Part shown: one piece after another, positions 1-64,000 of the stretch
Layout: each line of letters begins with the position of its first letter
Numbering within the stretch: position 1 is the stretch's first letter
Source of the DNA: Terribacillus halophilus
GTDB taxonomy: Bacteria > Bacillota > Bacilli > Bacillales > Amphibacillaceae
Assembly (NCBI RefSeq): GCF_900162685.1
Contig: NZ_LT727828.1
Location: forward strand, 832,824-896,823
Reading direction: 5' to 3'
Length of the DNA stretch: 64,000 bases
Notes under the pieces: generated by a model
What the model was told of the DNA's origin: nothing
What the model saw: only the letters and a program-made list of their open reading frames with translations
Database searches by the model: none
Made by a program: the position numbers and the translations under genes

Positions 1-762
1 GCACAAGCTGCGAAAGCAACGCTGCATGCATTGAAAGATATGCTAACAACAAGCAATGCGCCATCCGATTGGTTTAAAAAAGCAGAAGCCGCTCGCGTCC
101 ATATAGCTATCCAGCAAAACGATACAGATCGCATAAGGAATTGGCTCTCACTATTTGTACTTCAGGAACTGCCAATCCAGCAAAAGAGCTTATATGAATA
201 CATTACACTCGTTCATGCTTATGCAGCATTGGATGAAAGGCAAACTGCGCTCCGTTATATCAAGAAATTAATACCCTTCGTCAAATTCGGAGGGCGGATA
301 AGTGCGGAGATTGACCTTCTTGTTACACAGGCCGTGTTGTTGTATACGGAAGATACAGAAGCAGCCTTTGCATCACTCAAACAAGCTTTACGACTTAGTG
401 CAGATTCGAAATACCTGCGTACGTACTGGCTAGGCGGGGAAACAGCCCGAACCATGTTCGAAGAGCTGAGCCGAAGAGAAGAAGTGCCAAAAAAGCAAAT
501 AAAATATATCGAACAACTTCTTTCCTATTGGACGGAAGGCACGCAAGATGAACAATTGCAGAGCAAGCTGACAAAACGAGAATTGCAGCTTGTTTATCAG
601 TTGCAGTTAGGCAAACGCAATAATGAGATAGCGCAAGAGTTGGCATTATCACTTGGTACAGTGAAAGTTTACTTCCATCGTATTTATGAGAAACTCGGCG
701 TTAAAAATCGCAAACAAGCAAAGGAAATTGCAGCAGGCTTAGATTATTCCGAGATACTGTAA
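1..762 (+). CDS. LuxR/MalT-type HTH transcriptional regulator, 3' part
   Basis: The reading frame is open at the first base, so this is the C-terminal part of a longer gene; the first ATG (31) is internal. The last ~65 residues form a GerE/LuxR helix-turn-helix: LTKRELQLVYQL, then NNEIAQELALSLGTVKVYFHRIYEKL and GVKNRKQA. The preceding ~175 residues are helical and TPR-like, as in the C-terminal half of MalT/LAL-type regulators, which carry an N-terminal ATPase that would lie outside the window. Family knowledge says such proteins are inducer- and ATP-dependent activators. The target is unknown. No gene in the next 2 kb is an obvious partner. The gene ends with TAA; the next coding start is about 90 bases downstream. 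Confidence 0.85.
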   Translation, partial: AQAAKATLHALKDMLTTSNAPSDWFKKAEAARVHIAIQQNDTDRIRNWLSLFVLQELPIQQKSLYEYITLVHAYAALDERQTALRYIKKLIPFVKFGGRISAEIDLLVTQAVLLYTEDTEAAFASLKQALRLSADSKYLRTYWLGGETARTMFEELSRREEVPKKQIKYIEQLLSYWTEGTQDEQLQSKLTKRELQLVYQLQLGKRNNEIAQELALSLGTVKVYFHRIYEKLGVKNRKQAKEIAAGLDYSEIL

Positions 763-852
763 AGTTGCGCATATCTTTTGCAGAATATGCTGATTAGAGG
801 AAGTTTTTGTAGTAGAATGGAAGAAATGGTAATGTCGGAAGGAGGCAGCGCT

Positions 853-1251
853 GTGCTGCAAGCTGTGCATCATATTGCAATTATTTGTTCGGATTATGCA
901 GAATCCAAACGATTTTATACAGAGATATTAGGGTTAGAGAGTATAAGAGAAGTCTATCGAAAAGAAAGAGATTCTTATAAATTGGATTTAGCACTAGGAG
1001 ATGCATATGTGATTGAGTTATTCTCCTTCCCGAATCCGCCTGTCCGTCCAAGCTATCCGGAAGCTGCCGGTCTTAGGCATCTAGCTTTTACCGTTCATGA
1101 TGTCGAGCAAGAAGCGGCACGTTTAGAAGCAATGGGTGTAAAAACAGAGCCGGTACGCATTGATCCTTTCACGGAGAGAGCTTTTACTTTTTTCCAGGAT
1201 CCAGATGGACTGCCGATAGAATTGTATGAAGAGGGAGGAGAAGCGAAGTGA
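853..1251 (+). CDS. VOC-family (glyoxalase/bleomycin-resistance fold) protein, YaeR/GloA2-like
   Basis: A small single-domain protein of about 132 residues from the GTG at 853, which has a good RBS (GGAGG at 841) eight bases upstream; an in-frame TTG at 778 lacks one. It opens with VHHIAIICSDYAESKRFY and closes with FFQDPDGLPIELYE, with LRHLAFTVHDV in the middle: the paired beta-alpha-beta-beta-beta modules of the vicinal-oxygen-chelate fold, with His and Glu in the metal-ligand positions. The pattern IELFSFPNPPVRPSYPEA is like E. coli YaeR (GloA2), a glyoxalase-I homologue without an established in vivo substrate. Its stop overlaps the start of the next gene (GTGA), so the two are probably cotranslated. 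Cytosolic; substrate unknown. Confidence 0.8.
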   Translation: MLQAVHHIAIICSDYAESKRFYTEILGLESIREVYRKERDSYKLDLALGDAYVIELFSFPNPPVRPSYPEAAGLRHLAFTVHDVEQEAARLEAMGVKTEPVRIDPFTERAFTFFQDPDGLPIELYEEGGEAK

Positions 1252-1979
1252 AGAAAGAAACACTGTTAATCGGTACGTTTATTCTCTTTCTTGCTGTTGC
1301 TGTCTCCGCTTTCTTTTATATACAAAACAAATCTGTTACAAGCAGCTCCTTAAAAGCGAATGAACAGAAAGAGCAGACGCTTGCGGCGAAAGCGAAACTA
1401 TCAGCAACACCAAAAGAAGTGAAGGTCGAACATATCGAAGGAGAATTTGCCCTTCAAAAAGAAATGATTGCAGTAGAAGAAGAACTTGAATCGCTTGAAG
1501 AAGAGGCTGACACCGAAGAAGTTTTGACAACGGAAGAGGTGGCCGAGACAGAAGAAGCAGCAGAAACAGAAGACGATACATACAGCTCTGATTCTGAATA
1601 TGAAACGCCAGCATACTATTACACAGCTCCGGCGAGCAGTTCCTCTGGCAGCAGCTCCTCCAGCTATAACGGTGGCCGTTCATCGAATTATAGCGGAGGC
1701 AGCACGAGTGGCGGGTCTTCAAGCAGCGGATCTTCATCCAGCAGTAAGGATGAAGCGGATGAGTCCGAAGAGAAGCCAAAGCAAAAAAATCCTGAACGGG
1801 AAGAAAAACCAGTAAAGACACCTAAAGCCGATTCGAAGCCTGAAGAACCAGTGAAGGAAGAGAAACCGGTGAAGGAAGAGGAGCCCGAACCTGAGGTAGA
1901 ACCAGAACCTGAGGAACCGGAATCTGAACCAAATCAAGATAAAGAGGAAGAAAAAGAGGAAATTAAGGCAGTAGGGTAA
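1248..1979 (+). CDS. Ser/Glu/Pro-rich membrane-anchored hypothetical protein
   Basis: 243 residues, GTG start overlapping the previous stop. Residues ~5-25 (LLIGTFILFLAVAVSAFFYI) form a single hydrophobic anchor after two lysines, so the rest is probably outside the cell. Residues ~65-115 are strongly acidic (EELESLEEEADTEEV), ~125-165 are Tyr/Ser/Gly-rich, and the C-terminal ~75 residues are a Glu/Lys/Pro repeat built on EEKPVKEE and EPEPE units. There is no catalytic motif and no LPXTG signal. Low complexity suggests an extended wall-spanning spacer or a cell-surface protein; I do not recognise a family. A terminator follows immediately. Long frames on the opposite strand over the acidic repeat are by-products of codon bias. 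Confidence 0.6.
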   Translation: MKKETLLIGTFILFLAVAVSAFFYIQNKSVTSSSLKANEQKEQTLAAKAKLSATPKEVKVEHIEGEFALQKEMIAVEEELESLEEEADTEEVLTTEEVAETEEAAETEDDTYSSDSEYETPAYYYTAPASSSSGSSSSSYNGGRSSNYSGGSTSGGSSSSGSSSSSKDEADESEEKPKQKNPEREEKPVKTPKADSKPEEPVKEEKPVKEEEPEPEVEPEPEEPESEPNQDKEEEKEEIKAVG

Positions 1980-1987
1980 TGCCCGCC

Positions 1988-2022
1988 AGTCGCACAAGTA
2001 CAAATGTGCGGCTTTTCTTTTA
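1988..2022 (+). terminator. Rho-independent terminator after the Ser/Glu-rich gene
   Basis: CGCACA (1991-1996) pairs with TGTGCG (2005-2010) and is followed by GCTTTTCTTTT. It separates the upstream gene pair from ppx. Confidence 0.6.
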
Positions 2023-2092
2023 GGCAAAATGTTACGTTGCACTTACTTTGGGTAATATGGAGACAAAGGCTGAAGATGTGAGGGGATGTAGA

Positions 2093-3640
2093 ATGAAAAC
2101 CAAGTATTATGCCATTATTGATATTGGTTCAAATACCATGCGACTTGTAGTGTATGTGCGAGATAAAAGCGGTCGTATTAAAGAAAGAGAAAATGTAAAG
2201 GTTGTCGCACGTCTGCGCAACTATCTTGGTACAGATGGTGTACTGGACGAGAACGGAATCAAGACGCTAATCAAAACACTGCAGAGTTTCCAAGAAGTGA
2301 CGCGTTTTTATGAATTGGAGACGACAACATGTGTAGCGACAGCGACCGTGCGTCACGCGAAGAACCAGCAAGAAATCTTAGATTTGGTAGAGCAAAAGAC
2401 GGATTTCCGTATCAAGGTGCTGTCTGATTATGAAGAAGCGTATCTTGGCTATTTGGCAGTAACGAACAGTACGCCATTTCGCGATGGAATCACAATTGAC
2501 ATCGGTGGCGGCAGTACGGAAGTAACGTATTTTGAAAGTAAAGAATTGCGCTTCTATTATAGTTTTCCATTCGGTGCTTTATCATTAAAACGGCAGTTTG
2601 TAGCTGGAGAAAAACCGACAGAAGAAGAACTGAAGCAAATTCATACCTATGTTTGTGAGCAGCTTCGAACTTTGGAATGGTTGGAAGACAAACAGCAGCC
2701 GATTATTGCTATCGGAGGCAGCGCGCGTAATGTCGTCCAAATACACCAAGAAGAAGTCGGCTATCCGTTAGCAGGCTTGCATCAATATAAGATGACGAAG
2801 CAGGATATCGAGAAAATAGAAGATGAGATTACGCCGCTCAGTTTTGCTGAGTTGCAGAAAGTCGACGGACTGTCCAAAGATCGGGCGGATATTATTTTGC
2901 CAGCGATGCAAGTATTCCGCTGCCTGCTTGATTACGTCGGCACAAGTGATTTTGTACTAAGCCGAAAAGGGCTTCGTGATGGACTGCTGTTTGAAGTACT
3001 GCATCGTCGAGAAGAGATGACGCTGTTTACCGACGTTCTCGATCGCAGTTTTGATGAGCTGGCGAAGGATTTTGAAATTGATGTCAACAAGGCAAAAAAT
3101 CGGCAGGAAACAGCACTGCAGCTGGCGAAGCTTGTAGAGAAGCAAGGATTGGTAACTTTAACGGACCATGATATCTTTTTAGTGAGATATGCAGCGTATG
3201 TGTACAACATTGGCGCGTACATTGATACAGAATCGGGCAATCAGCATTCGTTTTATTTATTGGCCAATCGTACAATTGATGGCCTGCTGCATAAAGATCG
3301 AATTATTTTAGCACTGCTTGCATCCTTCAAAAATAAATCCTTCTACAACCGAAATGCAGAAGTGTTCCAAACTTGGTTCCAAGAGGAGGAGCTTGCGCAT
3401 TACCGGTTGCTTGGAGCCGTAATTAAGTTAGCCAGCAGTCTGCATGCGACAAAGCGCAATATTATATCAGCTATTGATATGCAGCAAGAAGGCGAGGAGC
3501 TTGTTCTGACAGTTACATGTAAAGAAGATTGGCGTGCAGAAAGCTACCAGGTGGAAAAACAAAAGAAACACCTCGAAAAGCAGCTGCGCCGTAATATCCA
3601 GCTCGCATTTCAGGAGGACGCAACTTCCTATATAAGTTAA
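2093..3640 (+). CDS. ppx: Exopolyphosphatase, Ppx/GppA family
   Basis: 515 residues from the ATG at 2093, chosen because of the GAGGGG site 7 bases upstream; a TTG at 2048 gives a 15-residue extension without an RBS. The N-terminal ASKHA phosphatase fold shows phosphate-1 AIIDIGSNTMRLVVY and phosphate-2 ITIDIGGGSTEVTYFE, with FPFGALSLKRQF between and AIGGSARN further on. The C-terminal ~200 residues are the helical HD-like extension of long Ppx enzymes. It removes terminal phosphates from polyphosphate (possibly also pppGpp) in the cytosol. It lies just upstream of ppk, the usual paired arrangement for polyphosphate turnover, although a promoter-like region in the 90-base gap suggests ppk can be transcribed separately. 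Confidence 0.92.
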   Translation: MKTKYYAIIDIGSNTMRLVVYVRDKSGRIKERENVKVVARLRNYLGTDGVLDENGIKTLIKTLQSFQEVTRFYELETTTCVATATVRHAKNQQEILDLVEQKTDFRIKVLSDYEEAYLGYLAVTNSTPFRDGITIDIGGGSTEVTYFESKELRFYYSFPFGALSLKRQFVAGEKPTEEELKQIHTYVCEQLRTLEWLEDKQQPIIAIGGSARNVVQIHQEEVGYPLAGLHQYKMTKQDIEKIEDEITPLSFAELQKVDGLSKDRADIILPAMQVFRCLLDYVGTSDFVLSRKGLRDGLLFEVLHRREEMTLFTDVLDRSFDELAKDFEIDVNKAKNRQETALQLAKLVEKQGLVTLTDHDIFLVRYAAYVYNIGAYIDTESGNQHSFYLLANRTIDGLLHKDRIILALLASFKNKSFYNRNAEVFQTWFQEEELAHYRLLGAVIKLASSLHATKRNIISAIDMQQEGEELVLTVTCKEDWRAESYQVEKQKKHLEKQLRRNIQLAFQEDATSYIS

Positions 3641-3642
3641 TC

Positions 3643-3697
3643 TTTACACAAATTTTACATTTGTTTTGACTGCTGAAAGAGGCGCAGCTGTTATAAT
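3643..3697 (+). promoter_or_regulatory. Possible PhoP box and promoter in front of ppk
   Basis: Two perfect TTTACA hexamers start at 3643 and 3654, exactly 11 bases apart, and a weaker third (TTTGAC, 3665) keeps the same 11-base period. TATAAT lies at 3692. Bacillus PhoP binds direct TTWAYA-like repeats with about 11-bp period that stand in for a -35 element. The third repeat is poor, so this is a suggestion. Confidence 0.4.
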
Positions 3698-3728
3698 AAA
3701 TGGGAAGAATATTGTCGAAAAGTGGTGC

Positions 3729-5855
3729 GTGGGATTGAGAACAGAGGAACAGCTGCGGGTAGAATTGAATAACCCGAATTATTATAATAACCGGGAATTG
3801 AGTTGGCTTGCTTTTAATGAACGAGTGCTGGAGGAAGCGCTTGATAAGCGCAACCCTTTGTTGGAGAGGCTAAAGTTTCTGTCAATTTTCAGTTCCAATT
3901 TGGACGAGTTCATTATGGTGCGAGTAGCTGGTCTGAAAGATCAAGTAAAAGCTGGTTTCAATCGGCCGGAGAATAAGGCTGGCATGACGCCGAAGCAGCA
4001 GCTTCAGAAAATAGGCGCCAAGGCGCACCGTCTTGTAGAAGTGCAAAATAGTGTTTTCCAAGAGAGTGTCATTCCAGAACTGCGAGAAGAAAATGTAGAA
4101 CTGCTGAAAATGGAGCAGCTTTCCAGTGTGCAGTTGCAACGTATGGAAACATTTTTCGAAGAAGAGATTTTTCCTGTCCTCACACCGATGGCAGTTGATG
4201 CTTACCGGCCGTTTCCAATGCTGCTCAACAAAAGCTTAAACTTAGCGGTTTCCTTACTAGATGAAAGGGAGCTTGACGAGACGAACCAGCATAAGCGAGC
4301 GATTGTACAAGTACCTGCCGTGCTGGATCGGTTTATTCCACTAGCAGATACAGCTGAAGATGCGCTGCATTTCGTTCTGCTGGAAGATGTAATCAGCCAT
4401 TATATCCACAAGCTCTTCCGTGGTTATCAGATTAAATCATCCACTGTATTCCGAATTACCAGGAATGCAGACCTGACAATCCATGAAGAAGGAGCTCGTG
4501 ACCTATTAAAGGTCATCGAGAAAGAACTAAAGAAGCGTAAATGGGGCGCAGCCGTCCGGCTGGAAATCCCGAAGCAGGAATATGACCTTAGCATGGTTAC
4601 CTTCTTAACAGAAACATTAGATATACACCGCAAAGATGTATATGAAATTGATGGACCAATTGACCTGACAAAAATGATGCAATTCTATAAATTAGTAGCA
4701 CCAAAACGAGAACATCTCGTTTACGAAACCCTTATTCCGCAGCCGCCGGCAGAGATTGAGACGGATGAAAATTTATTTGATGCTATTAACGACCGGGATA
4801 TTTTCCTGCACCATCCTTACGAGTCTTTTGAGCCCGTTGTCGAGTTAGTCTCAAAAGCAGCAGATGATCCTGACGTTCTGGCCATTAAGCAGACGCTTTA
4901 CCGTGTAAGCGGCGATTCGCCAATAATTGATGCGTTAAAACGAGCAGCCGAGAAAGGCAAACAAGTGACTGTTTTGTTCGAATTGAAAGCGCGTTTTGAT
5001 GAAGAGAATAATGTGCAATGGGCGAAGGAGCTGGAGAAATCCGGCTGTCATGTCATCTATGGGATGACACACTTGAAAACCCACAGTAAGATTACACTAG
5101 TCGTACGGAGAAAACATAACCGAATTGAGCGCTTTGTTCATCTTGGTACGGGCAACTACAATGATCAGACGGCCAAGCTATACACAGATATGGGGCTGTT
5201 CACTTCGAAACGGAAGATGGGTATTGATGCGACGAATTTCTTTAATTATTTGAGTGGATATACCGAGAAGCCAACCTTCCATCATTTGTCGGTAGCGCCA
5301 TTTGATATCCGAGTCGATATTATTAAGATGATTGATGATGAAATCCAGATGCATAAGCGATATAACAATGGACGTATTATCATGAAAATGAATTCGCTTA
5401 CGGATAAGCCGATCATTCAGAAGCTGTACGAAGCATCCATTGCTGGCATACAAATAGATTTGATCATCCGAGGAATCTGTTGTTTACGGCCGGGAATAAA
5501 AGGAATCAGTGAAAATATTCGGGTCAGAAGTATTGTCGGAAGATACTTAGAGCATACACGCATTTATTATTTCCATCATAGCGGCGAAGAGAAAATGCAG
5601 TTGTCTTCAGCGGATATGATGACACGAAATATGGAGAAGCGAGTGGAGATCTTATTCCCGATTTATGACGGACCGATCAAACGTCGTATTCGCAATATTC
5701 TTGATTTGATGCTTCAAGATAACAGCAAAGCGAGAGAGCAGGATGAATTCGGTGTCTATCATTATGTGATACGAGGAGACAACGAAGAGCTGATTGATAG
5801 CCAGATGACCTTGTTTGCTGAAGCATATCATCACGTGATGGAGGATGAAGAATAG
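3729..5855 (+). CDS. ppk: Polyphosphate kinase
   Basis: About 700 residues. Domains in order: N-terminal helical domain (NNRELSWLAFNERVLEEA, SSNLDEFIMVRVAGL), head domain, and two phospholipase-D-like C-terminal domains. The catalytic histidine is probably the one in HLKTHSKITLVVRR; a second conserved His is in YYFHHSGEEKMQLSSADMMTRN. It transfers the gamma phosphate of ATP to a growing polyphosphate chain via phosphohistidine, usually at the membrane. The start is uncertain: no codon between 3700 and 3770 has a clear RBS. GTG 3729, TTG 3735 and TTG 3765 are all in frame, and a TTG at 3666 overlaps the promoter-like region and is unlikely. It follows ppx by about 90 bases and ends at a strong hairpin. 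Confidence 0.92.
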   Translation: MGLRTEEQLRVELNNPNYYNNRELSWLAFNERVLEEALDKRNPLLERLKFLSIFSSNLDEFIMVRVAGLKDQVKAGFNRPENKAGMTPKQQLQKIGAKAHRLVEVQNSVFQESVIPELREENVELLKMEQLSSVQLQRMETFFEEEIFPVLTPMAVDAYRPFPMLLNKSLNLAVSLLDERELDETNQHKRAIVQVPAVLDRFIPLADTAEDALHFVLLEDVISHYIHKLFRGYQIKSSTVFRITRNADLTIHEEGARDLLKVIEKELKKRKWGAAVRLEIPKQEYDLSMVTFLTETLDIHRKDVYEIDGPIDLTKMMQFYKLVAPKREHLVYETLIPQPPAEIETDENLFDAINDRDIFLHHPYESFEPVVELVSKAADDPDVLAIKQTLYRVSGDSPIIDALKRAAEKGKQVTVLFELKARFDEENNVQWAKELEKSGCHVIYGMTHLKTHSKITLVVRRKHNRIERFVHLGTGNYNDQTAKLYTDMGLFTSKRKMGIDATNFFNYLSGYTEKPTFHHLSVAPFDIRVDIIKMIDDEIQMHKRYNNGRIIMKMNSLTDKPIIQKLYEASIAGIQIDLIIRGICCLRPGIKGISENIRVRSIVGRYLEHTRIYYFHHSGEEKMQLSSADMMTRNMEKRVEILFPIYDGPIKRRIRNILDLMLQDNSKAREQDEFGVYHYVIRGDNEELIDSQMTLFAEAYHHVMEDEE

Positions 5856-5895
5856 GAAGGAACTGCAGCTGAGGCAAAAGTATTCAGATTATATA

Positions 5896-5935
5896 GAATC
5901 CAAACGATACTGCAAAATCGTTTGGATTCTTTTAA
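5896..5935 (+). terminator. Terminator after ppk, 13-bp perfect stem
   Basis: GAATCCAAACGAT (5896-5908) pairs perfectly with ATCGTTTGGATTC (5917-5929), followed by TTTTAAT. The same ATCCAAAC-type stem recurs at 19437, 23250 and 33814. Confidence 0.85.
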
Positions 5936-6003
5936 TATATCAATGCGTTGCACGATCTTGCTTAGGAAAATTGCACAGCTAGTTTTTCAATCTCTTCTAT
6001 GTT

Positions 6004-6036
6004 TCGACAGAATTTACTGGTAACTATTGTTATAAT
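6004..6036 (+). promoter_or_regulatory. Extended -10 promoter of the following gene
   Basis: TGTTATAAT (6028-6036) is a perfect extended -10. A -35-like TCGACA lies at 6004 with an overlong 21-base gap, so the extended -10 probably does the work. Confidence 0.45.
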
Positions 6037-6090
6037 GGAATCTAGCAATTTTTTATTCTAATTTTATAGTTCCAACAAGGAGGCAGTACG

Positions 6091-6759
6091 TTGAAGGCAT
6101 TTTTTATTACATTATTAAGTATTGTGTTAGTAGCCATCATAGGTACAGGAGCTTACTTTTACTTATCAGAAGATGGAGAAAGCAGTGCGGATTCAAAGCA
6201 GAAGGAACAGACAGCTGCTGAGCAAGCAGCAGCGGAAGAAGAACAAGAAGTAGTTGAGATCGAGCCTGTGGAAGAAAAAGAAGATGGCGCCTCACAGCTC
6301 ACCGATCTCTCTGGTGATACGAAAGATTTTCTTTCCACACTAACATATAAACAATACGATACGTCAGTGGCATATAAGAATGAAGAGCTCGCCAAACAAC
6401 TTATCAGCGAACAGCATGCCTATTTGAACGATCTTACCGGATGGGGCCATATTAAAACCGTAGACATTGATTATTTGGCTCAATCCGAAGAATGGAAACA
6501 GCTGAAGGAGGATGTAGAACGTCTGCGCACAGAAGGCTTTGCAGCTTCTGAAGCGGTAAACGATATGTGGAACGCAGAAGCATTTATGCGCATTGCAACC
6601 GACAGTGCAGATGTGAACAGCTTACGTTATGTGCACCGTATCTTCCATGACTTAGACGCAGAAATCAATGGGGCGAATGTGGACAAGATATGGGATGCAA
6701 CACGGGCATTTGGTGCAGAGACCGAGACGCAAGAACTGTATGAATATATTAAGGGATAA
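6091..6759 (+). CDS. Membrane-anchored protein with acidic linker and helical C-terminal domain
   Basis: 222 residues from a TTG with a textbook site (AAGGAGG, 6078) upstream. Residues ~3-26 (FFITLLSIVLVAIIGTGAYFYL) are a single N-terminal membrane segment with the bulk outside. Residues ~27-70 are a Glu/Ala/Gln-rich linker. The C-terminal ~150 residues form a folded, mostly helical domain with LAKQLISEQHAYLNDLTGWGHIKTVDIDYLAQSEEW and a later MRIATDSADVNSLRYVHRIFHDLDAEIN. It resembles a Bacillaceae family of unknown function (possibly the DUF6241 group; this name is from memory and unchecked). Monocistronic: own promoter and own terminator. Role unknown. Confidence 0.6.
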   Translation: MKAFFITLLSIVLVAIIGTGAYFYLSEDGESSADSKQKEQTAAEQAAAEEEQEVVEIEPVEEKEDGASQLTDLSGDTKDFLSTLTYKQYDTSVAYKNEELAKQLISEQHAYLNDLTGWGHIKTVDIDYLAQSEEWKQLKEDVERLRTEGFAASEAVNDMWNAEAFMRIATDSADVNSLRYVHRIFHDLDAEINGANVDKIWDATRAFGAETETQELYEYIKG

Positions 6760-6763
6760 AGCA

Positions 6764-6798
6764 AAAGCAGAAGGATAAGGTCCTTCTGCTTTTTTTAT
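6764..6798 (+). terminator. Terminator, 12-bp stem
   Basis: AAAGCAGAAGGA (6764-6775) pairs with TCCTTCTGCTTT (6781-6792), followed by a T run. Confidence 0.85.
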
Positions 6799-6799
6799 T

Positions 6800-7124
6800 T
6801 TGTTCAGATTCATCTGCTGTCTCATTATTTATATACATCTACCTTCACTATCACAAGTTGTGTTCATATTGAATATAAAGAAATTAATAAGCTCCTATTT
6901 AAATGTGAAGATTAAATATTCATGCTAATTTCACTTCTATATAACGGTCTAAAAACATACTATTATGTGCGAATGTTTGTTGTTGTTTGCAGGGCTAGAT
7001 TATATGCTGGATTACTTACAACATACGTGAGCATAAACACCTATTACAAAGGTTTGATTTTTACGCTTGGAAATTGGGATGAATAGCTGATATTTTTACC
7101 GTATTTTAGAAAGTGGGTGTCATC
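6800..7124. other. AT-rich intergenic region, no gene seen
   Basis: About 325 bases without a convincing coding frame, hairpin or consensus promoter. It is AT-rich and probably holds the promoter of the small ORF at 7125; TTGATT (about 7054) is a possible weak -35. Confidence 0.4.
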
Positions 7125-7268
7125 ATGAAGATTTTCTATAAGCTCGCCTGTAAAATGCGAGGACGGCATAAGATTGATACAATTACAGATTCGTGTAAAT
7201 GTGGTTACGTAAGAAGTCACTTAAAAGAGAAACACCAGATTGAGGATTTTTACCTAAAAACACGCTAA
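7125..7268 (+). CDS. Small Cys-containing protein (47 residues), hypothetical
   Basis: ATG 7125 to TAA 7266-7268. A Shine-Dalgarno-like AAGTGGGTG lies 5-13 bases upstream and a proper terminator starts 18 bases after the stop, so the ORF is framed like a real gene. The product is basic, starts MKIFYKLACKMRGRHK and contains DSCKCGYVRSHLKEKH. Three Cys and several His residues could make a small metal-binding unit, but there is only one CxC pair and no complete zinc-ribbon pattern. Family not recognised. The main alternative is a chance frame in an untranslated RNA. Confidence 0.45.
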   Translation: MKIFYKLACKMRGRHKIDTITDSCKCGYVRSHLKEKHQIEDFYLKTR

Positions 7269-7286
7269 ATCATTTTTCTTCATCAA

Positions 7287-7319
7287 AACAACCCTTCCAA
7301 TTAGGCAGGGTTGTTTTTC
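7287..7319 (+). terminator. Terminator after the small ORF
   Basis: AACAACCCT (7287-7295) pairs with AGGGTTGTT (7307-7315), followed by TTTTT. Confidence 0.75.
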
Positions 7320-7387
7320 AGTTAAAAATATTAATAAAAAAGGTGCTCGGAAACACGCTATCCTAACCGTATACCAGATCTATATGT

Positions 7388-9649
7388 TTAAGCCGAATCT
7401 GAATCAGCAGTCTCGGTCAGGAATCGCAACCCAGCTAAATATTTACGTCCGCGTTTCTGAACCCATTGGACGCGAACGTCACTTTCATAGAAATTATTAT
7501 GATTCGTGTACAAACGCAAAATCTGTCCTGGTTTTAATGATTTTCTCAGTTCTACTTGGCAGCCGCTTAAACTGTAATCCAGTAATGTCGTTTCCATTTT
7601 GTGATTTCTTTCTGTATGCAAGATGCCCGGGACAGCGATCGTTTCTCGAATGCTTTGCCGCTCTGCTTGTTTCGGTATTGCTTTTGTTTGGCGGAAGAAA
7701 CGAGTTGCTGCACGCCAGAGTGTGGAATTCACATATTCCCGGTTAGAATAAATATCTGCTGCATCAACGAACAACATTTGGACGAGTGAGCGGTATTGCG
7801 CTTGAGTGACATCCTGAAACGAGACGCCGGCATAATAGCTTGTCCCTTGCTGGGAAACCCAATGTTTTCGCAGTTGTACGTCTTGAAGCGGCCCGGCACA
7901 CAGTGTGAGAGCAGCACCAGCTGATAGCATGTGGGCAGACTTTACATCAAGCAATTCTAAACGAGCGCCATATTCGCTCAAGTCGATAATTCTTGCTGGA
8001 TACGCAGCGCCGTCAAGTGAATTTTCCATCTGTGCTTCTATTGTGATATCGATACGCTCTGCCTCTCGGAAGCGCGGACGTTCCACTGCGATAATTAGCG
8101 CCATCACAAGTGCAACAGCATTATAGAGTACCCAGAAAATATTGATATATAGCATCTCGACATTATGGTACAGCTGAATTGGTGTACATAAATCAATCCC
8201 AATCATAATTAGGCTGGCAAGACTCATTGCGAGCAAAATGACATACGGCGTACTCGTTCGCCATAGAAAATGACGCCGGTTATTGAGGATTCCTTTTCGG
8301 GTGACATTAAATTTGATCGTTTTTCGTAAGAAGAGCTCTGTCAGAACCGATAAAGCCATGTAAGGAGCAAGTGCTACTTCATAAACATGGCTCCACAATG
8401 TTGTTCGTTTGTTGTCTGCCATCCGGCGGAATGCCAGCTGGGATGACAAAAATGCCGGCAGCCAGTATAGCACCAAGGTGGAGAAATCTGTTTGCAAACT
8501 ATAAATACCGAACAGCAGGAATAACAGCGGAGCCAGCAAATAGACCATCTTATAAATGCCGAAAAGCCAATAATGAATGCCGTCCATATACAACAGACGC
8601 TGCATAAAGCTCAACCCCTTAATCGTAAGCGGGTTCCATTTTCGGATAACTTGGATATTTCCCCGGCACCAACGGTCACGCTGCTTCAGCAAGTCTGCAT
8701 ATGTTTCTGGTGATAGTCCGACAGCCAGCGTTTCATTGACGAAGACAGTCTTTTGGCCCTTTGTTTGGAGCAGCATGCCGGTTGCCATGTCTTCGGTAAT
8801 GACACCTGTTGCGAAACCGCCAATAGCTTCTAAAGCAGAACGGCGGAATAGAGCGTTGCTGCCAACATACATCGTCGCATTAAATCGGTCTTTACCTTCT
8901 TCCAGCCGACGCATAAAGAAATCCTGTTCATTCGTGATGTTTTCCTCAAAGAATAGGTTGTACTGAAATGCGTCGGAATTATAAAACACTTGCGGTGCTT
9001 GCACAAAGGAGACTTTCTCATCTGTAAAATGACCGATTGTTCGCTCCAGAAAATTAGCACGCGGAACCATATCAGCATCCATTGTGACAATAATCTCACC
9101 ATCCGTTTTTGTCATAGCAGCGTTCAAGTTGCCGGCTTTTTGATGCATGTTATCCGGGCGGTCCAAATAATAAGCACCCAGTGATTCCGTTAGCTCTCGA
9201 ATAGCTGCTCGTCTGCCATCATCACACACGTAGACTTTCAGCTTTTCCTTCGGATAGTGCATCATCTGGCTCGCCACAATCGTTCGCTTTAAAAGATCGC
9301 CGGGCTCATTATAAGTAGCAATATACACATCCACTGTTGGCAGTTCTTCAAAGGCAGACAGCGGAATCGTTTTCCGCTGGAACGGCTTCCAAGACAGAAC
9401 TGTAAAAACAATAGACTGGAGGTAGCCAGCCCATTCGGTAACTAACAGCAAAATGCCGACAATTAAGCTTATAATACCGACGGTCGGGAGCGTAAAGGCC
9501 GTCCGCCAGATAAGGTAAACAAGGTTCAAACCTAAGAAGGCTGCAAGCAATACATATTTGGCAGCTATGTGTTTCCGGGCAAACAGATATAATACAAGTA
9601 ATACTGCTGTAGAAGCAGCCAGCCAAATGATTTCTGACGTTTGCAACAT
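7388..9649 (-). CDS. Cellulose-synthase-like glycosyltransferase with two PilZ domains
   Basis: 753 residues, ATG start with AAAGGAAGTG upstream. N-terminal membrane segments (~residues 5-90) precede a processive family-2 glycosyltransferase domain showing VDVYIATYNEP, VYVCDDGRR, MDADMVPR, TGVITEDMATG and QRDRWCRGN, i.e. the D,D,D,Q(Q/R)xRW set of BcsA. More membrane helices follow. Two PilZ-type modules come after them: one with R-E-A-E-R and DLSEYGARLEL, a second with R-Q-S-I-R and DYSLSGCQVEL. Both keep RxxxR and D-x-S-x-x-G, the cyclic-di-GMP-binding signature. By family it polymerises an NDP-sugar at the membrane and extrudes the polymer under c-di-GMP control; the sugar cannot be told. 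No bcsB, bcsZ or diguanylate cyclase is adjacent. The only neighbour on its strand is a GH10 hydrolase. Confidence 0.88.
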   Translation of the reverse strand: MLQTSEIIWLAASTAVLLVLYLFARKHIAAKYVLLAAFLGLNLVYLIWRTAFTLPTVGIISLIVGILLLVTEWAGYLQSIVFTVLSWKPFQRKTIPLSAFEELPTVDVYIATYNEPGDLLKRTIVASQMMHYPKEKLKVYVCDDGRRAAIRELTESLGAYYLDRPDNMHQKAGNLNAAMTKTDGEIIVTMDADMVPRANFLERTIGHFTDEKVSFVQAPQVFYNSDAFQYNLFFEENITNEQDFFMRRLEEGKDRFNATMYVGSNALFRRSALEAIGGFATGVITEDMATGMLLQTKGQKTVFVNETLAVGLSPETYADLLKQRDRWCRGNIQVIRKWNPLTIKGLSFMQRLLYMDGIHYWLFGIYKMVYLLAPLLFLLFGIYSLQTDFSTLVLYWLPAFLSSQLAFRRMADNKRTTLWSHVYEVALAPYMALSVLTELFLRKTIKFNVTRKGILNNRRHFLWRTSTPYVILLAMSLASLIMIGIDLCTPIQLYHNVEMLYINIFWVLYNAVALVMALIIAVERPRFREAERIDITIEAQMENSLDGAAYPARIIDLSEYGARLELLDVKSAHMLSAGAALTLCAGPLQDVQLRKHWVSQQGTSYYAGVSFQDVTQAQYRSLVQMLFVDAADIYSNREYVNSTLWRAATRFFRQTKAIPKQAERQSIRETIAVPGILHTERNHKMETTLLDYSLSGCQVELRKSLKPGQILRLYTNHNNFYESDVRVQWVQKRGRKYLAGLRFLTETADSDSA

Positions 9650-9790
9650 GCATCACTTCCTTTGCTTCTAGTATTTTTATCGAGCATCGCTTGGATTCAA
9701 GCTTGTTTTCTTCTTCCCTTCATTCTTTCTTCTTATGTCATAAGTTGTATAATTTTATTGGAAGAGGGAGAGGAAGAGGAAAATGAGAAT

Positions 9791-9828
9791 AAAAAATAGA
9801 CTATGCAGTTACCGCAATAGTCTATCTT
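9791..9828 (-). terminator. Terminator after the GH10 gene
   Basis: ATAGACTAT (9796-9804) pairs with ATAGTCTAT (9817-9825). Read on the minus strand the stem is followed by TTTTTTATT. Confidence 0.75.
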
Positions 9829-9837
9829 AGAAGCTGA

Positions 9838-10875
9838 TCAGAATAATAGCTTTCGTTTTATTGTATGATAAGCCTTTTTGGGCTGGCTATTCTCATTAAA
9901 CAACAATGGCTTGCCAGCAGCGGATTCTTGTTCGGTAACCCAGCTATAGTTATCGGAAATACCCCAAACAGTAAATTCTTCGCAGGCTGCTGTATCCAGG
10001 CAGATTTCCATTACATCCCCGTACCGTTCTGCTTGTATATTTTTAGCGTCTCCATTATTCAAGTTCTGTAATTTCACATCCATCTCTGTGACAGCTATTT
10101 GGAATCCAGCATCCTCGATTCGCTTGAACCATTCTGCGATACGGTCTTTGGAGAAGCGAGGATCGGCAGCGTCTAGGTGCATCTGTGTGCCGATGCCATC
10201 AATCGGTACGCCTTCTTCTTTCCAAGCGCTTAGTGCTTCCAGCATCGCTTCTGATTTTTCGTTTGACATTTCCGTGCCAAAGTCATTGTAATAAAGTTTG
10301 GCATCGGGGTTGGCTTCGTGCGCCCATTGGAAAGCAAGCGGAATATAATCAGGACCAATTGTACGCAGCCAAATGGTATCCCGAAGCGTGCCATTATCAT
10401 GCCAAGCTTCATTTACAACGTCAAATGTGTCAATTCTGCCTTTATACTGTTTTACGATATTTTGGACATGTGATTTTAGAATTCGTTCAGCTGATGCCCG
10501 GTCGACGGCTTGATCCTGCACCCAAGCTGGCAGTGCTTCTCCCCAAACGAGTACATGACCGCGGATTTCAATGTCATGCTCCTGGGCCATCTCAATCATT
10601 TTATCCACTTTGACATAATTGAAAGCACCTTCTTCAGGCTGCATGGCATCCATTTTCATTTCATTTTCAATCGTCCAGCTGGAAAACTCAGTCGTTGCAA
10701 GTTCTTGGTAGTTCGTATCTTCCATGAGTGCATCATACTGAATGGAAGAGCCAATGCGTAAATCTTCATCGTCTGCGAGCTTCCGCAAAGTTTGTCTTTC
10801 CATCATATACCCTCCTAGTGCAATCCCGATAAGAAGGATAACTCCTCCCATCCAGATCCATTTACGCTTTTTCAT
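9838..10875 (-). CDS. Membrane-anchored endo-1,4-beta-xylanase, GH10 family
   Basis: 345 residues from ATG 10875, which has GGAGGG nine bases upstream (an ATG at 10890 lies within or before that site). Residues ~6-24 are a hydrophobic signal/anchor; no clear cleavage site follows, so the enzyme may stay on the membrane. The rest is a GH10 TIM barrel: NEMKMDAMQP, GHVLVWGEALPAWV, DVVNEAWHDNG (acid/base Glu ~156), YYNDFGTE, GIGTQMHLD, VTEMDVKL (nucleophile Glu ~264) and WGISDNYSW. The usual HTLVWHSQ is VLVWGEALP here, losing one substrate-site His, which hints at an altered subsite. It has its own terminator. It may act on xylan oligomers at the cell surface or trim the polymer made by the neighbouring transferase. 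Confidence 0.88.
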   Translation of the reverse strand: MKKRKWIWMGGVILLIGIALGGYMMERQTLRKLADDEDLRIGSSIQYDALMEDTNYQELATTEFSSWTIENEMKMDAMQPEEGAFNYVKVDKMIEMAQEHDIEIRGHVLVWGEALPAWVQDQAVDRASAERILKSHVQNIVKQYKGRIDTFDVVNEAWHDNGTLRDTIWLRTIGPDYIPLAFQWAHEANPDAKLYYNDFGTEMSNEKSEAMLEALSAWKEEGVPIDGIGTQMHLDAADPRFSKDRIAEWFKRIEDAGFQIAVTEMDVKLQNLNNGDAKNIQAERYGDVMEICLDTAACEEFTVWGISDNYSWVTEQESAAGKPLLFNENSQPKKAYHTIKRKLLF

Positions 10876-10894
10876 CGAAAAGCCCTCCACGTTT

Positions 10895-10912
10895 GTTCGA
10901 GATGAATCGAAC
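10895..10912. promoter_or_regulatory. Inverted repeat upstream of the GH10 gene
   Basis: GTTCGA (10895-10900) and TCGAAC (10907-10912) are perfect 6-bp arms with a 6-bp spacer, 20 bases upstream of the GH10 start. Possible operator. Confidence 0.35.
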
Positions 10913-10986
10913 GGTTAATAGGTACATGTAACCGTAAGAACAGACAAGTAAACCATTCAAACGGAGATAATTCTGCAACTGTCTAA

Positions 10987-11009
10987 TTTTTGTGTGAAAT
11001 ACACAAAAA
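10987..11009. promoter_or_regulatory. 9-bp inverted repeat between GH10 and putB
   Basis: TTTTTGTGT (10987-10995) and ACACAAAAA (11001-11009) are perfect arms around GAAAT. The centre lies about 40 bases upstream of the putB -35, a place where an activator such as a PutR-like protein would bind. Confidence 0.4.
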
Positions 11010-11037
11010 CAGGTGAAATGTTTGTCTTTCCTGCATA

Positions 11038-11066
11038 TTGTAAGCCTTTTCCTATCCGACTACAAT
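11038..11066 (+). promoter_or_regulatory. Sigma-A promoter of putB
   Basis: TTGTAA (11038-11043), a 17-base spacer, TACAAT (11061-11066). It lies 43 bases upstream of the putB start. Confidence 0.6.
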
Positions 11067-11108
11067 GAACGTATAGCACATGTGCAAGTGAATTGGGAGG
11101 TGTTACAG

Positions 11109-12026
11109 TTGGAAGCTTTATCTCGCAATTTTTTCTTGTATCTATCAAAGAACCAGCAGTTGAACAAATTGGCTAGTCAATATGGCATTAAAATGGTGAG
11201 AGGGAAAATCGTAGGTGGTGTATCCTTCGATCAAGCCATTCCATTCATCCAGGAACAAAACAAAGCTGGCATGAGTGTAACAGTTGATCATCTAGGTGAA
11301 TATGTGGATGATCCCCTAACGACTCTAGAGCGTACAAGCGGAATCGTCGCAGCGCTAGAGATGATTAAGAAAGAAAATCTGGATGCGCATGTTTCGTTGA
11401 AACTGACCGCGCTTGGGCTGGATATTAGTGAAGAGCTTGTCCGCCTGAACTTACGCCGGATTTTGACAGCTGCGGATCGTCTCGATGTCATGGTGACGAT
11501 TGACATGGAAGATTCAACGCGATGTGCGCAAACATTGAATCTGTTTCAAGAGCTGAAGGCTGATTACCAAAATGTGAGCACTGTCATTCAAGCTTATCTT
11601 TACCGAAGTGGTGAAGACTTGGATAGGATGCAGCATTTGCAGCCATTCGTCCGCTTGGTGAAAGGTGCCTACAAAGAACGGCTTTCCGTTGCTTTCCAAG
11701 ACAAGCGGGACGTTGATGCCAACTATCGTAAATTAATCGCCAAGCAGCTGGACAGCGGTAGCTATACAGCTATTGCTACGCATGATGAGCGCATGGTGTC
11801 CTTTGCTAAACATTATGCACTGGAAAAAGGAATAGGGAAAGAAAAATTTGAATTTCAGATGCTGTATGGTATGCGGCAGCAGCTGCAGGAAGAGCTCGTA
11901 AAGCAAGGCTATAAGGTACGAATTTACTTGCCTTATGGGGATGACTGGTACGGCTACTTCATGCGCAGGCTGGCAGAGCGACCAGCAAACATTGCATTTG
12001 CACTGAAAGGTATGACCAAAAAATAA
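11109..12026 (+). CDS. putB: Proline dehydrogenase (FAD-dependent)
   Basis: 305 residues from the TTG at 11109, chosen for the GGGAGG site eight bases upstream; this gives the usual ~300-residue monofunctional enzyme beginning LSRNFFLYLSKNQQLNKLA. The barrel shows VTVDHLGEYVDD, VSLKLTALGLD, VTIDMEDSTRC, VIQAYLYRSGEDLD, VRLVKGAYKE, IATHDERM, FEFQMLYGMR, and the C-terminal RIYLPYGDDWYGYFMRRLAERPAN that lines the proline site. It oxidises L-proline to delta-1-pyrroline-5-carboxylate with FAD, passing electrons to the membrane quinone pool. It is 18 bases ahead of putC, forming the two-step proline-to-glutamate operon. In B. subtilis the pair is activated by the PucR-type protein PutR; a PucR-family gene lies at 21.8 kb here. 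Confidence 0.93.
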   Translation: MEALSRNFFLYLSKNQQLNKLASQYGIKMVRGKIVGGVSFDQAIPFIQEQNKAGMSVTVDHLGEYVDDPLTTLERTSGIVAALEMIKKENLDAHVSLKLTALGLDISEELVRLNLRRILTAADRLDVMVTIDMEDSTRCAQTLNLFQELKADYQNVSTVIQAYLYRSGEDLDRMQHLQPFVRLVKGAYKERLSVAFQDKRDVDANYRKLIAKQLDSGSYTAIATHDERMVSFAKHYALEKGIGKEKFEFQMLYGMRQQLQEELVKQGYKVRIYLPYGDDWYGYFMRRLAERPANIAFALKGMTKK

Positions 12027-12044
12027 ACAAAGGAGCGATCTATC

Positions 12045-13592
12045 ATGACAACACCTTATAAACACGAACCGTTCACTGATTTTACACAGGAACAAGAGCA
12101 GCAGGCTTTCCAAGTGGCGCTGAAACAGGTACAACATGTGATGGGAAACAAGTACCCCCTTGTCATCGACGGCGAAAAGGTAACGACTGATGAAAAAATC
12201 GTCTCCATTAATCCAGCAAATAAAGAAGAAGTAGTCGGAGAGGTTTCAAAGGCTTCTCAAGAACATGCAGAACGTGCCATTGAAGCAGCAGCGACAGCGT
12301 TTGAAACATGGCGCTACACAACGACAGAAGAGCGCGCGCACATTCTCATGCGAGCGGCAGCAATCGTTCGGCGTAAAAAACATTATTTCTCTGCTTTGCT
12401 TGTAAAGGAAGCCGGTAAGCCTTGGAAAGAAGCAGATGCCGACACAGCAGAAGCGATTGACTTTATGGAATATTACGCCCGTCAGATGATGGAGCTTGCA
12501 CCAGGTAAAGAAATTTTATCTCGTGAAGGAGAATCGAACCGTTATGTTTATACGCCGACTGGTGTTACTGTCGTTATTTCACCGTGGAACTTCTTGTTTG
12601 CAATCATGGCAGGAACAACCGTCGCACCGCTCGTCACAGGTAATACCGTCGTTTTGAAGCCGGCAAGTGCAACACCAGTTATCGCAGCACAGTTTGTCGA
12701 CGTGCTTGAGCAAGCGGGTGTGCCGAAGGGCGTAATCAATTTCGTGCCAGGAAGCGGCTCCGAAGTTGGCGATTATCTAGTAGAGCATCCAAAAACGAGT
12801 ATCATTACTTTCACTGGATCGCGCGATGTTGGTACACGTATTATCGAAAAAGCAGCTAAAGTACAGCCTGGACAGCAGCATCTAAAACAAGTTATCGCAG
12901 AGATGGGCGGAAAAGATACGGTTGTTGTGGACGAAGATGGAGACATCGAACTTGCTGCAGATGCGATTGCTGTATCAGCATTCGGATTCGCCGGTCAAAA
13001 ATGCTCGGCTGGCTCTCGAGCTGTTGTGCATGAAAAAGTGTATGACGCTGTACTGCAGCGTGTCATCGAAATCACGGAGTCTCGCATTACCGCAGCTCCG
13101 GAAAGTGCCGATGTGTACATGGGGCCAGTCATCGATCAAGCTTCATTTGATAAAATTACTGATTATATCGAAGTCGGCAAAGAAGAAGGAAAACTCGTTA
13201 GCGGCGGGTCCAGTGACGACAGTAAAGGCTTCTTTATCCAGCCGACCATCTTCGCTGACTTGTCACCAACATCCCGATTGATGCAAGAAGAGATCTTCGG
13301 ACCAGTACTAGGGTTCTCGAAAGTATCCAGCTTTGAAGAAGCCATTGATGTAGCAAATAACACAGAGTACGGCTTGACTGGTGCGGTCATCACGAATAAC
13401 CGCGACCACATCGAATACGCCAAACAGCGATTCCACGTCGGCAACCTATACTTCAACCGCAACTGCACCGGCGCCATCGTAGGCTACCACCCATTCGGCG
13501 GCTTCAAGATGTCCGGCACCGACTCCAAAGCCGGCGGCCCAGACTATCTGCAACTGCATATGCTAGCAAAGACAGTAAGTGAAATGTATTAA
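12045..13592 (+). CDS. putC: 1-pyrroline-5-carboxylate dehydrogenase
   Basis: 515 residues, the family's exact usual length, with AAAGGAGCGA just upstream. It is an aldehyde dehydrogenase: [12 protein letters not shown] (oxyanion Asn), [20 protein letters not shown] (NAD fold), IAEMGGKD (general-base Glu), [16 protein letters not shown] (catalytic Cys), [13 protein letters not shown], and [20 protein letters not shown] near the end. It converts the putB product (as glutamate semialdehyde) to L-glutamate with NAD+. It could equally be called RocA by sequence; adjacency to proline dehydrogenase favours PutC. It ends at tandem repeats that begin inside its stop codon, with a strong terminator beyond them. 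Confidence 0.93.
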
Positions 13593-13893
13593 GAAAAGCG
13601 GAAAAGACCGCTTAGGAACGGAGCGGTAAGCAAGGGAGCCCGGAGTGGGTGATTTTCCCCACATAGGGATTCATCACTTATACCGCAGTTTCTGGTTTTC
13701 GGAGCTAGACATCAAAGAAAAGCGTAGAAAACCGATTAGAAACGGAGGAATAAGCAAGGGAGCCCGGAGTGGGCGAATTTCCCACATAGGGATTCATTGC
13801 TTACAGCGCAGTTTCTGGTCTTTGTAGCTAGACATCAAAGAAAAGCGGAAAAGACCGCTTACAGCGTAGTTCCTGGCTTTTGCAGCTAGACAG
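13591..13893 (+). repeat. Two and a half tandem copies of a ~123-bp intergenic repeat
   Basis: Units start at 13591, 13715 and 13838 (spacing 124 and 123). Shared blocks are AAGAAAAGCG at the head, AAGCAAGGGAGCCCGGAGTG, CACATAGGGATTCAT, CGCAGTTTCTGG and AGCTAGACATC at the tail. The third unit has an internal deletion. Units 1 and 3 contain AAGCGG/CCGCTT hairpins. Apparent short ORFs here follow the repeat and have no RBS. Confidence 0.85.
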
Positions 13894-13928
13894 CACTCCA
13901 TCGAAAAATAACCTGTCCAAAAATGAGG

Positions 13929-13957
13929 AAAGCGTGCCCAGTGGGCACGCTTTTTTT
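13929..13957 (+). terminator. Strong terminator downstream of putBC
   Basis: AAAGCGTGCCC pairs with GGGCACGCTTT across a 3-base loop, followed by seven T. It is the first good terminator after putC, so the tandem repeats are probably transcribed with putBC. Confidence 0.85.
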
Positions 13958-13997
13958 AGAAGATATAAAAAAAGAAGGAAGATAGAGGAGAAGGGGG

Positions 13998-14117
13998 TTA
14001 ACCGTCTAACTCTTCTTCGTTCTCTGGATCGTCACTCAATCTTGTGAGCCAGTCTCTGAATTCTGCGTCATCCTTGCAGTGAATTACTTTCGGTGTTTCG
14101 TCTAATTTGCTTTTCAT
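13998..14117 (-). CDS. Small acidic hypothetical protein (39 residues)
   Basis: ATG 14117 has AAAAGGAGAG about 10 bases upstream on the minus strand. The product begins MKSKLDETPKVIHCKDDAEF and ends RLSDDPENEEELDG; it is highly acidic at the C-terminus with one Cys. A longer in-frame upstream start (14180) would lie beyond the RBS. No family recognised. Position between the putBC terminator and the Zur-controlled cluster gives no clue to function. Confidence 0.45.
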   Translation of the reverse strand: MKSKLDETPKVIHCKDDAEFRDWLTRLSDDPENEEELDG

Positions 14118-14252
14118 TTCTATTCTCTCCTTTTCGTAGTCACCCTTGATTATACCCGAGCTAGGATATATTAAAACCAATTTTACAGACTCTTCATTAA
14201 TCTAACAAACACTTTGTAAACTTATCTTACGCATTATTTTTTTGACTTTGAC

Positions 14253-14302
14253 TTTACAAACGGGGAATGCTTGTTGTACGATATAAATCGTAACCGTTAC
14301 GA
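14253..14302 (+). promoter_or_regulatory. Promoter and Zur box of the zinc-starvation cluster
   Basis: TTTACA (14253), an 18-base spacer and TACGAT (14277) make a plausible promoter. Just downstream TCGTAAC-C-GTTACGA (14288-14302) is a perfect 7-1-7 inverted repeat matching the Bacillus Zur operator TCGTAATNATTACGA at nearly every position. Binding there would block transcription when zinc is plentiful. Confidence 0.75.
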
Positions 14303-14323
14303 ATTGAAAAGGTGAGGTGTAAC

Positions 14324-15334
14324 ATGGCGGACGAGCAAAAGAAAATTCCAGTAACCATAATTACTGGGTTTCTTGGTTCTGGAAAGACAACGTTATTAAA
14401 TCGAATACTGCTCGATGTGCGCAGCAGCAATACAGCTGTCATTATCAATGAGTTCGGCAAAACCGGTATTGATGGTAAATTTGTAGAAGAAACAAAAGAA
14501 GAGATTATTGAAATCAACAATGGCTGTATTTGTTGTAATGTGCGTGGTGACTTAATCAGAATACTCAAAGATCTGCTTGTACGTGCGCATCAAGAAGGAA
14601 CAAAGCTGCAAAGGGTAATTGTTGAAACAACAGGATTAGCCAATCCAGCTCCTGTGATTCAAACATTCTTAATGGATGATGTGATGCGCTATTGGTTCGA
14701 ATTAGATTGCGTGAGTACAGTAGTGGATAGCTTGCACATAGAGAAGCAGCTTACAGAACATGAGATTGCGCGCGAGCAAATTGCGTTTGCCGATCGAATC
14801 ATTATGAATAAGCAAGATCTGGTTTCACAAGACAAACGAGATGCATTAATCTTGCGAATGCAGCACATGAACCCAGAGGCAGAAATATATGACGTACAAA
14901 ACAGTGATGTACCGCTAGATAAACTGTTGCATGTGTACAGTTTTTCGCTCGATCACACACTCCACATTCGTCCAAATTTCCTCAAGCAGCACCATCATCA
15001 CCATCATGATGATATTCAGGCGATTGTGTTAAGAGACGACCGTCCAATTGATTCCAAGCGTCTGGATATATGGTTTTCGTATTTAGTCCAAGTGAAGGGT
15101 GAAAGTCTCTTCCGGTATAAAGGTATACTTCATGTGGCAGGGGAGAAGCGTCGTGTTCTGTTTCAAGGTGTACATATGCTTTTTGCCAGCAATATGGACC
15201 GAGAGTGGAAGCAGGGAGAAGCAAAACAAAGTGAGCTTGTTTTTATCGGCAAGGATTTGAATGAAGAAGAATTACAGATGGGATTTGCATTTTGTCTAGG
15301 TGATTTGGACGAGCTCCAATCTAAAGGTGCTTAA
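14324..15334 (+). CDS. COG0523 (CobW/P47K) metal-chaperone GTPase with His-rich loop
   Basis: 336 residues from ATG 14324 (AAAAGGTGAGG upstream; an in-frame GTG at 14312 sits inside that site). The GTPase domain has Walker A TGFLGSGKTTLLN, switch region VIINEFG, the metal-binding CxCC in NNGCICCNVRGDL, VETTGLANPAPV and the guanine motif NKQD. A run of six His followed by two Asp (about residues 226-233) joins it to the C-terminal CobW domain. These proteins hand Zn or another metal to client enzymes, driven by GTP. It is of a different subgroup (more YjiA-like) from the two YciC-like paralogues downstream. Immediately under a Zur box, so probably made in zinc starvation. Confidence 0.85.
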   Translation: MADEQKKIPVTIITGFLGSGKTTLLNRILLDVRSSNTAVIINEFGKTGIDGKFVEETKEEIIEINNGCICCNVRGDLIRILKDLLVRAHQEGTKLQRVIVETTGLANPAPVIQTFLMDDVMRYWFELDCVSTVVDSLHIEKQLTEHEIAREQIAFADRIIMNKQDLVSQDKRDALILRMQHMNPEAEIYDVQNSDVPLDKLLHVYSFSLDHTLHIRPNFLKQHHHHHHDDIQAIVLRDDRPIDSKRLDIWFSYLVQVKGESLFRYKGILHVAGEKRRVLFQGVHMLFASNMDREWKQGEAKQSELVFIGKDLNEEELQMGFAFCLGDLDELQSKGA

Positions 15335-15364
15335 ATGAGTAAAAAAAATTTAGTTGATTTTAAA

Positions 15365-15379
15365 TCGTAATAATTACAC
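15365..15379 (+). promoter_or_regulatory. Second Zur box
   Basis: TCGTAAT-A-ATTACAC, one mismatch from a perfect inverted repeat and preceded by AAA as in the Bacillus consensus. It sits 15 bases ahead of the next gene, suggesting independent zinc control of the downstream operon. Confidence 0.75.
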
Positions 15380-15393
15380 ATTGAGGTGAAGGT

Positions 15394-16596
15394 ATGGAAA
15401 AGAAAATCCCCGTGACCGTGCTGAGCGGATATTTAGGTGCTGGCAAAACAACATTACTGAATCATGTTTTGCATAACCGAGATGGGTTGAAAGTAGCGGT
15501 TATCGTAAACGACATGAGCGAAATCAATATTGATGCTGGTCTAGTGGAGAATGAAGGCACGCTGTCACGTGTCGATGAACAGCTAGTTGAGATGTCCAAT
15601 GGCTGCATTTGCTGCACGTTACGTGATGATTTACTCGTTGAGGTAGAAAAGCTGGCGAAAGAAGGCAAGTTCGACTATATCTTGATTGAATCTAGTGGGA
15701 TAAGTGAGCCAGTGCCTGTTGCACAGACGTTTTCGTACATTGATGAACAGTCGAACATCAACCTTTCCGATTTTACAACACTGGATACGATGGTAACAGT
15801 AGTGGACGCAAATCGTTTTTGGCATGATTTTGGTTCTGGAGAGAGCCTGCTGGATCGGCAGCAGGAAGTTGCGGAAAACGATGAACGAGAAATTGCTGAT
15901 TTGCTGCTCGATCAAATTGAATTTTGCAATGTATTAATTTTAAACAAATGCGACCTTGTAGAGGCAGAACAGCTCAAAGAATTGAAACACGTACTTCGTC
16001 TATTACAGCCAGAAGCAAAAATCATTGAAACAACACATGGGAAAATTGACCCCAAAGAGATTTTGTTCACAGCATCCTTTGATTTTGACAAAGTCAGTGC
16101 TTCCGCAGGCTGGCTGAAAGAATTAGAAAATGGACCAGAGCAGCACACACCAGAAACCGAAGAATATGGAATTGGATCATTTACTTACGTCCGCCAGCAT
16201 CCGTTCCATTCTCAGCGTTTTATGCAGTTTGTCGAGACGATGCCGGAGAATATTGTCCGTTCTAAAGGTATTACTTGGTGTGCGACGCGTAATCAATTTG
16301 CTTTGCTGCTCTCTCAGGCAGGACCAGCAGCAAATATGGAGCCGGTTTCTTACTGGGTTGCCACGCTGGATGAAGATCGGCAAGCATTTTTACGCCGGGA
16401 GAATCCATCACTGGATAAAGTCTGGCATCCAACGTATGGCGACCGGATGACACAGCTTGTTTTCATAGGAACCGATTTGGATCAAAAAGAGATCACAGAA
16501 GAATTAGATCGCTGTTTATTGACCGAAACAGAACTTGCAGGTGATTGGTCACAACTGCCAGATCCATTTCAATGGAATATTCAAACTGCAAATTAA
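15394..16596 (+). CDS. zagA: Zinc-responsive COG0523 GTPase, YciC/ZagA type
   Basis: 400 residues, RBS GAGGTGAAGG. It matches B. subtilis YciC (ZagA) in layout: [17 protein letters not shown] (Walker A), [37 protein letters not shown] (CxCC), [52 protein letters not shown] (guanine motif), and the C-terminal domain with [13 protein letters not shown] and [16 protein letters not shown]. ZagA is known as a Zur-repressed metallochaperone that supplies zinc to folate-pathway FolE when zinc is scarce. The Zur box just upstream supports the same role. Followed after 17 bases by rpsN2, so one operon. Confidence 0.88.
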
Positions 16597-16613
16597 ATTA
16601 GGAGGAATAGAAA

Positions 16614-16883
16614 ATGGCTAAGAAATCAAAAGTAGCGAAAGAGAAGCAACGACAAGAAATGGTAGCAAAATATGCAGAGCTGCGCAGAGAGTTAAAAGAA
16701 AAGGGAGACTATGAAGCATTGCGAAAACTTCCGCGTGATTCATCTCCAACCAGATTAAAGAGCCGCTGTGAAATCTCCGGACGACCGCGCGGTTATATGC
16801 GTAAATTTGGCATGAGCCGTATTAAATTTCGTGAGTATGCACATAAAGGGCAAATTCCGGGAGTGAAGAAGGCGAGCTGGTAA
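16614..16883 (+). CDS. rpsN2: Alternative ribosomal protein S14, zinc-independent
   Basis: 89 residues with an AGGAGGAATAG site. It begins [17 protein letters not shown] and has the S14 core [25 protein letters not shown]. There is a single Cys, so the CxxC-CxxC zinc knuckle of the short S14 is absent: this is the long C-minus paralogue like B. subtilis YhzA/RpsN2. Under zinc limitation it replaces zinc-bound S14 and frees metal. Its position between two COG0523 GTPases in a Zur-boxed operon fits that exactly. Confidence 0.93.
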
Positions 16884-16886
16884 AGC

Positions 16887-18062
16887 ATGACACGACAAAT
16901 ACCTGTAACCGTGCTCAGTGGTTATTTAGGGGCAGGTAAGACAACACTGTTAAATCATCTGCTTTCCAACAAGCAGCATGTAAAAATAGGTGTGCTCGTG
17001 AATGATATGAGTGAAATTAATATCGATGCCCAGTTAGTAGAACAAGGCGGGCTGAAACGTACAGATGAAAAACTGATTCAGCTGGAGAATGGCTGCATCT
17101 GCTGTACGTTAAGAGAAGATTTAATTGTCGAGATTGATAAGCTCGCTGATTTGGATATAGATTATATTATTGTAGAATCCACGGGAATCTCTGAACCAAT
17201 TCCTGTAGCGCAAAGCTTTACGCTGCAAGAGGATGTGCTGGGCATTGATTTGTCTGCCAAAACCCGTTTGGATACGATGGTGACGGTTGTGGACGGGGGC
17301 AGCTTCTGGCACGACTATCAATCAGGAGAAACACTGTTAGATCGACAGCAAGAAGCAGTCGAAGAAGACGAACGGGAAATTTCCGATTTGCTGCTTGATC
17401 AGATTGAATTTGCCGATGTAATTCTGCTCAATAAAATGGATCAGCTGGAACAGGAGGCAGTTAACCAGCTGTACAGCTTGCTGCAAACATTGAATCCAGA
17501 CGCAGCAATACATCAGACAACTTATGGCGAAATCAATCCAGACCTGGTGCTTGGTACAAACATGTTCTCCTTTGAAAAAGCAAGTCAGTCTGCCGGCTGG
17601 ATTAAAGAACTGAACAAAGAACATATCCCGGAGACAGAAGAGTATGGTATTGCATCTTTTGTTTATCGAAGCAGACGTCCGTTTCATCCCGTGCGTTGGA
17701 AGAATTGGCTGGAGCAGTGGCCAACGGAAGTGGTACGATCAAAAGGATTTTTCTGGCTGGCTTCACGTCCGGACACGAGTGGTTTACTATCACAAGCTGG
17801 GCAATCACTGACGCTGGAAGCTGCTGGTCCTTGGGTGGTGACGTACTCGGAAAAAGAACAAAAACAGCTGCGTGCAGAGGATCCCGATTTGAATAGCAGA
17901 TGGCATCCTGTTTATGGCGACAAAATGACGGAGATCGTGTTTATCGGCATTAGGATGAATAAAGAGAAAATCACGCATGAGCTGGATCTGTGTTTGTTAA
18001 CGGATAAGGAAATGGAGCAAGATTTCCCTGCATTCGAAGATCCGCTGCCTGCTTTTGTTTAG
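16887..18062 (+). CDS. Second YciC-type COG0523 GTPase
   Basis: 391 residues, ATG 3 bases after the rpsN2 stop, so translationally linked. Motifs are nearly those of its neighbour: [106 protein letters not shown], then [27 protein letters not shown] clear paralogue of the 15.4-kb gene by tandem duplication with rpsN2 between them. Likely a zinc metallochaperone with a different client. No clear terminator follows. The third COG0523 protein in 4 kb is unusual. Confidence 0.87.
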   Translation: MTRQIPVTVLSGYLGAGKTTLLNHLLSNKQHVKIGVLVNDMSEINIDAQLVEQGGLKRTDEKLIQLENGCICCTLREDLIVEIDKLADLDIDYIIVESTGISEPIPVAQSFTLQEDVLGIDLSAKTRLDTMVTVVDGGSFWHDYQSGETLLDRQQEAVEEDEREISDLLLDQIEFADVILLNKMDQLEQEAVNQLYSLLQTLNPDAAIHQTTYGEINPDLVLGTNMFSFEKASQSAGWIKELNKEHIPETEEYGIASFVYRSRRPFHPVRWKNWLEQWPTEVVRSKGFFWLASRPDTSGLLSQAGQSLTLEAAGPWVVTYSEKEQKQLRAEDPDLNSRWHPVYGDKMTEIVFIGIRMNKEKITHELDLCLLTDKEMEQDFPAFEDPLPAFV

Positions 18063-18071
18063 CAGCTACTG

Positions 18072-18164
18072 TTCTCTTAATAAGATAAAGGCATGAGAGA
18101 AACCTCCAAACAATAGGGTATTAGTAAGCCAGGGAAAATATTATCTTATATTGGAGGTTCCTAA
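18072..18164 (+). promoter_or_regulatory. Leader with competing helices that hide the RBS
   Basis: Two perfect 9-bp helices can form: ATAAGATAA (18080-18088) with TTATCTTAT (18141-18149), and AACCTCCAA (18101-18109) with TTGGAGGTT (18151-18159). The second buries the GGAGG ribosome site of the next gene. They interleave (A-B-A'-B'), so they either form a pseudoknot or exclude each other. TTCTCT (18072) can also pair with AGAGAA (18096). This looks like a cis-acting translation switch. Confidence 0.5.
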
Positions 18165-19067
18165 TTGGTCATAAAAGATAAAAACCTTGCTCAAATTAAT
18201 GGTAAAACGACGTTAATAGGGTTGCTTGCGTCACCGATCGGTCATAGTATGACACCTGCTATGCATAATTTAGGCTACACAATCAGTGGTCTGAATTATG
18301 CTTATTTGGCTTTTGATGTTGGAAGGAAAGATTTGTGTGCGTCTGTGGAAGGAATGAAAGCATTAGGTGCAGCAGGGTTTAATGTATCCATGCCGAACAA
18401 AATAGCAATTCTGCAGTACTTGGACGAGCTGGATGATTCGGCTAGACTGGCTCGTGCAAGCAATACAGTTGTCCATCAAGATGGAAAACTAATCGGCTAT
18501 AATACGGATGGTTTGGGATATGTGATGAATTTAAAAGAACAGGCCGTACCTCTGGAAGGAATCAAGGTAACACTTGTCGGATCGGGCGGGGTGGCCGCTC
18601 CAATCGCCATTCAGTTAGCACAATCAGGAATAAAAGAACTCAGTGTATTTGCCAGACAAGACAGTCTCTTTGCAAATGCCGAAGACAATGTATCGTTTAT
18701 TAACAGGGAGATGAAAGCGTTCGGTGTAACGGCAACTGTTTTTCCATTCGAAGATAAAACTGCGCTTCGAAAAGAAATCTCCGAGAGTGCTATTCTAACA
18801 AATGCAACAAGTTTAGGAATGAAGCCACATGATGAATCTAGTATTTTGGATGGTATGCTAGATGTACTGCGGGCTGATTTGACTGTGAGTGATGTAGTCT
18901 ACAACCCGATGAAAACCAAATTGCTCGCACAAGCAGAAGCCGCTGGGGCTACAGCAATAAATGGCTTAGGCATGGTTCTTTGGCAGGGAGCATTAGCATA
19001 TAAGTTATTCACAGGAGAAGATATGCCGGTGGAACAGATTAGAGAGATAATGTTTGGGTGCAAATGA
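18165..19067 (+). CDS. Shikimate/quinate 5-dehydrogenase family protein (AroE/YdiB-like)
   Basis: 300 residues from TTG 18165 with GGAGG seven bases upstream. Substrate domain: TLIGLLASPIGHSMTPAMHNLGY, with the SxS-type site altered to HSMTPAMHN, then GFNVSMPNKIAILQYLDELDDSA (catalytic Lys in MPNK, Asp in DELDD) and GYNTDGLGYVMNL. Cofactor domain: VTLVGSGGVAAPIAIQLA, then TNATSLGMKP and DVVYNPMKTKLLAQAEAAGATAINGLGMVLWQGALAYKLFTG. This pattern is closest to YdiB-type enzymes that use NAD(P) and act on shikimate and/or quinate. No other aromatic-pathway gene is nearby, so a catabolic or accessory role is more likely than biosynthetic AroE. The leader suggests translational control. Confidence 0.85.
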   Translation: MVIKDKNLAQINGKTTLIGLLASPIGHSMTPAMHNLGYTISGLNYAYLAFDVGRKDLCASVEGMKALGAAGFNVSMPNKIAILQYLDELDDSARLARASNTVVHQDGKLIGYNTDGLGYVMNLKEQAVPLEGIKVTLVGSGGVAAPIAIQLAQSGIKELSVFARQDSLFANAEDNVSFINREMKAFGVTATVFPFEDKTALRKEISESAILTNATSLGMKPHDESSILDGMLDVLRADLTVSDVVYNPMKTKLLAQAEAAGATAINGLGMVLWQGALAYKLFTGEDMPVEQIREIMFGCK

Positions 19068-19078
19068 TAGAAAAAGTC

Positions 19079-19512
19079 CTTGGAACAAAACAAGATTAAT
19101 TCATCCTAAAAGCGAACGATGACTAGATTCATACTTTGCAGCCCTCTGACCTGCTGCTTTCTTACTATAGCTGTTATCGTCGGCCAAGAGTGGCTTTTGA
19201 ATTTGACACCGAGAAGTAAATCGCTATACTTTTTCGAGGAGTCTACGTATTCTGTCTACACTAGTGAATGTTTCCCATGAAAAAATCAGCGTAGGAAATA
19301 CACGGAGACTCCCGCGGGAGGAAGGCTAGGTTAGACCCCGCAGTGCGCTTTTTGCACGAGGAGGCTCACCAGCCGCCCGCAGGAAAGCGGAGTGTATTTC
19401 CGAAGCGATGCTCTCGTCCTCCTTTTCAATGCAAAAAATCCAAACAATGCTGCTGTTAAGTGCAGTATTGTTTGGATTTTTAAATAGCTTAAACAGTTAT
19501 GTCCCAGCCTCC
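19079..19512 (-). repeat. Structured intergenic repeat, long copy (R1)
   Basis: Reading the minus strand it begins GGAGGCTGGGACATAACTG, then an ATCCAAAC hairpin (19437-19478), then a GC-rich core closed by GGAAATACAC/GTGTATTTCC (19294-19303 with 19392-19401), then a tail ending near GATGAATTAATCTTGTTTTG. It aligns along its whole length with the copy at 33.8 kb. It fills the space between the convergent shikimate-dehydrogenase-like and chemoreceptor genes; the hairpin at 19437 probably ends the latter. No coding frame with an RBS is present. Confidence 0.8.
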
Positions 19513-19537
19513 TTCTTTGTTTTAAATCATAATTTTG

Positions 19538-21544
19538 TTATGACAATTTAAATTGCTGCAGCTGTTCTTGAAGCGTATTGGAATCTGCTTCTAGTTTTTC
19601 AGCGAGTTCTTTCAATTGTTCCATTGATTGGCTTTGGTCCGCTACGGAAGCCGTGATCTCTTCTGTGCCGGCAGCCGTTTCCTGGCTGATTGCTGAAATT
19701 TCACCAGTATTTGTTGCGAGCGTTGCTTCCCGTTCCATCATGGACTTCATTTCTTCCTTCGTTTGTGCAGTCAGCTCCATATTGTGGGCGATTGCCTCTT
19801 GGATCTGAATGAAGATTTCTTTCGTACTATTTACAGCCGTTTCCTGGCCTCTTACTACGTCACCAGTTTTGGAAGCGAAAGCTGCTGTTTCAGCTGTTTC
19901 CGATTGAATCTCTTGTACGATAGATGCTATATCACGTAATGCTGTTTCCGTTTGTTCTGCTAGCTTGCGAACTTCATCTGCTACGACAGCGAAGCCTTTT
20001 CCGCTTTCACCAGCACGTGCTGCTTCAATTGCTGCATTAAGAGCGAGCAAGTTCGTTTGCCCAGCGATGTCGGTGATCGTATTCACAATACCGCCAATAT
20101 TGCTGGATTTCTGCTGCAGACTTTTAACAGCTGCTTCGATCTTACCAGTAGCTTCAATAGCATCCTTCGATTGCACGATTAAGTCTTGCATTTGTGAGCC
20201 ACCGACTTTAGCAGACTCGGTCATAACAAGCGCTTCTTCGTACACTTGCTGATTGTGTGCTTCTACTAATTTTATATTCTGAGAGAGAGCCTCTGTTGCA
20301 ACGGCATTGCGTTCCATGATTTCTGCCAAGCTTTGCGTCCCAGCCGAAATCTCTTCCATTGTTGCTGCTACTTCACTAGACGTTGCAGCGTTTTCTTCCG
20401 CATTAGCAGACAAAGCTTGGGATGCAGATTGCACATTAGCAGAAATCTCAGTATTGTGCTGCATCATGCCGTGTATGTTGCCAATCATTGTATTGAAGCT
20501 GTTTGATAGGTCGCCAATCTCGTCATTGGATTTTGTATCCATTCGAACAGTCAGGTCACCATCTTCTACATGCTTCATCTTATCGCGAAGTGCCCGAATA
20601 GGTCGTACGACAGAATTGACGACGAAGAATGTAACAAGAATTGCTATTGCAAGAACGACAAGTACGGTGATTACAAGGGGTAGGATGATCCCGCTTGCTA
20701 AGTCGCTGAATTCTTTTGTCGGTACAATTGCTGCAATTGTCCAGCCAGTGCGGTCATTTGTTGTAAAGGCTAGTGCGCGATTTTCGCCTTCGAATTCATA
20801 ATGGACAATTCCAGAGCGACCTGAAGCCATCATTTTTTCCCAGAAGTCATTTTCCGTCGCATCTGTTCCTAGATACTCTTCATTCGGATGAGAAAGGAAA
20901 TGACCTGAGGAATCAAAAGCAACAGCATAGCCTGTCTCTGCTACCTGCACTTGCTCGGTAAGCTTTCTCAATGAAGAAAGTTTAAATTCAACAATCAGCA
21001 TTCCTTTTAACTGGTTGTTATTGTCAAAGATAGGCTGAACCGCATCGACGACTTGTTCGCCTGTGGTTTTTGATACATATGGGTCCGTGTAGCCGGGTTT
21101 TTCTTGTAGCTCTAAACCAAGTTTGTACCACGGTCGTGTTGTTGGGTCAAAGTCCTCCGGAAGAGCAGTTTCTGGATAAGATAGCATTTCTCCATCAATT
21201 GGCTGATAGAAAAGTGACTCGATATTGTCATTATCTTTTGCATAACTTTCTAATGTTGCAGCCAATCTGTCCATATTGTTATTTCGTAGTGATTGCATCT
21301 TACTAATGCTGTCCAGACTAGATTCAATATTCTCAAGGAATAAGTCGTAAATACTGTTTAACTGCACAACAGTTTGATCTTTCATTTGTTCTGTCTGAGA
21401 TTCCAGCATCGTCGTGCGGCTGAATTGGTAACCGAAATAGGCAGTTGCGAGTCCTGATAAAATAAACATCGCAACAATCGGATAAATGATCTTGCGTAAA
21501 ATTTTTCGGGTAAAGAAATTACCTCTCTTTTTTGTTTCTTCCAT
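19538..21544 (-). CDS. Methyl-accepting chemotaxis protein
   Basis: 668 residues. A first membrane segment (~15-37) and a second (~285-308, [24 protein letters not shown]) bracket an extracellular ~245-residue region typical of a double-Cache (dCache_1) domain ([58 protein letters not shown]). A HAMP linker ([24 protein letters not shown]) follows, then a long coiled-coil signalling domain whose hairpin tip [37 protein letters not shown] is nearly invariant in the family. It senses a small external ligand, often an amino or organic acid, and controls CheA. The ligand is unknown; B. subtilis McpA/B/C and TlpA have the same architecture. A sigma-D-like promoter lies upstream. Confidence 0.93.
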
Positions 21545-21590
21545 ATATATCTTTTATTCCTCTCTGTGCTGTATTACTGGCTACACATTA

Positions 21591-21618
21591 TTATCGGTAG
21601 GAAGAAAGGAATATGTAG
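21591..21618 (-). promoter_or_regulatory. Sigma-D-like promoter of the chemoreceptor
   Basis: On the minus strand CTACA (21618-21614), 15 bases, ACCGATAA (21598-21591). The Bacillus flagellar sigma-D consensus is CTAAA-N15/16-GCCGATAT. Two to three mismatches, right spacing, right gene class. Confidence 0.5.
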
Positions 21619-21773
21619 TACATTTTAGCTATAAAATTCATTTAAAAAAGAAGATAACGCTTTCTAATGAGATTTATATTAAATTCTTTATTTCTTTTGG
21701 AAAAATTGGAAGAGACTAGGCAAAACGTATAGAGTCCGTTATGATAGAAGAAAATGCTTAGGGGACATGAGCT

Positions 21774-22997
21774 ATGGAGTTATTCGATCGTGTTTTATCC
21801 ATTAACGATTTGGATGCTGTCATCGATTTGCTAAGCTTTGAGCTGGAAAGACCGGTGATCGTTGAAAGTGCCGATTATACCTTGCTAGCGTACAATTCGC
21901 ACTATATACACCATTTTGATGACGCGAACCAGCAGACAATATTCACAAAGAAATGGACGCTGCCAATTTACGAAAGATTTATTGAGGCAGGGATTGTGAA
22001 TAAGCTGAAAACATACGAACGCCCATTCACCGTTTTGGCAATGCCGGAGATTGGGTTGAATACACGTATTGTTGTGAGTGCCAAGCATAAAGAACGTGTT
22101 ATGGGTTATGTCTGGATACAGGAAATGGAGCAGCCGCTGTCAGCATCAGATGTTAATTTTCTTTATGAGATTTCTTTCCATATTGGTCGGCTGATTTATG
22201 ATATCCAGAAGTCGAAGTTAAAACAGGAAGAAAAGGAAGATCGTTTTTATCAAAATATTTTCAATAATTTGTATAAACGCTCTTCTGATTTAGAGTGGGG
22301 GGCAAAGGAATTTGGTGTTGTACTGCCAAATTATTTTGCTGTTGCAGCTGTTGAACTGCCGCAGCAGGATGAGCAGCTGCTGTATGATTTGCAGCAAGTA
22401 GCTCAAACGACACTTCAGCTCGAGGATAAATTACACCACGTGCTCATCAAGGATGATACGTTATTAATCGTCCATGGCGGTAAGAAAGCTGATGCACCGA
22501 TTGAAGCATTAGCTAGGGAAGTCATTCAAAGGATCCGCGATTATGCGAAGGATAAAGGAGCTTGTATCCTTAGCGGTGTTGGAAGTGTGTACAGCGACTC
22601 GATTGCGATGTTAACAAGCGCGGCGCAGGCAAGAGAAGTTATTCAAGCAATGAAATTAACCCATCGGCCAGTACCGTTGTATTATAAGGATCTGCATATT
22701 TACCGTTATCTGCAAGCAATATCCGATAAAAATAAGGAACTTGACTATGAAAGTGAAGATCTAAAAAAGATACAGAAGCTGGACCCAAATGATAAAAAAG
22801 AGTTACTAAAAACGCTGGAACTGTACTTGCTGCATAACTGTAAGATCAAGCCGACTGCCGCAGCTCTTTTTGTTCATCCGAATACAGTCAATTACCGAAT
22901 TAATCAAATCAACGAAGCATTACAGCTGGATATGACAGACGTCATGCAAAAATTTCAACTGCTTCTGGATTTGATGACGAGAAGGAAGGATTGCTAA
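21774..22997 (+). CDS. PucR/CdaR-family transcriptional activator
   Basis: 407 residues; ATG with GGGGACATGAGCT upstream, so the RBS is only moderate. The N-terminal ~150 residues form a sensor-like domain (ELERPVIVESADYTLLAYNS, later RVMGYVWIQE), the middle is a GGDEF-like CdaR domain, and the C-terminus is the PucR helix-turn-helix: LLKTLELYLLHNCKIKPTAAALFVHPNTVNYRINQINEAL. B. subtilis PutR, which activates putBCP on proline, has this architecture and length, so this is a candidate regulator of putBC 9 kb upstream; the link is inference only. It stands alone, and its stop codon lies inside the stem of its own terminator. Confidence 0.8.
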   Translation: MELFDRVLSINDLDAVIDLLSFELERPVIVESADYTLLAYNSHYIHHFDDANQQTIFTKKWTLPIYERFIEAGIVNKLKTYERPFTVLAMPEIGLNTRIVVSAKHKERVMGYVWIQEMEQPLSASDVNFLYEISFHIGRLIYDIQKSKLKQEEKEDRFYQNIFNNLYKRSSDLEWGAKEFGVVLPNYFAVAAVELPQQDEQLLYDLQQVAQTTLQLEDKLHHVLIKDDTLLIVHGGKKADAPIEALAREVIQRIRDYAKDKGACILSGVGSVYSDSIAMLTSAAQAREVIQAMKLTHRPVPLYYKDLHIYRYLQAISDKNKELDYESEDLKKIQKLDPNDKKELLKTLELYLLHNCKIKPTAAALFVHPNTVNYRINQINEALQLDMTDVMQKFQLLLDLMTRRKDC

Positions 22998-23026
22998 TAA
23001 CACACAATCGTTATTAGGTTTTTTTG
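22994..23026 (+). terminator. Terminator overlapping the pucR-like stop codon
   Basis: CTAATAAC (22994-23001) pairs with GTTATTAG (23010-23017), followed by G and seven T. Confidence 0.85.
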
Positions 23027-23175
23027 TACGGTGCTCCGGCCCAGCTCCGGCAGAATACTTCGCTTTCCGCGGGCACGGCCTCAGCCTCCTCGCGGAAATT
23101 TCGCCGCTGCGGGGTCTTCGACCCGCGCTGTTCCCGCTGGAGTCTACGTATTCTGCCTACGCTATTTTCGTTTTC
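23026..23175 (+). repeat. Structured intergenic repeat, short copy (R3)
   Basis: The core is closed by GGCAGAATAC (23049-23058) and GTATTCTGCC (23148-23157), a perfect 10-bp inverted repeat 109 bp end to end, with inner hairpins TTTCCGCG/CGCGGAAA and GGGTCTTCGACCC. It is almost identical to the 56.4-kb copy and structurally equivalent to those at 19.3 and 33.9 kb. A 70-codon frame across it is not a gene. Confidence 0.85.
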
Positions 23176-23249
23176 CTACATCAAAGCAATTAGCACAAAT
23201 TAGCGGCGTGATATTTCCCGAAGCAGTTTCCTATACTCTATAATGGAAT

Positions 23250-23297
23250 AAATCCAAACGATACTGTTATTAAAATACAGAGTCGTTTGGATTTTTT
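23250..23297. terminator. ATCCAAAC-type hairpin, probably bidirectional terminator
   Basis: AAATCCAAACGA pairs with TCGTTTGGATTT, with CTG/CAG continuing inside the stem; a T run follows on the plus strand, and an AAATAAATT-like flank gives some T on the minus strand. It lies between the convergent pucR-like and Rap-like genes. Confidence 0.65.
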
Positions 23298-23348
23298 CTT
23301 GGCTCAATACCATCCTGCAAATCTATATCAGGTTCTATTACGTCCTTT

Positions 23349-24410
23349 TCACTGAAATTCGTTTGATAAGGATAATTTATGATAGTAAGGGAATGTGTCA
23401 CTTTGCTGTGTATCCCAAAGATGTTGCGAATAATCACGTGCGTGTGTGCGCATTAGGTGAAATAAGCCGTGTTCTTTAAAGTAGGGGATGGCTGCACCAT
23501 ATACGTCATTCATGCTGTTATGATCGATATATTTCGACCATAATATGGCGAATTGCCAGTAATACTCCTGGTTGTTCCTCTCCTCACACACTTCTATCCC
23601 TGTTCGGTAATAACTCTCCGCTTCTTCTGTTCGTTCCAGAATATAAAGCGAACGTGTTAATGTGTACAGTGCCTGGATGTATAACGGATGGTCAGGGTAT
23701 TCGATGGCCTGCTGCAAATAAGAGATACCTTTCGCATCTGCTTGCTGTTTATGATACATAAGTCCAAGATTGAATTGGCATACAACAGCCAAATCTTCTT
23801 GACCTTCGCTTGCAGCAATAGACAATGCTTCTACAAGATTGGTTTCTGCCTTTTCAAATTCCCGCAAGTCAATTTGATTTAAACCTTGCAGGGACTTGCA
23901 GTTCGCCACCTTCAGTTTATACGTTGGATTCTTCTCATATATAGCGATTGCTTTTTCCAAATGAAAACTGGATAACGCATTGATATCCAAGTAATAGAAT
24001 TGCATCGCTTTATTATAATGCAGTCCGGCATGTTCGTCCTCGTCGTTAACTGCGTGCATATAACTTTCCGCTTTTTCAAAAAGGTCGACTGCAGCAAGGT
24101 ATTCTTTTCTATGAAACTTTACAAGGGCCAGGAAACAATAATAGAAAAAGGCTTGAAGATCAAACAACTTATCAGGCTGAAGCTGCAAAAGTTTTTCTTC
24201 AGCAAGCACTACATGGCCCATCAATAAATCATACCTTGCATCCAGCAGCAAATAGCCGTTCCATGCGACATCTTTAAAATCACCAGCTTGTAAAGCAGCA
24301 TACACTTCTTCACGAAGATTGGCTGATTTACTCCGATTACGTGATTTTATTGTCTTATGCCAATTCCGCATGAGGCTAATCAATTGTTCCGTACTTTCCA
24401 TAACAGCCAT
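23349..24410 (-). CDS. Rap-like tetratricopeptide-repeat protein
   Basis: 353 residues; the ATG has AGGAGT eight bases upstream. The N-terminal three-helix bundle (ESTEQLISLMRNWHKTIKSRN) followed by ~6 TPR units (AGLHYNKAMQFYYLDINALSSFHLEKAIAIYEKN, LQGLNQIDLREFEKAETNLVEALSIA, AVVCQFNLGLMYHKQQADAKGISYLQQAIEY) is the layout of Rap phosphatases and RRNPP regulators. In B. subtilis these dephosphorylate Spo0F or block ComA/DegU and are antagonised by a small Phr peptide. No phr-like ORF follows on the same strand; the next 90 bases hold only a terminator. It may be an orphan Rap or be controlled by a peptide encoded elsewhere. Confidence 0.75.
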   Translation of the reverse strand: MAVMESTEQLISLMRNWHKTIKSRNRSKSANLREEVYAALQAGDFKDVAWNGYLLLDARYDLLMGHVVLAEEKLLQLQPDKLFDLQAFFYYCFLALVKFHRKEYLAAVDLFEKAESYMHAVNDEDEHAGLHYNKAMQFYYLDINALSSFHLEKAIAIYEKNPTYKLKVANCKSLQGLNQIDLREFEKAETNLVEALSIAASEGQEDLAVVCQFNLGLMYHKQQADAKGISYLQQAIEYPDHPLYIQALYTLTRSLYILERTEEAESYYRTGIEVCEERNNQEYYWQFAILWSKYIDHNSMNDVYGAAIPYFKEHGLFHLMRTHARDYSQHLWDTQQSDTFPYYHKLSLSNEFQ

Positions 24411-24611
24411 ATGTAGTTACTCCTAGTAGTTTAATATGCTGGACGGCTCATTTAGTGAGTCAAGGCAGAGAAGAACAAAGCTACTGTTGGAGTTAAACAG
24501 CTTTGTGACCGTCCCGATAGAATACAGTTAGTTTACCATATCATATTCTTTTACCGATTATTAAAGTGAATAGTTAGTGAAGGTGTTCGTAATAAAAGAT
24601 TAGACATTTTT

Positions 24612-24669
24612 ATTTAAATGTCTAGACATTTAAATTTTTAGAGGTATAATACATTTGAAAGCGCTTTAA
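24612..24669 (+). promoter_or_regulatory. Operator palindrome, promoter and cre box of the beta-glucoside operon
   Basis: A perfect 24-bp palindrome (24612-24635) with centre ATGTCTAGACAT overlaps the -35 (TAGACA, 24623); -10 is TATAAT at 24645. TGAAAGCGCTTTAA (24656-24669) fits the CcpA cre consensus except one position. The TCTAGA-centred palindrome is the type bound by HutC-subfamily GntR proteins, such as the one encoded at the end of this operon. Confidence 0.65.
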
Positions 24670-24694
24670 TAAAATTTAAGGAGTGTTATCTATT

Positions 24695-25009
24695 ATGAAT
24701 AGAATCTTATTAGCCTGCAGTTCCGGTATGTCCACAAGTCTTTTGGTTACAAAAATGCAAGCGTTTGCAAAGTCGATTGATGAGGACGCTGAAATTTGGG
24801 CAGTTGGACAGGAACAAGCGAAGAAAGAGATGGAAAATGCTGATGTTGTATTAATTGGCCCACAAATGAGTTTCTTAAAAGGAGAGCTTGCTGCAGAAGC
24901 CCAGCAATATGGCATCAAAGTCGAAGTAATCGATATGATGGCTTATGGAATGGCAGATGGGGAGAAAGCATACAAACAGGCAATCAGTCTGATAGGAGCA
25001 ACATCATGA
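24695..25009 (+). CDS. PTS lactose/cellobiose-family EIIB
   Basis: 104 residues from ATG 24695 (AAGGAG upstream). It shows [20 protein letters not shown] with the phospho-accepting Cys near residue 8 and the Rossmann-like fold of cellobiose EIIB. It passes phosphate from EIIA to the sugar during uptake through EIIC. The stop overlaps the EIIA start (ATGA), so this is the first gene of a tight B-A-C-hydrolase operon. The locus is distinct from the B-C-A operon at 49.8 kb, and the two EIIB proteins are clearly paralogous. Confidence 0.9.
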   Translation: MNRILLACSSGMSTSLLVTKMQAFAKSIDEDAEIWAVGQEQAKKEMENADVVLIGPQMSFLKGELAAEAQQYGIKVEVIDMMAYGMADGEKAYKQAISLIGATS

Positions 25010-25338
25010 ATGAGTTGAAGATAGAGGAACTGACTAACGAACAAATTTGCTTTCAGATGATTTTGCATAGCGGCAATGCTAGAAGCAAAATTTTGCAGGC
25101 TTTACGACTTTACCGAGAGGGCTCAATGGAGGAAGTTGATAAAATGCTTGTCGATGCGGAAGATGACTTGGCGCTTGTGCATAAAGTACATTTTCAAATG
25201 GTCCAACAAGAAGCTGCTGGAGAACAGCAGCAGTTGTCTCTTTTATTCCTGCATGCAGAAGATCATTTCATGTCGACATTAACCATGAAAGAAATGATTA
25301 AAGAGTTGATACCAATCTTTCAACAAATGAAGGGATAA
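25006..25338 (+). CDS. PTS lactose/cellobiose-family EIIA
   Basis: 110 residues, overlapping the EIIB gene by four bases. All-helical EIIA of the lac family: QICFQMILHSGNARSKILQALRLYREG, then SLLFLHAEDHFMSTLTMKEM with the phospho-accepting His in LHAEDH. It receives phosphate from HPr and gives it to EIIB. Like the family it should be a trimer, with an Asp-coordinated Mg in the core. Confidence 0.9.
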   Translation: MNELKIEELTNEQICFQMILHSGNARSKILQALRLYREGSMEEVDKMLVDAEDDLALVHKVHFQMVQQEAAGEQQQLSLLFLHAEDHFMSTLTMKEMIKELIPIFQQMKG

Positions 25339-25352
25339 GGGAGGAAACAGTC

Positions 25353-26681
25353 ATGTTCGATAAATTGAGTAAATTCTTAATTCCTATTGCCGGTAAATTG
25401 AATAACAATCGTTATCTTGGAGTCCTGCGTGATGCTTTCATGCTGGCATTCCCGCTGACAATTTTCGGTTCTATTATGGTCGTGCTGGCTAATTTGCCCT
25501 TCTTGGATAATGTGCTAAGTGAAACAATGCTAGCCGGTGTTCAGGAGTCATTAGGATCTGCGCCAAATGCGACAATGAATATTGCATCTGTATTTGTTGT
25601 CTTTGGTATCGGATATTATTTAGCAAAAAGCTACCAGGTTGAAGCTGTTTTTGGAGGAGCAGTAGCTTTGACTGCATTTCTTTTACTGACCCCATTCTTT
25701 GTTTCAACAGAGAGCGGGGAAGTAGTCAGTAATGTGCTTGCTGTTGATCGGCTGGGAGCTAAAGGCATGTTCCTTGGTATGATCGTCGCGTTTCTTTCTG
25801 GAGAAATTTATCGTCTTATCACACAGAAGAAAATCGTAATTAATATGCCGGCCGGTGTACCGCCAGCTGTATCGCAATCATTTGCTGCTTTAATCCCAGC
25901 GGTTGTGACGTTATCAGTATTTTTAATACTCAATATTATTGTCACACAAGGTTTTCATACAAACTTGCATGATGTCATCTTTAAGACGGTGCAGGCACCG
26001 CTTGTGGGACTTGGCGGAGGGCTGCCAGCTACTTTGATTGCTGTCTTCTTTATTCAAATTCTCTGGTTCTTCGGGCTGCATGGACAGATTATTATCAATT
26101 CGGTGATGGACCCAATCTGGAATACATTGTCACTTGAAAACTTGCAAGCTTATACCAGCAATGGAGAACTACCGCATATTATTAATAAACAATTCATCGA
26201 AGTCTATCTCGTTGGAGCAGGAGGAACAGGGATGACGCTGGCCGTACTGGTCGCAATTCTCTTATTTATGAAAAGTAAGCAGATGAAGCAGGTCGGCAAG
26301 CTGGGAATCGGACCTGGGATTTTTAATGTGAACGAGCCGGTGATCTTCGGGCTGCCGATTGTAATGAATCCATTAATTCTTCTGCCATGGATTATCGCAC
26401 CATTGATTGTGACGGTTGTAAGCTACACAGCAATGGCAATTGGCTTGGTTCCACCGCCAACTGGAGTTACGATTCCTTGGACAGTGCCTATTTTTATAAG
26501 TGGTTTCCTCGCAACGAATTCAATCGCAGGTTCCCTACTGCAACTCGTGAACGTTTTGATTGTATTCGCCATTTGGTTCCCATTCCTTAAGTTTATAGAC
26601 CGCATGAATATGAAACAAGAACGGGAAGCAGAACAGAAGAATCGTGCAGCTGATATGCAAGCACCAAAGGAGAAGATTTGA
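25353..26681 (+). CDS. PTS cellobiose-family EIIC permease
   Basis: 442 residues, GGGAGGAAA upstream, 14 bases after EIIA. About ten membrane segments. Typical motifs are LGVLRDAFMLAFPLTIFGSIMVVLANLP, INMPAGVPPAVSQSF, FFGLHGQIIINSVMDPIW and GIFNVNEPVIFGLPIVMNP, the last two close to the sugar-binding site of ChbC-type permeases. It carries a beta-linked disaccharide across the membrane as it is phosphorylated. Its stop is one base before the hydrolase ATG, so the two are cotranslated. Confidence 0.9.
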   Translation: MFDKLSKFLIPIAGKLNNNRYLGVLRDAFMLAFPLTIFGSIMVVLANLPFLDNVLSETMLAGVQESLGSAPNATMNIASVFVVFGIGYYLAKSYQVEAVFGGAVALTAFLLLTPFFVSTESGEVVSNVLAVDRLGAKGMFLGMIVAFLSGEIYRLITQKKIVINMPAGVPPAVSQSFAALIPAVVTLSVFLILNIIVTQGFHTNLHDVIFKTVQAPLVGLGGGLPATLIAVFFIQILWFFGLHGQIIINSVMDPIWNTLSLENLQAYTSNGELPHIINKQFIEVYLVGAGGTGMTLAVLVAILLFMKSKQMKQVGKLGIGPGIFNVNEPVIFGLPIVMNPLILLPWIIAPLIVTVVSYTAMAIGLVPPPTGVTIPWTVPIFISGFLATNSIAGSLLQLVNVLIVFAIWFPFLKFIDRMNMKQEREAEQKNRAADMQAPKEKI

Positions 26682-26682
26682 T

Positions 26683-28098
26683 ATGGAAGTAACAGAACAG
26701 AAACAAAAACAAGTAGATTACGAATTTCCGAAGGATTTCTGGTGGGGATCTTCGTCCTCAGCTACACAAATGGAAGGTGCAGCCGCTATGGATGGGAAAG
26801 GCCAAAATATATGGGATTACTGGTATGAACAGGAGCCAAACCGTTTTCACAATGGGATTGGTCCTGCTGAGACTTCTGGGTTCTATTACCGTTATAAAGA
26901 GGATATTCGCCTCATGAAGCAAATCGGCCATAATTCTTTTCGTTTCTCAATCTCCTGGTCGAGACTAATCCCGAATGGCACTGGAGCGGTAAATAAAAAG
27001 GCGGTAGCTTTTTATCAGAATGTAATTGATGAACTGTTACATCATGATATCGAGCCGTTTGTTAACTTGTTCCACTTTGATATGCCGATGAGTTTGCAGG
27101 AGAAAGGCGGCTGGGAAAGCAGGGAGGTTGTTGATGCATATAGTGAGTACGCCTCTATCTGTTTTGAACTATTTGGAGATAAGGTAAAAAAATGGTTCAC
27201 GCATAATGAACCAATTGTACCGGTGGAAGGTGGATATTTATATGATTTCCATTATCCAAATGTAATTGACTTTAGGCGCGCTGTACAAGTTGGCTATCAT
27301 ACGCAACTTTCTAGTGCCCTTGCAATTCAAAAATACCGAGAACAACAACAAAACGGTCAAATTGGTATTATCCTGAACTTGACACCGTCCTATCCCCGGA
27401 GCAACAATCCAGCAGATTTGGAAGCTTCACGGATTGCAGACGCGTTCTTTAATCGTTCATTCTTGGATCCTTCTGTGAAAGGGGAGTTTCCAAAAGATCT
27501 ATTGGACATTCTTCGGGAAGAGGGGTATATGCCGTCCTATACAGAAACAGATGTAGCAATTATACGTACAAACACTGTTGATTTACTAGGGGTGAATTAC
27601 TATCAGCCCCGGCGAGTTAAAGCAAAAGAGAATGCTGTTCATCCAGATGCACCATTTATGCCGGATAGATTCTTTGATTCCTATGAGATGCCTGGACGGA
27701 AAATGAATGTTCATCGTGGATGGGAAATATATGAAAAAGGAATCTATGATATCTTAATTAATTTGCGAGATAATTATGGAAACATTCCTTGTTTTATTTC
27801 TGAAAATGGCATGGGGGTCGAAGGAGAGGAAAAATTCCGTGACGATTCAGGAATTATCCAAGACGATTATCGAATTAAATTCATCCAAGATCATTTGCGC
27901 TGGACACATCAAGCTTTAGAGGAAGGAGTGAATGTACGAGGATATCATCTATGGACATTTATGGATAATTGGTCATGGATGAACGCCTATAAAAACCGTT
28001 ATGGATTCGTATCTGTAAATCTTGAAAAAGGCGGAGAACGTACGGTTAAAAAGAGCGGAGAATGGATAAAAAAAGTGGTGCAGCAAAATGGTTTCTGA
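26683..28098 (+). CDS. GH1 6-phospho-beta-glucosidase
   Basis: 471 residues from ATG 26683 (AAAGGAGAAG 7 bases upstream). A (beta/alpha)8 family-1 enzyme: FPKDFWWGSSSSATQMEGAA at the N-terminus, WFTHNEPIVP (acid/base Glu ~176), LLGVNYYQPR, CFISENGMG (nucleophile Glu ~374) and DNWSWMNAYKNRYGFV at the end. In the last motif the Glu that binds free sugars is Ser, which marks 6-phosphate enzymes; the usual phosphate Lys (K-R-Y) is replaced by Asn, with a Lys one residue earlier. It should cleave the phosphorylated disaccharide delivered by the PTS genes upstream to glucose and glucose-6-phosphate, in the cytosol. Confidence 0.88.
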   Translation: MEVTEQKQKQVDYEFPKDFWWGSSSSATQMEGAAAMDGKGQNIWDYWYEQEPNRFHNGIGPAETSGFYYRYKEDIRLMKQIGHNSFRFSISWSRLIPNGTGAVNKKAVAFYQNVIDELLHHDIEPFVNLFHFDMPMSLQEKGGWESREVVDAYSEYASICFELFGDKVKKWFTHNEPIVPVEGGYLYDFHYPNVIDFRRAVQVGYHTQLSSALAIQKYREQQQNGQIGIILNLTPSYPRSNNPADLEASRIADAFFNRSFLDPSVKGEFPKDLLDILREEGYMPSYTETDVAIIRTNTVDLLGVNYYQPRRVKAKENAVHPDAPFMPDRFFDSYEMPGRKMNVHRGWEIYEKGIYDILINLRDNYGNIPCFISENGMGVEGEEKFRDDSGIIQDDYRIKFIQDHLRWTHQALEEGVNVRGYHLWTFMDNWSWMNAYKNRYGFVSVNLEKGGERTVKKSGEWIKKVVQQNGF

Positions 28099-28100
28099 TG

Positions 28101-28127
28101 ATGGCGGCCGATATGGCCGCCATTTTA
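28101..28127 (+). terminator. Terminator after the GH1 gene
   Basis: ATGGCGGCC (28101-28109) pairs with GGCCGCCAT (28115-28123), followed by a short T run; probably partly leaky towards the regulator. Confidence 0.65.
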
Positions 28128-28201
28128 TGCTTAATTGCTGTATTACCAGTATTTTGATAAGCTAACATAAATAGATCGGCACCAGCAGAGGAGGAATGCA
28201 T

Positions 28202-28915
28202 ATGAAATACCAGGCGATATCAGAAGAAATCAGACATCGTATTGAATCAGGGTTCTATCCTCTCGATCAGCCGTTACCAGATGAGCATAGCCTTGTCGAA
28301 GAGTTTTCTTGCAGCAGAATGACAGTGAAGCGCGCGCTTGACGTACTTGCAGCAGAAGGGATTGTCTACCGAAAACGAGGGCATGGGACTTTCATTGTAC
28401 AGTCTTCTTTCCAGTCTGACTATATTCATGTTGGTACCAATGAAACGCTTGGTTTTACAAGCCTGATGCAGGAAAAAAAGGTCACATCAAAGCTGCTTTT
28501 GTTTGAAATAATAGCACCTACACCGGAAGTGGCTTCCTATTTAGCTATTTCAGAGGAAACTTCAGTCTATCACCATATACGGGTGCGCTGTGTGGACAAT
28601 AATCCACATGTTATTGAAGAAACATATATGCCAATAACATTGGTGCCAGGTATTACACCTTCAGTATTGAATCAATCTGTATATGCTTATATGAAGGAGG
28701 AACTAGGATTGAAAGTAGCTGGTTCCCGCCGCCGTATCAGAGCAGAGCAGGCAACTGAACTTGATCAGAAAGAATTGGGGTTATCGAAAGAAGAGCCTGT
28801 CCTTGTCATCGAGCAGGTTGCTTATCTCAATACTGGCATTGCGTTCGAGTATTCTTTTGCAAGGCATCGATTCGATAAGTTCGAAATTACAACAGTGAAT
28901 ATTAATGGCAAGTGA
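28202..28915 (+). CDS. GntR-family (HutC subfamily) transcriptional regulator
   Basis: 237 residues from ATG 28202, which has AGAGGAGG eight bases upstream; an ATG two codons earlier is too close to that site. N-terminal winged helix: YQAISEEIRHRIESGFYPLDQPLPDEHSLVEEFSCSRMTVKRALDVLAAEGIVYRKRGHGTFI. The C-terminal UTRA (chorismate-lyase fold) effector domain, ~70-235, includes ISEETSVYHHIRVRCVDNNPHVIEETYMP and LVIEQVAYLNTGIAFEYSFARHRFDKFE. These proteins usually bind the phosphorylated sugar made by their operon and then release DNA. Likely repressor of the adjoining PTS-GH1 genes through the palindrome at 24612. Confidence 0.88.
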   Translation: MKYQAISEEIRHRIESGFYPLDQPLPDEHSLVEEFSCSRMTVKRALDVLAAEGIVYRKRGHGTFIVQSSFQSDYIHVGTNETLGFTSLMQEKKVTSKLLLFEIIAPTPEVASYLAISEETSVYHHIRVRCVDNNPHVIEETYMPITLVPGITPSVLNQSVYAYMKEELGLKVAGSRRRIRAEQATELDQKELGLSKEEPVLVIEQVAYLNTGIAFEYSFARHRFDKFEITTVNINGK

Positions 28916-28945
28916 CCCGTCAGTTTTCTGACGGGTCACATTTTT
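28913..28945 (+). terminator. Terminator after the GntR gene
   Basis: TGACCCGTCAG (28913-28923, including the TGA stop) pairs with CTGACGGGTCA (28929-28939), followed by CATTTTTG. The stem also overlaps the last codon of the convergent rpiR gene. Confidence 0.8.
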
Positions 28946-29781
28946 GTTGCAGCAATTGCATTCCGAACTTTTTCCACGGATGCTTGCGCTTTGTCTTTTT
29001 GGCGCATAATAACAGTGACATACAATGCATCAATAATACTCAGCTGCGCAATTCGGGAAGCAAGTGCTTCCGATCGGTAAGCTGTTTCTTCGGAGCTTGT
29101 ATGTAAGGCGACATCTACTTGCTGGCCAATAGGCGATTTTGGAAACCCAGTAATGGCGATTGTTTTGGCTCCGGACTTTTTGACCGTTTGAAGCAGCTGG
29201 TAAGCATCTTTGCTGGCACCTGAATGAGAAAAGATAAATGCGACATCTTTATTAGACAGCTGCGAAGCAGACATCAGCTGCAAATGAGCATCAGGAAAGG
29301 CGAAGGCAGGTACGCCTGAGCGGACAAATTTATGATACGCATCCATTGCGACCGCATTGGACCCGCCAAAACCATAAAATTCAACTCTATTGGCACGAAG
29401 AAGCAGGTCGGCTGCCTGTTCAAGCTCATTTTCACCGAGTACTTGCAAAGTGTTTTCCAACGTTCGTATATTTGATTGAAAAATTTTTTCGGCGACCATT
29501 TTTGCATCATCGCTGTCTGTGATGTCTTCGTGCAGCATTTCGTTCGGTGCAATAATCTCAGGAGCTAATGCAATTTTTAATGCTTGGTAGCCTTTATAAC
29601 CAATTCGCTTACAAAAACGGGATACCGTAGCATCAGCCACATCTAAGTGGTCGGCTACTTGGCTAATTGTCTGGTGTACGATCGTTTCGGGCTGTTTCAA
29701 TATGAAATCGGCTATCTTTTTTTCTTTATCACTTAATCTCGGATAGTGAGAGCGAATGCCCGCTAAACCTTGCTGTGCCAA
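28936..29781 (-). CDS. RpiR-family regulator, probable gluconate regulator
   Basis: 281 residues. N-terminal HTH_6 domain (SHYPRLSDKEKKIADFILKQPETIVHQTISQVADHLDVADATVSRFCKRIGYKGYQALKIALA) then a SIS sugar-phosphate-binding domain (VEFYGFGGSNAVAMDAYHKF, FIFSHSGASKDAYQLLQTVKKSGAKTIAITGFPKSPIGQQVDVALHTSSEETAYRSEALASR). It is divergent from gnd-gntK-gntP. Probably it responds to 6-phosphogluconate and controls the operon through the paired GAAAATTATTTT sites in the shared intergenic region. In B. subtilis a GntR-family protein does this job, so the RpiR type is a different solution. Confidence 0.85.
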   Translation of the reverse strand: MAQQGLAGIRSHYPRLSDKEKKIADFILKQPETIVHQTISQVADHLDVADATVSRFCKRIGYKGYQALKIALAPEIIAPNEMLHEDITDSDDAKMVAEKIFQSNIRTLENTLQVLGENELEQAADLLLRANRVEFYGFGGSNAVAMDAYHKFVRSGVPAFAFPDAHLQLMSASQLSNKDVAFIFSHSGASKDAYQLLQTVKKSGAKTIAITGFPKSPIGQQVDVALHTSSEETAYRSEALASRIAQLSIIDALYVTVIMRQKDKAQASVEKVRNAIAATKM

Positions 29782-29835
29782 GAAAATCAGCTCGCTTTCG
29801 TCCTAATTGTTAGCAGTAGTATAGCATAAATTTAC

Positions 29836-29899
29836 TGTAATCGCTTGCAATATGAAAATTATTTTCTTATTATGGTATCATAAACTGAAAATTATTTTG
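29836..29899. promoter_or_regulatory. Operator pair and cre box between rpiR and gnd
   Basis: GAAAATTATTTTC (29854-29866, a palindrome) and GAAAATTATTTTG (29887-29899) share 12 of 13 bases with centres 33 bp (three helical turns) apart. TGTAATCGCTTGCA (29836-29849) matches the cre consensus with one mismatch. Together they suggest RpiR control plus CcpA control. Confidence 0.55.
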
Positions 29900-29915
29900 A
29901 AGGAGAATATATATC

Positions 29916-30812
29916 ATGCATATTGGATTAATCGGTCTTGGAAAAATGGGATTCAATCTTGGTTTGAACTTGTTGGACAATAATTTTGAGGTTGTTGCTT
30001 TTGATGTAAGTGAAGAAGCGCGCACGAAATTTGCTGAGACGAATGGTGAGGCTGCGTCTTCTTTGAAAGAATTAGCAGAAAAACTGCCAAGCCCTAAGAT
30101 TATCTGGTCAATGGTTCCTGCTGGAGAAATCACGGAAAAAGTGCTGGATGAGCTGAAGAGCTATCTATCTGAAGGAGATATTCTGATGGACGGCGGAAAC
30201 TCCAACTACAAGGAATCAGTGGAACGTGCAAAGGCTTTTGCTGAACATGGCATTCATTTCTTTGATGTAGGTACGAGCGGCGGAACGGATGGAGCGCGTC
30301 ACGGCGTGTGCACAATGATTGGCGGAGACGCAGAAGTGTTCAAAACAATTGAACCAATCTTCCAAGCAATCAGTGTAGAAAATGGCTATCATTACGCGGG
30401 CAAAAGCGGAAGCGGTCACTTCTTGAAAATGGTCCATAACGGCGTGGAATATGGTATGATGCAGTCGATTGCAGAAGGCTTTGAAGTATTAGAGAAAAGT
30501 GATTTTGACTTTGATTATGAGCATGTTGCGAAAGTATGGAACAACGGTTCAGTTATCCGCTCTTGGCTGATGGAACTTGTTGAATCCGCATTTAGCAAAG
30601 ATCCGCAACTGGATGCCATTCGCGGTGTGATGCATTCTTCTGGTGAAGGCAAATGGACAGTTGAAACAGCACTTGAGCTGCAAGCAGCAACACCTGTTAT
30701 CGCGATGTCACTCATGATGCGCTATCGCTCATTAGATGAAGATACGTTCTCTGGAAAAGTAGTCGCAGCATTGCGAAATGAATTCGGCGGTCACGCAGTG
30801 GTGAAACGCTAA
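29916..30812 (+). CDS. gnd: 6-phosphogluconate dehydrogenase (decarboxylating), short type
   Basis: 298 residues, GAAGGAGAAT upstream. N-terminal Rossmann fold MHIGLIGLGKMGFNLGLNLLDNNFEVVAFDV, then MDGGNSNYKES, FFDVGTSGGTDGARHGVCTMIGG and HYAGKSGSGHFLKMVHNGVEYGMMQSIAEGF with the catalytic Lys and Asn. It is the ~300-residue short type (like YqeC), typically NAD-linked, rather than the ~470-residue NADP pentose-phosphate enzyme. It oxidises 6-phosphogluconate to ribulose-5-phosphate and CO2. First gene of gnd-gntK-gntP; gluconate is imported, phosphorylated, then oxidised. Confidence 0.92.
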   Translation: MHIGLIGLGKMGFNLGLNLLDNNFEVVAFDVSEEARTKFAETNGEAASSLKELAEKLPSPKIIWSMVPAGEITEKVLDELKSYLSEGDILMDGGNSNYKESVERAKAFAEHGIHFFDVGTSGGTDGARHGVCTMIGGDAEVFKTIEPIFQAISVENGYHYAGKSGSGHFLKMVHNGVEYGMMQSIAEGFEVLEKSDFDFDYEHVAKVWNNGSVIRSWLMELVESAFSKDPQLDAIRGVMHSSGEGKWTVETALELQAATPVIAMSLMMRYRSLDEDTFSGKVVAALRNEFGGHAVVKR

Positions 30813-30831
30813 CAAAAGGGAGGGGAAGAAG

Positions 30832-32373
30832 TTGCAAGCTTCCTATATGATCGGCGTAGATATGGGGACGACAAGTACGAAGGCCGTCCTGTTCACAACA
30901 ACTGGCGAAGTAATTGCAAAGGAAGGTATTGAATATCCGTTGCATTCGCCAACAGCGGAAACAGCTGAGCAAGATCCGGAAGTGATATACCAAGCTGTAG
31001 TTTCAACCATTAAAGATACGATTCGCATTAGCGGTGTGGACCCAGCAGCGATACGCTGTATTTCCTTTAGTTCTGCCATGCATAGCGTTATTGCTGTCGA
31101 TGCTGACAACAAACCGCTCACGGCATGCATCACTTGGGCTGATAACCGAGCAACAAAATGGACGGAGAAAATCAAAGAAGAAACAGACAGCCATGGCATT
31201 TATGAGCGTACTGGCACGCCGATTCATCCAATGGCGCCGTTGTCGAAGCTGCGCTGGCTGAAAGAAGAACATCCAGCTATTTTCCAGCAGACTGCTAAAT
31301 TCATTTCCATAAAAGAATATGTTTTCTTTAAGCTATTCGGCAGCTATAAAGTTGATTATTCGATCGCTTCTGCAACAGGCATGTTCAACTTGGAGAAGCT
31401 CGATTGGGATGAGGAAGCGCTAGAGGTTGCTGGTGTTACTGCCAATCAGCTATCCGAACCGGTATCAACGACGTATCAATTTATCGGTCTGACAGAACAG
31501 ATGGCAGAAGAACTAGGTGTGATGCGGCAAACACCGTTCATCGTCGGTGCAAGTGACGGGGTTCTGTCCAATCTTGGGGTAGGTGCAGTAGAAGAAGGCG
31601 TTGTAGCCGTCACTATCGGAACGAGCGGAGCAATTCGTGCTGTAACGGACAAGCCTACAACAGATCCAAAGGGGCGTATCTTCTGTTATGCGCTGACGGA
31701 AAATCATTGGGTCGTTGGCGGACCGGTGAATAATGGCGGGGTTGTACTTCGCTGGGTGCGTGATGAGCTAGGTGCAGCCGAAACGGAAACGGCAGCACGG
31801 CTCGGTATTGATCCGTATGAAGTGCTTACCAAGATTGCTTCACTCGTAAAACCAGGATCAGATGGTCTGTTATTCCACCCTTATTTAGCAGGAGAGCGCG
31901 CACCGCTTTGGGATGCCAATGCTCGCGGTTCCTTCTTCGGGCTTGGGCTGCATCATAAGAAAGAGCACATGATTCGTGCGGTTCTGGAAGGTGTCTTATT
32001 CAATCTTTACTCGGTACTGTTAGCGTTGACAGAATTGACAGGCAGCCCGAAAAAGATTCAAGCTACAGGCGGTTTCGCACGATCAAGCTTATGGAGACAA
32101 ATGATGGCAGATATCTTTGATCAAGAAGTGCATATCCCGGAAAGCTACGAAAGTTCTTGTCTTGGAGCAGCTGTTCTCGGTTTGTATAGTCTCGGCGATA
32201 TTGAGTCATTTGATGTTGTCAATGACATGATTGGACGTACGCACCACCATACACCAAATCCGGAGTGTGTGGATGTTTATCAAGAACTGATGAGCATTTA
32301 TATTCAGTTGTCTCGGACTTTTGAAACAGAATATGCACGAATTGCTGATTTCCAGCGGAGAATGCTGCAATAA
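30832..32373 (+). CDS. gntK: Gluconokinase, FGGY family
   Basis: 513 residues from a TTG with AGGGAGGGG upstream, 19 bases after gnd. FGGY kinase: N-terminal YMIGVDMGTTSTKAVLF, the ITWADNRATKWTEKIKEET and GTPIHPMAPLSKLRWLKEEHP motifs of gluconate kinases, then VGASDGVLSNLGVGAV and VTIGTSGAIRAVTDKP. The C-terminal part holds LFHPYLAGERAPLWDANARGSFFGL and IQATGGFARSSLWRQMMADIFDQEV. It phosphorylates D-gluconate to 6-phosphogluconate with ATP. Length and motifs match B. subtilis GntK. Confidence 0.93.
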   Translation: MQASYMIGVDMGTTSTKAVLFTTTGEVIAKEGIEYPLHSPTAETAEQDPEVIYQAVVSTIKDTIRISGVDPAAIRCISFSSAMHSVIAVDADNKPLTACITWADNRATKWTEKIKEETDSHGIYERTGTPIHPMAPLSKLRWLKEEHPAIFQQTAKFISIKEYVFFKLFGSYKVDYSIASATGMFNLEKLDWDEEALEVAGVTANQLSEPVSTTYQFIGLTEQMAEELGVMRQTPFIVGASDGVLSNLGVGAVEEGVVAVTIGTSGAIRAVTDKPTTDPKGRIFCYALTENHWVVGGPVNNGGVVLRWVRDELGAAETETAARLGIDPYEVLTKIASLVKPGSDGLLFHPYLAGERAPLWDANARGSFFGLGLHHKKEHMIRAVLEGVLFNLYSVLLALTELTGSPKKIQATGGFARSSLWRQMMADIFDQEVHIPESYESSCLGAAVLGLYSLGDIESFDVVNDMIGRTHHHTPNPECVDVYQELMSIYIQLSRTFETEYARIADFQRRMLQ

Positions 32374-32397
32374 TGCGGCTTTCTCTGCCTTAGTCTG

Positions 32398-32411
32398 TGA
32401 AAGCGCTTAAA
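32398..32411 (+). promoter_or_regulatory. cre box in the gntK-gntP gap
   Basis: TGAAAGCGCTTAAA, one mismatch from the CcpA consensus, 25 bases upstream of the permease start. It may repress the permease separately from the kinase. Confidence 0.5.
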
Positions 32412-32435
32412 CAACAAAGAAGAGGGGAAATCGAG

Positions 32436-33758
32436 ATGGAGATCTATCTTTTATCTATGACCTTATTAGCTATCGTTATTGTTATTATCGGTGTTACAGT
32501 TTTCAAATGGCATGCTTTTATCAGCTTAACTGTCGCAAGTCTTTTCCTGGCCATCACGGCAGGTCTTTCATTCGATGAAATTGTAAAAGCTTATGAAACA
32601 GGCGTCGGCGGCGTGCTTGGCCACCTTGTCGGTATTCTGGCATTAGGAACGATACTTGGTAAAATGATGGCTGATTCTGGTGCGGGTAATCAAGTGGCGA
32701 ATTTCTTTGTAGACAAGTTCGGACCAAAAAGATTGCCATGGGCCATGTTCTTAGCCGGTTTTATTATTGGTATCCCGGTCTTTTTTGAAGTAGGTATATT
32801 AATCGTACTACCGCTTGTAATCAGTATTTATAAAACGACAAAGCAAAACATTTTGTTGATTGCTTTGCCAGTCATAGCTGGTCTTTCCATCGTGCACGGA
32901 CTTGTTCCCCCGCATCCAGGAGCTCTTGCAGCTATTAGCATTTATGAAGCAGATCTTGGTATGGTATTACTGTACTCCCTCGTTATTGCGATACCAGCTG
33001 GAATTCTTGGCGGTCCGGTATTTGCGAAATGGGTGCATAAGCGGGTCATTCCGCAAGGCGAGCCGAATCTCATTAAAGTGACGCAGCCGGAAAGCACACC
33101 GGGAACAGGCATTAGTTTCTTTGTCATTTTGCTGCCGGTGTTGTTAATGATTTTGTCAGCAGTTGGACCTTACATGAAACTTCCTAATTTGGCAGAAGAA
33201 CTGCTCGCTTTCATCGGAAGTCCATTAGTAGCATTATTGGTTGCGGTCTTTGTAGCTTATTACTTCCTTGGGTTCCGTCAGGGGATGGACCGTGATCGAT
33301 TAAAGAAAATGACAGAAGAATGCATTTTGCCTGTCGGTTCTATCATCTTAATCATTGGTGCCGGCGGCGGATTCAAACAAGTGCTTATCGACAGCGGTGT
33401 TGGTGACACAATTGCACAAATGTCGACGAATTTATCTCTTTCTCCAATTGTGCTGGCATTTCTTGTTGCTGGTCTGATCCGGGTTGCGACTGGATCTGCG
33501 ACTGTGGCGCTGACCACAGCGGCAGGTATTGTATCGCCAATCATTACCCACATGAGTGGTGTGAATTTGGAGTTGCTTGTCATCGCAACAGGAGCGGGTT
33601 CGCTTATGTTATCTCATGTCAATGACGCCGGTTTCTGGATGGTCAAAGAATATCTGGGCTTAACAGTGAAAGAGACATTCCGAACATGGACAGTGCTGGA
33701 GACCATTCTTGCATTTGTTGCTTTTGGCGGCGTATTGATTATGGATCTCTTTGTTTGA
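32436..33758 (+). CDS. gntP: Gluconate permease, GntP family
   Basis: 440 residues from ATG 32436 (GAGGGG upstream; earlier in-frame starts lack an RBS). About 12 membrane segments. Family motifs include LGTILGKMMADSGAGNQVANFFVDKFG, FLAGFIIGIPVFFEVGILIVLPLV, GLVPPHPGALAAI, ILIIGAGGGFKQVLIDSGVGD and GSATVALTTAAGI, ending GSLMLSHVNDAGFWMVKEYLGLTVKETFRTW. It is a proton-coupled gluconate importer in the cytoplasmic membrane. Last gene of the operon; the next terminator-like hairpin (33814) lies in a repeat element. Confidence 0.92.
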   Translation: MEIYLLSMTLLAIVIVIIGVTVFKWHAFISLTVASLFLAITAGLSFDEIVKAYETGVGGVLGHLVGILALGTILGKMMADSGAGNQVANFFVDKFGPKRLPWAMFLAGFIIGIPVFFEVGILIVLPLVISIYKTTKQNILLIALPVIAGLSIVHGLVPPHPGALAAISIYEADLGMVLLYSLVIAIPAGILGGPVFAKWVHKRVIPQGEPNLIKVTQPESTPGTGISFFVILLPVLLMILSAVGPYMKLPNLAEELLAFIGSPLVALLVAVFVAYYFLGFRQGMDRDRLKKMTEECILPVGSIILIIGAGGGFKQVLIDSGVGDTIAQMSTNLSLSPIVLAFLVAGLIRVATGSATVALTTAAGIVSPIITHMSGVNLELLVIATGAGSLMLSHVNDAGFWMVKEYLGLTVKETFRTWTVLETILAFVAFGGVLIMDLFV

Positions 33759-33777
33759 TGCATATCTAGTAAACGAT

Positions 33778-34169
33778 ACGAGGCTGAGACATAACTGTTT
33801 AAGCTATATAATGATCCAAACAATACTGCAATTACCTGCAGCGTTGTTTGGATTATTTGCATTGGAAATTTAGATGAGCGCATCGCTTCGGAAATACACT
33901 CCGCTTTCCTGCGGGCGGCTGGGGAGCCTCCGTGTATTTCCTACGCTAATTTTTGTTATGAGAAACCTTCACTAGTGTAGGGAGAATGTGTAGACTCCTC
34001 GAAAAAGATAGCGACTTTCTTGTCGGTGTCTACTTCAAAAGCCATTCCTGTTCGACAATAACAGCTAAAGTTGGAGAGGCAGCAGCCGTCAGAGGGCTGC
34101 ATTAAAAAGTATGGATCCAGTCATCGTTCGCATTTAGGATGAATTAATCTTGTTTTGTCCCAGGCTCGT
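33778..34169 (+). repeat. Structured intergenic repeat, long copy with terminal inverted repeats (R2)
   Basis: Left end ACGAGGCTGAGACATAAC, right end GTTTTGTCCCAGGCTCGT: inverted and agreeing at 15 of 18 positions. Inside are an ATCCAAAC hairpin (33814-33853), a 52-bp core closed by GGAAATACAC (33890-33899) and GTGTATTTCC (33932-33941), and a ~200-bp tail shared with the 19-kb copy (including GACTCCTCGAAAAAG and TTAGGATGAATTAATCTTG). No ORF with an RBS; no clear target duplication. It looks like a non-coding MITE-like element that also supplies the gntP terminator. Confidence 0.75.
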
Positions 34170-34275
34170 TTCTTTATGTCATCATGAAGTAAGGTCTTTG
34201 CTAATTGTCGAAAGAAAGCATATGATAGCTTCATGAACTTTATAGGTTCTAATTATCTTGGAAGGTGATCACATC

Positions 34276-34476
34276 ATGAAACGATTATATTTTCTGACGA
34301 TCCTGCCTTTTGTCGGGATGTTAGGATTTCTTCCTCTCGTGAACAGAGTGGAGCCATTTGTGCTGTCCATGCCGTTTGTTATGTTTTGGATTGTTTTATG
34401 GACTGTACTTACTAGTATTATTCTGGCTGTTATCTACAAGCTGGACCCACGAAATAAAGAGGATGAAGAACAATGA
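34276..34476 (+). CDS. DUF3311 small membrane protein, YhjC-like
   Basis: 66 residues from ATG 34276 (GGAAGGTGAT upstream). Two membrane segments (YFLTILPFVGMLGFLPLVNRV; FVMFWIVLWTVLTSIILAVIYKL) and a charged tail ending DPRNKEDEEQ. The family is almost always encoded next to a sodium-solute symporter, as here with a 4-base ATGA overlap, and is thought to be its small subunit (B. subtilis yhjC-yhjB). Function not established. Confidence 0.85.
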   Translation: MKRLYFLTILPFVGMLGFLPLVNRVEPFVLSMPFVMFWIVLWTVLTSIILAVIYKLDPRNKEDEEQ

Positions 34477-35921
34477 ATAGTGCACTTATTATCATATTAG
34501 GATTTCTGCTGTTAGCTGTTTTCTTAGGCATTCGGTCTACCAAAGGAAAACAAATGGACCTCGAGCAATGGACAGTCGGGGGGAGAGGTTTTAGTGCCAT
34601 CTTCGTCTTCTTGCTCATGGCAGGGGAGATATATACAACGTTCTCTTTCCTTGGCGGCAGCGGCTGGGCGTACGGAAAAGGAGCACCAGCACTATATGTA
34701 CTGATGTACATCTGTTTATCTTATGTTGTCTCGTACTGGCTGTTACCGGTCATTTGGCGATATGCAAAAGAACATAAGCTTGTGTCACAGTCTGACTTCT
34801 TTGTGAAAAAATACAACAGTCCGTATCTCGGCGTACTTGTTGCATTAGTCGGGGTTATCGGCATGATACCTGTTATCGTCGTACAGCTAAAGGGATTAGG
34901 AATTATCGTGTCCCAAGCTTCGTACGGCGCTATTTCCATGGAAACAGCTGTATGGATTGGCGCAATCAGTTTAACGATATACGTGATGCTCTCTGGCGTG
35001 CACGGATCAGCTTGGACTGCTTTAATTAAAGATATCGTAATGGTCGTTGTTATTTGTTTTCTAGGTATCTATTTGCCGTTACATTATTTTGGCGGTTTTC
35101 AGCCAATGTTCGAAGCTGTCCATACAGCTAATCCGGACTTCTTAAGGTTTCCGGACGATGGCAATAGCGTCACTTGGGTTATTTCGACCGTCTTGCTGCT
35201 TGTATTGGGATTCTACATGTGGCCGCAAGTCTTCAGCTCTACTTATACAGCGAAAAATGCACGCGTATTCCGAAAAAACGCGATCATCAGTCCGTTGTAT
35301 ACACTCATGCTTCTGTTTGTCTTTTTAGTAGGAACCGCCGCCATTTTGACGGTGCCTGGATTGGAAGGAGAAGACGTGGATCTGGCCTTAATTCGGATTT
35401 CAATGGAAACCTTTGATCCTTGGGTTATCGGCATTATAGGAGGAGCAGGCTTACTGACAGCACTAGTACCTGGTTCCTTGCTGATAATGAGCACAGCCAC
35501 GTTATTAGCAAAGAACATCTATAACGTATTTGCTCCGAAATCATCACAACAAACAATCGGGAAACTAGCACGGCTGCTTGTTCCTGTTGTCAGCTTAGTC
35601 GCTGTTCTTTTCACACTGCATGGCGGAGCAACATTGTCTAATATCATTTTGATGGGCTACAGCTTAATGACCCAGTTGGCTCCATCGTTGTTCTTTAGTC
35701 TCTGGAAAGGGAATTTCGTTAACAAGTATGGTGCAGGTGCAGGGATTATTGCTGGATTAACTGTTGTCGCTTATATTACGACGACACACACTACCCTAGT
35801 GGATTTATTCCCGTTCTTACCATCGGCATGGAATGATGTGAATACGGGGATTATTGCATTGGTTGTGAATGTTGTAGTTATGATTGTTGTGAGTTTGGCG
35901 ACGAAAAGAAAACAGGGTTAA
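34473..35921 (+). CDS. Sodium:solute symporter family transporter, YhjB-like
   Basis: 482 residues with about 13 membrane segments. It carries the SSS-family pattern GRGFSAIFVFLLMAGEIYTTFSFLGGSGWAYGKGAPALYVLMY, the second region IGMIPVIVVQLKGLGIIVSQASYG, and VSGSAWTALIKDIVM-like sequence VHGSAWTALIKDIVMV. It couples Na+ influx to uptake of an organic solute; the substrate is unknown (relatives take pantothenate, proline or monocarboxylates). Paired with the DUF3311 protein. A terminator with a 12-bp stem follows, so the pair forms its own operon. Confidence 0.87.
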   Translation: MNSALIIILGFLLLAVFLGIRSTKGKQMDLEQWTVGGRGFSAIFVFLLMAGEIYTTFSFLGGSGWAYGKGAPALYVLMYICLSYVVSYWLLPVIWRYAKEHKLVSQSDFFVKKYNSPYLGVLVALVGVIGMIPVIVVQLKGLGIIVSQASYGAISMETAVWIGAISLTIYVMLSGVHGSAWTALIKDIVMVVVICFLGIYLPLHYFGGFQPMFEAVHTANPDFLRFPDDGNSVTWVISTVLLLVLGFYMWPQVFSSTYTAKNARVFRKNAIISPLYTLMLLFVFLVGTAAILTVPGLEGEDVDLALIRISMETFDPWVIGIIGGAGLLTALVPGSLLIMSTATLLAKNIYNVFAPKSSQQTIGKLARLLVPVVSLVAVLFTLHGGATLSNIILMGYSLMTQLAPSLFFSLWKGNFVNKYGAGAGIIAGLTVVAYITTTHTTLVDLFPFLPSAWNDVNTGIIALVVNVVVMIVVSLATKRKQG

Positions 35922-35956
35922 TTTGTACCCTAAATGATATAAGTTAAAATGCGTGT

Positions 35957-36006
35957 TGGCTGGCATGAAAACGGTACTGTACCGGACTCATGTCAGCCAG
36001 TTTTTT
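35957..36006 (+). terminator. Terminator after the symporter gene
   Basis: TGGCTGGCATGA (35957-35968) pairs with TCATGTCAGCCA (35988-35999) with one G-T, followed by six T. Confidence 0.8.
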
Positions 36007-36172
36007 GTATACGGTAGTGTTATAGTGGATAATCAATAGAGTCTAAGGCAACTCGAAAGGAGGAACCTGGGTAGTCACTTTATCCATAGAACGACAAGGT
36101 GAACTACTATAATCACTGCTAAAACGCGTACTCTTTAAATAAGCTTCATTATGTAAGCGTAATCATTTTGAA

Positions 36173-36201
36173 TTGTTGAGCTTTTGTAAGATTGCTAAAA
36201 T
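36173..36201 (+). promoter_or_regulatory. Promoter of the two-component operon
   Basis: TTGTTG (36173), a 17-base spacer, TAAAAT (36196). The start codon is 65 bases downstream. Confidence 0.5.
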
Positions 36202-36265
36202 ACAAATGGAGGTCCTCGCTTCATCGAGATTCGAAAACACGCGATTCAAACCAAAGGAGGTAAGT

Positions 36266-37858
36266 ATGAAGAAATTCTTTCGCGTATCGTTACAAATAAA
36301 AATTTTAGGCTTGGTCATTTTTCTCTTGCTTCTCGTTTTAAGCCTAGTCACTTGCATGGTTGTCTATATGGAATCAAATGAAGATGTAGAAAATGCTGAG
36401 TATTTAGCATTGCAGACGGCCAAAACGGTTTCTTACATGCCAATAGTCCAAGAAACAATTATCCAGAATCGACGTATGGAAAGCATTGATGCAATTTCGG
36501 AACAAATTCAAGAAGAAGTCGACGCTTCAGCTATTAGAGTAGTATCCCGGTCAGGAGAAACAGTAGGGGCAACCGAAACAGAATCGACTGTAGAAACAAC
36601 AGGCAGGGATTATTATCGAGCTGTAGTGTATGGCAGTAATTACATTCTTTATACGGGGAAAGGTGATAAGGAGATTCTCAAAGGGATTGCACCGATCATT
36701 GTTGACTATGGTGACTACAAAAAAATGGAAGGTGCCGTTATAGCGGAATTCAAAATGCAAGACATACATAACGAAACGAAAACGGATATTAAGAGGATTA
36801 TCACAGCATCTAGTGCTGTATTTATCTTGGGGATTGCAGGCAGCTTCCTGTTAGCTCGAAGCATTCGCAAGGATACATTTGGACTGGAACCATATGAAAT
36901 TTCAACCCTATACCAAGAGAGAGAGGCTATTCTCCAATCTGTTAAAGAAGGTATTGTCGCTATTGATCAAAAAGGCATCATAACAATGGTCAATGTTTCA
37001 GCACAAGAGCTGCTGCACCTTCCTAATCATGCAGAAGGTCAGACTGTATATGACGTCATAACTTCTCCGCAATTCCTGGAAATGGTCGCTTCTATAGAAG
37101 GAATTACAAATAAAGAGCTCCACTATAAAGACAAAAATCTGATTGTTAATACGAGACCGATACGCAGGAGAAGTGACATAGTCGGGACAGTTATTAGTTT
37201 TAGAGATAAAACCGAGATAAAGAAAATGGTTGATGCGCTTTCAGAAGTCAAACAGTATACGGAAGATTTAAGAGCGCAGGCTCATGAATTTACAAGCAAA
37301 TTATATGTTATTTTAGGACTAATTCAATTAGATAAACTTCAAGAAGCGATTGAGCTGATTCAGGAAGAAACGCAATCTCAAAAACAAGTAACAGAAATGT
37401 TTTTCAGAGATATTCGGGATGAGAAGATTCAGGCTATCATACTGGGTAAATTGGCTAAAGCCTCTGAGAAGAAAGTCAACTTTAAGATTGAAGAAGGCAG
37501 TTCTCTCGAGCCATTGCCTGACCATATCCCACTGTCAAAACTTATTATTATTTTAGGTAACGTCATAAATAATGCATTCGATGCAGTTATGGATAACGAA
37601 GAAAAGATTGTCTCCTTTTTCGTCACCGACTTAGGAAGGGATATTGTGTTCGAGATAGCTGATAATGGTAAGGGTCTTGAAAAAGGTACCGAGCAGAAAA
37701 TCTTTCAAAAAGGCTTTTCTCTTAAAGGGGAAAATCGAGGATACGGCTTAGCCCATGTCAGAGAAGAAATAGAATTATTGCAAGGAACGATAGAGATTGG
37801 GAGCTATGAGCAAGAAGGTACAATTTTCACCATTATTCTGCCAAAGGAAATGGAATGA
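36266..37858 (+). CDS. Sensor histidine kinase, CitA/DcuS/CitS family
   Basis: 530 residues from ATG 36266 (AAAGGAGG upstream). First membrane segment ~11-33, extracellular single-Cache-type domain ~35-170 (NAEYLALQTAKTVSYMPIVQETI; VSRSGETVGATETESTV), second segment ~178-198. A cytoplasmic PAS domain follows (YQEREAILQSVKEGIVAIDQKGIITMVNVSAQELLHLP), then LRAQAHEFTSKLYVILGLIQL with phospho-His ~340, and a HATPase domain (NVINNAFDAV, DNGKGL, RGYGLAHV). This family senses citrate, malate, fumarate or related di- and tricarboxylates outside the cell. Its place ahead of a tricarboxylate transporter makes it the probable sensor for that substrate. Confidence 0.9.
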   Translation: MKKFFRVSLQIKILGLVIFLLLLVLSLVTCMVVYMESNEDVENAEYLALQTAKTVSYMPIVQETIIQNRRMESIDAISEQIQEEVDASAIRVVSRSGETVGATETESTVETTGRDYYRAVVYGSNYILYTGKGDKEILKGIAPIIVDYGDYKKMEGAVIAEFKMQDIHNETKTDIKRIITASSAVFILGIAGSFLLARSIRKDTFGLEPYEISTLYQEREAILQSVKEGIVAIDQKGIITMVNVSAQELLHLPNHAEGQTVYDVITSPQFLEMVASIEGITNKELHYKDKNLIVNTRPIRRRSDIVGTVISFRDKTEIKKMVDALSEVKQYTEDLRAQAHEFTSKLYVILGLIQLDKLQEAIELIQEETQSQKQVTEMFFRDIRDEKIQAIILGKLAKASEKKVNFKIEEGSSLEPLPDHIPLSKLIIILGNVINNAFDAVMDNEEKIVSFFVTDLGRDIVFEIADNGKGLEKGTEQKIFQKGFSLKGENRGYGLAHVREEIELLQGTIEIGSYEQEGTIFTIILPKEME

Positions 37859-37879
37859 AATATTTGGGAGGTATCACTC

Positions 37880-38569
37880 ATGTATAGGGTTATCATTGCC
37901 GAAGATGATTTTCGTGTAGCACAAATTCATGAAGAGTTCTTAGCTAAAATGCCGAATCTCAAATTAGTAGGAAAAGCAGGGAGTGCGAAAGAGACCTTTC
38001 AACTGCTTGAGAAACACACTGTCGATTTAGTGCTGCTTGATGTTTATATGCCTGACCAGCTTGGCACAGAATTATTGCCTAAAATCAGGGAGTTACACCC
38101 GCACGTAGATATCATCATGATTACAGCGGCCACCGATAAGATTTTCTTAAAAAAAGCAATGAGCTATGGTGTCCAAGATTATTTAATAAAGCCAGTTATG
38201 ATTGACCAATTCAAAGACTCGATATCTCGATATCTTAAAAAAAGGCAGCTGTTACAATCTGCTTCTGAGGTTAACAAAGGAATTCTAGAGCAGGTATTTG
38301 GGTCACACCAGCCCGATCAATCCGAAGCCCCTCTTCCAACTGGAATCGACTTTAGGACACTGGAGAAAATTAAAAATATTTTAGAGAAGGAAAGTGATGG
38401 CATTACTTCTGAGAAAGCAGGAGAAAAAATAGGAGCGTCAAGAACAACAGCACGAAGATACCTTGAATATTTGGTCGGCATTGATGAAGTGAAAGTTGAA
38501 CAAGTATACGGAATTGTTGGTCGTCCTGAACGGCGATATTATCTAGATAATCAGGTGAAAAATAAGTAG
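37880..38569 (+). CDS. Response regulator, CitB/DctR family
   Basis: 229 residues, GGGAGG upstream. Receiver domain ~1-120 with acidic pair EDD, phospho-acceptor Asp54 in LVLLDVYMPD, and Lys in DYLIKPV. The C-terminal ~80 residues are the CitB-type winged helix (LEKIKNILEKESDGITSEKAGEKIGASRTTARRYLEYLVGIDEVKVEQVYGIVGRPERRYYL). It is the partner of the kinase 21 bases upstream and probably activates tctC-tctB-tctA-tcuA in the presence of the sensed tricarboxylate. Confidence 0.92.
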   Translation: MYRVIIAEDDFRVAQIHEEFLAKMPNLKLVGKAGSAKETFQLLEKHTVDLVLLDVYMPDQLGTELLPKIRELHPHVDIIMITAATDKIFLKKAMSYGVQDYLIKPVMIDQFKDSISRYLKKRQLLQSASEVNKGILEQVFGSHQPDQSEAPLPTGIDFRTLEKIKNILEKESDGITSEKAGEKIGASRTTARRYLEYLVGIDEVKVEQVYGIVGRPERRYYLDNQVKNK

Positions 38570-38637
38570 CGTACTTGAGATACATCTTGTGAACTTAATG
38601 AACAAAACGTTCTTTAAGTATATAAAGTGTTTAATTT

Positions 38638-38674
38638 TGAAAACGTTTACATTAATTATTTGAAAAGCTAAGAT
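38638..38674 (+). promoter_or_regulatory. Promoter of tctC overlapped by a perfect cre box
   Basis: TTTACA (38646), a 17-base spacer, TAAGAT (38669). TGAAAACGTTTACA (38638-38651) matches the CcpA consensus fully and covers the -35, so glucose should repress the transporter operon. Confidence 0.75.
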
Positions 38675-38739
38675 AAATGCACGAAGTCATTACATCTTGT
38701 GATAAAGATGAGATGACAACAATGAAAAGGAGTGTTTAT

Positions 38740-39717
38740 ATGAAAAAGTTCGGAATGATAGTTATGTTGTTTCTTCTTCTTTTTGTCACGGCCTGTTCAA
38801 GCAGCACTTCCTCAAGTGCTGAATATCCTTCTAAAAATCTAGAAATCATAGCGCCAGCTTCACCAGGTGGTGGTTGGGATTTGACAGCACGTTCAGTTGA
38901 AAATGTGTTATCAAGCCAAAATCTGGTCGAAGAGAATATGTCTGTCGTTAACAAGCCAGGCGGTGGCGGAGAAGTGGGTTGGAAACACCTAGAATCCCAA
39001 GATGCCCATTCTCTAGCAATCAATTCCAGTCTAGTACTGACGAATAATCTTCTCGGTCAAAGTGAACTGACTTATAAGGGTTTCACTCCTATCGCGACAC
39101 TGGCAACGGAATGGCAATCCCTTGCTGTTCCTCCTGATTCTAAATTTGAATCTGCTAGCGAATTATTGGAAGCCATTAAAAAAGATCCAGACTCTATCAA
39201 AATTGGTGTTGGACCAGGATTAGGGAATGATGATCATTTATCTATTGTGCAAGCAGCTAGTGAATTTGGTATTGACCCTTCCCAGTTAAACTTCCTTGTA
39301 TATGAAGGTGGCGGCGATGTTGTAACTGCTTTGCTTGGTGGTCATGTTGATGCAGTTACAACATCACTATCTGAAGTTAAAGATCAGTATCTAGCGGACA
39401 AACTCAATATTCTAGCGGTTTCATCTGATAAACCAGTGGAAGAAATTGAAGATGTGCCCACTTGGAAAGATCAGGGAATTGACTTGGTATTCCCTCACTG
39501 GAGAGGAATCATGGGTCCGCCAGATATGACAGAAGAAGAAATTGCTTATTGGGATGAAAAATTAGGCGAAATGGTCGAGACCGACGAGTGGAAAAAAGTG
39601 TTGGAAAACAATGACTGGGAAGGGTTCTATAAAAATAGTGGAGAGACCAAAGCGTTTATGGAAGAGCAGCACAAGTTGTATAAGGGTTTAATAGAAGACT
39701 CCGGATTAGTTAAATAG
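38740..39717 (+). CDS. tctC: Tripartite tricarboxylate transporter substrate-binding lipoprotein
   Basis: 325 residues from ATG 38740 (AAAAGGAG upstream). Lipoprotein signal MKKFGMIVMLFLLLFVTAC with lipobox VTAC, then a Ser-rich linker. The mature part is a TctC-type Venus-flytrap domain: YPSKNLEIIAPASPGGGWDLTARSVENVL, MSVVNKPGGGGEVGW, VGPGLGNDDHLSIV, VYEGGGDVVTALLGGHVDAVTTSLSEV and FPHWRGIMGPPDMTEEE. It captures a carboxylate outside the membrane and delivers it to TctA/TctB. First gene of the operon under CcpA and probably two-component control. Confidence 0.92.
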   Translation: MKKFGMIVMLFLLLFVTACSSSTSSSAEYPSKNLEIIAPASPGGGWDLTARSVENVLSSQNLVEENMSVVNKPGGGGEVGWKHLESQDAHSLAINSSLVLTNNLLGQSELTYKGFTPIATLATEWQSLAVPPDSKFESASELLEAIKKDPDSIKIGVGPGLGNDDHLSIVQAASEFGIDPSQLNFLVYEGGGDVVTALLGGHVDAVTTSLSEVKDQYLADKLNILAVSSDKPVEEIEDVPTWKDQGIDLVFPHWRGIMGPPDMTEEEIAYWDEKLGEMVETDEWKKVLENNDWEGFYKNSGETKAFMEEQHKLYKGLIEDSGLVK

Positions 39718-39739
39718 GAACAAAAGAGGTGAATGTAAG

Positions 39740-40189
39740 ATGAAAGCAATTAAACTAAGCGTTCCTATATTTTTTATACTTTTTAGCACGGTTTTCTTAA
39801 TTGCGTCCTTTAACTTGCCCAAGGCGAATTTAGGAAATCCAAATGCACCCATTTACTTTCCGGCTGGATTAAGCATAATCATGCTCCTTTTTAGTGTCAT
39901 CTATCTGTTCCAAGAACTAAAAAAACTTCATAAAGAAAACAAATATATTAAGGAGATGCTTTCTGGAAGAACGCCGAAGCTGATAGGATTTACACTCTTG
40001 TTAGGGATAATTTACAGCTTTATATTCGAACGTATCGGATTTCTTTCCTCTACCATCATTTACTTGGGTGCCCTCCTATTTTATATCAACGGGGTGAAGA
40101 AATGGATGGTTAATATCATTGTAACAATTGTCTTTTCCTTTATATCGTGGTACGCATTTAGCGTGTTACTTGGAGTGAGTTTACCTTAG
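39740..40189 (+). CDS. tctB: Tripartite tricarboxylate transporter small membrane subunit
   Basis: 149 residues with about four membrane segments (IFFILFSTVFLIASF, YFPAGLSIIMLLFSVIYLF, LIGFTLLLGIIYSFIFERIGFLSSTIIYLGALLFY, NIIVTIVFSFISWYAFSVLLGVSLP). RBS AAGAGGTG. The size and hydrophobic profile fit TctB; identity rests mainly on its place between tctC and tctA. Confidence 0.85.
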   Translation: MKAIKLSVPIFFILFSTVFLIASFNLPKANLGNPNAPIYFPAGLSIIMLLFSVIYLFQELKKLHKENKYIKEMLSGRTPKLIGFTLLLGIIYSFIFERIGFLSSTIIYLGALLFYINGVKKWMVNIIVTIVFSFISWYAFSVLLGVSLP

Positions 40190-40200
40190 GAGGTGGTCAG

Positions 40201-41718
40201 ATGGATGGAGGCAGTTTTGTAGATGGTCTTATGCTTTCCTTGCAGCCAATAAACATATTCTGGATTATCATAGGTGGATTTTTAGGAACAGTTGTAGGAA
40301 TGCTTCCTGGTCTAGGTCCAGCGACTGCTGTTGCCGTTTTAATACCCGTTACATTCGGAATGGATCCTGTCAGTGCAATCATATTGATGGCTGCGATCTA
40401 TTATGGGGCGATGTATGGCGGATCACGAAGCTCAATCCTTTTAAACACGCCAGGAGATGGTTCCGCTATTGCTGCGACTTTTGATGGCTATCCAATGGCG
40501 AAAAAAGGGCAGGCGGGTGAAGCGCTAGCCATATCAGCGGTCGCCTCTTTCATAGGTGGTTTGATAGCTGTTGTGGGATTTATATTTCTGGCAGAACCCT
40601 TAGCTACCTTTGCCTTAAAGTTTGGGCCAGCTGAATATTTCTTATTAATGCTGCTGACTCTTTCAGCTATTGTCGCTCTATCAATCGGTAAAATGGTCAA
40701 AGGTTTTCTCGCCATGATGATGGGGCTTACCTTAAGTACGGTGGGAATCGATACGCAAACAGGCGTTTACCGTTTTACCATGGATATCCCACATTTAAGT
40801 GAAGGTATTGATTTCCTAATTGTCATCATTGGTGTGTATGCAATTGGTGAGGTGCTTTATAACTTATTAACAATTGATCGAGAGAAAAAGGAAAAGAAGA
40901 AGGTTGGAAGGGTTTGGTTTACAAAGGAACAATGGAAAAGATCGAAATGGCCGATCTTACGGAGCGGGCCTATTGGTTTTCTTATTGGAGTACTACCAGG
41001 TGCCGGGGGATCGATTGCATCGATGATTGGTTATACGACAGAAAAACAGATTTCTAAGAAACCAGAAGAATTCGGGAAAGGTGCACCCGAAGGACTAGCT
41101 GCGCCAGAATCTGCTAACAACGCAGCGTCTGTTGGGGCTATGATTCCGCTCCTAACCATGGGTATCCCAGGGTCCGGGACAACCGCTGTTATGCTTGGAG
41201 CTCTTGTCATGCTTGGTCTTAGACCTGGTCCACTGTTATTTGAGCAACAACCCGAAACAGCTTGGGCTTTGATCAATAGTATGTTTATCGGGAATATTGT
41301 TCTAATCATTATTAACATTATGCTGGTTGGATTACTCGTGAAAATTCTTGATACCCCATCCAAAGTGCTGTATCCAATCATTGTAATTTTAGCTTTTATT
41401 GGGACGTATACGTTAAGCTACTCTACAATCGACTTTTTCTTATTACTCATTTTTGGATTCTTTGGTTTGCTCCTGAAAGTCATGGACTTCCCACTAGCTC
41501 CACTTGTTCTTGCTTTGATTGTGGGAGCGGAAATGGAGCAAAACTTCAGAAAAGCTTTATTATCATCAAATGGCAGTTTCGACATTTTCTTCTCATCTGG
41601 AGTTAGTATTGCTCTAGTCATACTAACTATAGTGTCTTTACTTTACCCGTTAATTTTCAAGTTCTTCAAAAAAAGAAGTCGAGTCAATAATCCAGATCAG
41701 GCTTCTAAATCATCTTAA
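40201..41718 (+). CDS. tctA: Tripartite tricarboxylate transporter large membrane subunit
   Basis: 505 residues, TTAGGAGGTGG upstream, 11 bases after tctB. About 12 membrane segments in two repeats. Family motifs: GGFLGTVVGMLPGLGPATAVAVLIPVTFGMDPVSAIILMAAIYYGAMYGGSRSSILLNTPGDGSAIAATFDGYPMAKKGQAGEAL in the first half and IGFLIGVLPGAGGSIASMIGYTTEKQ plus AAPESANNAASVGAMIPLLTMGIPGSGTTAVMLGALVMLGLRPGP in the second. It forms the ion-driven channel for the carboxylate carried by TctC. Confidence 0.93.
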   Translation: MDGGSFVDGLMLSLQPINIFWIIIGGFLGTVVGMLPGLGPATAVAVLIPVTFGMDPVSAIILMAAIYYGAMYGGSRSSILLNTPGDGSAIAATFDGYPMAKKGQAGEALAISAVASFIGGLIAVVGFIFLAEPLATFALKFGPAEYFLLMLLTLSAIVALSIGKMVKGFLAMMMGLTLSTVGIDTQTGVYRFTMDIPHLSEGIDFLIVIIGVYAIGEVLYNLLTIDREKKEKKKVGRVWFTKEQWKRSKWPILRSGPIGFLIGVLPGAGGSIASMIGYTTEKQISKKPEEFGKGAPEGLAAPESANNAASVGAMIPLLTMGIPGSGTTAVMLGALVMLGLRPGPLLFEQQPETAWALINSMFIGNIVLIIINIMLVGLLVKILDTPSKVLYPIIVILAFIGTYTLSYSTIDFFLLLIFGFFGLLLKVMDFPLAPLVLALIVGAEMEQNFRKALLSSNGSFDIFFSSGVSIALVILTIVSLLYPLIFKFFKKRSRVNNPDQASKSS

Positions 41719-41745
41719 TACTAAGAAAATAGGGAGGCGATCGTT

Positions 41746-43254
41746 ATCTCGAACCAATCAAGCTATGATCTAGTCGTTGTGGGTGCTGGTAATGCTGCTT
41801 TATGCGCGGCTATCTCAGCACGTGAAGCAGGAATAACTGTACTAGTTCTTGAAAGAGGGCCCGAACAGAAACGCGGTGGGAATTCGTACTTTACAGATGG
41901 TGCAATCCGTTTTGCGTACAACGATATCCGTGACATAAGAAAACTCATTCCTCTCTTATCAGATGAAGAAGCTGACAAGATTGTCATGCCAGAATATAGT
42001 ACAAGAGATTATTATGAAGATATCATGCGCGTAACTGGTGGGAAAAGCACGCCAGCATTAGCGAACCATGTAGTCAGCGAATCCTATAATACGATTTCCT
42101 GGATGAAAGAGCACGGTGTGGAATTTGAATTGAACTATAATAACCAATCCTATGAAAAAGACGGGCAATTCCATTTCTGGGGCGGTCTCCCCGTAAAAAC
42201 AAAAAACATTGGAATGGGGTTAATGACGACGCTGTTTTCCAGAGCAAAAGAGCTTGGAGTTGATATTTGGTACGAATCCCGCGCAATTGAATTAAAAACG
42301 GAGAACGGCAGGATTTCTTCTGTTTTAGTTGAGCAAAACGACCAAACGATTGAAGTCTCTGTCTCAAGTTGTGTCCTAGCATGCGGAAGCTTTGAAGGCA
42401 ATAAACAAATGCGCGCTGAGGAGATTGGTGAAGAATGGGAAGCAGCAATTGTCCGCGGCACGGAATATAATACAGGTGATGGACTAACGATGGCATTAGC
42501 TCTCGGAGCCCAAAAAAATGGGGAATGGTCTGGCTGCCACTCAATCGGCACAGATTATAACGCTCCAAAAGTAGGAGACTTCACGAAACCTGGCGATATT
42601 TTCAAAAAACATTCCTACCCATTAAGTATCATGCTTAATAAAGAAGGAGAACGATTTGTCGATGAAGGTGCTGACTTCAGAAACTATACTTACGCTAAAT
42701 ATGGCCGAGAAATCCTAAAGCAGCCTGGTCATGTTGCTTATCAAATTTATGACCAGCAAGTCCGTCCCATGTTACGCAAAGAATATAACCTGAAAGAAGC
42801 TACTTATTATCAAGCTGATACGCTAGAAGAACTAGTTGAAAAACTGCCGGTGAACAAGAAGGCATTCTTAAACACTATCTCAGCATATAACGATGCACTG
42901 GAAGAAGGCTACTACAACCCAACTGTAAAAGATGGCAAATCTACAAAAGGCATTACGCCGCCGAAAACAAACTGGGCACTACCAATAGAAGAAGGACCTT
43001 TCTATGCCTTTCCTGTTACATGCGGGATTACCTTTTCGTTTGGAGGAGTGTCAGTAAACACAGATGGTGAAGTGTTAAATAAAAATAGAGAACCAATCGC
43101 AGGATTGTTCGCTGCTGGAGAAATGGTTGGCGGTATCTTTTACGAAAATTATCCTGGAGGCTCAGGCTTAATGTCTGGGGCGGTATTTGGCAAAACGGCA
43201 GGTATATCAGCAGCCCGTTACGTAGAATCTAAAAATACAAATATACCTTCTTAA
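41746..43254 (+). CDS. tcuA: TcuA-like FAD-dependent dehydrogenase with an apparent ATC start
   Basis: 502 residues if it starts at ATC 41746, eight bases after a perfect GGGAGG. The peptide then opens ISNQSSYDLVVVGAGNAALCAAISAREAG, the complete FAD-binding fold. The first standard start codon in frame is GTG 41779, which would remove the first beta strand and has no RBS. Later motifs: GPEQKRGGNSYFTDGAIRFA, VLACGSFEGNKQMRAEE, GDGLTMALALGAQ, FPVTCGITFSFGGVSVNTDGEVLNK and IAGLFAAGEMVGGIFYENYPGGSGLMSGAVFGKTAG, as in tricarballylate dehydrogenase TcuA and the fumarate-reductase flavoprotein family. It probably oxidises the imported tricarboxylate (tricarballylate to cis-aconitate is the family precedent). 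No tcuB electron-transfer gene is next to it. Confidence 0.85.
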   Translation: MSNQSSYDLVVVGAGNAALCAAISAREAGITVLVLERGPEQKRGGNSYFTDGAIRFAYNDIRDIRKLIPLLSDEEADKIVMPEYSTRDYYEDIMRVTGGKSTPALANHVVSESYNTISWMKEHGVEFELNYNNQSYEKDGQFHFWGGLPVKTKNIGMGLMTTLFSRAKELGVDIWYESRAIELKTENGRISSVLVEQNDQTIEVSVSSCVLACGSFEGNKQMRAEEIGEEWEAAIVRGTEYNTGDGLTMALALGAQKNGEWSGCHSIGTDYNAPKVGDFTKPGDIFKKHSYPLSIMLNKEGERFVDEGADFRNYTYAKYGREILKQPGHVAYQIYDQQVRPMLRKEYNLKEATYYQADTLEELVEKLPVNKKAFLNTISAYNDALEEGYYNPTVKDGKSTKGITPPKTNWALPIEEGPFYAFPVTCGITFSFGGVSVNTDGEVLNKNREPIAGLFAAGEMVGGIFYENYPGGSGLMSGAVFGKTAGISAARYVESKNTNIPS

Positions 43255-43265
43255 ATCATTGGAAA

Positions 43266-43290
43266 GCCACCAGCTTTATGGTGGTTTTTT
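43266..43290 (+). terminator. Terminator after tcuA
   Basis: CCACCA (43267-43272) pairs with TGGTGG (43279-43284), followed by seven T. Confidence 0.75.
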
Positions 43291-43404
43291 TGCTTGGGTG
43301 AATGGTTGTGCGTTCACACTATTCCAACACTTGCAATAATGTACTATCTAGAAAAAGCTGCTTTCGTTTATATTCATGTAAGACTACTTGAAAGGAGAGT
43401 CAAC

Positions 43405-43980
43405 ATGAATATCACTTCTTTTCTCATTTACTGCTTTATTGTCACCTTTACGCCAGGGCCTACTAATATTGTTATTCTATCGATTGTTCATCGACTCGGG
43501 GCGAAAAGAGCTATGCAGTATACATACGGAGCCACTATTGCTTTTGGTTTGTTATTATGTATATCGGCTGTGTTGAATGCATTGCTTGTAACGGTCTTGC
43601 CGAGAGTATTATTATTCATGCAAGCAATCGGCAGCTTGTATATGATTTTTCTAGCCTATCAAATTTATAAATCAAATGCTTCTAAAACTTCTGAACATCA
43701 GAACAGCAGCTTTCTATCAGGCTTTCTTATGCAATTTCTGAATCCTAAAGTAATTCTTTTCACGATGACAGTAATTCCGTCCTTCGTTATGCAAGCATAC
43801 AAGGAAAGCTCCGTCATACTGTTATATGTCGTGGTGATCACAACCATTGGATTCTGCGCATTTGCTGCTTGGGTACTTTTCGGAACGGTGTTTAAAAGAT
43901 TCTTGCAAAAGCATACAAGAATAGTGAATATTGTATTAGCAGTATTTCTGCTATATGCGACTTGTATGATGTGGGTTTAG
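43405..43980 (+). CDS. LysE/RhtB-family amino-acid exporter
   Basis: 191 residues from ATG 43405 (AAAGGAGAG upstream). Six membrane segments; the signature ITSFLIYCFIVTFTPGPTNIVILS at the N-terminus and FLMQFLNPKVILFTMTVIPSFV in the middle are typical. Exports an amino acid or related metabolite by proton exchange; substrate unknown. It is followed after 21 bases by an AraC-type regulator, probably its own. Confidence 0.87.
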   Translation: MNITSFLIYCFIVTFTPGPTNIVILSIVHRLGAKRAMQYTYGATIAFGLLLCISAVLNALLVTVLPRVLLFMQAIGSLYMIFLAYQIYKSNASKTSEHQNSSFLSGFLMQFLNPKVILFTMTVIPSFVMQAYKESSVILLYVVVITTIGFCAFAAWVLFGTVFKRFLQKHTRIVNIVLAVFLLYATCMMWV

Positions 43981-44001
43981 CCAAAATTCAGAGGTGAAGA
44001 A

Positions 44002-44781
44002 ATGGAAAAGTTCATCTATAGAAAGTCAGCAGGTGTCACAGCTTTGTCAGTAAGTATGAAAGATTTCACATATAAGAAACATGCGCACAGAGAGTACGCA
44101 TTAGGAGTTACGCTAAGAGGTATTCAACAATATAACTTGGACGGTCATAACCAATTATCCTACCCAAATGGTGTGATGCTTTTTAATCCGGAACAGCCAC
44201 ATGACGGAATGGCTTATGATGACGACGGTCTTGACTATGTCATGCTGTATATAGAGCCGGAGTTAATGTTAGAAATGACAGAGCAAAAAGAAGTTTTCTT
44301 ATTTTCCAACCCGATTGTTTACAATGGAGAGCTGGAGCGAAAGATTGTTAATTTGTCGACCGCAGTGTTAAACCAAAGAGATGAAGCACTTTGCTACGAA
44401 CTGCTTGTCTCTCTGATAGATAGTCTTACCTTAATCGAAATGAAAACAAGTTACCGAAAAGCCGATCCCTTCGTTTCAAAAGCTAAGGAGATGATGCACG
44501 CTAGCTTACATAGCGTTCTAAAGCTTGATGAGATATGTAAGGAACTTCAGCTTTCCAAATTCAAGTTTATTAGATTATTCAAACAACATACTGGTATTTC
44601 TCCTTATCAATACTTTTTAAATGGAAAGGTAGAGCTAGCTAAACACATTCTTGAGAAAAGTCGTGATGTCTATATGGCTGTGGCTGCATGCGGATTTGTT
44701 GATTTAGCTCATATGAATAGACATTTTAAGCACAGCTATGGAATAACTGCATACGAATATATGCAATTTTTTAAGTGGTGA
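44002..44781 (+). CDS. AraC-family transcriptional regulator
   Basis: 259 residues, GAGGTGAAGAA upstream. N-terminal cupin-like effector domain (~1-150: FTYKKHAHREYALGVTLRGIQQYNLDGHNQLSYPNGVMLFNPEQPHDGM) and two C-terminal helix-turn-helix units (LHSVLKLDEICKELQLSKFKFIRLFKQHTGISPYQYFLNGKVELAKHIL; AVAACGFVDLAHMNRHFKHSYGITAYEYMQ). This layout matches regulators linked to LysE exporters, which respond to the exported amino acid. Same operon as the exporter. Confidence 0.87.
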   Translation: MEKFIYRKSAGVTALSVSMKDFTYKKHAHREYALGVTLRGIQQYNLDGHNQLSYPNGVMLFNPEQPHDGMAYDDDGLDYVMLYIEPELMLEMTEQKEVFLFSNPIVYNGELERKIVNLSTAVLNQRDEALCYELLVSLIDSLTLIEMKTSYRKADPFVSKAKEMMHASLHSVLKLDEICKELQLSKFKFIRLFKQHTGISPYQYFLNGKVELAKHILEKSRDVYMAVAACGFVDLAHMNRHFKHSYGITAYEYMQFFKW

Positions 44782-44784
44782 TGA

Positions 44785-45312
44785 TTATTTTAGACGTGCG
44801 CGCACAGTCTGCAGCATCTCCTTTTGTATGAATGTTTCTCTTAAAGTCAGTACGATACGCCCTTCAACTGAGGGCTTGTCTAGAATTTCATTGTCATAAG
44901 TCAGATGTATCGTAAGTTCATCCTTATCTGTTAACAGGAAAAAGGTGTATAAAGAAGTTTGTTCTTGATCACCGATAAAACGTTCAACGGCCATTTGACC
45001 AGCCATGTTTCCCCACCATGATTGGAAAGTTTCTAAGCAGCTAGTAAAGCTTTCATCATCTTTAAAGAGTGCTTGAAAATCTTTTTTATGGTTCTTCATG
45101 TGAATAGAAGGATTAGGTGACAATAATGTTTCGTTCCATAGCTGTTTTAGCATGGGCTTCAGCAATTTTGGTTCTTGTACTTCCCATGGATTATTTGGGA
45201 TGCTTGGAAATACGTGTGCATCCTGCTTGGCGTAATTATGAACAAATTGCAGGAAATTGAGGGTGTCAGGTGCATCTGTATATAAAATACGATCTTTCTT
45301 CCTTTTCATCAT
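44785..45312 (-). CDS. Hypothetical protein (175 residues)
   Basis: ATG with GGAGG 4 bases upstream, or the next ATG (45309) with better spacing. Soluble, without signal or membrane segment. Visible patterns are DAPDTLNFLQFVHNYAKQDAHVFPSIPNNPW, a Trp-rich LETFQSWWGNMAGQMAVERFIG, and a beta-rich C-terminal half (LYTFFLLTDKDELTIHLTYDNE, VEGRIVLTLRETFIQKEML). I do not recognise the family. Convergent with the AraC gene, stops only 3 bases apart. Confidence 0.6.
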   Translation of the reverse strand: MMKRKKDRILYTDAPDTLNFLQFVHNYAKQDAHVFPSIPNNPWEVQEPKLLKPMLKQLWNETLLSPNPSIHMKNHKKDFQALFKDDESFTSCLETFQSWWGNMAGQMAVERFIGDQEQTSLYTFFLLTDKDELTIHLTYDNEILDKPSVEGRIVLTLRETFIQKEMLQTVRARLK

Positions 45313-45330
45313 CTTACCTCCATATAAAGG

Positions 45331-45361
45331 AAAAGCCTGCAGTCAAGTGCTGCAGGCTTTT
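45331..45361 (-). terminator. Terminator of the RND efflux gene
   Basis: AAAAGCCTGCAG (45331-45342) and CTGCAGGCTTTT (45350-45361) pair perfectly; on the minus strand the stem runs into CTTTTCCTTT. Confidence 0.75.
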
Positions 45362-45372
45362 CTGTTTATTTA

Positions 45373-48300
45373 TTATTTATCTCTTTTTGCTGCTTTTTTT
45401 GCCTGTTTTCTTTCCTTGCGGCGCTGTCTTTCTGCTTTATGATGCTCTTGCAGGCTGAAGCGTGTTGTCATTTCGTACACGATTGGCACGATAACAAGTG
45501 TTAGCAAGGTAGAACTGATGAGACCGCCGATAACGGTAATACCTAGTCCTTTGGAAATAAGTACCGATCCGCCGCCTTCAAATCCGAAGGCAAGTGGTGC
45601 AAGGGCACCGATAGTTGCGATGGCTGTCATCAGGATTGGGCGAAGACGTGTCACTCCGGCTTCGAGAATTGCTTCCCGAGTTGTGACGCCTTCTTTTTCC
45701 TTATGAATAATTCGGTCAACGAGCACGATAGCGTTTGTAACAACGATACCGATCAGCATCAGTACTCCGATTAGAGAAGATACGCTGATTGTTTCACCGC
45801 CGATAAGCAATCCTACTAATGCTCCAATAACCGTAAACGGCAGGGAGAATAGGATAGCAAATGGTGCAAGTGCTCCGCCGAAGGTCAGCACAAGGACAAA
45901 GTACACAATCGCAATGGCTGCTAGAATAGCAAGGCCAAGCTGTGTGAACGATTCAGTGATTTGTTCGGAAGTTCCGCCTTGATCAATGCTTACACCATCT
46001 GGCAGTTCCAGTTCATCAATGTCTGCTTGCAGCGCTGCAGTAGCGGATGCAACATCGCTGCTCTTAATATCGGCAGATACAGTACCATAAAGTTTTTCAT
46101 CACGGCGCTGCAATGTATTTGGAGACTGGCCGTCTTCGATTTCTGCAATCTCGTTCAAAGCAACTTCAGTTCCTAGGGAAGTCTGGATGGTTGTATTCTC
46201 CAGGTCTTCTCTATTTTCAAACGATTCATTTGCTACTTGGACGTAAACATCCAATGATTCGCCATCTTCGTTTTGAATTGTTGCAAGTGATGGCTGACTG
46301 CCAATATTGGTAAGCTGGCCGGTAACTTGAGCTGCTGTCAGACCAAGTGCTGCCAGTTCTTCCTGATTGGCTACAATAGTATATTTATCATATTGTTCGG
46401 AAGCGTCCGAGTCGATATTCGTTAAGTCGTCATTGTTCTCCATGACGTCCATGATCTGCTGCGATGCAGTTTGGATATCTTCGACACTATCACCATACAC
46501 GTAGTACTGCGCACTGCTGCCGCCAGTACCTGTCATGTCGATTGATCCCCACTCGCCCTGATCCGTCATTCCTTGCAGCTCTTCAACAACCGCCTCTGTC
46601 TCTGCTTGGATATCCTCGAAGTCATCTTCATAACCCAAGTAGAAGAGTGCGGAGTCACCAGCTGACAATGCCATTGGATTACCGCCGCTGCTGATTGTAT
46701 ACTGCAGTGTTTCTACTCCTTCGCGATCAAGCAGCATTTCTTCTGCATCTTCTGTAATTGCCTGAATGTCCTCACGAGTTTGACCAGGTTCTGGAGAATA
46801 CGATGCGACAACCATCTTCTCACCTGAACTTGGAATAAAGCTGACACCAATGGCAGGGACTAAGAACAAGCTTCCGACTAGTAAAACAATCGCGATGGCG
46901 AAAGTAATAATTTTGTGTGTTAACGTCCAGTTGAGGACTCGCTTGTAGAAGTTCGCCAGTTTACTAGGTTTTTCTTCTTTATGTTTATACGTATTTGCTT
47001 CTTCAGCTGTAGTGCCGCGATCCAATCGCTTACGGAACAGCGTATGAGCGACCATTGGGACAACGGTTATAGCAACGAGTAAGGATGCCAATAGAGAAAA
47101 TACAACTGCCAATGCAAACGGCAGGAACAATTCTCCGATTTGTCCTTCTACCAATCCAAGCGGCAGGAATACGGCTACTGTAACAACAGTAGAGGAAAGA
47201 ATCGGGATGAACATCTCGCGTGTTGCATCAATAATTAATTCCTTTCCGCGCAGTTTTTCATCTGCTAAGGACATACGTCGGTAAATATTCTCCACTACAA
47301 CAATGGAGTCATCAATTACCCGTCCAATCGCCACCGTAATGGCACCTAATGTCATGATATTCAAGCTGATGTCCATTGCATAGAGGAAGATTAATCCGAT
47401 TAAAATCGATAAAGGAATCGAAATAACGGAAATAATCGTAGAACGGATATTTCGCAAGAACAAGAGAATGATAATGACGGCAAAGATAGCTCCAAAGAGG
47501 GCTTTGTTTACCATCGTATGGACGGAATCCTCAATCGGTTTTCCTTGGTCCATCGTTGATACGATGTTCATACCATCATGATCTTCTTCAAATTGCTTCA
47601 TTTGATCTTTTACAGCATTTACAACTTCTACTGTATTTGCGTTAGGATCTTTTGTAATATCAATCCCGATGGAATCTTCTCCGTTAGTACGGGAAATGGA
47701 TTCAACTTCGCCAACTACTTCCACTTCTGCAATGTCTTGCAGCTGAACAGTTGGAAGCTCAGTCGGTGCTTGTGCAGCTTGTGCCGCTGCTTGCCCGCCT
47801 TGTGCACCTGCTGCTTGCTGTGCGCTTGCCGCGCCAGTTAACGGGATTTCTAGATTACGCAAGTCATCAAGATTAATAATGTTTCCATCAACAGCGACGT
47901 TCTTTTCACTGTCTCCAAATTGGTAGAGTCCAAGCGGATAAGAGTCGCTGCTGTTTTGAATGATCTGACCGACTGTATCCTGTGTCAAACCGTTCTCAGC
48001 TAGTGCATCTTCATCGTACGTAATCTGTACTTCCTGAACCTGCTGTCCGGAAATACCTACAGAACCGACGCCTTCAATGCCTTCTAGTGCAGGCTGTAAG
48101 TCTCTTTCAACTGTTTGTGTCAATTCTTCAATGCTTTGATTGCTGTTTGAAGCACTTAACGTAATAATTGGGAAAGCGTCGAAGCTCATTTGTGATGCTG
48201 CTGGTTCTTCTGCATCATCTGGAAGCTGCACTTTTTCCAGTGCGTCCTTAAGTTCTGTTTCTGCTTCATCCAAGTCTTTCGAGTACGCGTACTCTAATTG

Positions 48301-48576
48301 AATAGTGGAAGCGTTTTGCATGGATGTGGAGCTTAAGTTCTCTACACCATCCAAGCTTTGTACCGCCTGTTCAAGCGGCTCTGTTACATTTTCCAATACT
48401 TCTTCTGGCGGTGCGCCAGGATATGTAGTGGTTACAGAAAGTACCGGAACACTGATATCAGGCAGTGTTTCCAATTTCATATTTGTGCCGGCATAGATTC
48501 CCGTCACGACAACCATAATGGTCAGCAACCATACGGCAACTTTGTTTTTTAACGAAAAGTTGATAAACTTTCTCAC
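45373..48576 (-). CDS. RND-superfamily efflux pump, AcrB/SwrC-like
   Basis: 1067 residues from GTG 48576 (AGAGGAG upstream). Two-fold repeat of six membrane segments with large external loops. Typical sequence: NKVAVWLLTIMVVVTGIYAG, LETLPDISVPVLSVTTTYPGAPPEEVLENVTEPLEQA, VAIGRVIDDSIVVVENIYRR (proton-relay Asp residues in TM4), FLPLGLVEGQIGELFLPFALAVVFSLLASLLVAITVVPM and, in the second half, LIGVLMLIGIVVTNAIVLVDRI. An AAQQAAGAQGGQAAAQAAQAP insert near residue 245 is low-complexity. Similar in length to B. subtilis SwrC (YerP), which exports surfactin and other amphiphiles. No membrane-fusion partner is adjacent. It is divergent from a TetR gene that shares its operator, so likely drug- or lipid-inducible. 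Confidence 0.9.
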   Translation of the reverse strand: MRKFINFSLKNKVAVWLLTIMVVVTGIYAGTNMKLETLPDISVPVLSVTTTYPGAPPEEVLENVTEPLEQAVQSLDGVENLSSTSMQNASTIQLEYAYSKDLDEAETELKDALEKVQLPDDAEEPAASQMSFDAFPIITLSASNSNQSIEELTQTVERDLQPALEGIEGVGSVGISGQQVQEVQITYDEDALAENGLTQDTVGQIIQNSSDSYPLGLYQFGDSEKNVAVDGNIINLDDLRNLEIPLTGAASAQQAAGAQGGQAAAQAAQAPTELPTVQLQDIAEVEVVGEVESISRTNGEDSIGIDITKDPNANTVEVVNAVKDQMKQFEEDHDGMNIVSTMDQGKPIEDSVHTMVNKALFGAIFAVIIILLFLRNIRSTIISVISIPLSILIGLIFLYAMDISLNIMTLGAITVAIGRVIDDSIVVVENIYRRMSLADEKLRGKELIIDATREMFIPILSSTVVTVAVFLPLGLVEGQIGELFLPFALAVVFSLLASLLVAITVVPMVAHTLFRKRLDRGTTAEEANTYKHKEEKPSKLANFYKRVLNWTLTHKIITFAIAIVLLVGSLFLVPAIGVSFIPSSGEKMVVASYSPEPGQTREDIQAITEDAEEMLLDREGVETLQYTISSGGNPMALSAGDSALFYLGYEDDFEDIQAETEAVVEELQGMTDQGEWGSIDMTGTGGSSAQYYVYGDSVEDIQTASQQIMDVMENNDDLTNIDSDASEQYDKYTIVANQEELAALGLTAAQVTGQLTNIGSQPSLATIQNEDGESLDVYVQVANESFENREDLENTTIQTSLGTEVALNEIAEIEDGQSPNTLQRRDEKLYGTVSADIKSSDVASATAALQADIDELELPDGVSIDQGGTSEQITESFTQLGLAILAAIAIVYFVLVLTFGGALAPFAILFSLPFTVIGALVGLLIGGETISVSSLIGVLMLIGIVVTNAIVLVDRIIHKEKEGVTTREAILEAGVTRLRPILMTAIATIGALAPLAFGFEGGGSVLISKGLGITVIGGLISSTLLTLVIVPIVYEMTTRFSLQEHHKAERQRRKERKQAKKAAKRDK

Positions 48577-48600
48577 GGTCCAGCTCCTCTATTCCCTATT

Positions 48601-48614
48601 TGACCGACTGGTCA
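48601..48614. promoter_or_regulatory. TetR-type operator before the efflux gene
   Basis: TGACCGACTGGTCA, a near-perfect palindrome 24 bases upstream of the efflux start. It differs by one base from the site at 48747. Confidence 0.65.
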
Positions 48615-48746
48615 TTCTTCCTCTATACTATAGTAGTATCACCCAGTTAATGCAACAATTATAACAGGGTTATTGGAAAGATTAATAGCTGATTTCATGT
48701 AATTATCATAGAATTAACGAAATGTTTATGAACTTTTAATACATTA

Positions 48747-48760
48747 TGACCGACCGGTCA
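48747..48760. promoter_or_regulatory. TetR-type operator before the tetR gene
   Basis: TGACCGACCGGTCA, a palindrome 18 bases upstream of the repressor start. The pair at 48601 and 48747 flanks the divergent promoters, implying joint autoregulation. Confidence 0.7.
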
Positions 48761-48778
48761 GTCGAAAGGGACGGCAAT

Positions 48779-49660
48779 ATGCAGGAGAAAAAATTAATCA
48801 TCATCGAGCGTGCAACCGAGATTATTGCCAAGAAAGGGTATCATGCTGCCAGTATTCAAGAAATTGCAGAGGCAAGCAAACTTTCAAAAGGCGCTTTTTA
48901 TTCTTACTTTAAATCAAAGGATGAATTGCTGGCAGAGATTGTACGGTATCATTTTCGTTTAATTTCCGAGGAAATTGAAAAAGTTGATGAGCAAGTCATG
49001 CACAATAGCCGTGATAAAGCAAAATTGAAGCTGGCGACAATTATGCGAGAAATGGTTAAACGGGGAAATTTTATTGTCATGCAGCGGCATGAAATTGATT
49101 CGGATATAGGAAAAGAAATGGAGCTGTTTTTCCTTGAAGTGAGGGAAACAGGCAGACGGAAGACAGAATTAGATTTATTGGATGTTTATGGAGATGCAAG
49201 TAAGCCGTATTTAAAGGATTTGCGCATTCTTTTGGAAGGCATGCTCTATCAGTTTATTGGCGATATGCTGCTTTACGGACTGCTGCTTGATTTGGATCGG
49301 ACGGCAGCGTACATCCTGGAACGGATGGATGATATGGTGGCTGGTTTGCTGAAGCGGAAGACAGAACCGCTAGTGACGGAAGATACACCTGTTGCATCGT
49401 CTGTTTTTGAGAACGAGTTAAGAGATAAAGAAGTCATGCAAGTGCTGCACCGGATGCAAGCTGTCATCTTGAAGCTCGATTCGGCACACATTGAAATGGA
49501 AGAACTGCAAGGAGTAGTGGAGCTAATTCAAGAAGAGATGCGAGGAAAGGAACCCAAAAAGCTGCTTATCCAAGGGTTACTCGCCAATTTTAAAGGAATT
49601 AGTGAATTAGAAAGCTTGCGTACTGAATTAGCGCAATTACTGGAAATAAAAGTATTGTAG
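48779..49660 (+). CDS. TetR-family repressor of the RND pump
   Basis: 293 residues from ATG 48779 (AAAGGG upstream); an ATG at 48746 overlaps the operator and lacks an RBS. N-terminal helix-turn-helix: IIERATEIIAKKGYHAASIQEIAEASKLSKGAFYSYFKSKDELLAEIV. The C-terminal ~240 residues are a helical ligand domain, longer than usual for TetR, with a final ~90-residue extension (LHRMQAVILKLDSAHIEMEELQGVVELIQEEM) that could be a second coiled-coil dimerisation segment. B. subtilis YerO, next to yerP/swrC, is the closest precedent I can name. A hairpin terminator follows. Confidence 0.85.
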   Translation: MQEKKLIIIERATEIIAKKGYHAASIQEIAEASKLSKGAFYSYFKSKDELLAEIVRYHFRLISEEIEKVDEQVMHNSRDKAKLKLATIMREMVKRGNFIVMQRHEIDSDIGKEMELFFLEVRETGRRKTELDLLDVYGDASKPYLKDLRILLEGMLYQFIGDMLLYGLLLDLDRTAAYILERMDDMVAGLLKRKTEPLVTEDTPVASSVFENELRDKEVMQVLHRMQAVILKLDSAHIEMEELQGVVELIQEEMRGKEPKKLLIQGLLANFKGISELESLRTELAQLLEIKVL

Positions 49661-49663
49661 GAG

Positions 49664-49697
49664 AAAACCGGCTGCAGAATTGCATGCTGGTTTTTTA
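49664..49697 (+). terminator. Terminator after the tetR gene
   Basis: AAAACCGGC (49664-49672) pairs with GCTGGTTTT (49686-49694) with one G-T, and the T run continues. Confidence 0.65.
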
Positions 49698-49706
49698 ATT
49701 TAAATA

Positions 49707-49766
49707 CGTTTCCGTTGCGAAACGGCAAAAGACTAGCAGGAAATGTAAACGCTTTCATCGTATAGT
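49707..49766 (+). promoter_or_regulatory. Activator inverted repeat, cre box and -10 of the licBCA-type operon
   Basis: CGTTTC (49707-49712) and GAAACG (49719-49724) form a 6-6-6 inverted repeat. TGTAAACGCTTTCA (49744-49757) is a perfect cre box, and TATAGT (49761) is a -10 without a good -35, as expected for an activator-dependent promoter. The repeat sits where LicR would bind. Confidence 0.6.
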
Positions 49767-49796
49767 AAAAGCAAGAACAAAAAGGGGGATAACGAA

Positions 49797-50108
49797 ATGA
49801 ATATCTTACTTGTTTGCGCCGCTGGCATGTCTACTAGTCTGCTTGTCTCTAAAATGCAGAAAGCTGCAGAAGCTGAAGCAAAGGGTTATCAAATTCAAGC
49901 TGTATCCGCTGATCAGGCGAAAAAACATATTGAACAAGCAGATGTACTGCTGCTTGGACCGCAAATTCGCTATATGCTGCCACAAATGAAAAAGGTAGGC
50001 GCAGAGCGTGGGATTCCAGTGGAAGTAATCAACAGTGTGGATTATGGAACTGGTAATGGAAAAAATGTGCTGCATCATGCTGAATCGCTCGTTGCGAAGA
50101 AGGGGTGA
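49797..50108 (+). CDS. licB: PTS oligo-beta-glucoside EIIB
   Basis: 103 residues, AAAGGGGGAT upstream. [24 protein letters not shown] with the phospho-Cys near residue 7; otherwise like the EIIB at 24.7 kb but divergent. Its gene order (B-C-A followed by a PRD regulator) matches the lichenan operon of Bacillus rather than the cellobiose-type operon upstream, hence the symbol. Confidence 0.85.
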
Positions 50109-50113
50109 AGAGC

Positions 50114-51448
50114 ATGAGCAAATTCAATGACTTTCTTGAAATGAAAGTGATGCCGTTTGCTGGCCGACTGGCTGCACAGCGGCATCTCGTGGCACTGCGG
50201 GATGGTATTATCCTGACAATGCCATTGATTATCGTCGGCTCCTTATTCCTTATTCTCGGAAACCTGCCAATACCGGGGTATGCCGATTTTATGGCGAATA
50301 TTTTCGGTGAGTCGTGGAACACGAAGCTGCAGTACCCGGTAAATGTCACGTTTGATGTGATGGCGATTTTTGCTTGTTTTGGTATCGCGTACAGATTGGC
50401 GCAAGCTTATGAATCAGATGGTGTAGATCCCTTATCTTCAGGTGCCATCGCTTTGGCGGCCTTCTTGCTGGCAACACCATTCAGCCCGTTTGAAGTAGAA
50501 GGTGCTGCAGCTAATTTCGTGCCAGTTTCCTTACTCGGAAGCGGCGGTTTGTTTGTCGGAATGCTTGTAGCTATGCTTGCTACAGAAGTATATCGTTTCA
50601 TTGTGAAACGGAATATCGTTATCCGGATGCCAGACGGTGTGCCGCCAGCGGTATCTCGGTCATTCATAGCACTTATTCCTGGTTTTGCTGTTATCATCCT
50701 TGTTTGGCTTATTCGATTAGCTGTCGAAGCAACGCCATTTGGTGATATTCATAATTTGATTTCGACAGTTATAGGCTCGCCGCTAACGCTCGTTGGTACT
50801 TCTTTAATCGGCAGTATCATTGCAGAACTAATGGTCGTTTTACTATGGGTTTGCGGACTTCATGGTGCCAACATTGTTGGCGGAATCATGTCTCCAATTT
50901 GGCTGAAAGCAACTGCTGAAAACGCAACTGCTTTTGCAGCTGGCCAGGAGCTGCCGCATATTTTCACCGCGCAGTTCTTTGAAGTATTTATTAATGTTGG
51001 TGGTTCTGGTGCCACGTTAGGCTTGGTGCTGATGATGGTCTGGCGAGCGAAGCTGCAGCAAAATAAACAGCTTAGTAAGCTAGCAACTGGTCCAGCGTTA
51101 TTTAATATCAACGAGCCGATTATCTTCGGTTTACCAATCGTATTGAATCCATTAATGATTATTCCATTTGTCACGATTCCGATTTTAATGGTTATTACAA
51201 CCTATGTCGGGATGAGTTTAGGATTAGTGGCAAAACCTGCTGGTATCGTAGTTCCTTGGACAATGCCGCCGATCATCTCCGGTTACTTGGCAACCGGCGG
51301 GAAACTCTCTGGCGCTGTGATGCAGCTGATCAATTTAGCAATGGCAATGGCGATCTATTATCCTTTCTTCCGCATATTAGAGAAAAACCAGCAGAAAGAA
51401 GAGGAAGCGAGACAACGTGAACTGGCTGCAACGAAAACAGACGAATAA
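50114..51448 (+). CDS. licC: PTS oligo-beta-glucoside EIIC permease
   Basis: 444 residues from ATG 50114 (AAGGGG eight bases upstream). Ten-segment EIIC: RHLVALRDGIILTMPLIIVGSLFLILGNLP, VIRMPDGVPPAVSRSF, WVCGLHGANIVGGIMSPIW, ALFNINEPIIFGLPIVLNPLM, AKPAGIVVPWTMPPIISGYLATGGKLSGAVMQL. Imports beta-1,3/1,4 glucan oligomers or cellobiose in the licheninase system by family precedent. Confidence 0.87.
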   Translation: MSKFNDFLEMKVMPFAGRLAAQRHLVALRDGIILTMPLIIVGSLFLILGNLPIPGYADFMANIFGESWNTKLQYPVNVTFDVMAIFACFGIAYRLAQAYESDGVDPLSSGAIALAAFLLATPFSPFEVEGAAANFVPVSLLGSGGLFVGMLVAMLATEVYRFIVKRNIVIRMPDGVPPAVSRSFIALIPGFAVIILVWLIRLAVEATPFGDIHNLISTVIGSPLTLVGTSLIGSIIAELMVVLLWVCGLHGANIVGGIMSPIWLKATAENATAFAAGQELPHIFTAQFFEVFINVGGSGATLGLVLMMVWRAKLQQNKQLSKLATGPALFNINEPIIFGLPIVLNPLMIIPFVTIPILMVITTYVGMSLGLVAKPAGIVVPWTMPPIISGYLATGGKLSGAVMQLINLAMAMAIYYPFFRILEKNQQKEEEARQRELAATKTDE

Positions 51449-51479
51449 GAAATTCATTTAGCATCCAAAGGAGGCAGCG

Positions 51480-51812
51480 ATGAATATAGAGGAGAAAGCA
51501 TTTCAGTTAATACTGCATGGCGGCGATGGCCGCAGTTACGCAATGGAAGCTATGACACTTGCAAGGCAGCAGAAGTTTGAAGAAGCGAAGCAAAAAATCC
51601 AGTTAAGCAAAGAGGCTATTAATGAGGCACATCATATTCAAACAGAACTTATCACAGCAGAAGCAGGCGGACAGCAATCACAGTTAAGTCTTTTGATGGT
51701 GCATGCGCAGGATCATCTGATGAATGCCATGACGGTCAGAGAAATGGCAGAAGAAATCATTTATCTGCATGATGCATTAGCAAAACAAGCTGCAGCTCGC
51801 GATTCGGTCTGA
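51480..51812 (+). CDS. licA: PTS oligo-beta-glucoside EIIA
   Basis: 110 residues, AAAGGAGG upstream. EKAFQLILHGGDGRSYAMEAMTLARQQKFEEA and LSLLMVHAQDHLMNAMTVREM with the phospho-His in VHAQDH. Completes the IIB-IIC-IIA set. A terminator lies in the 67-base gap before licR. No 6-phospho-beta-glucosidase (licH) is encoded here. Confidence 0.87.
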   Translation: MNIEEKAFQLILHGGDGRSYAMEAMTLARQQKFEEAKQKIQLSKEAINEAHHIQTELITAEAGGQQSQLSLLMVHAQDHLMNAMTVREMAEEIIYLHDALAKQAAARDSV

Positions 51813-51821
51813 GGAATTTTT

Positions 51822-51848
51822 AAGGGCGGTCAACAGATCGCCTTTTTT
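51822..51848 (+). terminator. Terminator after licA
   Basis: AAGGGCGGTC (51822-51831) pairs with GATCGCCTTTT over AACA, with two G-T pairs, then T run. Confidence 0.6.
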
Positions 51849-51879
51849 GCATAGCATAGGGATATGGAGGTGTGGCTTT

Positions 51880-53787
51880 ATGCTGCAGCCAAGGCTTTTA
51901 GAAATATTAACTTTCTTAGCTTCTGAATCAAGTATAAAAACAGCGGAAGAACTGGCAAAAAAACTAGCGGTCTCGGAGCGGACAATTCGCTCCGATATGA
52001 AGGTGCTGCAGCAGGAGCTTGCCGAGGAACTTGCTGTCATCGCCTCGATTAGAGGACAAGGTTATCGATTGATTGTTGCGAATGAGAAGTTATTTCAGCA
52101 GTATTTACAGAAAGAAATTCAAGAAAGGCAAAATTGTCTGTATACAAGAGTGGAGACACCAGCTGAAAGAGTAAATCATCTGCTCCAACTTCTGCTTTTG
52201 TCTGACAGCTATCAGAAGATGGAGGACTTGGCGCAAGCAGTGTTTGTCAGTTTTCCAACGGTGCAAAATGATCTCAAACAAGTGAGAGAAATGCTGCAGA
52301 AGGCAGGGTTGGATTTAGAGAAAAGACCGAAATATGGTATTCGAATTAAAGGAACAGAGACGGAGAAGCGGTATTTCTTATCGGCATTCTTTTCAACTCA
52401 ATCGGGTTGGCAGAAAGGATATAATTTACCCGATGCGATTATATCAGAAAGTGACATTCAAGCTGTCCATAACATCGTGCACCGTTTTGTGACGGATAAG
52501 CAATTCGCATTATCTGATGTAGCGGTGCAAAATTTGGTGACCCATATTGCGATTGCCTGCAGAAGAATCAGAGATAAACAATATGTAGAAATTGCTCCCG
52601 ATGCTTTGCAGGATATGATCCAGCAGCCAGCGTTTCGGGAAGCGGCCCAACTCACTGCTGCACTGGAGGCAGAACTGCATCTGTTCTTTCCGCAAGTAGA
52701 AGTGGCGTATATGACGATTCATTTAATGGGTACAGAGTATGGCGCACAAGGGAATATGCAAACGTACATGGGGATGTCGGACTTAGCAGAAGCAATTGTA
52801 GTCAGGATACATGACAAAACGGGACTGGATCTTCGTCATGATTTGGACTTGCTTCATGGCATGGCGGTACATCTCAAGCCAGCTATTCATCGGCATTTGT
52901 ACGACATGAATGTTCGGAACCCCTTATTGGAAGACATTAAGCAGCATTATCCCCTTGCATTTGAAGCAGCGGTAATCGGTGCATGTGCAGTAGAAGAGGA
53001 AATGGGAATTCAGCTGGCGGTGGAGGAGATCGGCTATCTGGCGCTGCACATTGGCGCTGCTTTGGAGAGGGTGCAGCAAAAAGAGCAGAAGACAAAATGT
53101 TTACTTGTTTGTGCATCGGGACATGGCAGTGCCCAGTTGCTGCGCTATAAATTGCAATCTCTTTTTCCGGATAAATTAGACATTGTTGATACGATTGAAT
53201 ACTACCGTTTGATCTCTACTAAAACGTGGGACGCGGATGTGGTAATCAGCACCGTGCCGATTGAGGCAGATGTATCACCATTGCCAGTCATCCAAGTGCC
53301 AGTTATCTTGGATACGCAAGCAATTGCTAAATTGAAAGCTTTTTTAAAATCCGGTCAGGAGATACGCTACATTCAGCCGGCTTATGTATATCTTCAGCAG
53401 GAATATACGTGCAAGGAAGATGTGCTCGCGCATATGGCGGAGATGTTGGGTAAGGATGGGAAGGTTGGAGAAGGTTTTCTTCATGCGGTGTATGAAAGAG
53501 AGAAGATGGCGCCGACCAGTTTTGGCAATTTAGTAGCTGTCCCGCATCCGATTGAAGCGCAAGTGGAGGAAACGCTGTGGGTTGTTTGCACCTTAAAAAA
53601 GCCAATCGACTGGTCCGGCAAGCCGGTGCGATTTGTCTGTTTGTTATGTATTCAGAAAGATAGCGAAGAAGATTTTACGAGTATGTATCAGCAGCTTGTC
53701 CGAATTATTGAACATCCTGATCATGTACAACGTTTGCTGGAGGCAAGTTCTTATGAAGCCTTTCATCACACACTTGTTTCCATCTAA
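51880..53787 (+). CDS. licR: LicR-type PTS-regulated transcriptional activator
   Basis: 635 residues from ATG 51880 (GGAGG upstream), close to the 641 of B. subtilis LicR. Order: DeoR-like helix-turn-helix (AEELAKKLAVSERTIRSDMKVLQQEL), Mga-like HTH (MEDLAQAVFVSFPTVQNDLKQVREML), two PRDs (~190-400; VTHIAIACRRIRDKQY, LGTEYGAQ-like MGTEYGAQ), EIIB-like module (LLVCASGHGSAQLLRYKLQSLF), EIIA-2 module (APTSFGNLVAVPHPI). Phosphorylation of PRD His by HPr activates it and phosphorylation by EIIA/EIIB of the lic PTS inactivates it. It sits downstream of its targets, with its own start after the licA terminator. Confidence 0.87.
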   Translation: MLQPRLLEILTFLASESSIKTAEELAKKLAVSERTIRSDMKVLQQELAEELAVIASIRGQGYRLIVANEKLFQQYLQKEIQERQNCLYTRVETPAERVNHLLQLLLLSDSYQKMEDLAQAVFVSFPTVQNDLKQVREMLQKAGLDLEKRPKYGIRIKGTETEKRYFLSAFFSTQSGWQKGYNLPDAIISESDIQAVHNIVHRFVTDKQFALSDVAVQNLVTHIAIACRRIRDKQYVEIAPDALQDMIQQPAFREAAQLTAALEAELHLFFPQVEVAYMTIHLMGTEYGAQGNMQTYMGMSDLAEAIVVRIHDKTGLDLRHDLDLLHGMAVHLKPAIHRHLYDMNVRNPLLEDIKQHYPLAFEAAVIGACAVEEEMGIQLAVEEIGYLALHIGAALERVQQKEQKTKCLLVCASGHGSAQLLRYKLQSLFPDKLDIVDTIEYYRLISTKTWDADVVISTVPIEADVSPLPVIQVPVILDTQAIAKLKAFLKSGQEIRYIQPAYVYLQQEYTCKEDVLAHMAEMLGKDGKVGEGFLHAVYEREKMAPTSFGNLVAVPHPIEAQVEETLWVVCTLKKPIDWSGKPVRFVCLLCIQKDSEEDFTSMYQQLVRIIEHPDHVQRLLEASSYEAFHHTLVSI

Positions 53788-53816
53788 AAAGACAGCTTCC
53801 AAATAGGACAGCTGTC

Positions 53817-54083
53817 TTAGTTAGGGGAAGGTTCTACTTGCCCTTTTTGGCGTGCGAGCTTCATATTCGCCCGTTTCGCCATCTTATAAGCGTCATAAAT
53901 ATTGTAAATCCAAAAAATGAAAAAGGTAAACAACCCGACGACAAACCACATTAAGAACAGATTCAGCAGATTGACTAAGACAAAGATTGTACCTTTCAGA
54001 TGCTGCTGATTATAAAACTGGCCCAGACCAGTAAATAGAAAGCTCAACACAGCCGCTATGAGCGGCGTTCTTTTGAATTCCAT
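53817..54083 (-). CDS. Small TM2-like membrane protein
   Basis: 88 residues. It starts MEFKRTPLIAAVLSFLFTGLGQFYNQQHLKGTIF, has two membrane helices joined by a short turn, then FFIFWIYNIYDAYKMAKRANM. The G-x-GQFYN...K..IF pattern followed by a W-IYNIYDAY motif is the TM2-domain arrangement found in small Firmicute membrane proteins. Function unknown. RBS GAGGTGACC upstream; stands alone between the licR end and the next gene. Confidence 0.7.
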   Translation of the reverse strand: MEFKRTPLIAAVLSFLFTGLGQFYNQQHLKGTIFVLVNLLNLFLMWFVVGLFTFFIFWIYNIYDAYKMAKRANMKLARQKGQVEPSPN

Positions 54084-54226
54084 TTGGTCACCTCATCTTT
54101 TTAATACTGTACCAGTTTTCGCAATTGTATACAAATGCGATTCCTGTGTCTTTTTTTAATTATTTTGAAACCCTTTTCATAGATTAGACGTAAGCGTATT
54201 ATTGTAGGAAAGGAAGGGGGAGAAAC

Positions 54227-54583
54227 ATGGATGAACAGCTGCAAGTAAAAGAAACAATTCTTAAAATGGAAAGATTGCTGTTGGCAGATGAAACAAGATT
54301 ATCTACTGACGCGTTTAGTAATCTATTAACAGATGATTTCCTCGAGCACGGCTCGTCAGGCCGCAGTGTCACAAAGAAAGACCTCGTAGCAGACGGTTTG
54401 GGTTCTGTTCAGCTCGATATAAAAGATTTTAATGTGCGCGTTTTGTCTGAGGATACCGTTCTAGCCACATTTCGGACGTACGACACAACTTCTGGTCATG
54501 AACACCTGCGCAGCTCCATTTGGCGTTATCAGCCAGGAGGCTGGCGGATGCTTTTCCACCAAGGAACACCAGCGGAAACATAA
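54227..54583 (+). CDS. DUF4440/SnoaL-like (NTF2-fold) protein
   Basis: 118 residues; GGAAGGGGGAGAAAC upstream. The sequence ILKMERLLLADETRLSTDAFSNLLTDDFLEHGSSGRSVTKKDLV then LDIKDFNVRVLSEDTVLATFRTYD and RSSIWRYQPGGWRMLFHQGTPAE is a cone-shaped NTF2-like fold of the DUF4440 type. Enzymatic or binding role unknown. Its terminator (54583-54614) is shared back to back with padC. Confidence 0.75.
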   Translation: MDEQLQVKETILKMERLLLADETRLSTDAFSNLLTDDFLEHGSSGRSVTKKDLVADGLGSVQLDIKDFNVRVLSEDTVLATFRTYDTTSGHEHLRSSIWRYQPGGWRMLFHQGTPAET

Positions 54584-54614
54584 AAGGCGGCTGCGTTTTA
54601 GCAGACCGCCTTTT
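54583..54614. terminator. Bidirectional terminator between the DUF4440 gene and padC
   Basis: AAGGCGG and CCGCCTTTT pair, with CTGC/GCAG continuing the stem around a 6-base loop. Confidence 0.7.
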
Positions 54615-54621
54615 CTATAGT

Positions 54622-55110
54622 TTATTGCAATTTCCCTGCTCGAATGTCGTCTGTCATGCCGGGATAAGGTGCCTCAGCCACAATTTTCTCATTGTTCACA
54701 CCAGCTTGGTGATGGTATGTGATATCCGCGAATTCCGGTACTACATGTTTCGGATACGTATCATATTTCTCACGGGATTCATGCATAAGGTCAATATGGT
54801 CATTTTGATAGCAGACTGTAATTTCTGGATGTTCATGCACCCATTTAGGAAAGAAGATGATACCATGCATTCTTTTCTCGTTTGGCATGAAATTTAATGA
54901 TACATCAGTGCCAGTAGGTTCAGTCCAAGAAACTTTGTAGACACCTTGGGTTAGTTTAACCAGATCGACTTTCTGATCTTTCACCCAGCGTCCGCCAACC
55001 ATACCGCTATGAATCCGATAATCGATTGTATCTTCATTTTTGATATACATTTCATATTCCCAGCCGTTTTCATACGTATAAATCATATGACTTCCAATAA
55101 ATTCTTGCAT
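54622..55110 (-). CDS. padC: Phenolic acid decarboxylase
   Basis: 162 residues (the family's length is ~161), GAGGAGG upstream. Sequence [44 protein letters not shown] and [40 protein letters not shown] is diagnostic of PadC/FDC-like beta-barrel decarboxylases; the catalytic Glu lies in SWTEPTG and the Tyr pair in [13 protein letters not shown]. It converts ferulate, p-coumarate and caffeate to 4-vinyl derivatives without cofactor, detoxifying phenolics released from plant cell walls. Probably repressed by the divergent PadR; lies 13 bases after a DUF3237 gene. Confidence 0.95.
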
Positions 55111-55123
55111 GTTTTATTCCTCC

Positions 55124-55576
55124 TCAATTTACTTGATAAACTTCCACCAATACTTGATTTTCCAGTCGTGTTGCTGCCCCGATAAATATCTTGTCCATCA
55201 GCCAGTTGTACGTTTCGCTGCCGGTTTCAAAAACCGGGACTGTCCGAAAATACACATGCTCCGGCGGGATGATTTCTCCTTGGGCAGCGCGTTTGCGATA
55301 GGCAGTATCGACTTGGCGTATGCCGTTATTCTCTAAATAAATAATGTCCCCATCTTCTGTTTCAATCAGATAACGAGCAGACAAATCTGTACGTCCGTTC
55401 GGGCGAATGATTTGCGAGTCGGCACCGCCAGGCAAAATACGTCCTTCAATTTTGCCTGTAATGGTTCCGGATTCAATGGGAATCAACCGTCGTAAACCAA
55501 GTCCTGTTTGGCCAGCGCTGACTGGTTGTGCTACATCGATTGTGAGTGTAGCAATCTTCTCTAAATCAGGCTTCAT
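55124..55576 (-). CDS. DUF3237 protein linked to phenolic-acid decarboxylase
   Basis: 150 residues from ATG 55576 (AAAGGG nine bases upstream; an ATG three codons earlier overlaps that site). A beta-barrel protein with [69 protein letters not shown] and [29 protein letters not shown], typical of DUF3237. Function not established, often found beside aromatic-catabolism genes. First gene of the two-gene operon with padC. Confidence 0.8.
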
Positions 55577-55581
55577 CTTGT

Positions 55582-55599
55582 ACATCCCTTTATAGATGT
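55582..55599. promoter_or_regulatory. Candidate PadR operator
   Basis: ACATC (55582-55586) and GATGT (55595-55599) are inverted with an 8-bp spacer. PadR operators are built on ATGT/ACAT dyads. It lies in the only 59-base gap between the divergent padC operon and padR. Confidence 0.5.
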
Positions 55600-55635
55600 T
55601 ATGCTACTGTCAAATCATCAAGAAGGAGACCGTGT

Positions 55636-56181
55636 ATGCGTGTATTAAAATTTGCGATTCTAGGATTGCTGGAACAAGAGAAAATGACTGGCTACGATAT
55701 TACAGCAGCTTTTAAAGGAGCACTCGGACAATTTTGGAGCGCCAAACACAGCCAGATTTATCCGGAACTCAAGAAACTAGTGCTGGAAGAATTAATTGAA
55801 TTTGAAACAGTAATTCAAGGGGAAAAGCTGGAAAAGAAACTGTACAGTTTAACAGCCAAAGGAATAGCAGAGTTAACGGAATGGATCCAACAGGTAGAAG
55901 CAGTTAACGTTTCTCACAAAGATGAATTTATGTTAAAGACTTACTTCATCGCAGCAATGGACAAGCAAGAAGCACAGCAGTTATTTTCGAACCAATTAAA
56001 TAGCCGGCAGCGTAAGCTAGAAGAACTGGAGCAAATCCTAACAGAACTAGAAGCAGAACAAAAAGCCCCCATGCATTTTTCTTCTCCCGAATTTGGCCAT
56101 TATTTAGTACTTACCAGAGCCATTGAACGAGAGAAAGGTTATATACAATGGCTGGAGCGGAGTTTAGCGTTGATGGAATGA
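55636..56181 (+). CDS. padR: PadR-family phenolic-acid-responsive repressor
   Basis: 181 residues, AAGGAGACC upstream. Winged helix VLKFAILGLLEQEKMTGYDITAAFKGALGQFWSAKHSQIYPELKKLVLEELIEFE and LEKKLYSLTAKGIAELTEWI, then the Vir_act_alpha_C coiled-coil helices. Length and motifs equal those of B. subtilis PadR, which represses padC and is released by p-coumarate or ferulate. Divergent from the padC operon. Confidence 0.92.
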   Translation: MRVLKFAILGLLEQEKMTGYDITAAFKGALGQFWSAKHSQIYPELKKLVLEELIEFETVIQGEKLEKKLYSLTAKGIAELTEWIQQVEAVNVSHKDEFMLKTYFIAAMDKQEAQQLFSNQLNSRQRKLEELEQILTELEAEQKAPMHFSSPEFGHYLVLTRAIEREKGYIQWLERSLALME

Positions 56182-56303
56182 TGAAAATAGTCAAGTTATG
56201 AAGAAAGAGGACGCCTTTCTTCGGCAGCTTCTTTCCACACAGTGGACAAGAATCGCTCCAATGGCATGTCAGCATACAATTATTTTCAAGGTGATCAGAG
56301 TCG

Positions 56304-56511
56304 TCTAGAAAACTACATTAGCGTAGGCAGAATACGTAGACTCCAACGGGAACAGCACGAGTCGAAGACCCCACAGCGGTGAAATTTCCGCGAGGAGGCT
56401 GAGGCCGTGCCCGCGGAAAGCGAAGTATTCTGCCGAAGCGGCCGCCTGAGCACCGCATACTAAAAGTAATCGTTCGTTTTTAAAATTGTTTACTATTATT
56501 TTGTCCCAGAC
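56304..56511 (-). repeat. Structured intergenic repeat (R4) overlapping the GH30 3' end
   Basis: The core is closed by GGCAGAATAC (56326-56335) and GTATTCTGCC (56425-56434), 109 bp end to end, almost identical to the 23-kb copy. On the minus strand the element appears to start with GTCTGGGACAAAATAA (56511-56496), like the CTGGGACAWAA ends at 19.5 and 33.8 kb. This supplies the last codons and stop of the GH30 gene. Confidence 0.75.
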
Positions 56512-57941
56512 GCTTCCCAAGTTAATGTAACTGCTGATTGAGGGGGCAGCGTGTATGTTAAATAATGCTCCCCTTCGGCTAGTTGGAATTTCTCCTTTTT
56601 GCTGCTGGTGTTCGCTGCTAGCAATATGATTTCTTCTGTTTCTTTATCATAAAAAGCAACTGTATTTATGTTTGGCAGCTGGGTGCTGCTAATGCGTATT
56701 GCGCCAGGTTGAACAAACTTACTGAGATGACCGAGTGCGTAATACTCCACATTTTTCTTTATAGCTCCCGTTTGACTGTTAACGGTAATAACACCGCGAC
56801 AATTGGAACAGCCGCCGTTTGTAGGACCGTTTTTTTCATCTAACGCTAAATTCCACATTAGTACCGTTTTCGACCAATTCCTCGTTGCTCCAATTATGAC
56901 CTTGTCCATAAGCCAGCTTAAGTTGTTGCCAAAATCCTTACTCCACGCACCGCCGCTGCATTCGGTAAAGTAAATCCCTTTTTTCGGATGAAGCTCATGC
57001 ACGTCGCTGCCGGTTTCAGGATCTCCCGCATAGCAGTGAAAGGCAGTTCCTGCTGTGTATGCGGAAGCGCCGTCTAACACTGTCTCTGCATAGGGTTTAC
57101 CTTTGTCCCAATTATGGTCATAAGCCAGGATCGATGGGTCTAAGTCAGCTTTCTGCAAGGCCGGTCCAAGATAGTTTTGGATAAAGTGCTGCTGCTCGGC
57201 TGCATTCATTGTCATACTTGGATAAGCATCTGTAGAAAATAAAGGCTCATTCTGGACAGATAAAAAGTTAATTGGCAGTCCTTTCTGCTGATAAGCTTTC
57301 AGATACTGAACGAAATAGTCCGCATAAATTTGATAGGTGTTTTGGTTCGTATAATCCAGATAGAAGCCATTCCATGTCTGCTCGCCGTATTTCAGCCATG
57401 GCGGGGCAGTCCACGGTGTGCCCATGATTTGCAGGCTGGGATTATGCTGTTTTGCTTTTTGCAGCATAGTTATAACAGTTTGATCACGCGCGATAGAGAA
57501 ATAACGCAGCGGTTCTTCTGGCGGACCTTGCTGATCTGCGTATGTATAGGTTGCTGGATTTCCATTAGCATCGACACTGTAATCTGAGGAACCAATTGTA
57601 TGACGAAGAAAAGATAAATGAATGCCTTTTTCTGAGAACAAATCAGCGAAAAGCGTGTCACGTGCTTGACTGGAAAGTTTGTTTGAAAGCAGGTAAGCGC
57701 TCGAGCCGGACATTGCGGCACCGAAGCCATCCATCTGCTGATAAGTTTTGTGCTTATCAATGGTTATTGTCTGTATGTGCTGCTTTTTGTCTTGTAAGAG
57801 CCTGTCCGACTGTTTTTCAAGAAGATGCCGTTCATCCCCAGTTGTCAGCCAGCTGTGCGCGACAGGAGGTGTATTTTCTAAACGGAGTAACAGCAGGAAT
57901 AGACAGAGTGCAAGCAAGATAAAGAATAGAAGTTTATTCAT
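56496..57941 (-). CDS. GH30-family glucosidase / endo-beta-1,6-glucanase-like, membrane-anchored or secreted
   Basis: 481 residues, AAAGGAG upstream. Residues 3-20 are a very hydrophobic leader without an obvious cleavage site, so it may be anchored. GH30 barrel: QQMDGFGAAMSGSSAYLL, LHLSFLRHTIGSSDYSV-like stretch, GTPWTAPPWLKYGE, INFLSVQNEPLFSTD (acid/base Glu ~232), GIYFTECSGGAWSKDF (nucleophile Glu ~327), then a C-terminal beta-domain. Subfamily is closest to glucosylceramidase/beta-1,6-glucanase (GH30_1/3) rather than the xylanase type GH30_8. The last five codons (A-S-G-T-K) come from repeat R4. It is downstream of the GH3 gene, but a terminator separates them. Confidence 0.85.
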   Translation of the reverse strand: MNKLLFFILLALCLFLLLLRLENTPPVAHSWLTTGDERHLLEKQSDRLLQDKKQHIQTITIDKHKTYQQMDGFGAAMSGSSAYLLSNKLSSQARDTLFADLFSEKGIHLSFLRHTIGSSDYSVDANGNPATYTYADQQGPPEEPLRYFSIARDQTVITMLQKAKQHNPSLQIMGTPWTAPPWLKYGEQTWNGFYLDYTNQNTYQIYADYFVQYLKAYQQKGLPINFLSVQNEPLFSTDAYPSMTMNAAEQQHFIQNYLGPALQKADLDPSILAYDHNWDKGKPYAETVLDGASAYTAGTAFHCYAGDPETGSDVHELHPKKGIYFTECSGGAWSKDFGNNLSWLMDKVIIGATRNWSKTVLMWNLALDEKNGPTNGGCSNCRGVITVNSQTGAIKKNVEYYALGHLSKFVQPGAIRISSTQLPNINTVAFYDKETEEIILLAANTSSKKEKFQLAEGEHYLTYTLPPQSAVTLTWEASGTK

Positions 57942-57956
57942 CTGTATCTCCTTTAC

Positions 57957-57990
57957 AAAAACATCCTGCAGGAAATCTGCAGGATGTTTT
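57957..57990 (-). terminator. Terminator between the GH3 and GH30 genes
   Basis: AAAACATCCTGCAG (57958-57971) pairs perfectly with CTGCAGGATGTTTT (57977-57990), a T run on the minus strand. It overlaps the GH30 ribosome site, so GH30 is translated either from read-through RNA or from an internal promoter. Confidence 0.8.
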
Positions 57991-58000
57991 CAGTGTTTTG

Positions 58001-60652
58001 TTATGGCAGAGTGATTGTACCTTCGAGACGGGTGTCTTGGGACGAGCTGCCAACATAAATTGGCACCTCACCAGAAGGCATTACCCATTCATTCTTTTCC
58101 TCATCATAATAAGAGAAGGCTTTTGGATCAAGCTTGATTTTTACAGGCTGCTGTTTACCAGCTTTCAGTTCTACTTTTTCGAAACCAGCCAGTTGTTTTT
58201 CTGGCGTTTCGACAGCGTTTGTTGGTAATTGTCCAGCGTACACTTGGACAACTTCAGCGCCTTTTACATCTCCTGTGTTACGAAGATGAAGTTTTACTTC
58301 AATCGATGTGTCGCCTTTTTTCTGTTTTACTTTGCTATGAAGGTTTTTATAACTAAAGTCTGTATAAGACAGTCCGTATCCAAATGGATATGCGACTTTC
58401 AGATTTTGTTTATCATAACCGCGATAGCCGACGAATACACCCTCTGAATAGCTATTTACACCGTCTGTTCCAGGGAACTGGCTTGCAGCACTTGTAGGTG
58501 TTGTATCTTCATCTACTGGGAATGTCACTGGGAGTTTACCAGAAGGATTAACTTGTCCGAATAGTACATCCGCAATAGCATTCCCTTGTTCTTGACCAGG
58601 ATACCATGCTTGGACAATTGCTTTTACATTTTTCTCCCAATCGCCCATTTCAATGGCAATGCCGCTTTCGTTTACAACGATTGTGTTTGGATTTACTTTT
58701 GCCACTTCTTTAATAAGCTGCTGCTGATTGTTTGCTAGTTCCATATCAGAACGGTCTGTATATCCTTCACTATCATACGTACGAGTTACGATGACAGCTT
58801 TATCGGCTTTTTTCGCCGCTTTTACTGCTTCTTGAATTTGGCTATCTACAGCGCCATTGGCAGGTTCCCAGCCAAATCGTATCTGACCGCCGTAATCGCG
58901 GCCGCCTTCTTTCGGATAATCTGTTTTGTACTCGATTTTTATGTCGTGTTGCTCACCTTTTTTCAACTCGACTTCAACAGATTTTGTACCAAGCGTTTCA
59001 CCGGCATTTTGAACGAGCAGCTCGCCATCAAGGTAAAGCTCGCTTGTCCCAAAGCTTGTTGTGGACAGTTTATACGTGCCATCAGCTGGTGCCTCGATCA
59101 CACCTGTCCAGCGGGCAGACATCATCCCGTTCAAGTCGGTCGGCAGTTTTTCCAGTTTCGTTGACTGTGCATTAAAGCCTTCGTAGTTATAGAAACCAAG
59201 ATTCATATTCACTTGACGGTCGGTCCGTTCATGCGACGGGTTTCCGTCGAAGTTCGTATTTGTCCAATATTCCGCTTTTAGTCCATTTTGTTCCGTCTCT
59301 GAAGATGGATGAAGCAGGGAAGATGGAACAGCGTCTGGTCCTGGCATGACATCTCCAGCACTAATAGGATCGGTACCAGCTGTGTAGCTGATCTTTGTAT
59401 CATCTCCTGCATGATTCTTAATCCCTTCAAGCGGGCTTACTGTATACGTTGGGTTAACAAGAGAGCTACCGCCGCCTGCAGCAGAGGCGTTATCTGCATC
59501 TGGACCGATAACAGCAATAGAATCAGTGTTTTTTTCAATAGGTAATGCATTCTTATCATTTTTCAGCAGGACCATACTGTCAGCTGCAATTTCACGGGCA
59601 ATTTGGCCATGAGCTGCTGTGTCGATTTGCTTGTTCTTTGTTTGGTTATCAAACAGTCCTTTATCGAACATTTGATACAACAAACGGAAAGCACTTGTAT
59701 TAATTGTATCTTCACTAACGCGGCCATCGTTTACAGCTTGAAGAAGCTGCTCTCCCCATTTGCCATATGGCTCTCCTGGTGTTTCAAGATCCAGTCCAGC
59801 TTGGATGGATTCTACAGTGCTCAAGTTGGCGCCGTAATCACTCATGACGAAGCCGTCGAAGTCAAGCTGGTCGCGAAGCAAGTCTGTCATTAGCTCTTTG
59901 CTGTCACAAGCTGTTACTGTATTTACTTTATTGAAAGCACACATCACACTGCTTAGCTCTCCATCCTCAATTGCAGCTCCGAACGGGCGAGCATAAATTT
60001 CGTTGATGGCTCTTTCGCTTGCTTGTGAGTCGTTGGTGAATCGAAGTGTTTCTTGGTTGTTCAGCAAATAATGTTTGGCTGTTGCCATGACATGATTATC
60101 TTGTATTCCATTTATGTAAGGAACGGCTATACGAGATTGCAGCAATGGATCTTCACCTAGTGATTCGAAGTTGCGGGAGCCAAATGCGTTACGCGCAATA
60201 TCCAAGCCAGGTCCAAGCAAGACATTATGTGTTGTGTTGAAGGCTTCGCTGCCGAGCACATCTCCGTAAGCTTCTGCTGCCTCTGTATCCCATGATGCAG
60301 CCAGTGCGATTGGCGCTGGCATTGCAGTAGATTGTTTGTTGTGAATATCTGGATTGGCAATTCTGACACCGGCAGGACCGTCTGCCATTTTCAATGCAGG
60401 AATAGCGTATTTCTCCATAGCTTTGTTATAAAAGCCATAATAATTGTTTACGTTTCCTGTAATAAGATCTACCTTGTCCTTCAATGACATGGCATCTAAT
60501 AACAGATTTGTTCGTTTTGTTGGGGATGCGTTCTCATCCATCCAAGGTTTAGCTGACGTGTCAGCTGCGAATGCTTGGAATGGAAGAACAAGCAGACCCG
60601 CTAGTAGTACAGCAATAAATCCGATAATAGGTAAGCGTCTAAGCTTATGCAA
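58001..60652 (-). CDS. Secreted GH3 beta-glucosidase with PA14 insert
   Basis: 883 residues from TTG 60652, 11 bases after AAGGAG; a GTG at 60664 overlaps that site. Signal peptide HKLRRLPIIGFIAVLLAGLLVLPFQAFAAD with cleavage after AFA. Domains in order: GH3 N-terminal barrel (~40-330; KHYLLNNQE, GFVMSDYGANLS, nucleophile Asp ~272), GH3 C-terminal sandwich (SMVLLKNDKNALPIEKN), a PA14-type lectin insert (~420-570; LKAEYWTNTNFDG, MSARWTGVIEAPADGTYKLS), the rest of the C domain (VNESGIAIEMGDWEKNVKAIVQAWYPGQEQGNAIADVLFG), and a fibronectin-III-like end. Exo-acting beta-glucosidase or beta-xylosidase. With GH30, GH10 and two beta-glucoside PTS systems it suits plant- or fungal-glucan use. Confidence 0.9.
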   Translation of the reverse strand: MHKLRRLPIIGFIAVLLAGLLVLPFQAFAADTSAKPWMDENASPTKRTNLLLDAMSLKDKVDLITGNVNNYYGFYNKAMEKYAIPALKMADGPAGVRIANPDIHNKQSTAMPAPIALAASWDTEAAEAYGDVLGSEAFNTTHNVLLGPGLDIARNAFGSRNFESLGEDPLLQSRIAVPYINGIQDNHVMATAKHYLLNNQETLRFTNDSQASERAINEIYARPFGAAIEDGELSSVMCAFNKVNTVTACDSKELMTDLLRDQLDFDGFVMSDYGANLSTVESIQAGLDLETPGEPYGKWGEQLLQAVNDGRVSEDTINTSAFRLLYQMFDKGLFDNQTKNKQIDTAAHGQIAREIAADSMVLLKNDKNALPIEKNTDSIAVIGPDADNASAAGGGSSLVNPTYTVSPLEGIKNHAGDDTKISYTAGTDPISAGDVMPGPDAVPSSLLHPSSETEQNGLKAEYWTNTNFDGNPSHERTDRQVNMNLGFYNYEGFNAQSTKLEKLPTDLNGMMSARWTGVIEAPADGTYKLSTTSFGTSELYLDGELLVQNAGETLGTKSVEVELKKGEQHDIKIEYKTDYPKEGGRDYGGQIRFGWEPANGAVDSQIQEAVKAAKKADKAVIVTRTYDSEGYTDRSDMELANNQQQLIKEVAKVNPNTIVVNESGIAIEMGDWEKNVKAIVQAWYPGQEQGNAIADVLFGQVNPSGKLPVTFPVDEDTTPTSAASQFPGTDGVNSYSEGVFVGYRGYDKQNLKVAYPFGYGLSYTDFSYKNLHSKVKQKKGDTSIEVKLHLRNTGDVKGAEVVQVYAGQLPTNAVETPEKQLAGFEKVELKAGKQQPVKIKLDPKAFSYYDEEKNEWVMPSGEVPIYVGSSSQDTRLEGTITLP

Positions 60653-60664
60653 AATAATACCCAC

Positions 60665-61030
60665 TCCTTAAAATATAATGGCTGACAGACGTGGCGGCGT
60701 CTGTTCCTTGTTTAATGCTACGGAATCGGGAATCATAAGGAAATAAGCGAAACTATTTGTTTCACTTTTAGTAATTTGAGCGACTTATACACTATCAAAA
60801 GGAGAATTCTTGTATAAATACAGTACGTGCTGCGGATGTTTGTAATCTCCCTGTAATGGCAATATATTCTTTCCGGCATAATAGCCTACCTTTTGGATAA
60901 AAGTGGACTGATTCTTGGTGCGTACGTTGTTTTACCTGCACCTTACGTCCTTAAAAATTGTTTATCATGATCTTCTAATTGATATCCCGGGAATTTGTAA
61001 TTTTTTTTAGGTAAATAGGATTGACCGTAA
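60665..61030. other. Intergenic region between the GH3 gene and marR
   Basis: About 400 bases without a gene. It holds two inverted repeats that may control the GH3 gene on the minus strand: ACAGACG/CGTCTGT (60685-60704), close to its RBS, and GAAAC/GTTTC near 60750. The rest is AT-rich; no consensus promoter stands out. Confidence 0.4.
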
Positions 61031-61051
61031 GTAGTTTAGGGTATAAACTAC
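61031..61051. promoter_or_regulatory. MarR-type operator
   Basis: GTAGTTTA (61031-61038) and TAAACTAC (61044-61051) are perfect 8-bp arms with a 5-bp spacer. TTGACC (61021) and TATAAA (61042) lie in and before it, so binding should block the marR-mmpL promoter. Confidence 0.6.
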
Positions 61052-61074
61052 ATTGGTATAGGGGGTGAACGATT

Positions 61075-61521
61075 TTGAACAGATTAAAGGATGCAATTGA
61101 TTTGTTCCATGAGGTATCCTTCATGGCCACAGAGGTTTTTCATAAACGCACCTCACATGATATCTTCCAGCATATTTCACCACAGCAGGTAGAGCTGCTA
61201 AAATTCCTAAGCCTATCCAGCCCTGCTTCTCCTGGTCATCTGGCAATTGTGCAGCAAGTACATAAAAGTGCAATTTCCAATCGTTTGAAAAAGCTGCATG
61301 AAAAGGGGTTTGTAAAATGGATTGATTCAGAGAGAGATAAACGAACAAAGCTTGTTGAAATTACTGCAGAAGGGGAGAGCATGCTGCAACAAGCAGAAGA
61401 AGCAATCTATGATGAATTTTGCACGCTCTTCCAGAATATTAGCAGCGAGGATGTCGAAGCATTTATTCGCATTTTCACCGATGTAAAAGAACAGCTTAAA
61501 AAAGGAGAGAAGGAAACTTGA
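61075..61521 (+). CDS. MarR-family transcriptional regulator
   Basis: 148 residues from TTG 61075 (GGGGGTG upstream). Winged helix: LSLSSPASPGHLAIVQQVHKSAISNRLKKLHEKGFVKWIDSERDKRTKLVEITAEGESML, with the wing DSERDKRTK. It sits in one operon with the exporter behind it (4-base overlap), as in B. subtilis ydgG-ydgH. Probably represses both through the palindrome at 61031 until a toxic ligand binds. Confidence 0.88.
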   Translation: MNRLKDAIDLFHEVSFMATEVFHKRTSHDIFQHISPQQVELLKFLSLSSPASPGHLAIVQQVHKSAISNRLKKLHEKGFVKWIDSERDKRTKLVEITAEGESMLQQAEEAIYDEFCTLFQNISSEDVEAFIRIFTDVKEQLKKGEKET

Positions 61522-64000
61522 GAACAATTATTCGTTTTAAGTGGCTCATTGCAGTTGTAGTCCTCTTGCTTGCGATAGGATTAACTATATTCTCGCCGAA
61601 TTTGACGCAGCTTGCCTCTGAAAAAGGGCAAACGCAGCTGCCAGAGGATGCTGTTTCAATCCGGGCAAGCGAGATTCTCGAAAATGCCGGAGAGAACAGC
61701 AACTCGTTAAGTGCTGTGTTTGTGCTTGATGAAGCATTAAATGAAGACAGCGAGAAAATGATACAGGGAGTTATTGATAAGGTTGAAAAAATTGACGGTG
61801 TAAACGAGATTACAACACCGCTGACTGATAACCAAGACATTCAGGATCAAATGACATCTGAAGATAAAAAGACTGTCATGATGCCGATAACGGTAGAAGG
61901 TTCAGATGAAGAAATAGAAAAAATTGCAGATGAAATTTATGAAGCTGTTCCAGAAGACACAACTGCATATGTAACTGGCGCGTCGTTAATCAACCAAGAC
62001 TTCGCTAATACATCTGAAGATGGCTTGAAGAAAACAGAGCTGATTACAGTCTTCATCATTGTAGGGCTTCTGTTAGTCGTATTCCGTTCCATTGTAACGC
62101 CGTTTGTACCATTAATTACGGTCGGAATAACGTATTTGATTAGTCAGGGCATTCTGGCAATCTTAGTGGATACACTGGACTTCCCGATTTCTACCTTTAC
62201 ACAGACCTTCCTAGTCGCGATATTGTTCGGTATTGGTACCGATTATTGTATCCTGCTGCTGAGCCGTTTCCGAGAAGAGCTGGCGAACGGGCATGGTAAG
62301 GTCGAGGCAACTGTTACAGCTTACCGGACTGCTGGACGTACACTGCTCATTAGTGCAATAGCAGTGTTTGTAGGATTTGCGTCCATCTTCTTTGCTAAAT
62401 TTGCGATCTTCCAGTCTGCTGTAGGTGTGGCAGTCGGGGTCGCTGTTCTGCTGATCGTTCTTGTAACGGTGCTGCCGCTATTTATGGTAACGCTAGGAGA
62501 GAAGTTATTCTGGCCTTCGAAAAAAGCAGCTTCTCATGGAGACAATAAGCTTTGGCATTTCCTTGGTCGCCACTCAGTTGCCAGACCGGTGTTGTTCTTG
62601 GCCATAACAGCTGTGATTACGGTTCCGTTTGTATTGACTTATGACGAACAAGTTTCCTTTAACTCAACAGAGGAAATTAGCAGTGATTACAAGTCAATTA
62701 AAGGGCTAAATGCGATTGGTGATGCAATCGGTAAAGGCGAAGCAATGCCGATTCAAATCGTCATCAAAGATGATGAAAATCTCACTACAAGCAATACATT
62801 GCCTTATCTTGATCCGTTGAGTGATGCAATCAACAAAATTGATCATGTTGAAAAAGTGCGGACAGCAACACAGCCGACAGGTGATAAAATTGACGACTTG
62901 TATGTAGACGCTCAGAACGGCCAAATTGCTGACGGTATCAATGATGCTGTTACTGGAATTGGCGATGTACAAGATGGTTTGACACAGGTTCAAGATGGAT
63001 TGAACCAAATAACTGGGCAAGCAGGTAATGCTGGCGGCTCTTCAGGCGGTGGGCTTTCTCAAGCAACAGAAGGTCTGGGGCAAGTCAATACAGCATTACA
63101 GCAAGTTTCAACGCAGCTGCAGCAAACAGGTAATGTGCAGCAGGCATCTGCTCAGCTGACAGGAATCAGTCAACAACTAGGAGAAATTCAAGCTGGTCTT
63201 GAACAGGCGAATACGCAACTGCAAGGACAGCAAGAACAAGTTGGCACACTAACAGATTCCTTGCAGCAGCTGGCTGATGGTGTTGGTTCTGCAAATGAAG
63301 GTTTGACGCAAGTTTCCGACGGACTAACAACAGCTGCGGATACACTGCAAGCGATTAGTGACAGTGAGTCTGTGCGTGATACAGGGATGTATATTCCGGA
63401 AGATGCGCTAGAAGGTGATTTCCAAGAAAGCATTGATACGTATGCGTTCAATGATGGGGAAGGTGTCACCATTGATGTCGTCTTGGATGCAGATCCGTAC
63501 TCGGAGGAAGCAATCCGTACATTGGATACGATTAAAGAACGTGTAAGTGCAGAAGTGGAAGGTACACCGTATGAAAATGCAGAAATTGTTTATGTGGGCG
63601 TTACAAGTACGAACGCTGATCTAGAGGAGCTGTCCACTACGGACCTTTCTCGGACAATGGTGATTATGATGGTTGGCTTGTTCCTCATTTTAACCTTGCT
63701 ATTCCGTTCTATGATTATTCCGGCGTACATGATTGGATCCTTGCTGCTTACTTACTACACTGCAATATCCATTACAGAATTAATCTTTGTGAACGGCTTG
63801 GATTACGCAGGTGTAAGCTGGGCGGTACCATTCTTTAGCTTTGTTATTCTTATTTCTCTCGGGGTGGATTATTCAATCTTCCTGCTCGATCGTTTCACGG
63901 AAGAAGCGCGTGACGACTTGAACGGAGGTATGATTCACTCGATGAAGAAGATGGGATCGGTTATCATTACCGCATCAATCATTTTGGCAGGTACATTCGC
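61518..64000 (+). CDS. MMPL-family exporter, 5' part
   Basis: TTG start overlapping the MarR stop (TTGA), AGGAGAGAAGG upstream; open to the window's end (827 codons seen of an expected ~1,000 or so). First membrane segment LIAVVVLLLAIGLTIFS, external domain, then five segments with FIIVGLLLVVFRSIVTPFVPLITVGITYL, the MMPL signature AILFGIGTDYCILLLSRFREEL with Asp-Tyr in TM4, then a large external loop with a Gln-rich coiled stretch (QLQQTGNVQQASAQLTGISQQLGEIQ) and the second set of segments (SFVILISLGVDYSIFLLDRF). MMPL proteins move lipids or drugs. It resembles B. subtilis YdgH/YdfJ. Substrate unknown. Confidence 0.88.
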   Translation, partial: MRTIIRFKWLIAVVVLLLAIGLTIFSPNLTQLASEKGQTQLPEDAVSIRASEILENAGENSNSLSAVFVLDEALNEDSEKMIQGVIDKVEKIDGVNEITTPLTDNQDIQDQMTSEDKKTVMMPITVEGSDEEIEKIADEIYEAVPEDTTAYVTGASLINQDFANTSEDGLKKTELITVFIIVGLLLVVFRSIVTPFVPLITVGITYLISQGILAILVDTLDFPISTFTQTFLVAILFGIGTDYCILLLSRFREELANGHGKVEATVTAYRTAGRTLLISAIAVFVGFASIFFAKFAIFQSAVGVAVGVAVLLIVLVTVLPLFMVTLGEKLFWPSKKAASHGDNKLWHFLGRHSVARPVLFLAITAVITVPFVLTYDEQVSFNSTEEISSDYKSIKGLNAIGDAIGKGEAMPIQIVIKDDENLTTSNTLPYLDPLSDAINKIDHVEKVRTATQPTGDKIDDLYVDAQNGQIADGINDAVTGIGDVQDGLTQVQDGLNQITGQAGNAGGSSGGGLSQATEGLGQVNTALQQVSTQLQQTGNVQQASAQLTGISQQLGEIQAGLEQANTQLQGQQEQVGTLTDSLQQLADGVGSANEGLTQVSDGLTTAADTLQAISDSESVRDTGMYIPEDALEGDFQESIDTYAFNDGEGVTIDVVLDADPYSEEAIRTLDTIKERVSAEVEGTPYENAEIVYVGVTSTNADLEELSTTDLSRTMVIMMVGLFLILTLLFRSMIIPAYMIGSLLLTYYTAISITELIFVNGLDYAGVSWAVPFFSFVILISLGVDYSIFLLDRFTEEARDDLNGGMIHSMKKMGSVIITASIILAGTF

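What the first reader, a model, noticed from the sequence alone, without database searches (positions are those of the whole stretch)
19294..56434. Four copies of a structured intergenic element whose closing stem covaries
Cores at 19294-19401, 23049-23157, 33890-33941 and 56326-56434 are each closed by a perfect 10-bp inverted repeat. Two copies use GGCAGAATAC/GTATTCTGCC, two use GGAAATACAC/GTGTATTTCC. The stems differ at four positions, and at all four the opposite base has changed to keep pairing (C-G to A-T, G-C to A-T, A-T to T-A, T-A to C-G). Shared inner features are TTTCCGCG/CGCGGAAA and a GGAGTCT block near the 3' arm. Paired change without sequence conservation implies selection on a folded form, RNA or single-stranded DNA. 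None has a coding frame with an RBS. Similar GC-rich intergenic repeats occur in Bacillaceae as far as I recall, but I know no assigned function.
Basis: seen in the sequence. Interest (0 to 1): 0.72.

Follow-up and report, generated by a model that had tools for sequence, protein, structure and literature searches.

The report
Terminator-replacing mobile element carrying conserved hairpin
The repeats are copies of a strongly conserved folded hairpin found in many Bacilli, and in this genome at least two of the four ride inside small mobile DNA elements that have replaced the stop-transcription hairpins of neighbouring genes.

Summary
In detail: all four stems lie at the stated places and the four stem differences are compensated. 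In 132 distinct copies from named genomes the fold covaries strongly (642 double-change cells against 169 shuffled, 0 of 500). G-T cells exceed A-C cells 53 to 10 in the closing stem, so one strand is the folded one. A GNA/GNA internal loop is kept in 103 of 124 copies. The hairpin occurs in 75 of 299 genomes of the class and is a sub-threshold relative of Rfam tsr24.

Copies 19294 and 33890 sit inside a 388-436-bp repeat with IS1182/IS1272-type ends. At the orthologous sites sister species have a terminator-like hairpin, which the repeat has replaced with no target duplication visible. Four more loci show the same, one of them a full IS1182 element. The copy at 56326 lies in a worn element of this type; the copy at 23049 has no visible vehicle of its own.

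Most likely these are MITEs moved by an IS1182 transposase, carrying a hairpin that acts in RNA at gene 3' ends. The MITE part is well shown; the hairpin's role is inferred.

The parts
19076..19511 (.). IS1182-type MITE, copy 1 (degenerate ..AAAAC-type end TCCTTGGAACAAAAC at the low side, GTTATGTCCCAGCCTC at the high side)
   Evidence: ends match those of IS1182-family ISs; absent in G002, G006 and G008, where a terminator-like hairpin stands; G003 has an orthologous copy
19289..19407 (+). core hairpin, A type; closing stem 19294-19303/19392-19401
19435..19480 (.). terminator-like hairpin of MITE copy 1
   Evidence: z -7.0; same position as in the five full IS1182 elements that I read
19229..19285 (-). 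decayed second half-hairpin (GTAGACTCCTCG..) facing the A core, 5' feet together
   Evidence: I4, I5; inspection
33780..34167 (.). IS1182-type MITE, copy 2 (GAGGCTGAGACATAAC ... GTTTTGTCCCAGGCTC)
   Evidence: absent in G002 and G003, where a terminator hairpin with a T run stands
33884..33947 (-). core hairpin, A type, short form; closing stem 33890-33899/33932-33941
33810..33857 (.). hairpin of MITE copy 2 at the place of the terminator-like hairpin of copy 1
   Evidence: z -6.4
23043..23163 (-). core hairpin, B type; closing stem 23049-23058/23148-23157; no IS1182-type end found in window 22900-23400
   Evidence: not found at the orthologous place in G002 or, by BLAST, G003
56320..56440 (+). 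core hairpin, B type; closing stem 56326-56335/56425-56434
56499..56513 (.). remaining end (TTTTGTCCCAGACGC) of the worn MITE that holds the 56326 copy; the other end is not recognisable
   Evidence: G008 has a complete MITE with a B core at this site; G005, G007 and G009 have only a terminator hairpin

Best explanation
Shown: the copies at 19294 and 33890 are the hairpin modules of non-autonomous elements with IS1182/IS1272-type ends (MITEs). These entered gene 3' ends by replacing the stem-loop of an existing terminator-like hairpin, with no target duplication visible. The elements bring a terminator-like hairpin of their own. The copy at 56326 lies in a worn element of the same type; the copy at 23049 has no recognised vehicle, although G006 has a B core beside an IS1182-type end in the same gene interval. 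Shown: the ~120-nt core hairpin is a family spread over the class, under selection for the fold of one strand, with freely changing stems and a mostly fixed GNA/GNA internal loop, and it also occurs where no IS1182-type end is visible. Inferred: transposition is by an IS1182 transposase acting in trans (none found in this genome; a sister species has at least 13 matches). Inferred: the hairpin acts in RNA made by read-through at the 3' ends of neighbouring genes, as a stabilising, processing or insulating structure that softens the loss of the native terminator.
For: Ends: of 30 IS1182-family loci scanned, 10 have GAGGCTGGGACA-type repeats at both ends (11 or 12 of 12 bases); in 7 of these 10 one end reads ..ACATAAC and the other ..ACAAAAC, as in the repeat. 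The five ISs that I read have a terminator-like hairpin just inside each end. Replacement: six loci compared, six show it by eye: 19.1 kb, 33.8 kb, two G003 MITEs and one G003 IS1182, and the 56.3-kb site, where G005, G007 and G009 have a bare terminator hairpin and G008 and G002 a MITE with core. Copies: 89 matches in the own genome, 41 places after grouping. Sister species G003 has many and at least 13 IS1182 matches. Fold. Gene context: own repeats 16 convergent, 14 tandem, 0 divergent of 30 loci (two of them the same place); named genomes 24, 44 and 6 of 74 clusters, against background gaps 40, 137 and 59 of 236.
Against: No IS1182 transposase in the own genome. Only 18 of 130 cores in named genomes have TGTCCC within 300 bp outward (14% against 4.7% in controls), so most cores there ride something else or have lost the ends; another end motif is as common (CGCAGTTT in 23 of 130, 1.4 expected). 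The core was found in or near only 3 of 30 IS1182 loci, so it is not needed to transpose. In the one full IS1182 that carries it (G018, 3 of 3 copies) it lies upstream of the transposase start and points away from it, not in the transposase mRNA. The copy at 23049 has no recognisable vehicle. No transcript was seen. The G-T excess weakens when all 33 pairs are counted (158 to 89) and in the other alignment (64 to 40 over all pairs, 32 to 12 in the outer helices). It would also fit folded single-stranded DNA of that strand, and the copies are related, so its p-values are optimistic.
Confidence: 0.6

Rival explanations
1. The hairpin is a folded single-stranded DNA substrate of a HUH (Y1, RAYT-like) transposase, a Gram-positive cousin of REP/REPIN elements, with the GNAG foot as the recognition tetranucleotide.
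For: GTAG/GNAG at the 5' foot; copies come in head-to-head pairs: 47 of 49 neighbouring pairs closer than 1 kb are divergent, 27-323 bp apart; one strand is the folded one; GTAG-tagged REPs are thought to be moved by RAYTs (PMC3733652, passages).
Against: No PF01797 match in the own genome; 8 of the 10 genus members examined (own included) have none, yet have the repeats; G023 and G034 have 11 matches each and no PF01797 match. None of 20 loci with longer PF01797 frames, picked by me as RAYT-like, has a BLAST match to the core in the stretch fetched, about 2 kb on each side. The hairpin is ~120 nt, not 20-40. The middle base of the foot is free.
Confidence: 0.14
2. The hairpin is an independently transcribed small RNA gene that uses the MITE as a vehicle.
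For: Related to Rfam tsr24, listed there as an S. aureus small RNA; hairpin plus terminator-like hairpin could make a compact RNA unit; conserved fold; in G018 the core points away from the transposase gene.
Against: No excess of sigma-A-like promoters in the 60 bp upstream: 133 upstream regions, scores no higher than in shuffles. The tsr24 match is below the gathering score. The centres between paired hairpins can be as short as 27 bp.
Confidence: 0.2
3. Paired changes are not selected but come from template switching between the arms of palindromes (quasi-palindrome correction), and the element is inert selfish DNA.
For: Perfect stems in many copies; 8 of 124 copies have the outer loop replaced by full complementarity.
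Against: The mismatched GNA/GNA loop is kept in 103 of 124 copies, and the inner CGNAG corners on both sides in 88 of 135 (neither side in 35), which correction would erase; G-T exceeds A-C 53 to 10 in the closing stem.
Confidence: 0.1

Closest known systems
IS1272 and the IS1182 family (stem-loop-replacing transposition; PMC5678879, PMC4923244: passages read)
   Same: IS1182-family terminal repeats (16 bp in IS1272), replacement of a target stem-loop including terminators, no target duplication
   Different: Our elements are 388-436 bp, have no transposase gene and carry the core hairpin; found here in Bacillaceae-type genomes; the letters of the IS1272 ends were not seen in the passages, the match is to IS1182-family ISs fetched here
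Rfam RF02577 tsr24 (S. aureus small RNA)
   Same: Shared AGACTCC..GGAGCAG..CGAAGACC..GGCUGAG..GGAAAGCGAAG order and paired outer stem; 41.3 bits over the full model
   Different: Below gathering score 50; the 19294 copy reaches only 16.9 bits; the model is named for S. aureus
REP/REPIN elements and RAYTs (PMC3733652, passages)
   Same: High-copy intergenic palindromes with a GTAG-like foot, often paired head to head
   Different: Much larger hairpin, free middle base in the foot, no linked RAYT found; the word Firmicutes does not occur in that paper's main text
bcr1-bcr18 repeats of the Bacillus cereus group (PMC3446304, passages)
   Same: MITE-like intergenic repeats, some with predicted conserved RNA fold; 40-51% of copies were part of an mRNA in two strains
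   Different: Sequence relation not tested here

Membership tests
IS1182/IS1272-type MITE | terminal inverted repeats of the IS1182 subgroup | tested here: met
   GAGGCTGRGACATAAC .. GTTTTGTCCC.GCTC in own copies, one end of copy 1 degenerate; same repeats at both ends in 10 of 30 IS1182 loci
IS1182/IS1272-type MITE | replaces a stem-loop, no target duplication | tested here: met
   six of six loci compared, by eye
IS1182/IS1272-type MITE | no transposase gene of its own | tested here: met
   no ORF of 80 aa or more inside copies 1 and 2; one of 89 aa (33614-33883, minus) overlaps the end of copy 2 and lies about half in the gntP-like gene
IS1182/IS1272-type MITE | matching autonomous element in the same genome | tested here: not met
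   0 hits to NF033551 in G000; at least 13 in sister species G003. So it is filed by ends and insertion mode; the partner is absent from this genome
Rfam RF02577 tsr24 | score at or above gathering threshold | tested here: not met
   41.3 bits against 50; 0 matches at threshold in the window or in 10 distant loci
REP/REPIN with RAYT | fixed GTAG-type foot | tested here: not met
   GNA with N free, 15 of 16 N:N combinations seen in 103 copies
REP/REPIN with RAYT | RAYT gene flanked by the repeats | tested here: not met
   0 of 20 RAYT-like loci
rho-independent terminator | U tract right after the stem of the core hairpin | tested here: not met
   core stem is mostly followed by CGNAGCG, not T
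bcr repeats | sequence match to bcr1-bcr18 | not tested
   sequences not at hand

The most novel reading that the evidence does not exclude
A class of mobile elements that seeks out transcription terminators, cuts out their stem-loop and installs in its place a package of its own terminator plus a conserved RNA hairpin, so that dozens of unrelated genes come to share the same 3'-UTR regulatory or stabilising RNA; the hairpin itself is an ancient Bacilli-wide RNA that has used several vehicles.
Probability: 0.3. Interest if true: 0.82.

Novelty: new variant of a known kind. Interest (0 to 1): 0.62.

Why it matters
It ties a widespread structured repeat of Bacilli, unnamed as far as my searches went, to a concrete insertion chemistry (stem-loop replacement), here in a miniature form with clean before-and-after sites. 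If the hairpin works in RNA, terminators of many genes have been swapped for one mobile 3'-end module, which makes the question of what such repeats do to mRNA ends directly testable. It also suggests that tsr24 may belong to a Bacilli-wide repeat family rather than being a staphylococcal oddity.

Tried and rejected
Rejected: Rfam families other than tsr24. RAYT/HUH linkage. Phage origin: no match in the phage collection for the A core (the B core was not searched there). Own promoter upstream of the hairpin: no excess; the promoter-like site at 19203-19230 (34 such sites found, 33.2 expected) lies next to the decayed second half-hairpin and I give it no weight. The first alignment of 18 repeats mixes orientations, because loci come in genome orientation; I used it only to read the ends. 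I first took the core in the G018 IS to lie after the transposase gene; one search showed that it lies before it and points away, and the report is mended accordingly. Positional conservation in one other family (L163, L164, L167, L170) was looked at and not pursued. The centres between paired hairpins show no clear common sequence by eye.

Searches for prior description. I saw the listed rows only (20 of 56; 15 of 236; 12 of 318; 12 of 517). None of the listed papers is on tsr24 in S. aureus or on an IS1182 MITE with such a hairpin; one (PMC13340242, one passage) names tsr25 and tsr33. Subscription papers are not in that library, so absence from print is not claimed. The genus of the window's genome was not found; named genera come.
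Full report
What is in the window. Each hairpin folds far better than shuffled sequence (z -3.7 to -4.4, 0 of 200 shuffles each). Two copies (19294 +, 33890 -) are the middle of a longer repeat found as an inverted pair. In the own genome that repeat gives 89 matches at 41 places after grouping (the grouping script merged one place each of two contigs, which I count as two); 18 of them were near full length (about 390-440 bp). The other two (23049 -, 56326 +) are a sister type with three long matches in the genome and weaker partial ones.

The hairpin family. With the repeat as query, 37 of 61 genomes match, own included; in the listed rows outside the own genus the match is only around the core (query about 206-341). 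A model built from 30 copies finds it in 75 of 299 genomes of the class, own included (stricter filters, at most 12 candidates scored per genome). Plasmid-collection hits add Priestia, Radiobacillus and Planococcus; phages gave none for the A core.

Evidence for a selected fold. In 30 copies, 98.0% of cells pair and 18 of 31 pairs have a double change, against 7.9 in shuffles (0 of 500). The structure came from these sequences, so one search is the better test: 135 model hits in 80 named loci, 132 distinct, 642 double-change cells against 169 shuffled, covariation score 0.414 against 0.140; slid structures pair 34-51%, the true one 95%. That alignment is fitted to the model and leans to it, and copies are related. 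In the closing stem G-T cells outnumber A-C cells 53 to 10, and 71 to 12 over the three outer helices; over all 33 pairs the ratio is 158 to 89, and in the alignment it is 32 to 12 (outer) and 64 to 40 (all). The inner helices are poorly aligned between the two sub-types. A symmetric DNA palindrome would give equal numbers, so the strand that reads GNAG..AGACTCC seems to be the folded one. The closing stem is framed by CGNAG at its four corners. The outer 3x3 loop is GNA/GNA in 103 of 124 copies (those of 132 with three letters on both sides), with the middle base free (15 of 16 combinations); in 8 it is replaced by full complementarity, in 12 one side is GNA, in 1 neither. I read this as tandem sheared G-A pairs around a free pair; that is inference, and the motif is stable in DNA too (recalled). 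Distant copies keep the layout with quite different stems.

Pairs. In the 80 named loci, 47 of 49 neighbours closer than 1 kb are divergent with their 5' feet facing, 27-323 bp apart; 32 loci have a single copy. The own repeat has the same plan, with the second half-hairpin decayed.

The vehicle. The repeat ends in GAGGCTGGGACATAAC on one side and GTTTTGTCCC.GCTC on the other, with variation. Of 30 loci with IS1182-family transposases from relatives, 10 carry the same repeat at both ends, and in 7 of the 10 one end reads ..ACATAAC and the other ..ACAAAAC. The five that I read have a terminator-like hairpin just inside each end; the repeat has one on its ..ATAAC side. The own genome has no such transposase; G003 of the same genus has at least 13 matches.

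Before and after. The repeat at 19.1 kb is absent from G002, G006 and G008, which have a terminator-like hairpin (GGAGAAGCAC..GTGCTTCTCC, with an A or T run at one foot in G002) at that spot; G003 has the repeat there, by its match pattern with a short core. The repeat at 33.8 kb is absent from G002 and G003, which have CAGAGAAAATCGAATTTCGGTTTTCTCTG plus a T run. Two G003 repeats and one G003 IS1182 likewise stand where G002 (site A), G000 and G002 (site B) or G000 (IS site) has a hairpin; at the IS site G002 has other sequence. At the 56.3-kb site G005, G007 and G009 have a bare terminator hairpin, G008 a complete MITE with a B core, G002 a MITE with a short A core, and G003 and the window worn relatives. 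I saw no target duplication at any of the six; this is by eye on single sequences. It is the mode published for IS1272 (PMC5678879 and PMC4923244, passages).

The 23-kb copy. No IS1182-type end lies in window 22900-23400. At that gene interval G002 has no core and G003 no BLAST hit to it. G005 and G006 have a B core there, in G006 with TGTCCCAGCCTC 44 bp beyond it, so a worn MITE is possible.

Other vehicles. A core lies inside an IS1182 of G018 in 3 of 3 copies, between the end and the transposase start, pointing away from the gene. In named genomes TGTCCC lies within 300 bp outward of 18 of 130 cores (14% against 4.7% in controls), and another end motif recurs about 45-60 bp outward (CGCAGTTT in 23 of 130, 1.4 expected). 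Its role is unknown; in Allobacillus a variant of it abuts a ribosome-binding site at the edge of a single-core insert that Piscibacillus lacks. So the hairpin seems to be a module with several vehicles, not only an IS1182 part.

Context. Own repeats: 16 convergent, 14 tandem, 0 divergent of 30 loci. Named genomes: 24, 44 and 6 of 74 clusters, against 40, 137 and 59 of 236 gaps (simple ORF calls; 12 clusters overlap an ORF of 100 aa or more). This fits insertion at 3' ends.

How it works. Shown: IS1182-type ends, stem-loop replacement, a conserved fold with strand asymmetry. Inferred: transposase in trans; the MITE brings back a terminator; the core acts in read-through RNA at gene 3' ends. 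I found no promoter excess upstream of the core, which speaks against an independent sRNA gene. bcr repeats of Bacillus cereus are a precedent for transcribed MITE-like repeats in UTRs (PMC3446304, passages).

Limits. No expression data were at hand. The Rfam link to tsr24 is below threshold.

Noticed in passing
L337 3147-3267 (also L362, L363): An IS1182-family element of G018 carries a core hairpin between its end and the transposase start, pointing away from the gene, in all three copies.
   Followed up: partly
L220, L223, L230, L239, L290 and others, about 45-60 bp outward of the core: A second recurrent end motif, roughly GTTANGTCGCAGTTTATA, on both sides of some hairpin pairs; could be the terminal repeat of another, unidentified vehicle.
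   Followed up: partly
L235 (Sediminibacillus terrae) and L264 (S. halophilus): Element pair at the orthologous place in the two species but in opposite orientation relative to the flank.
   Followed up: no
window 13591-13861: Tandem imperfect repeats with a spacing of 123-124 bp (segments of 84 and 69 nt, 86% identical).
   Followed up: no
window 56496-56513: The end of the worn MITE abuts or overlaps the 3' end of the endo-1,6-beta-glucanase-like gene and may supply its stop codon.
   Followed up: no
L163, L164, L167, L170: In another family of the class a core copy stands at the same place in four genomes with about 86-90% identical flanks, so some copies are inherited vertically.
   Followed up: partly
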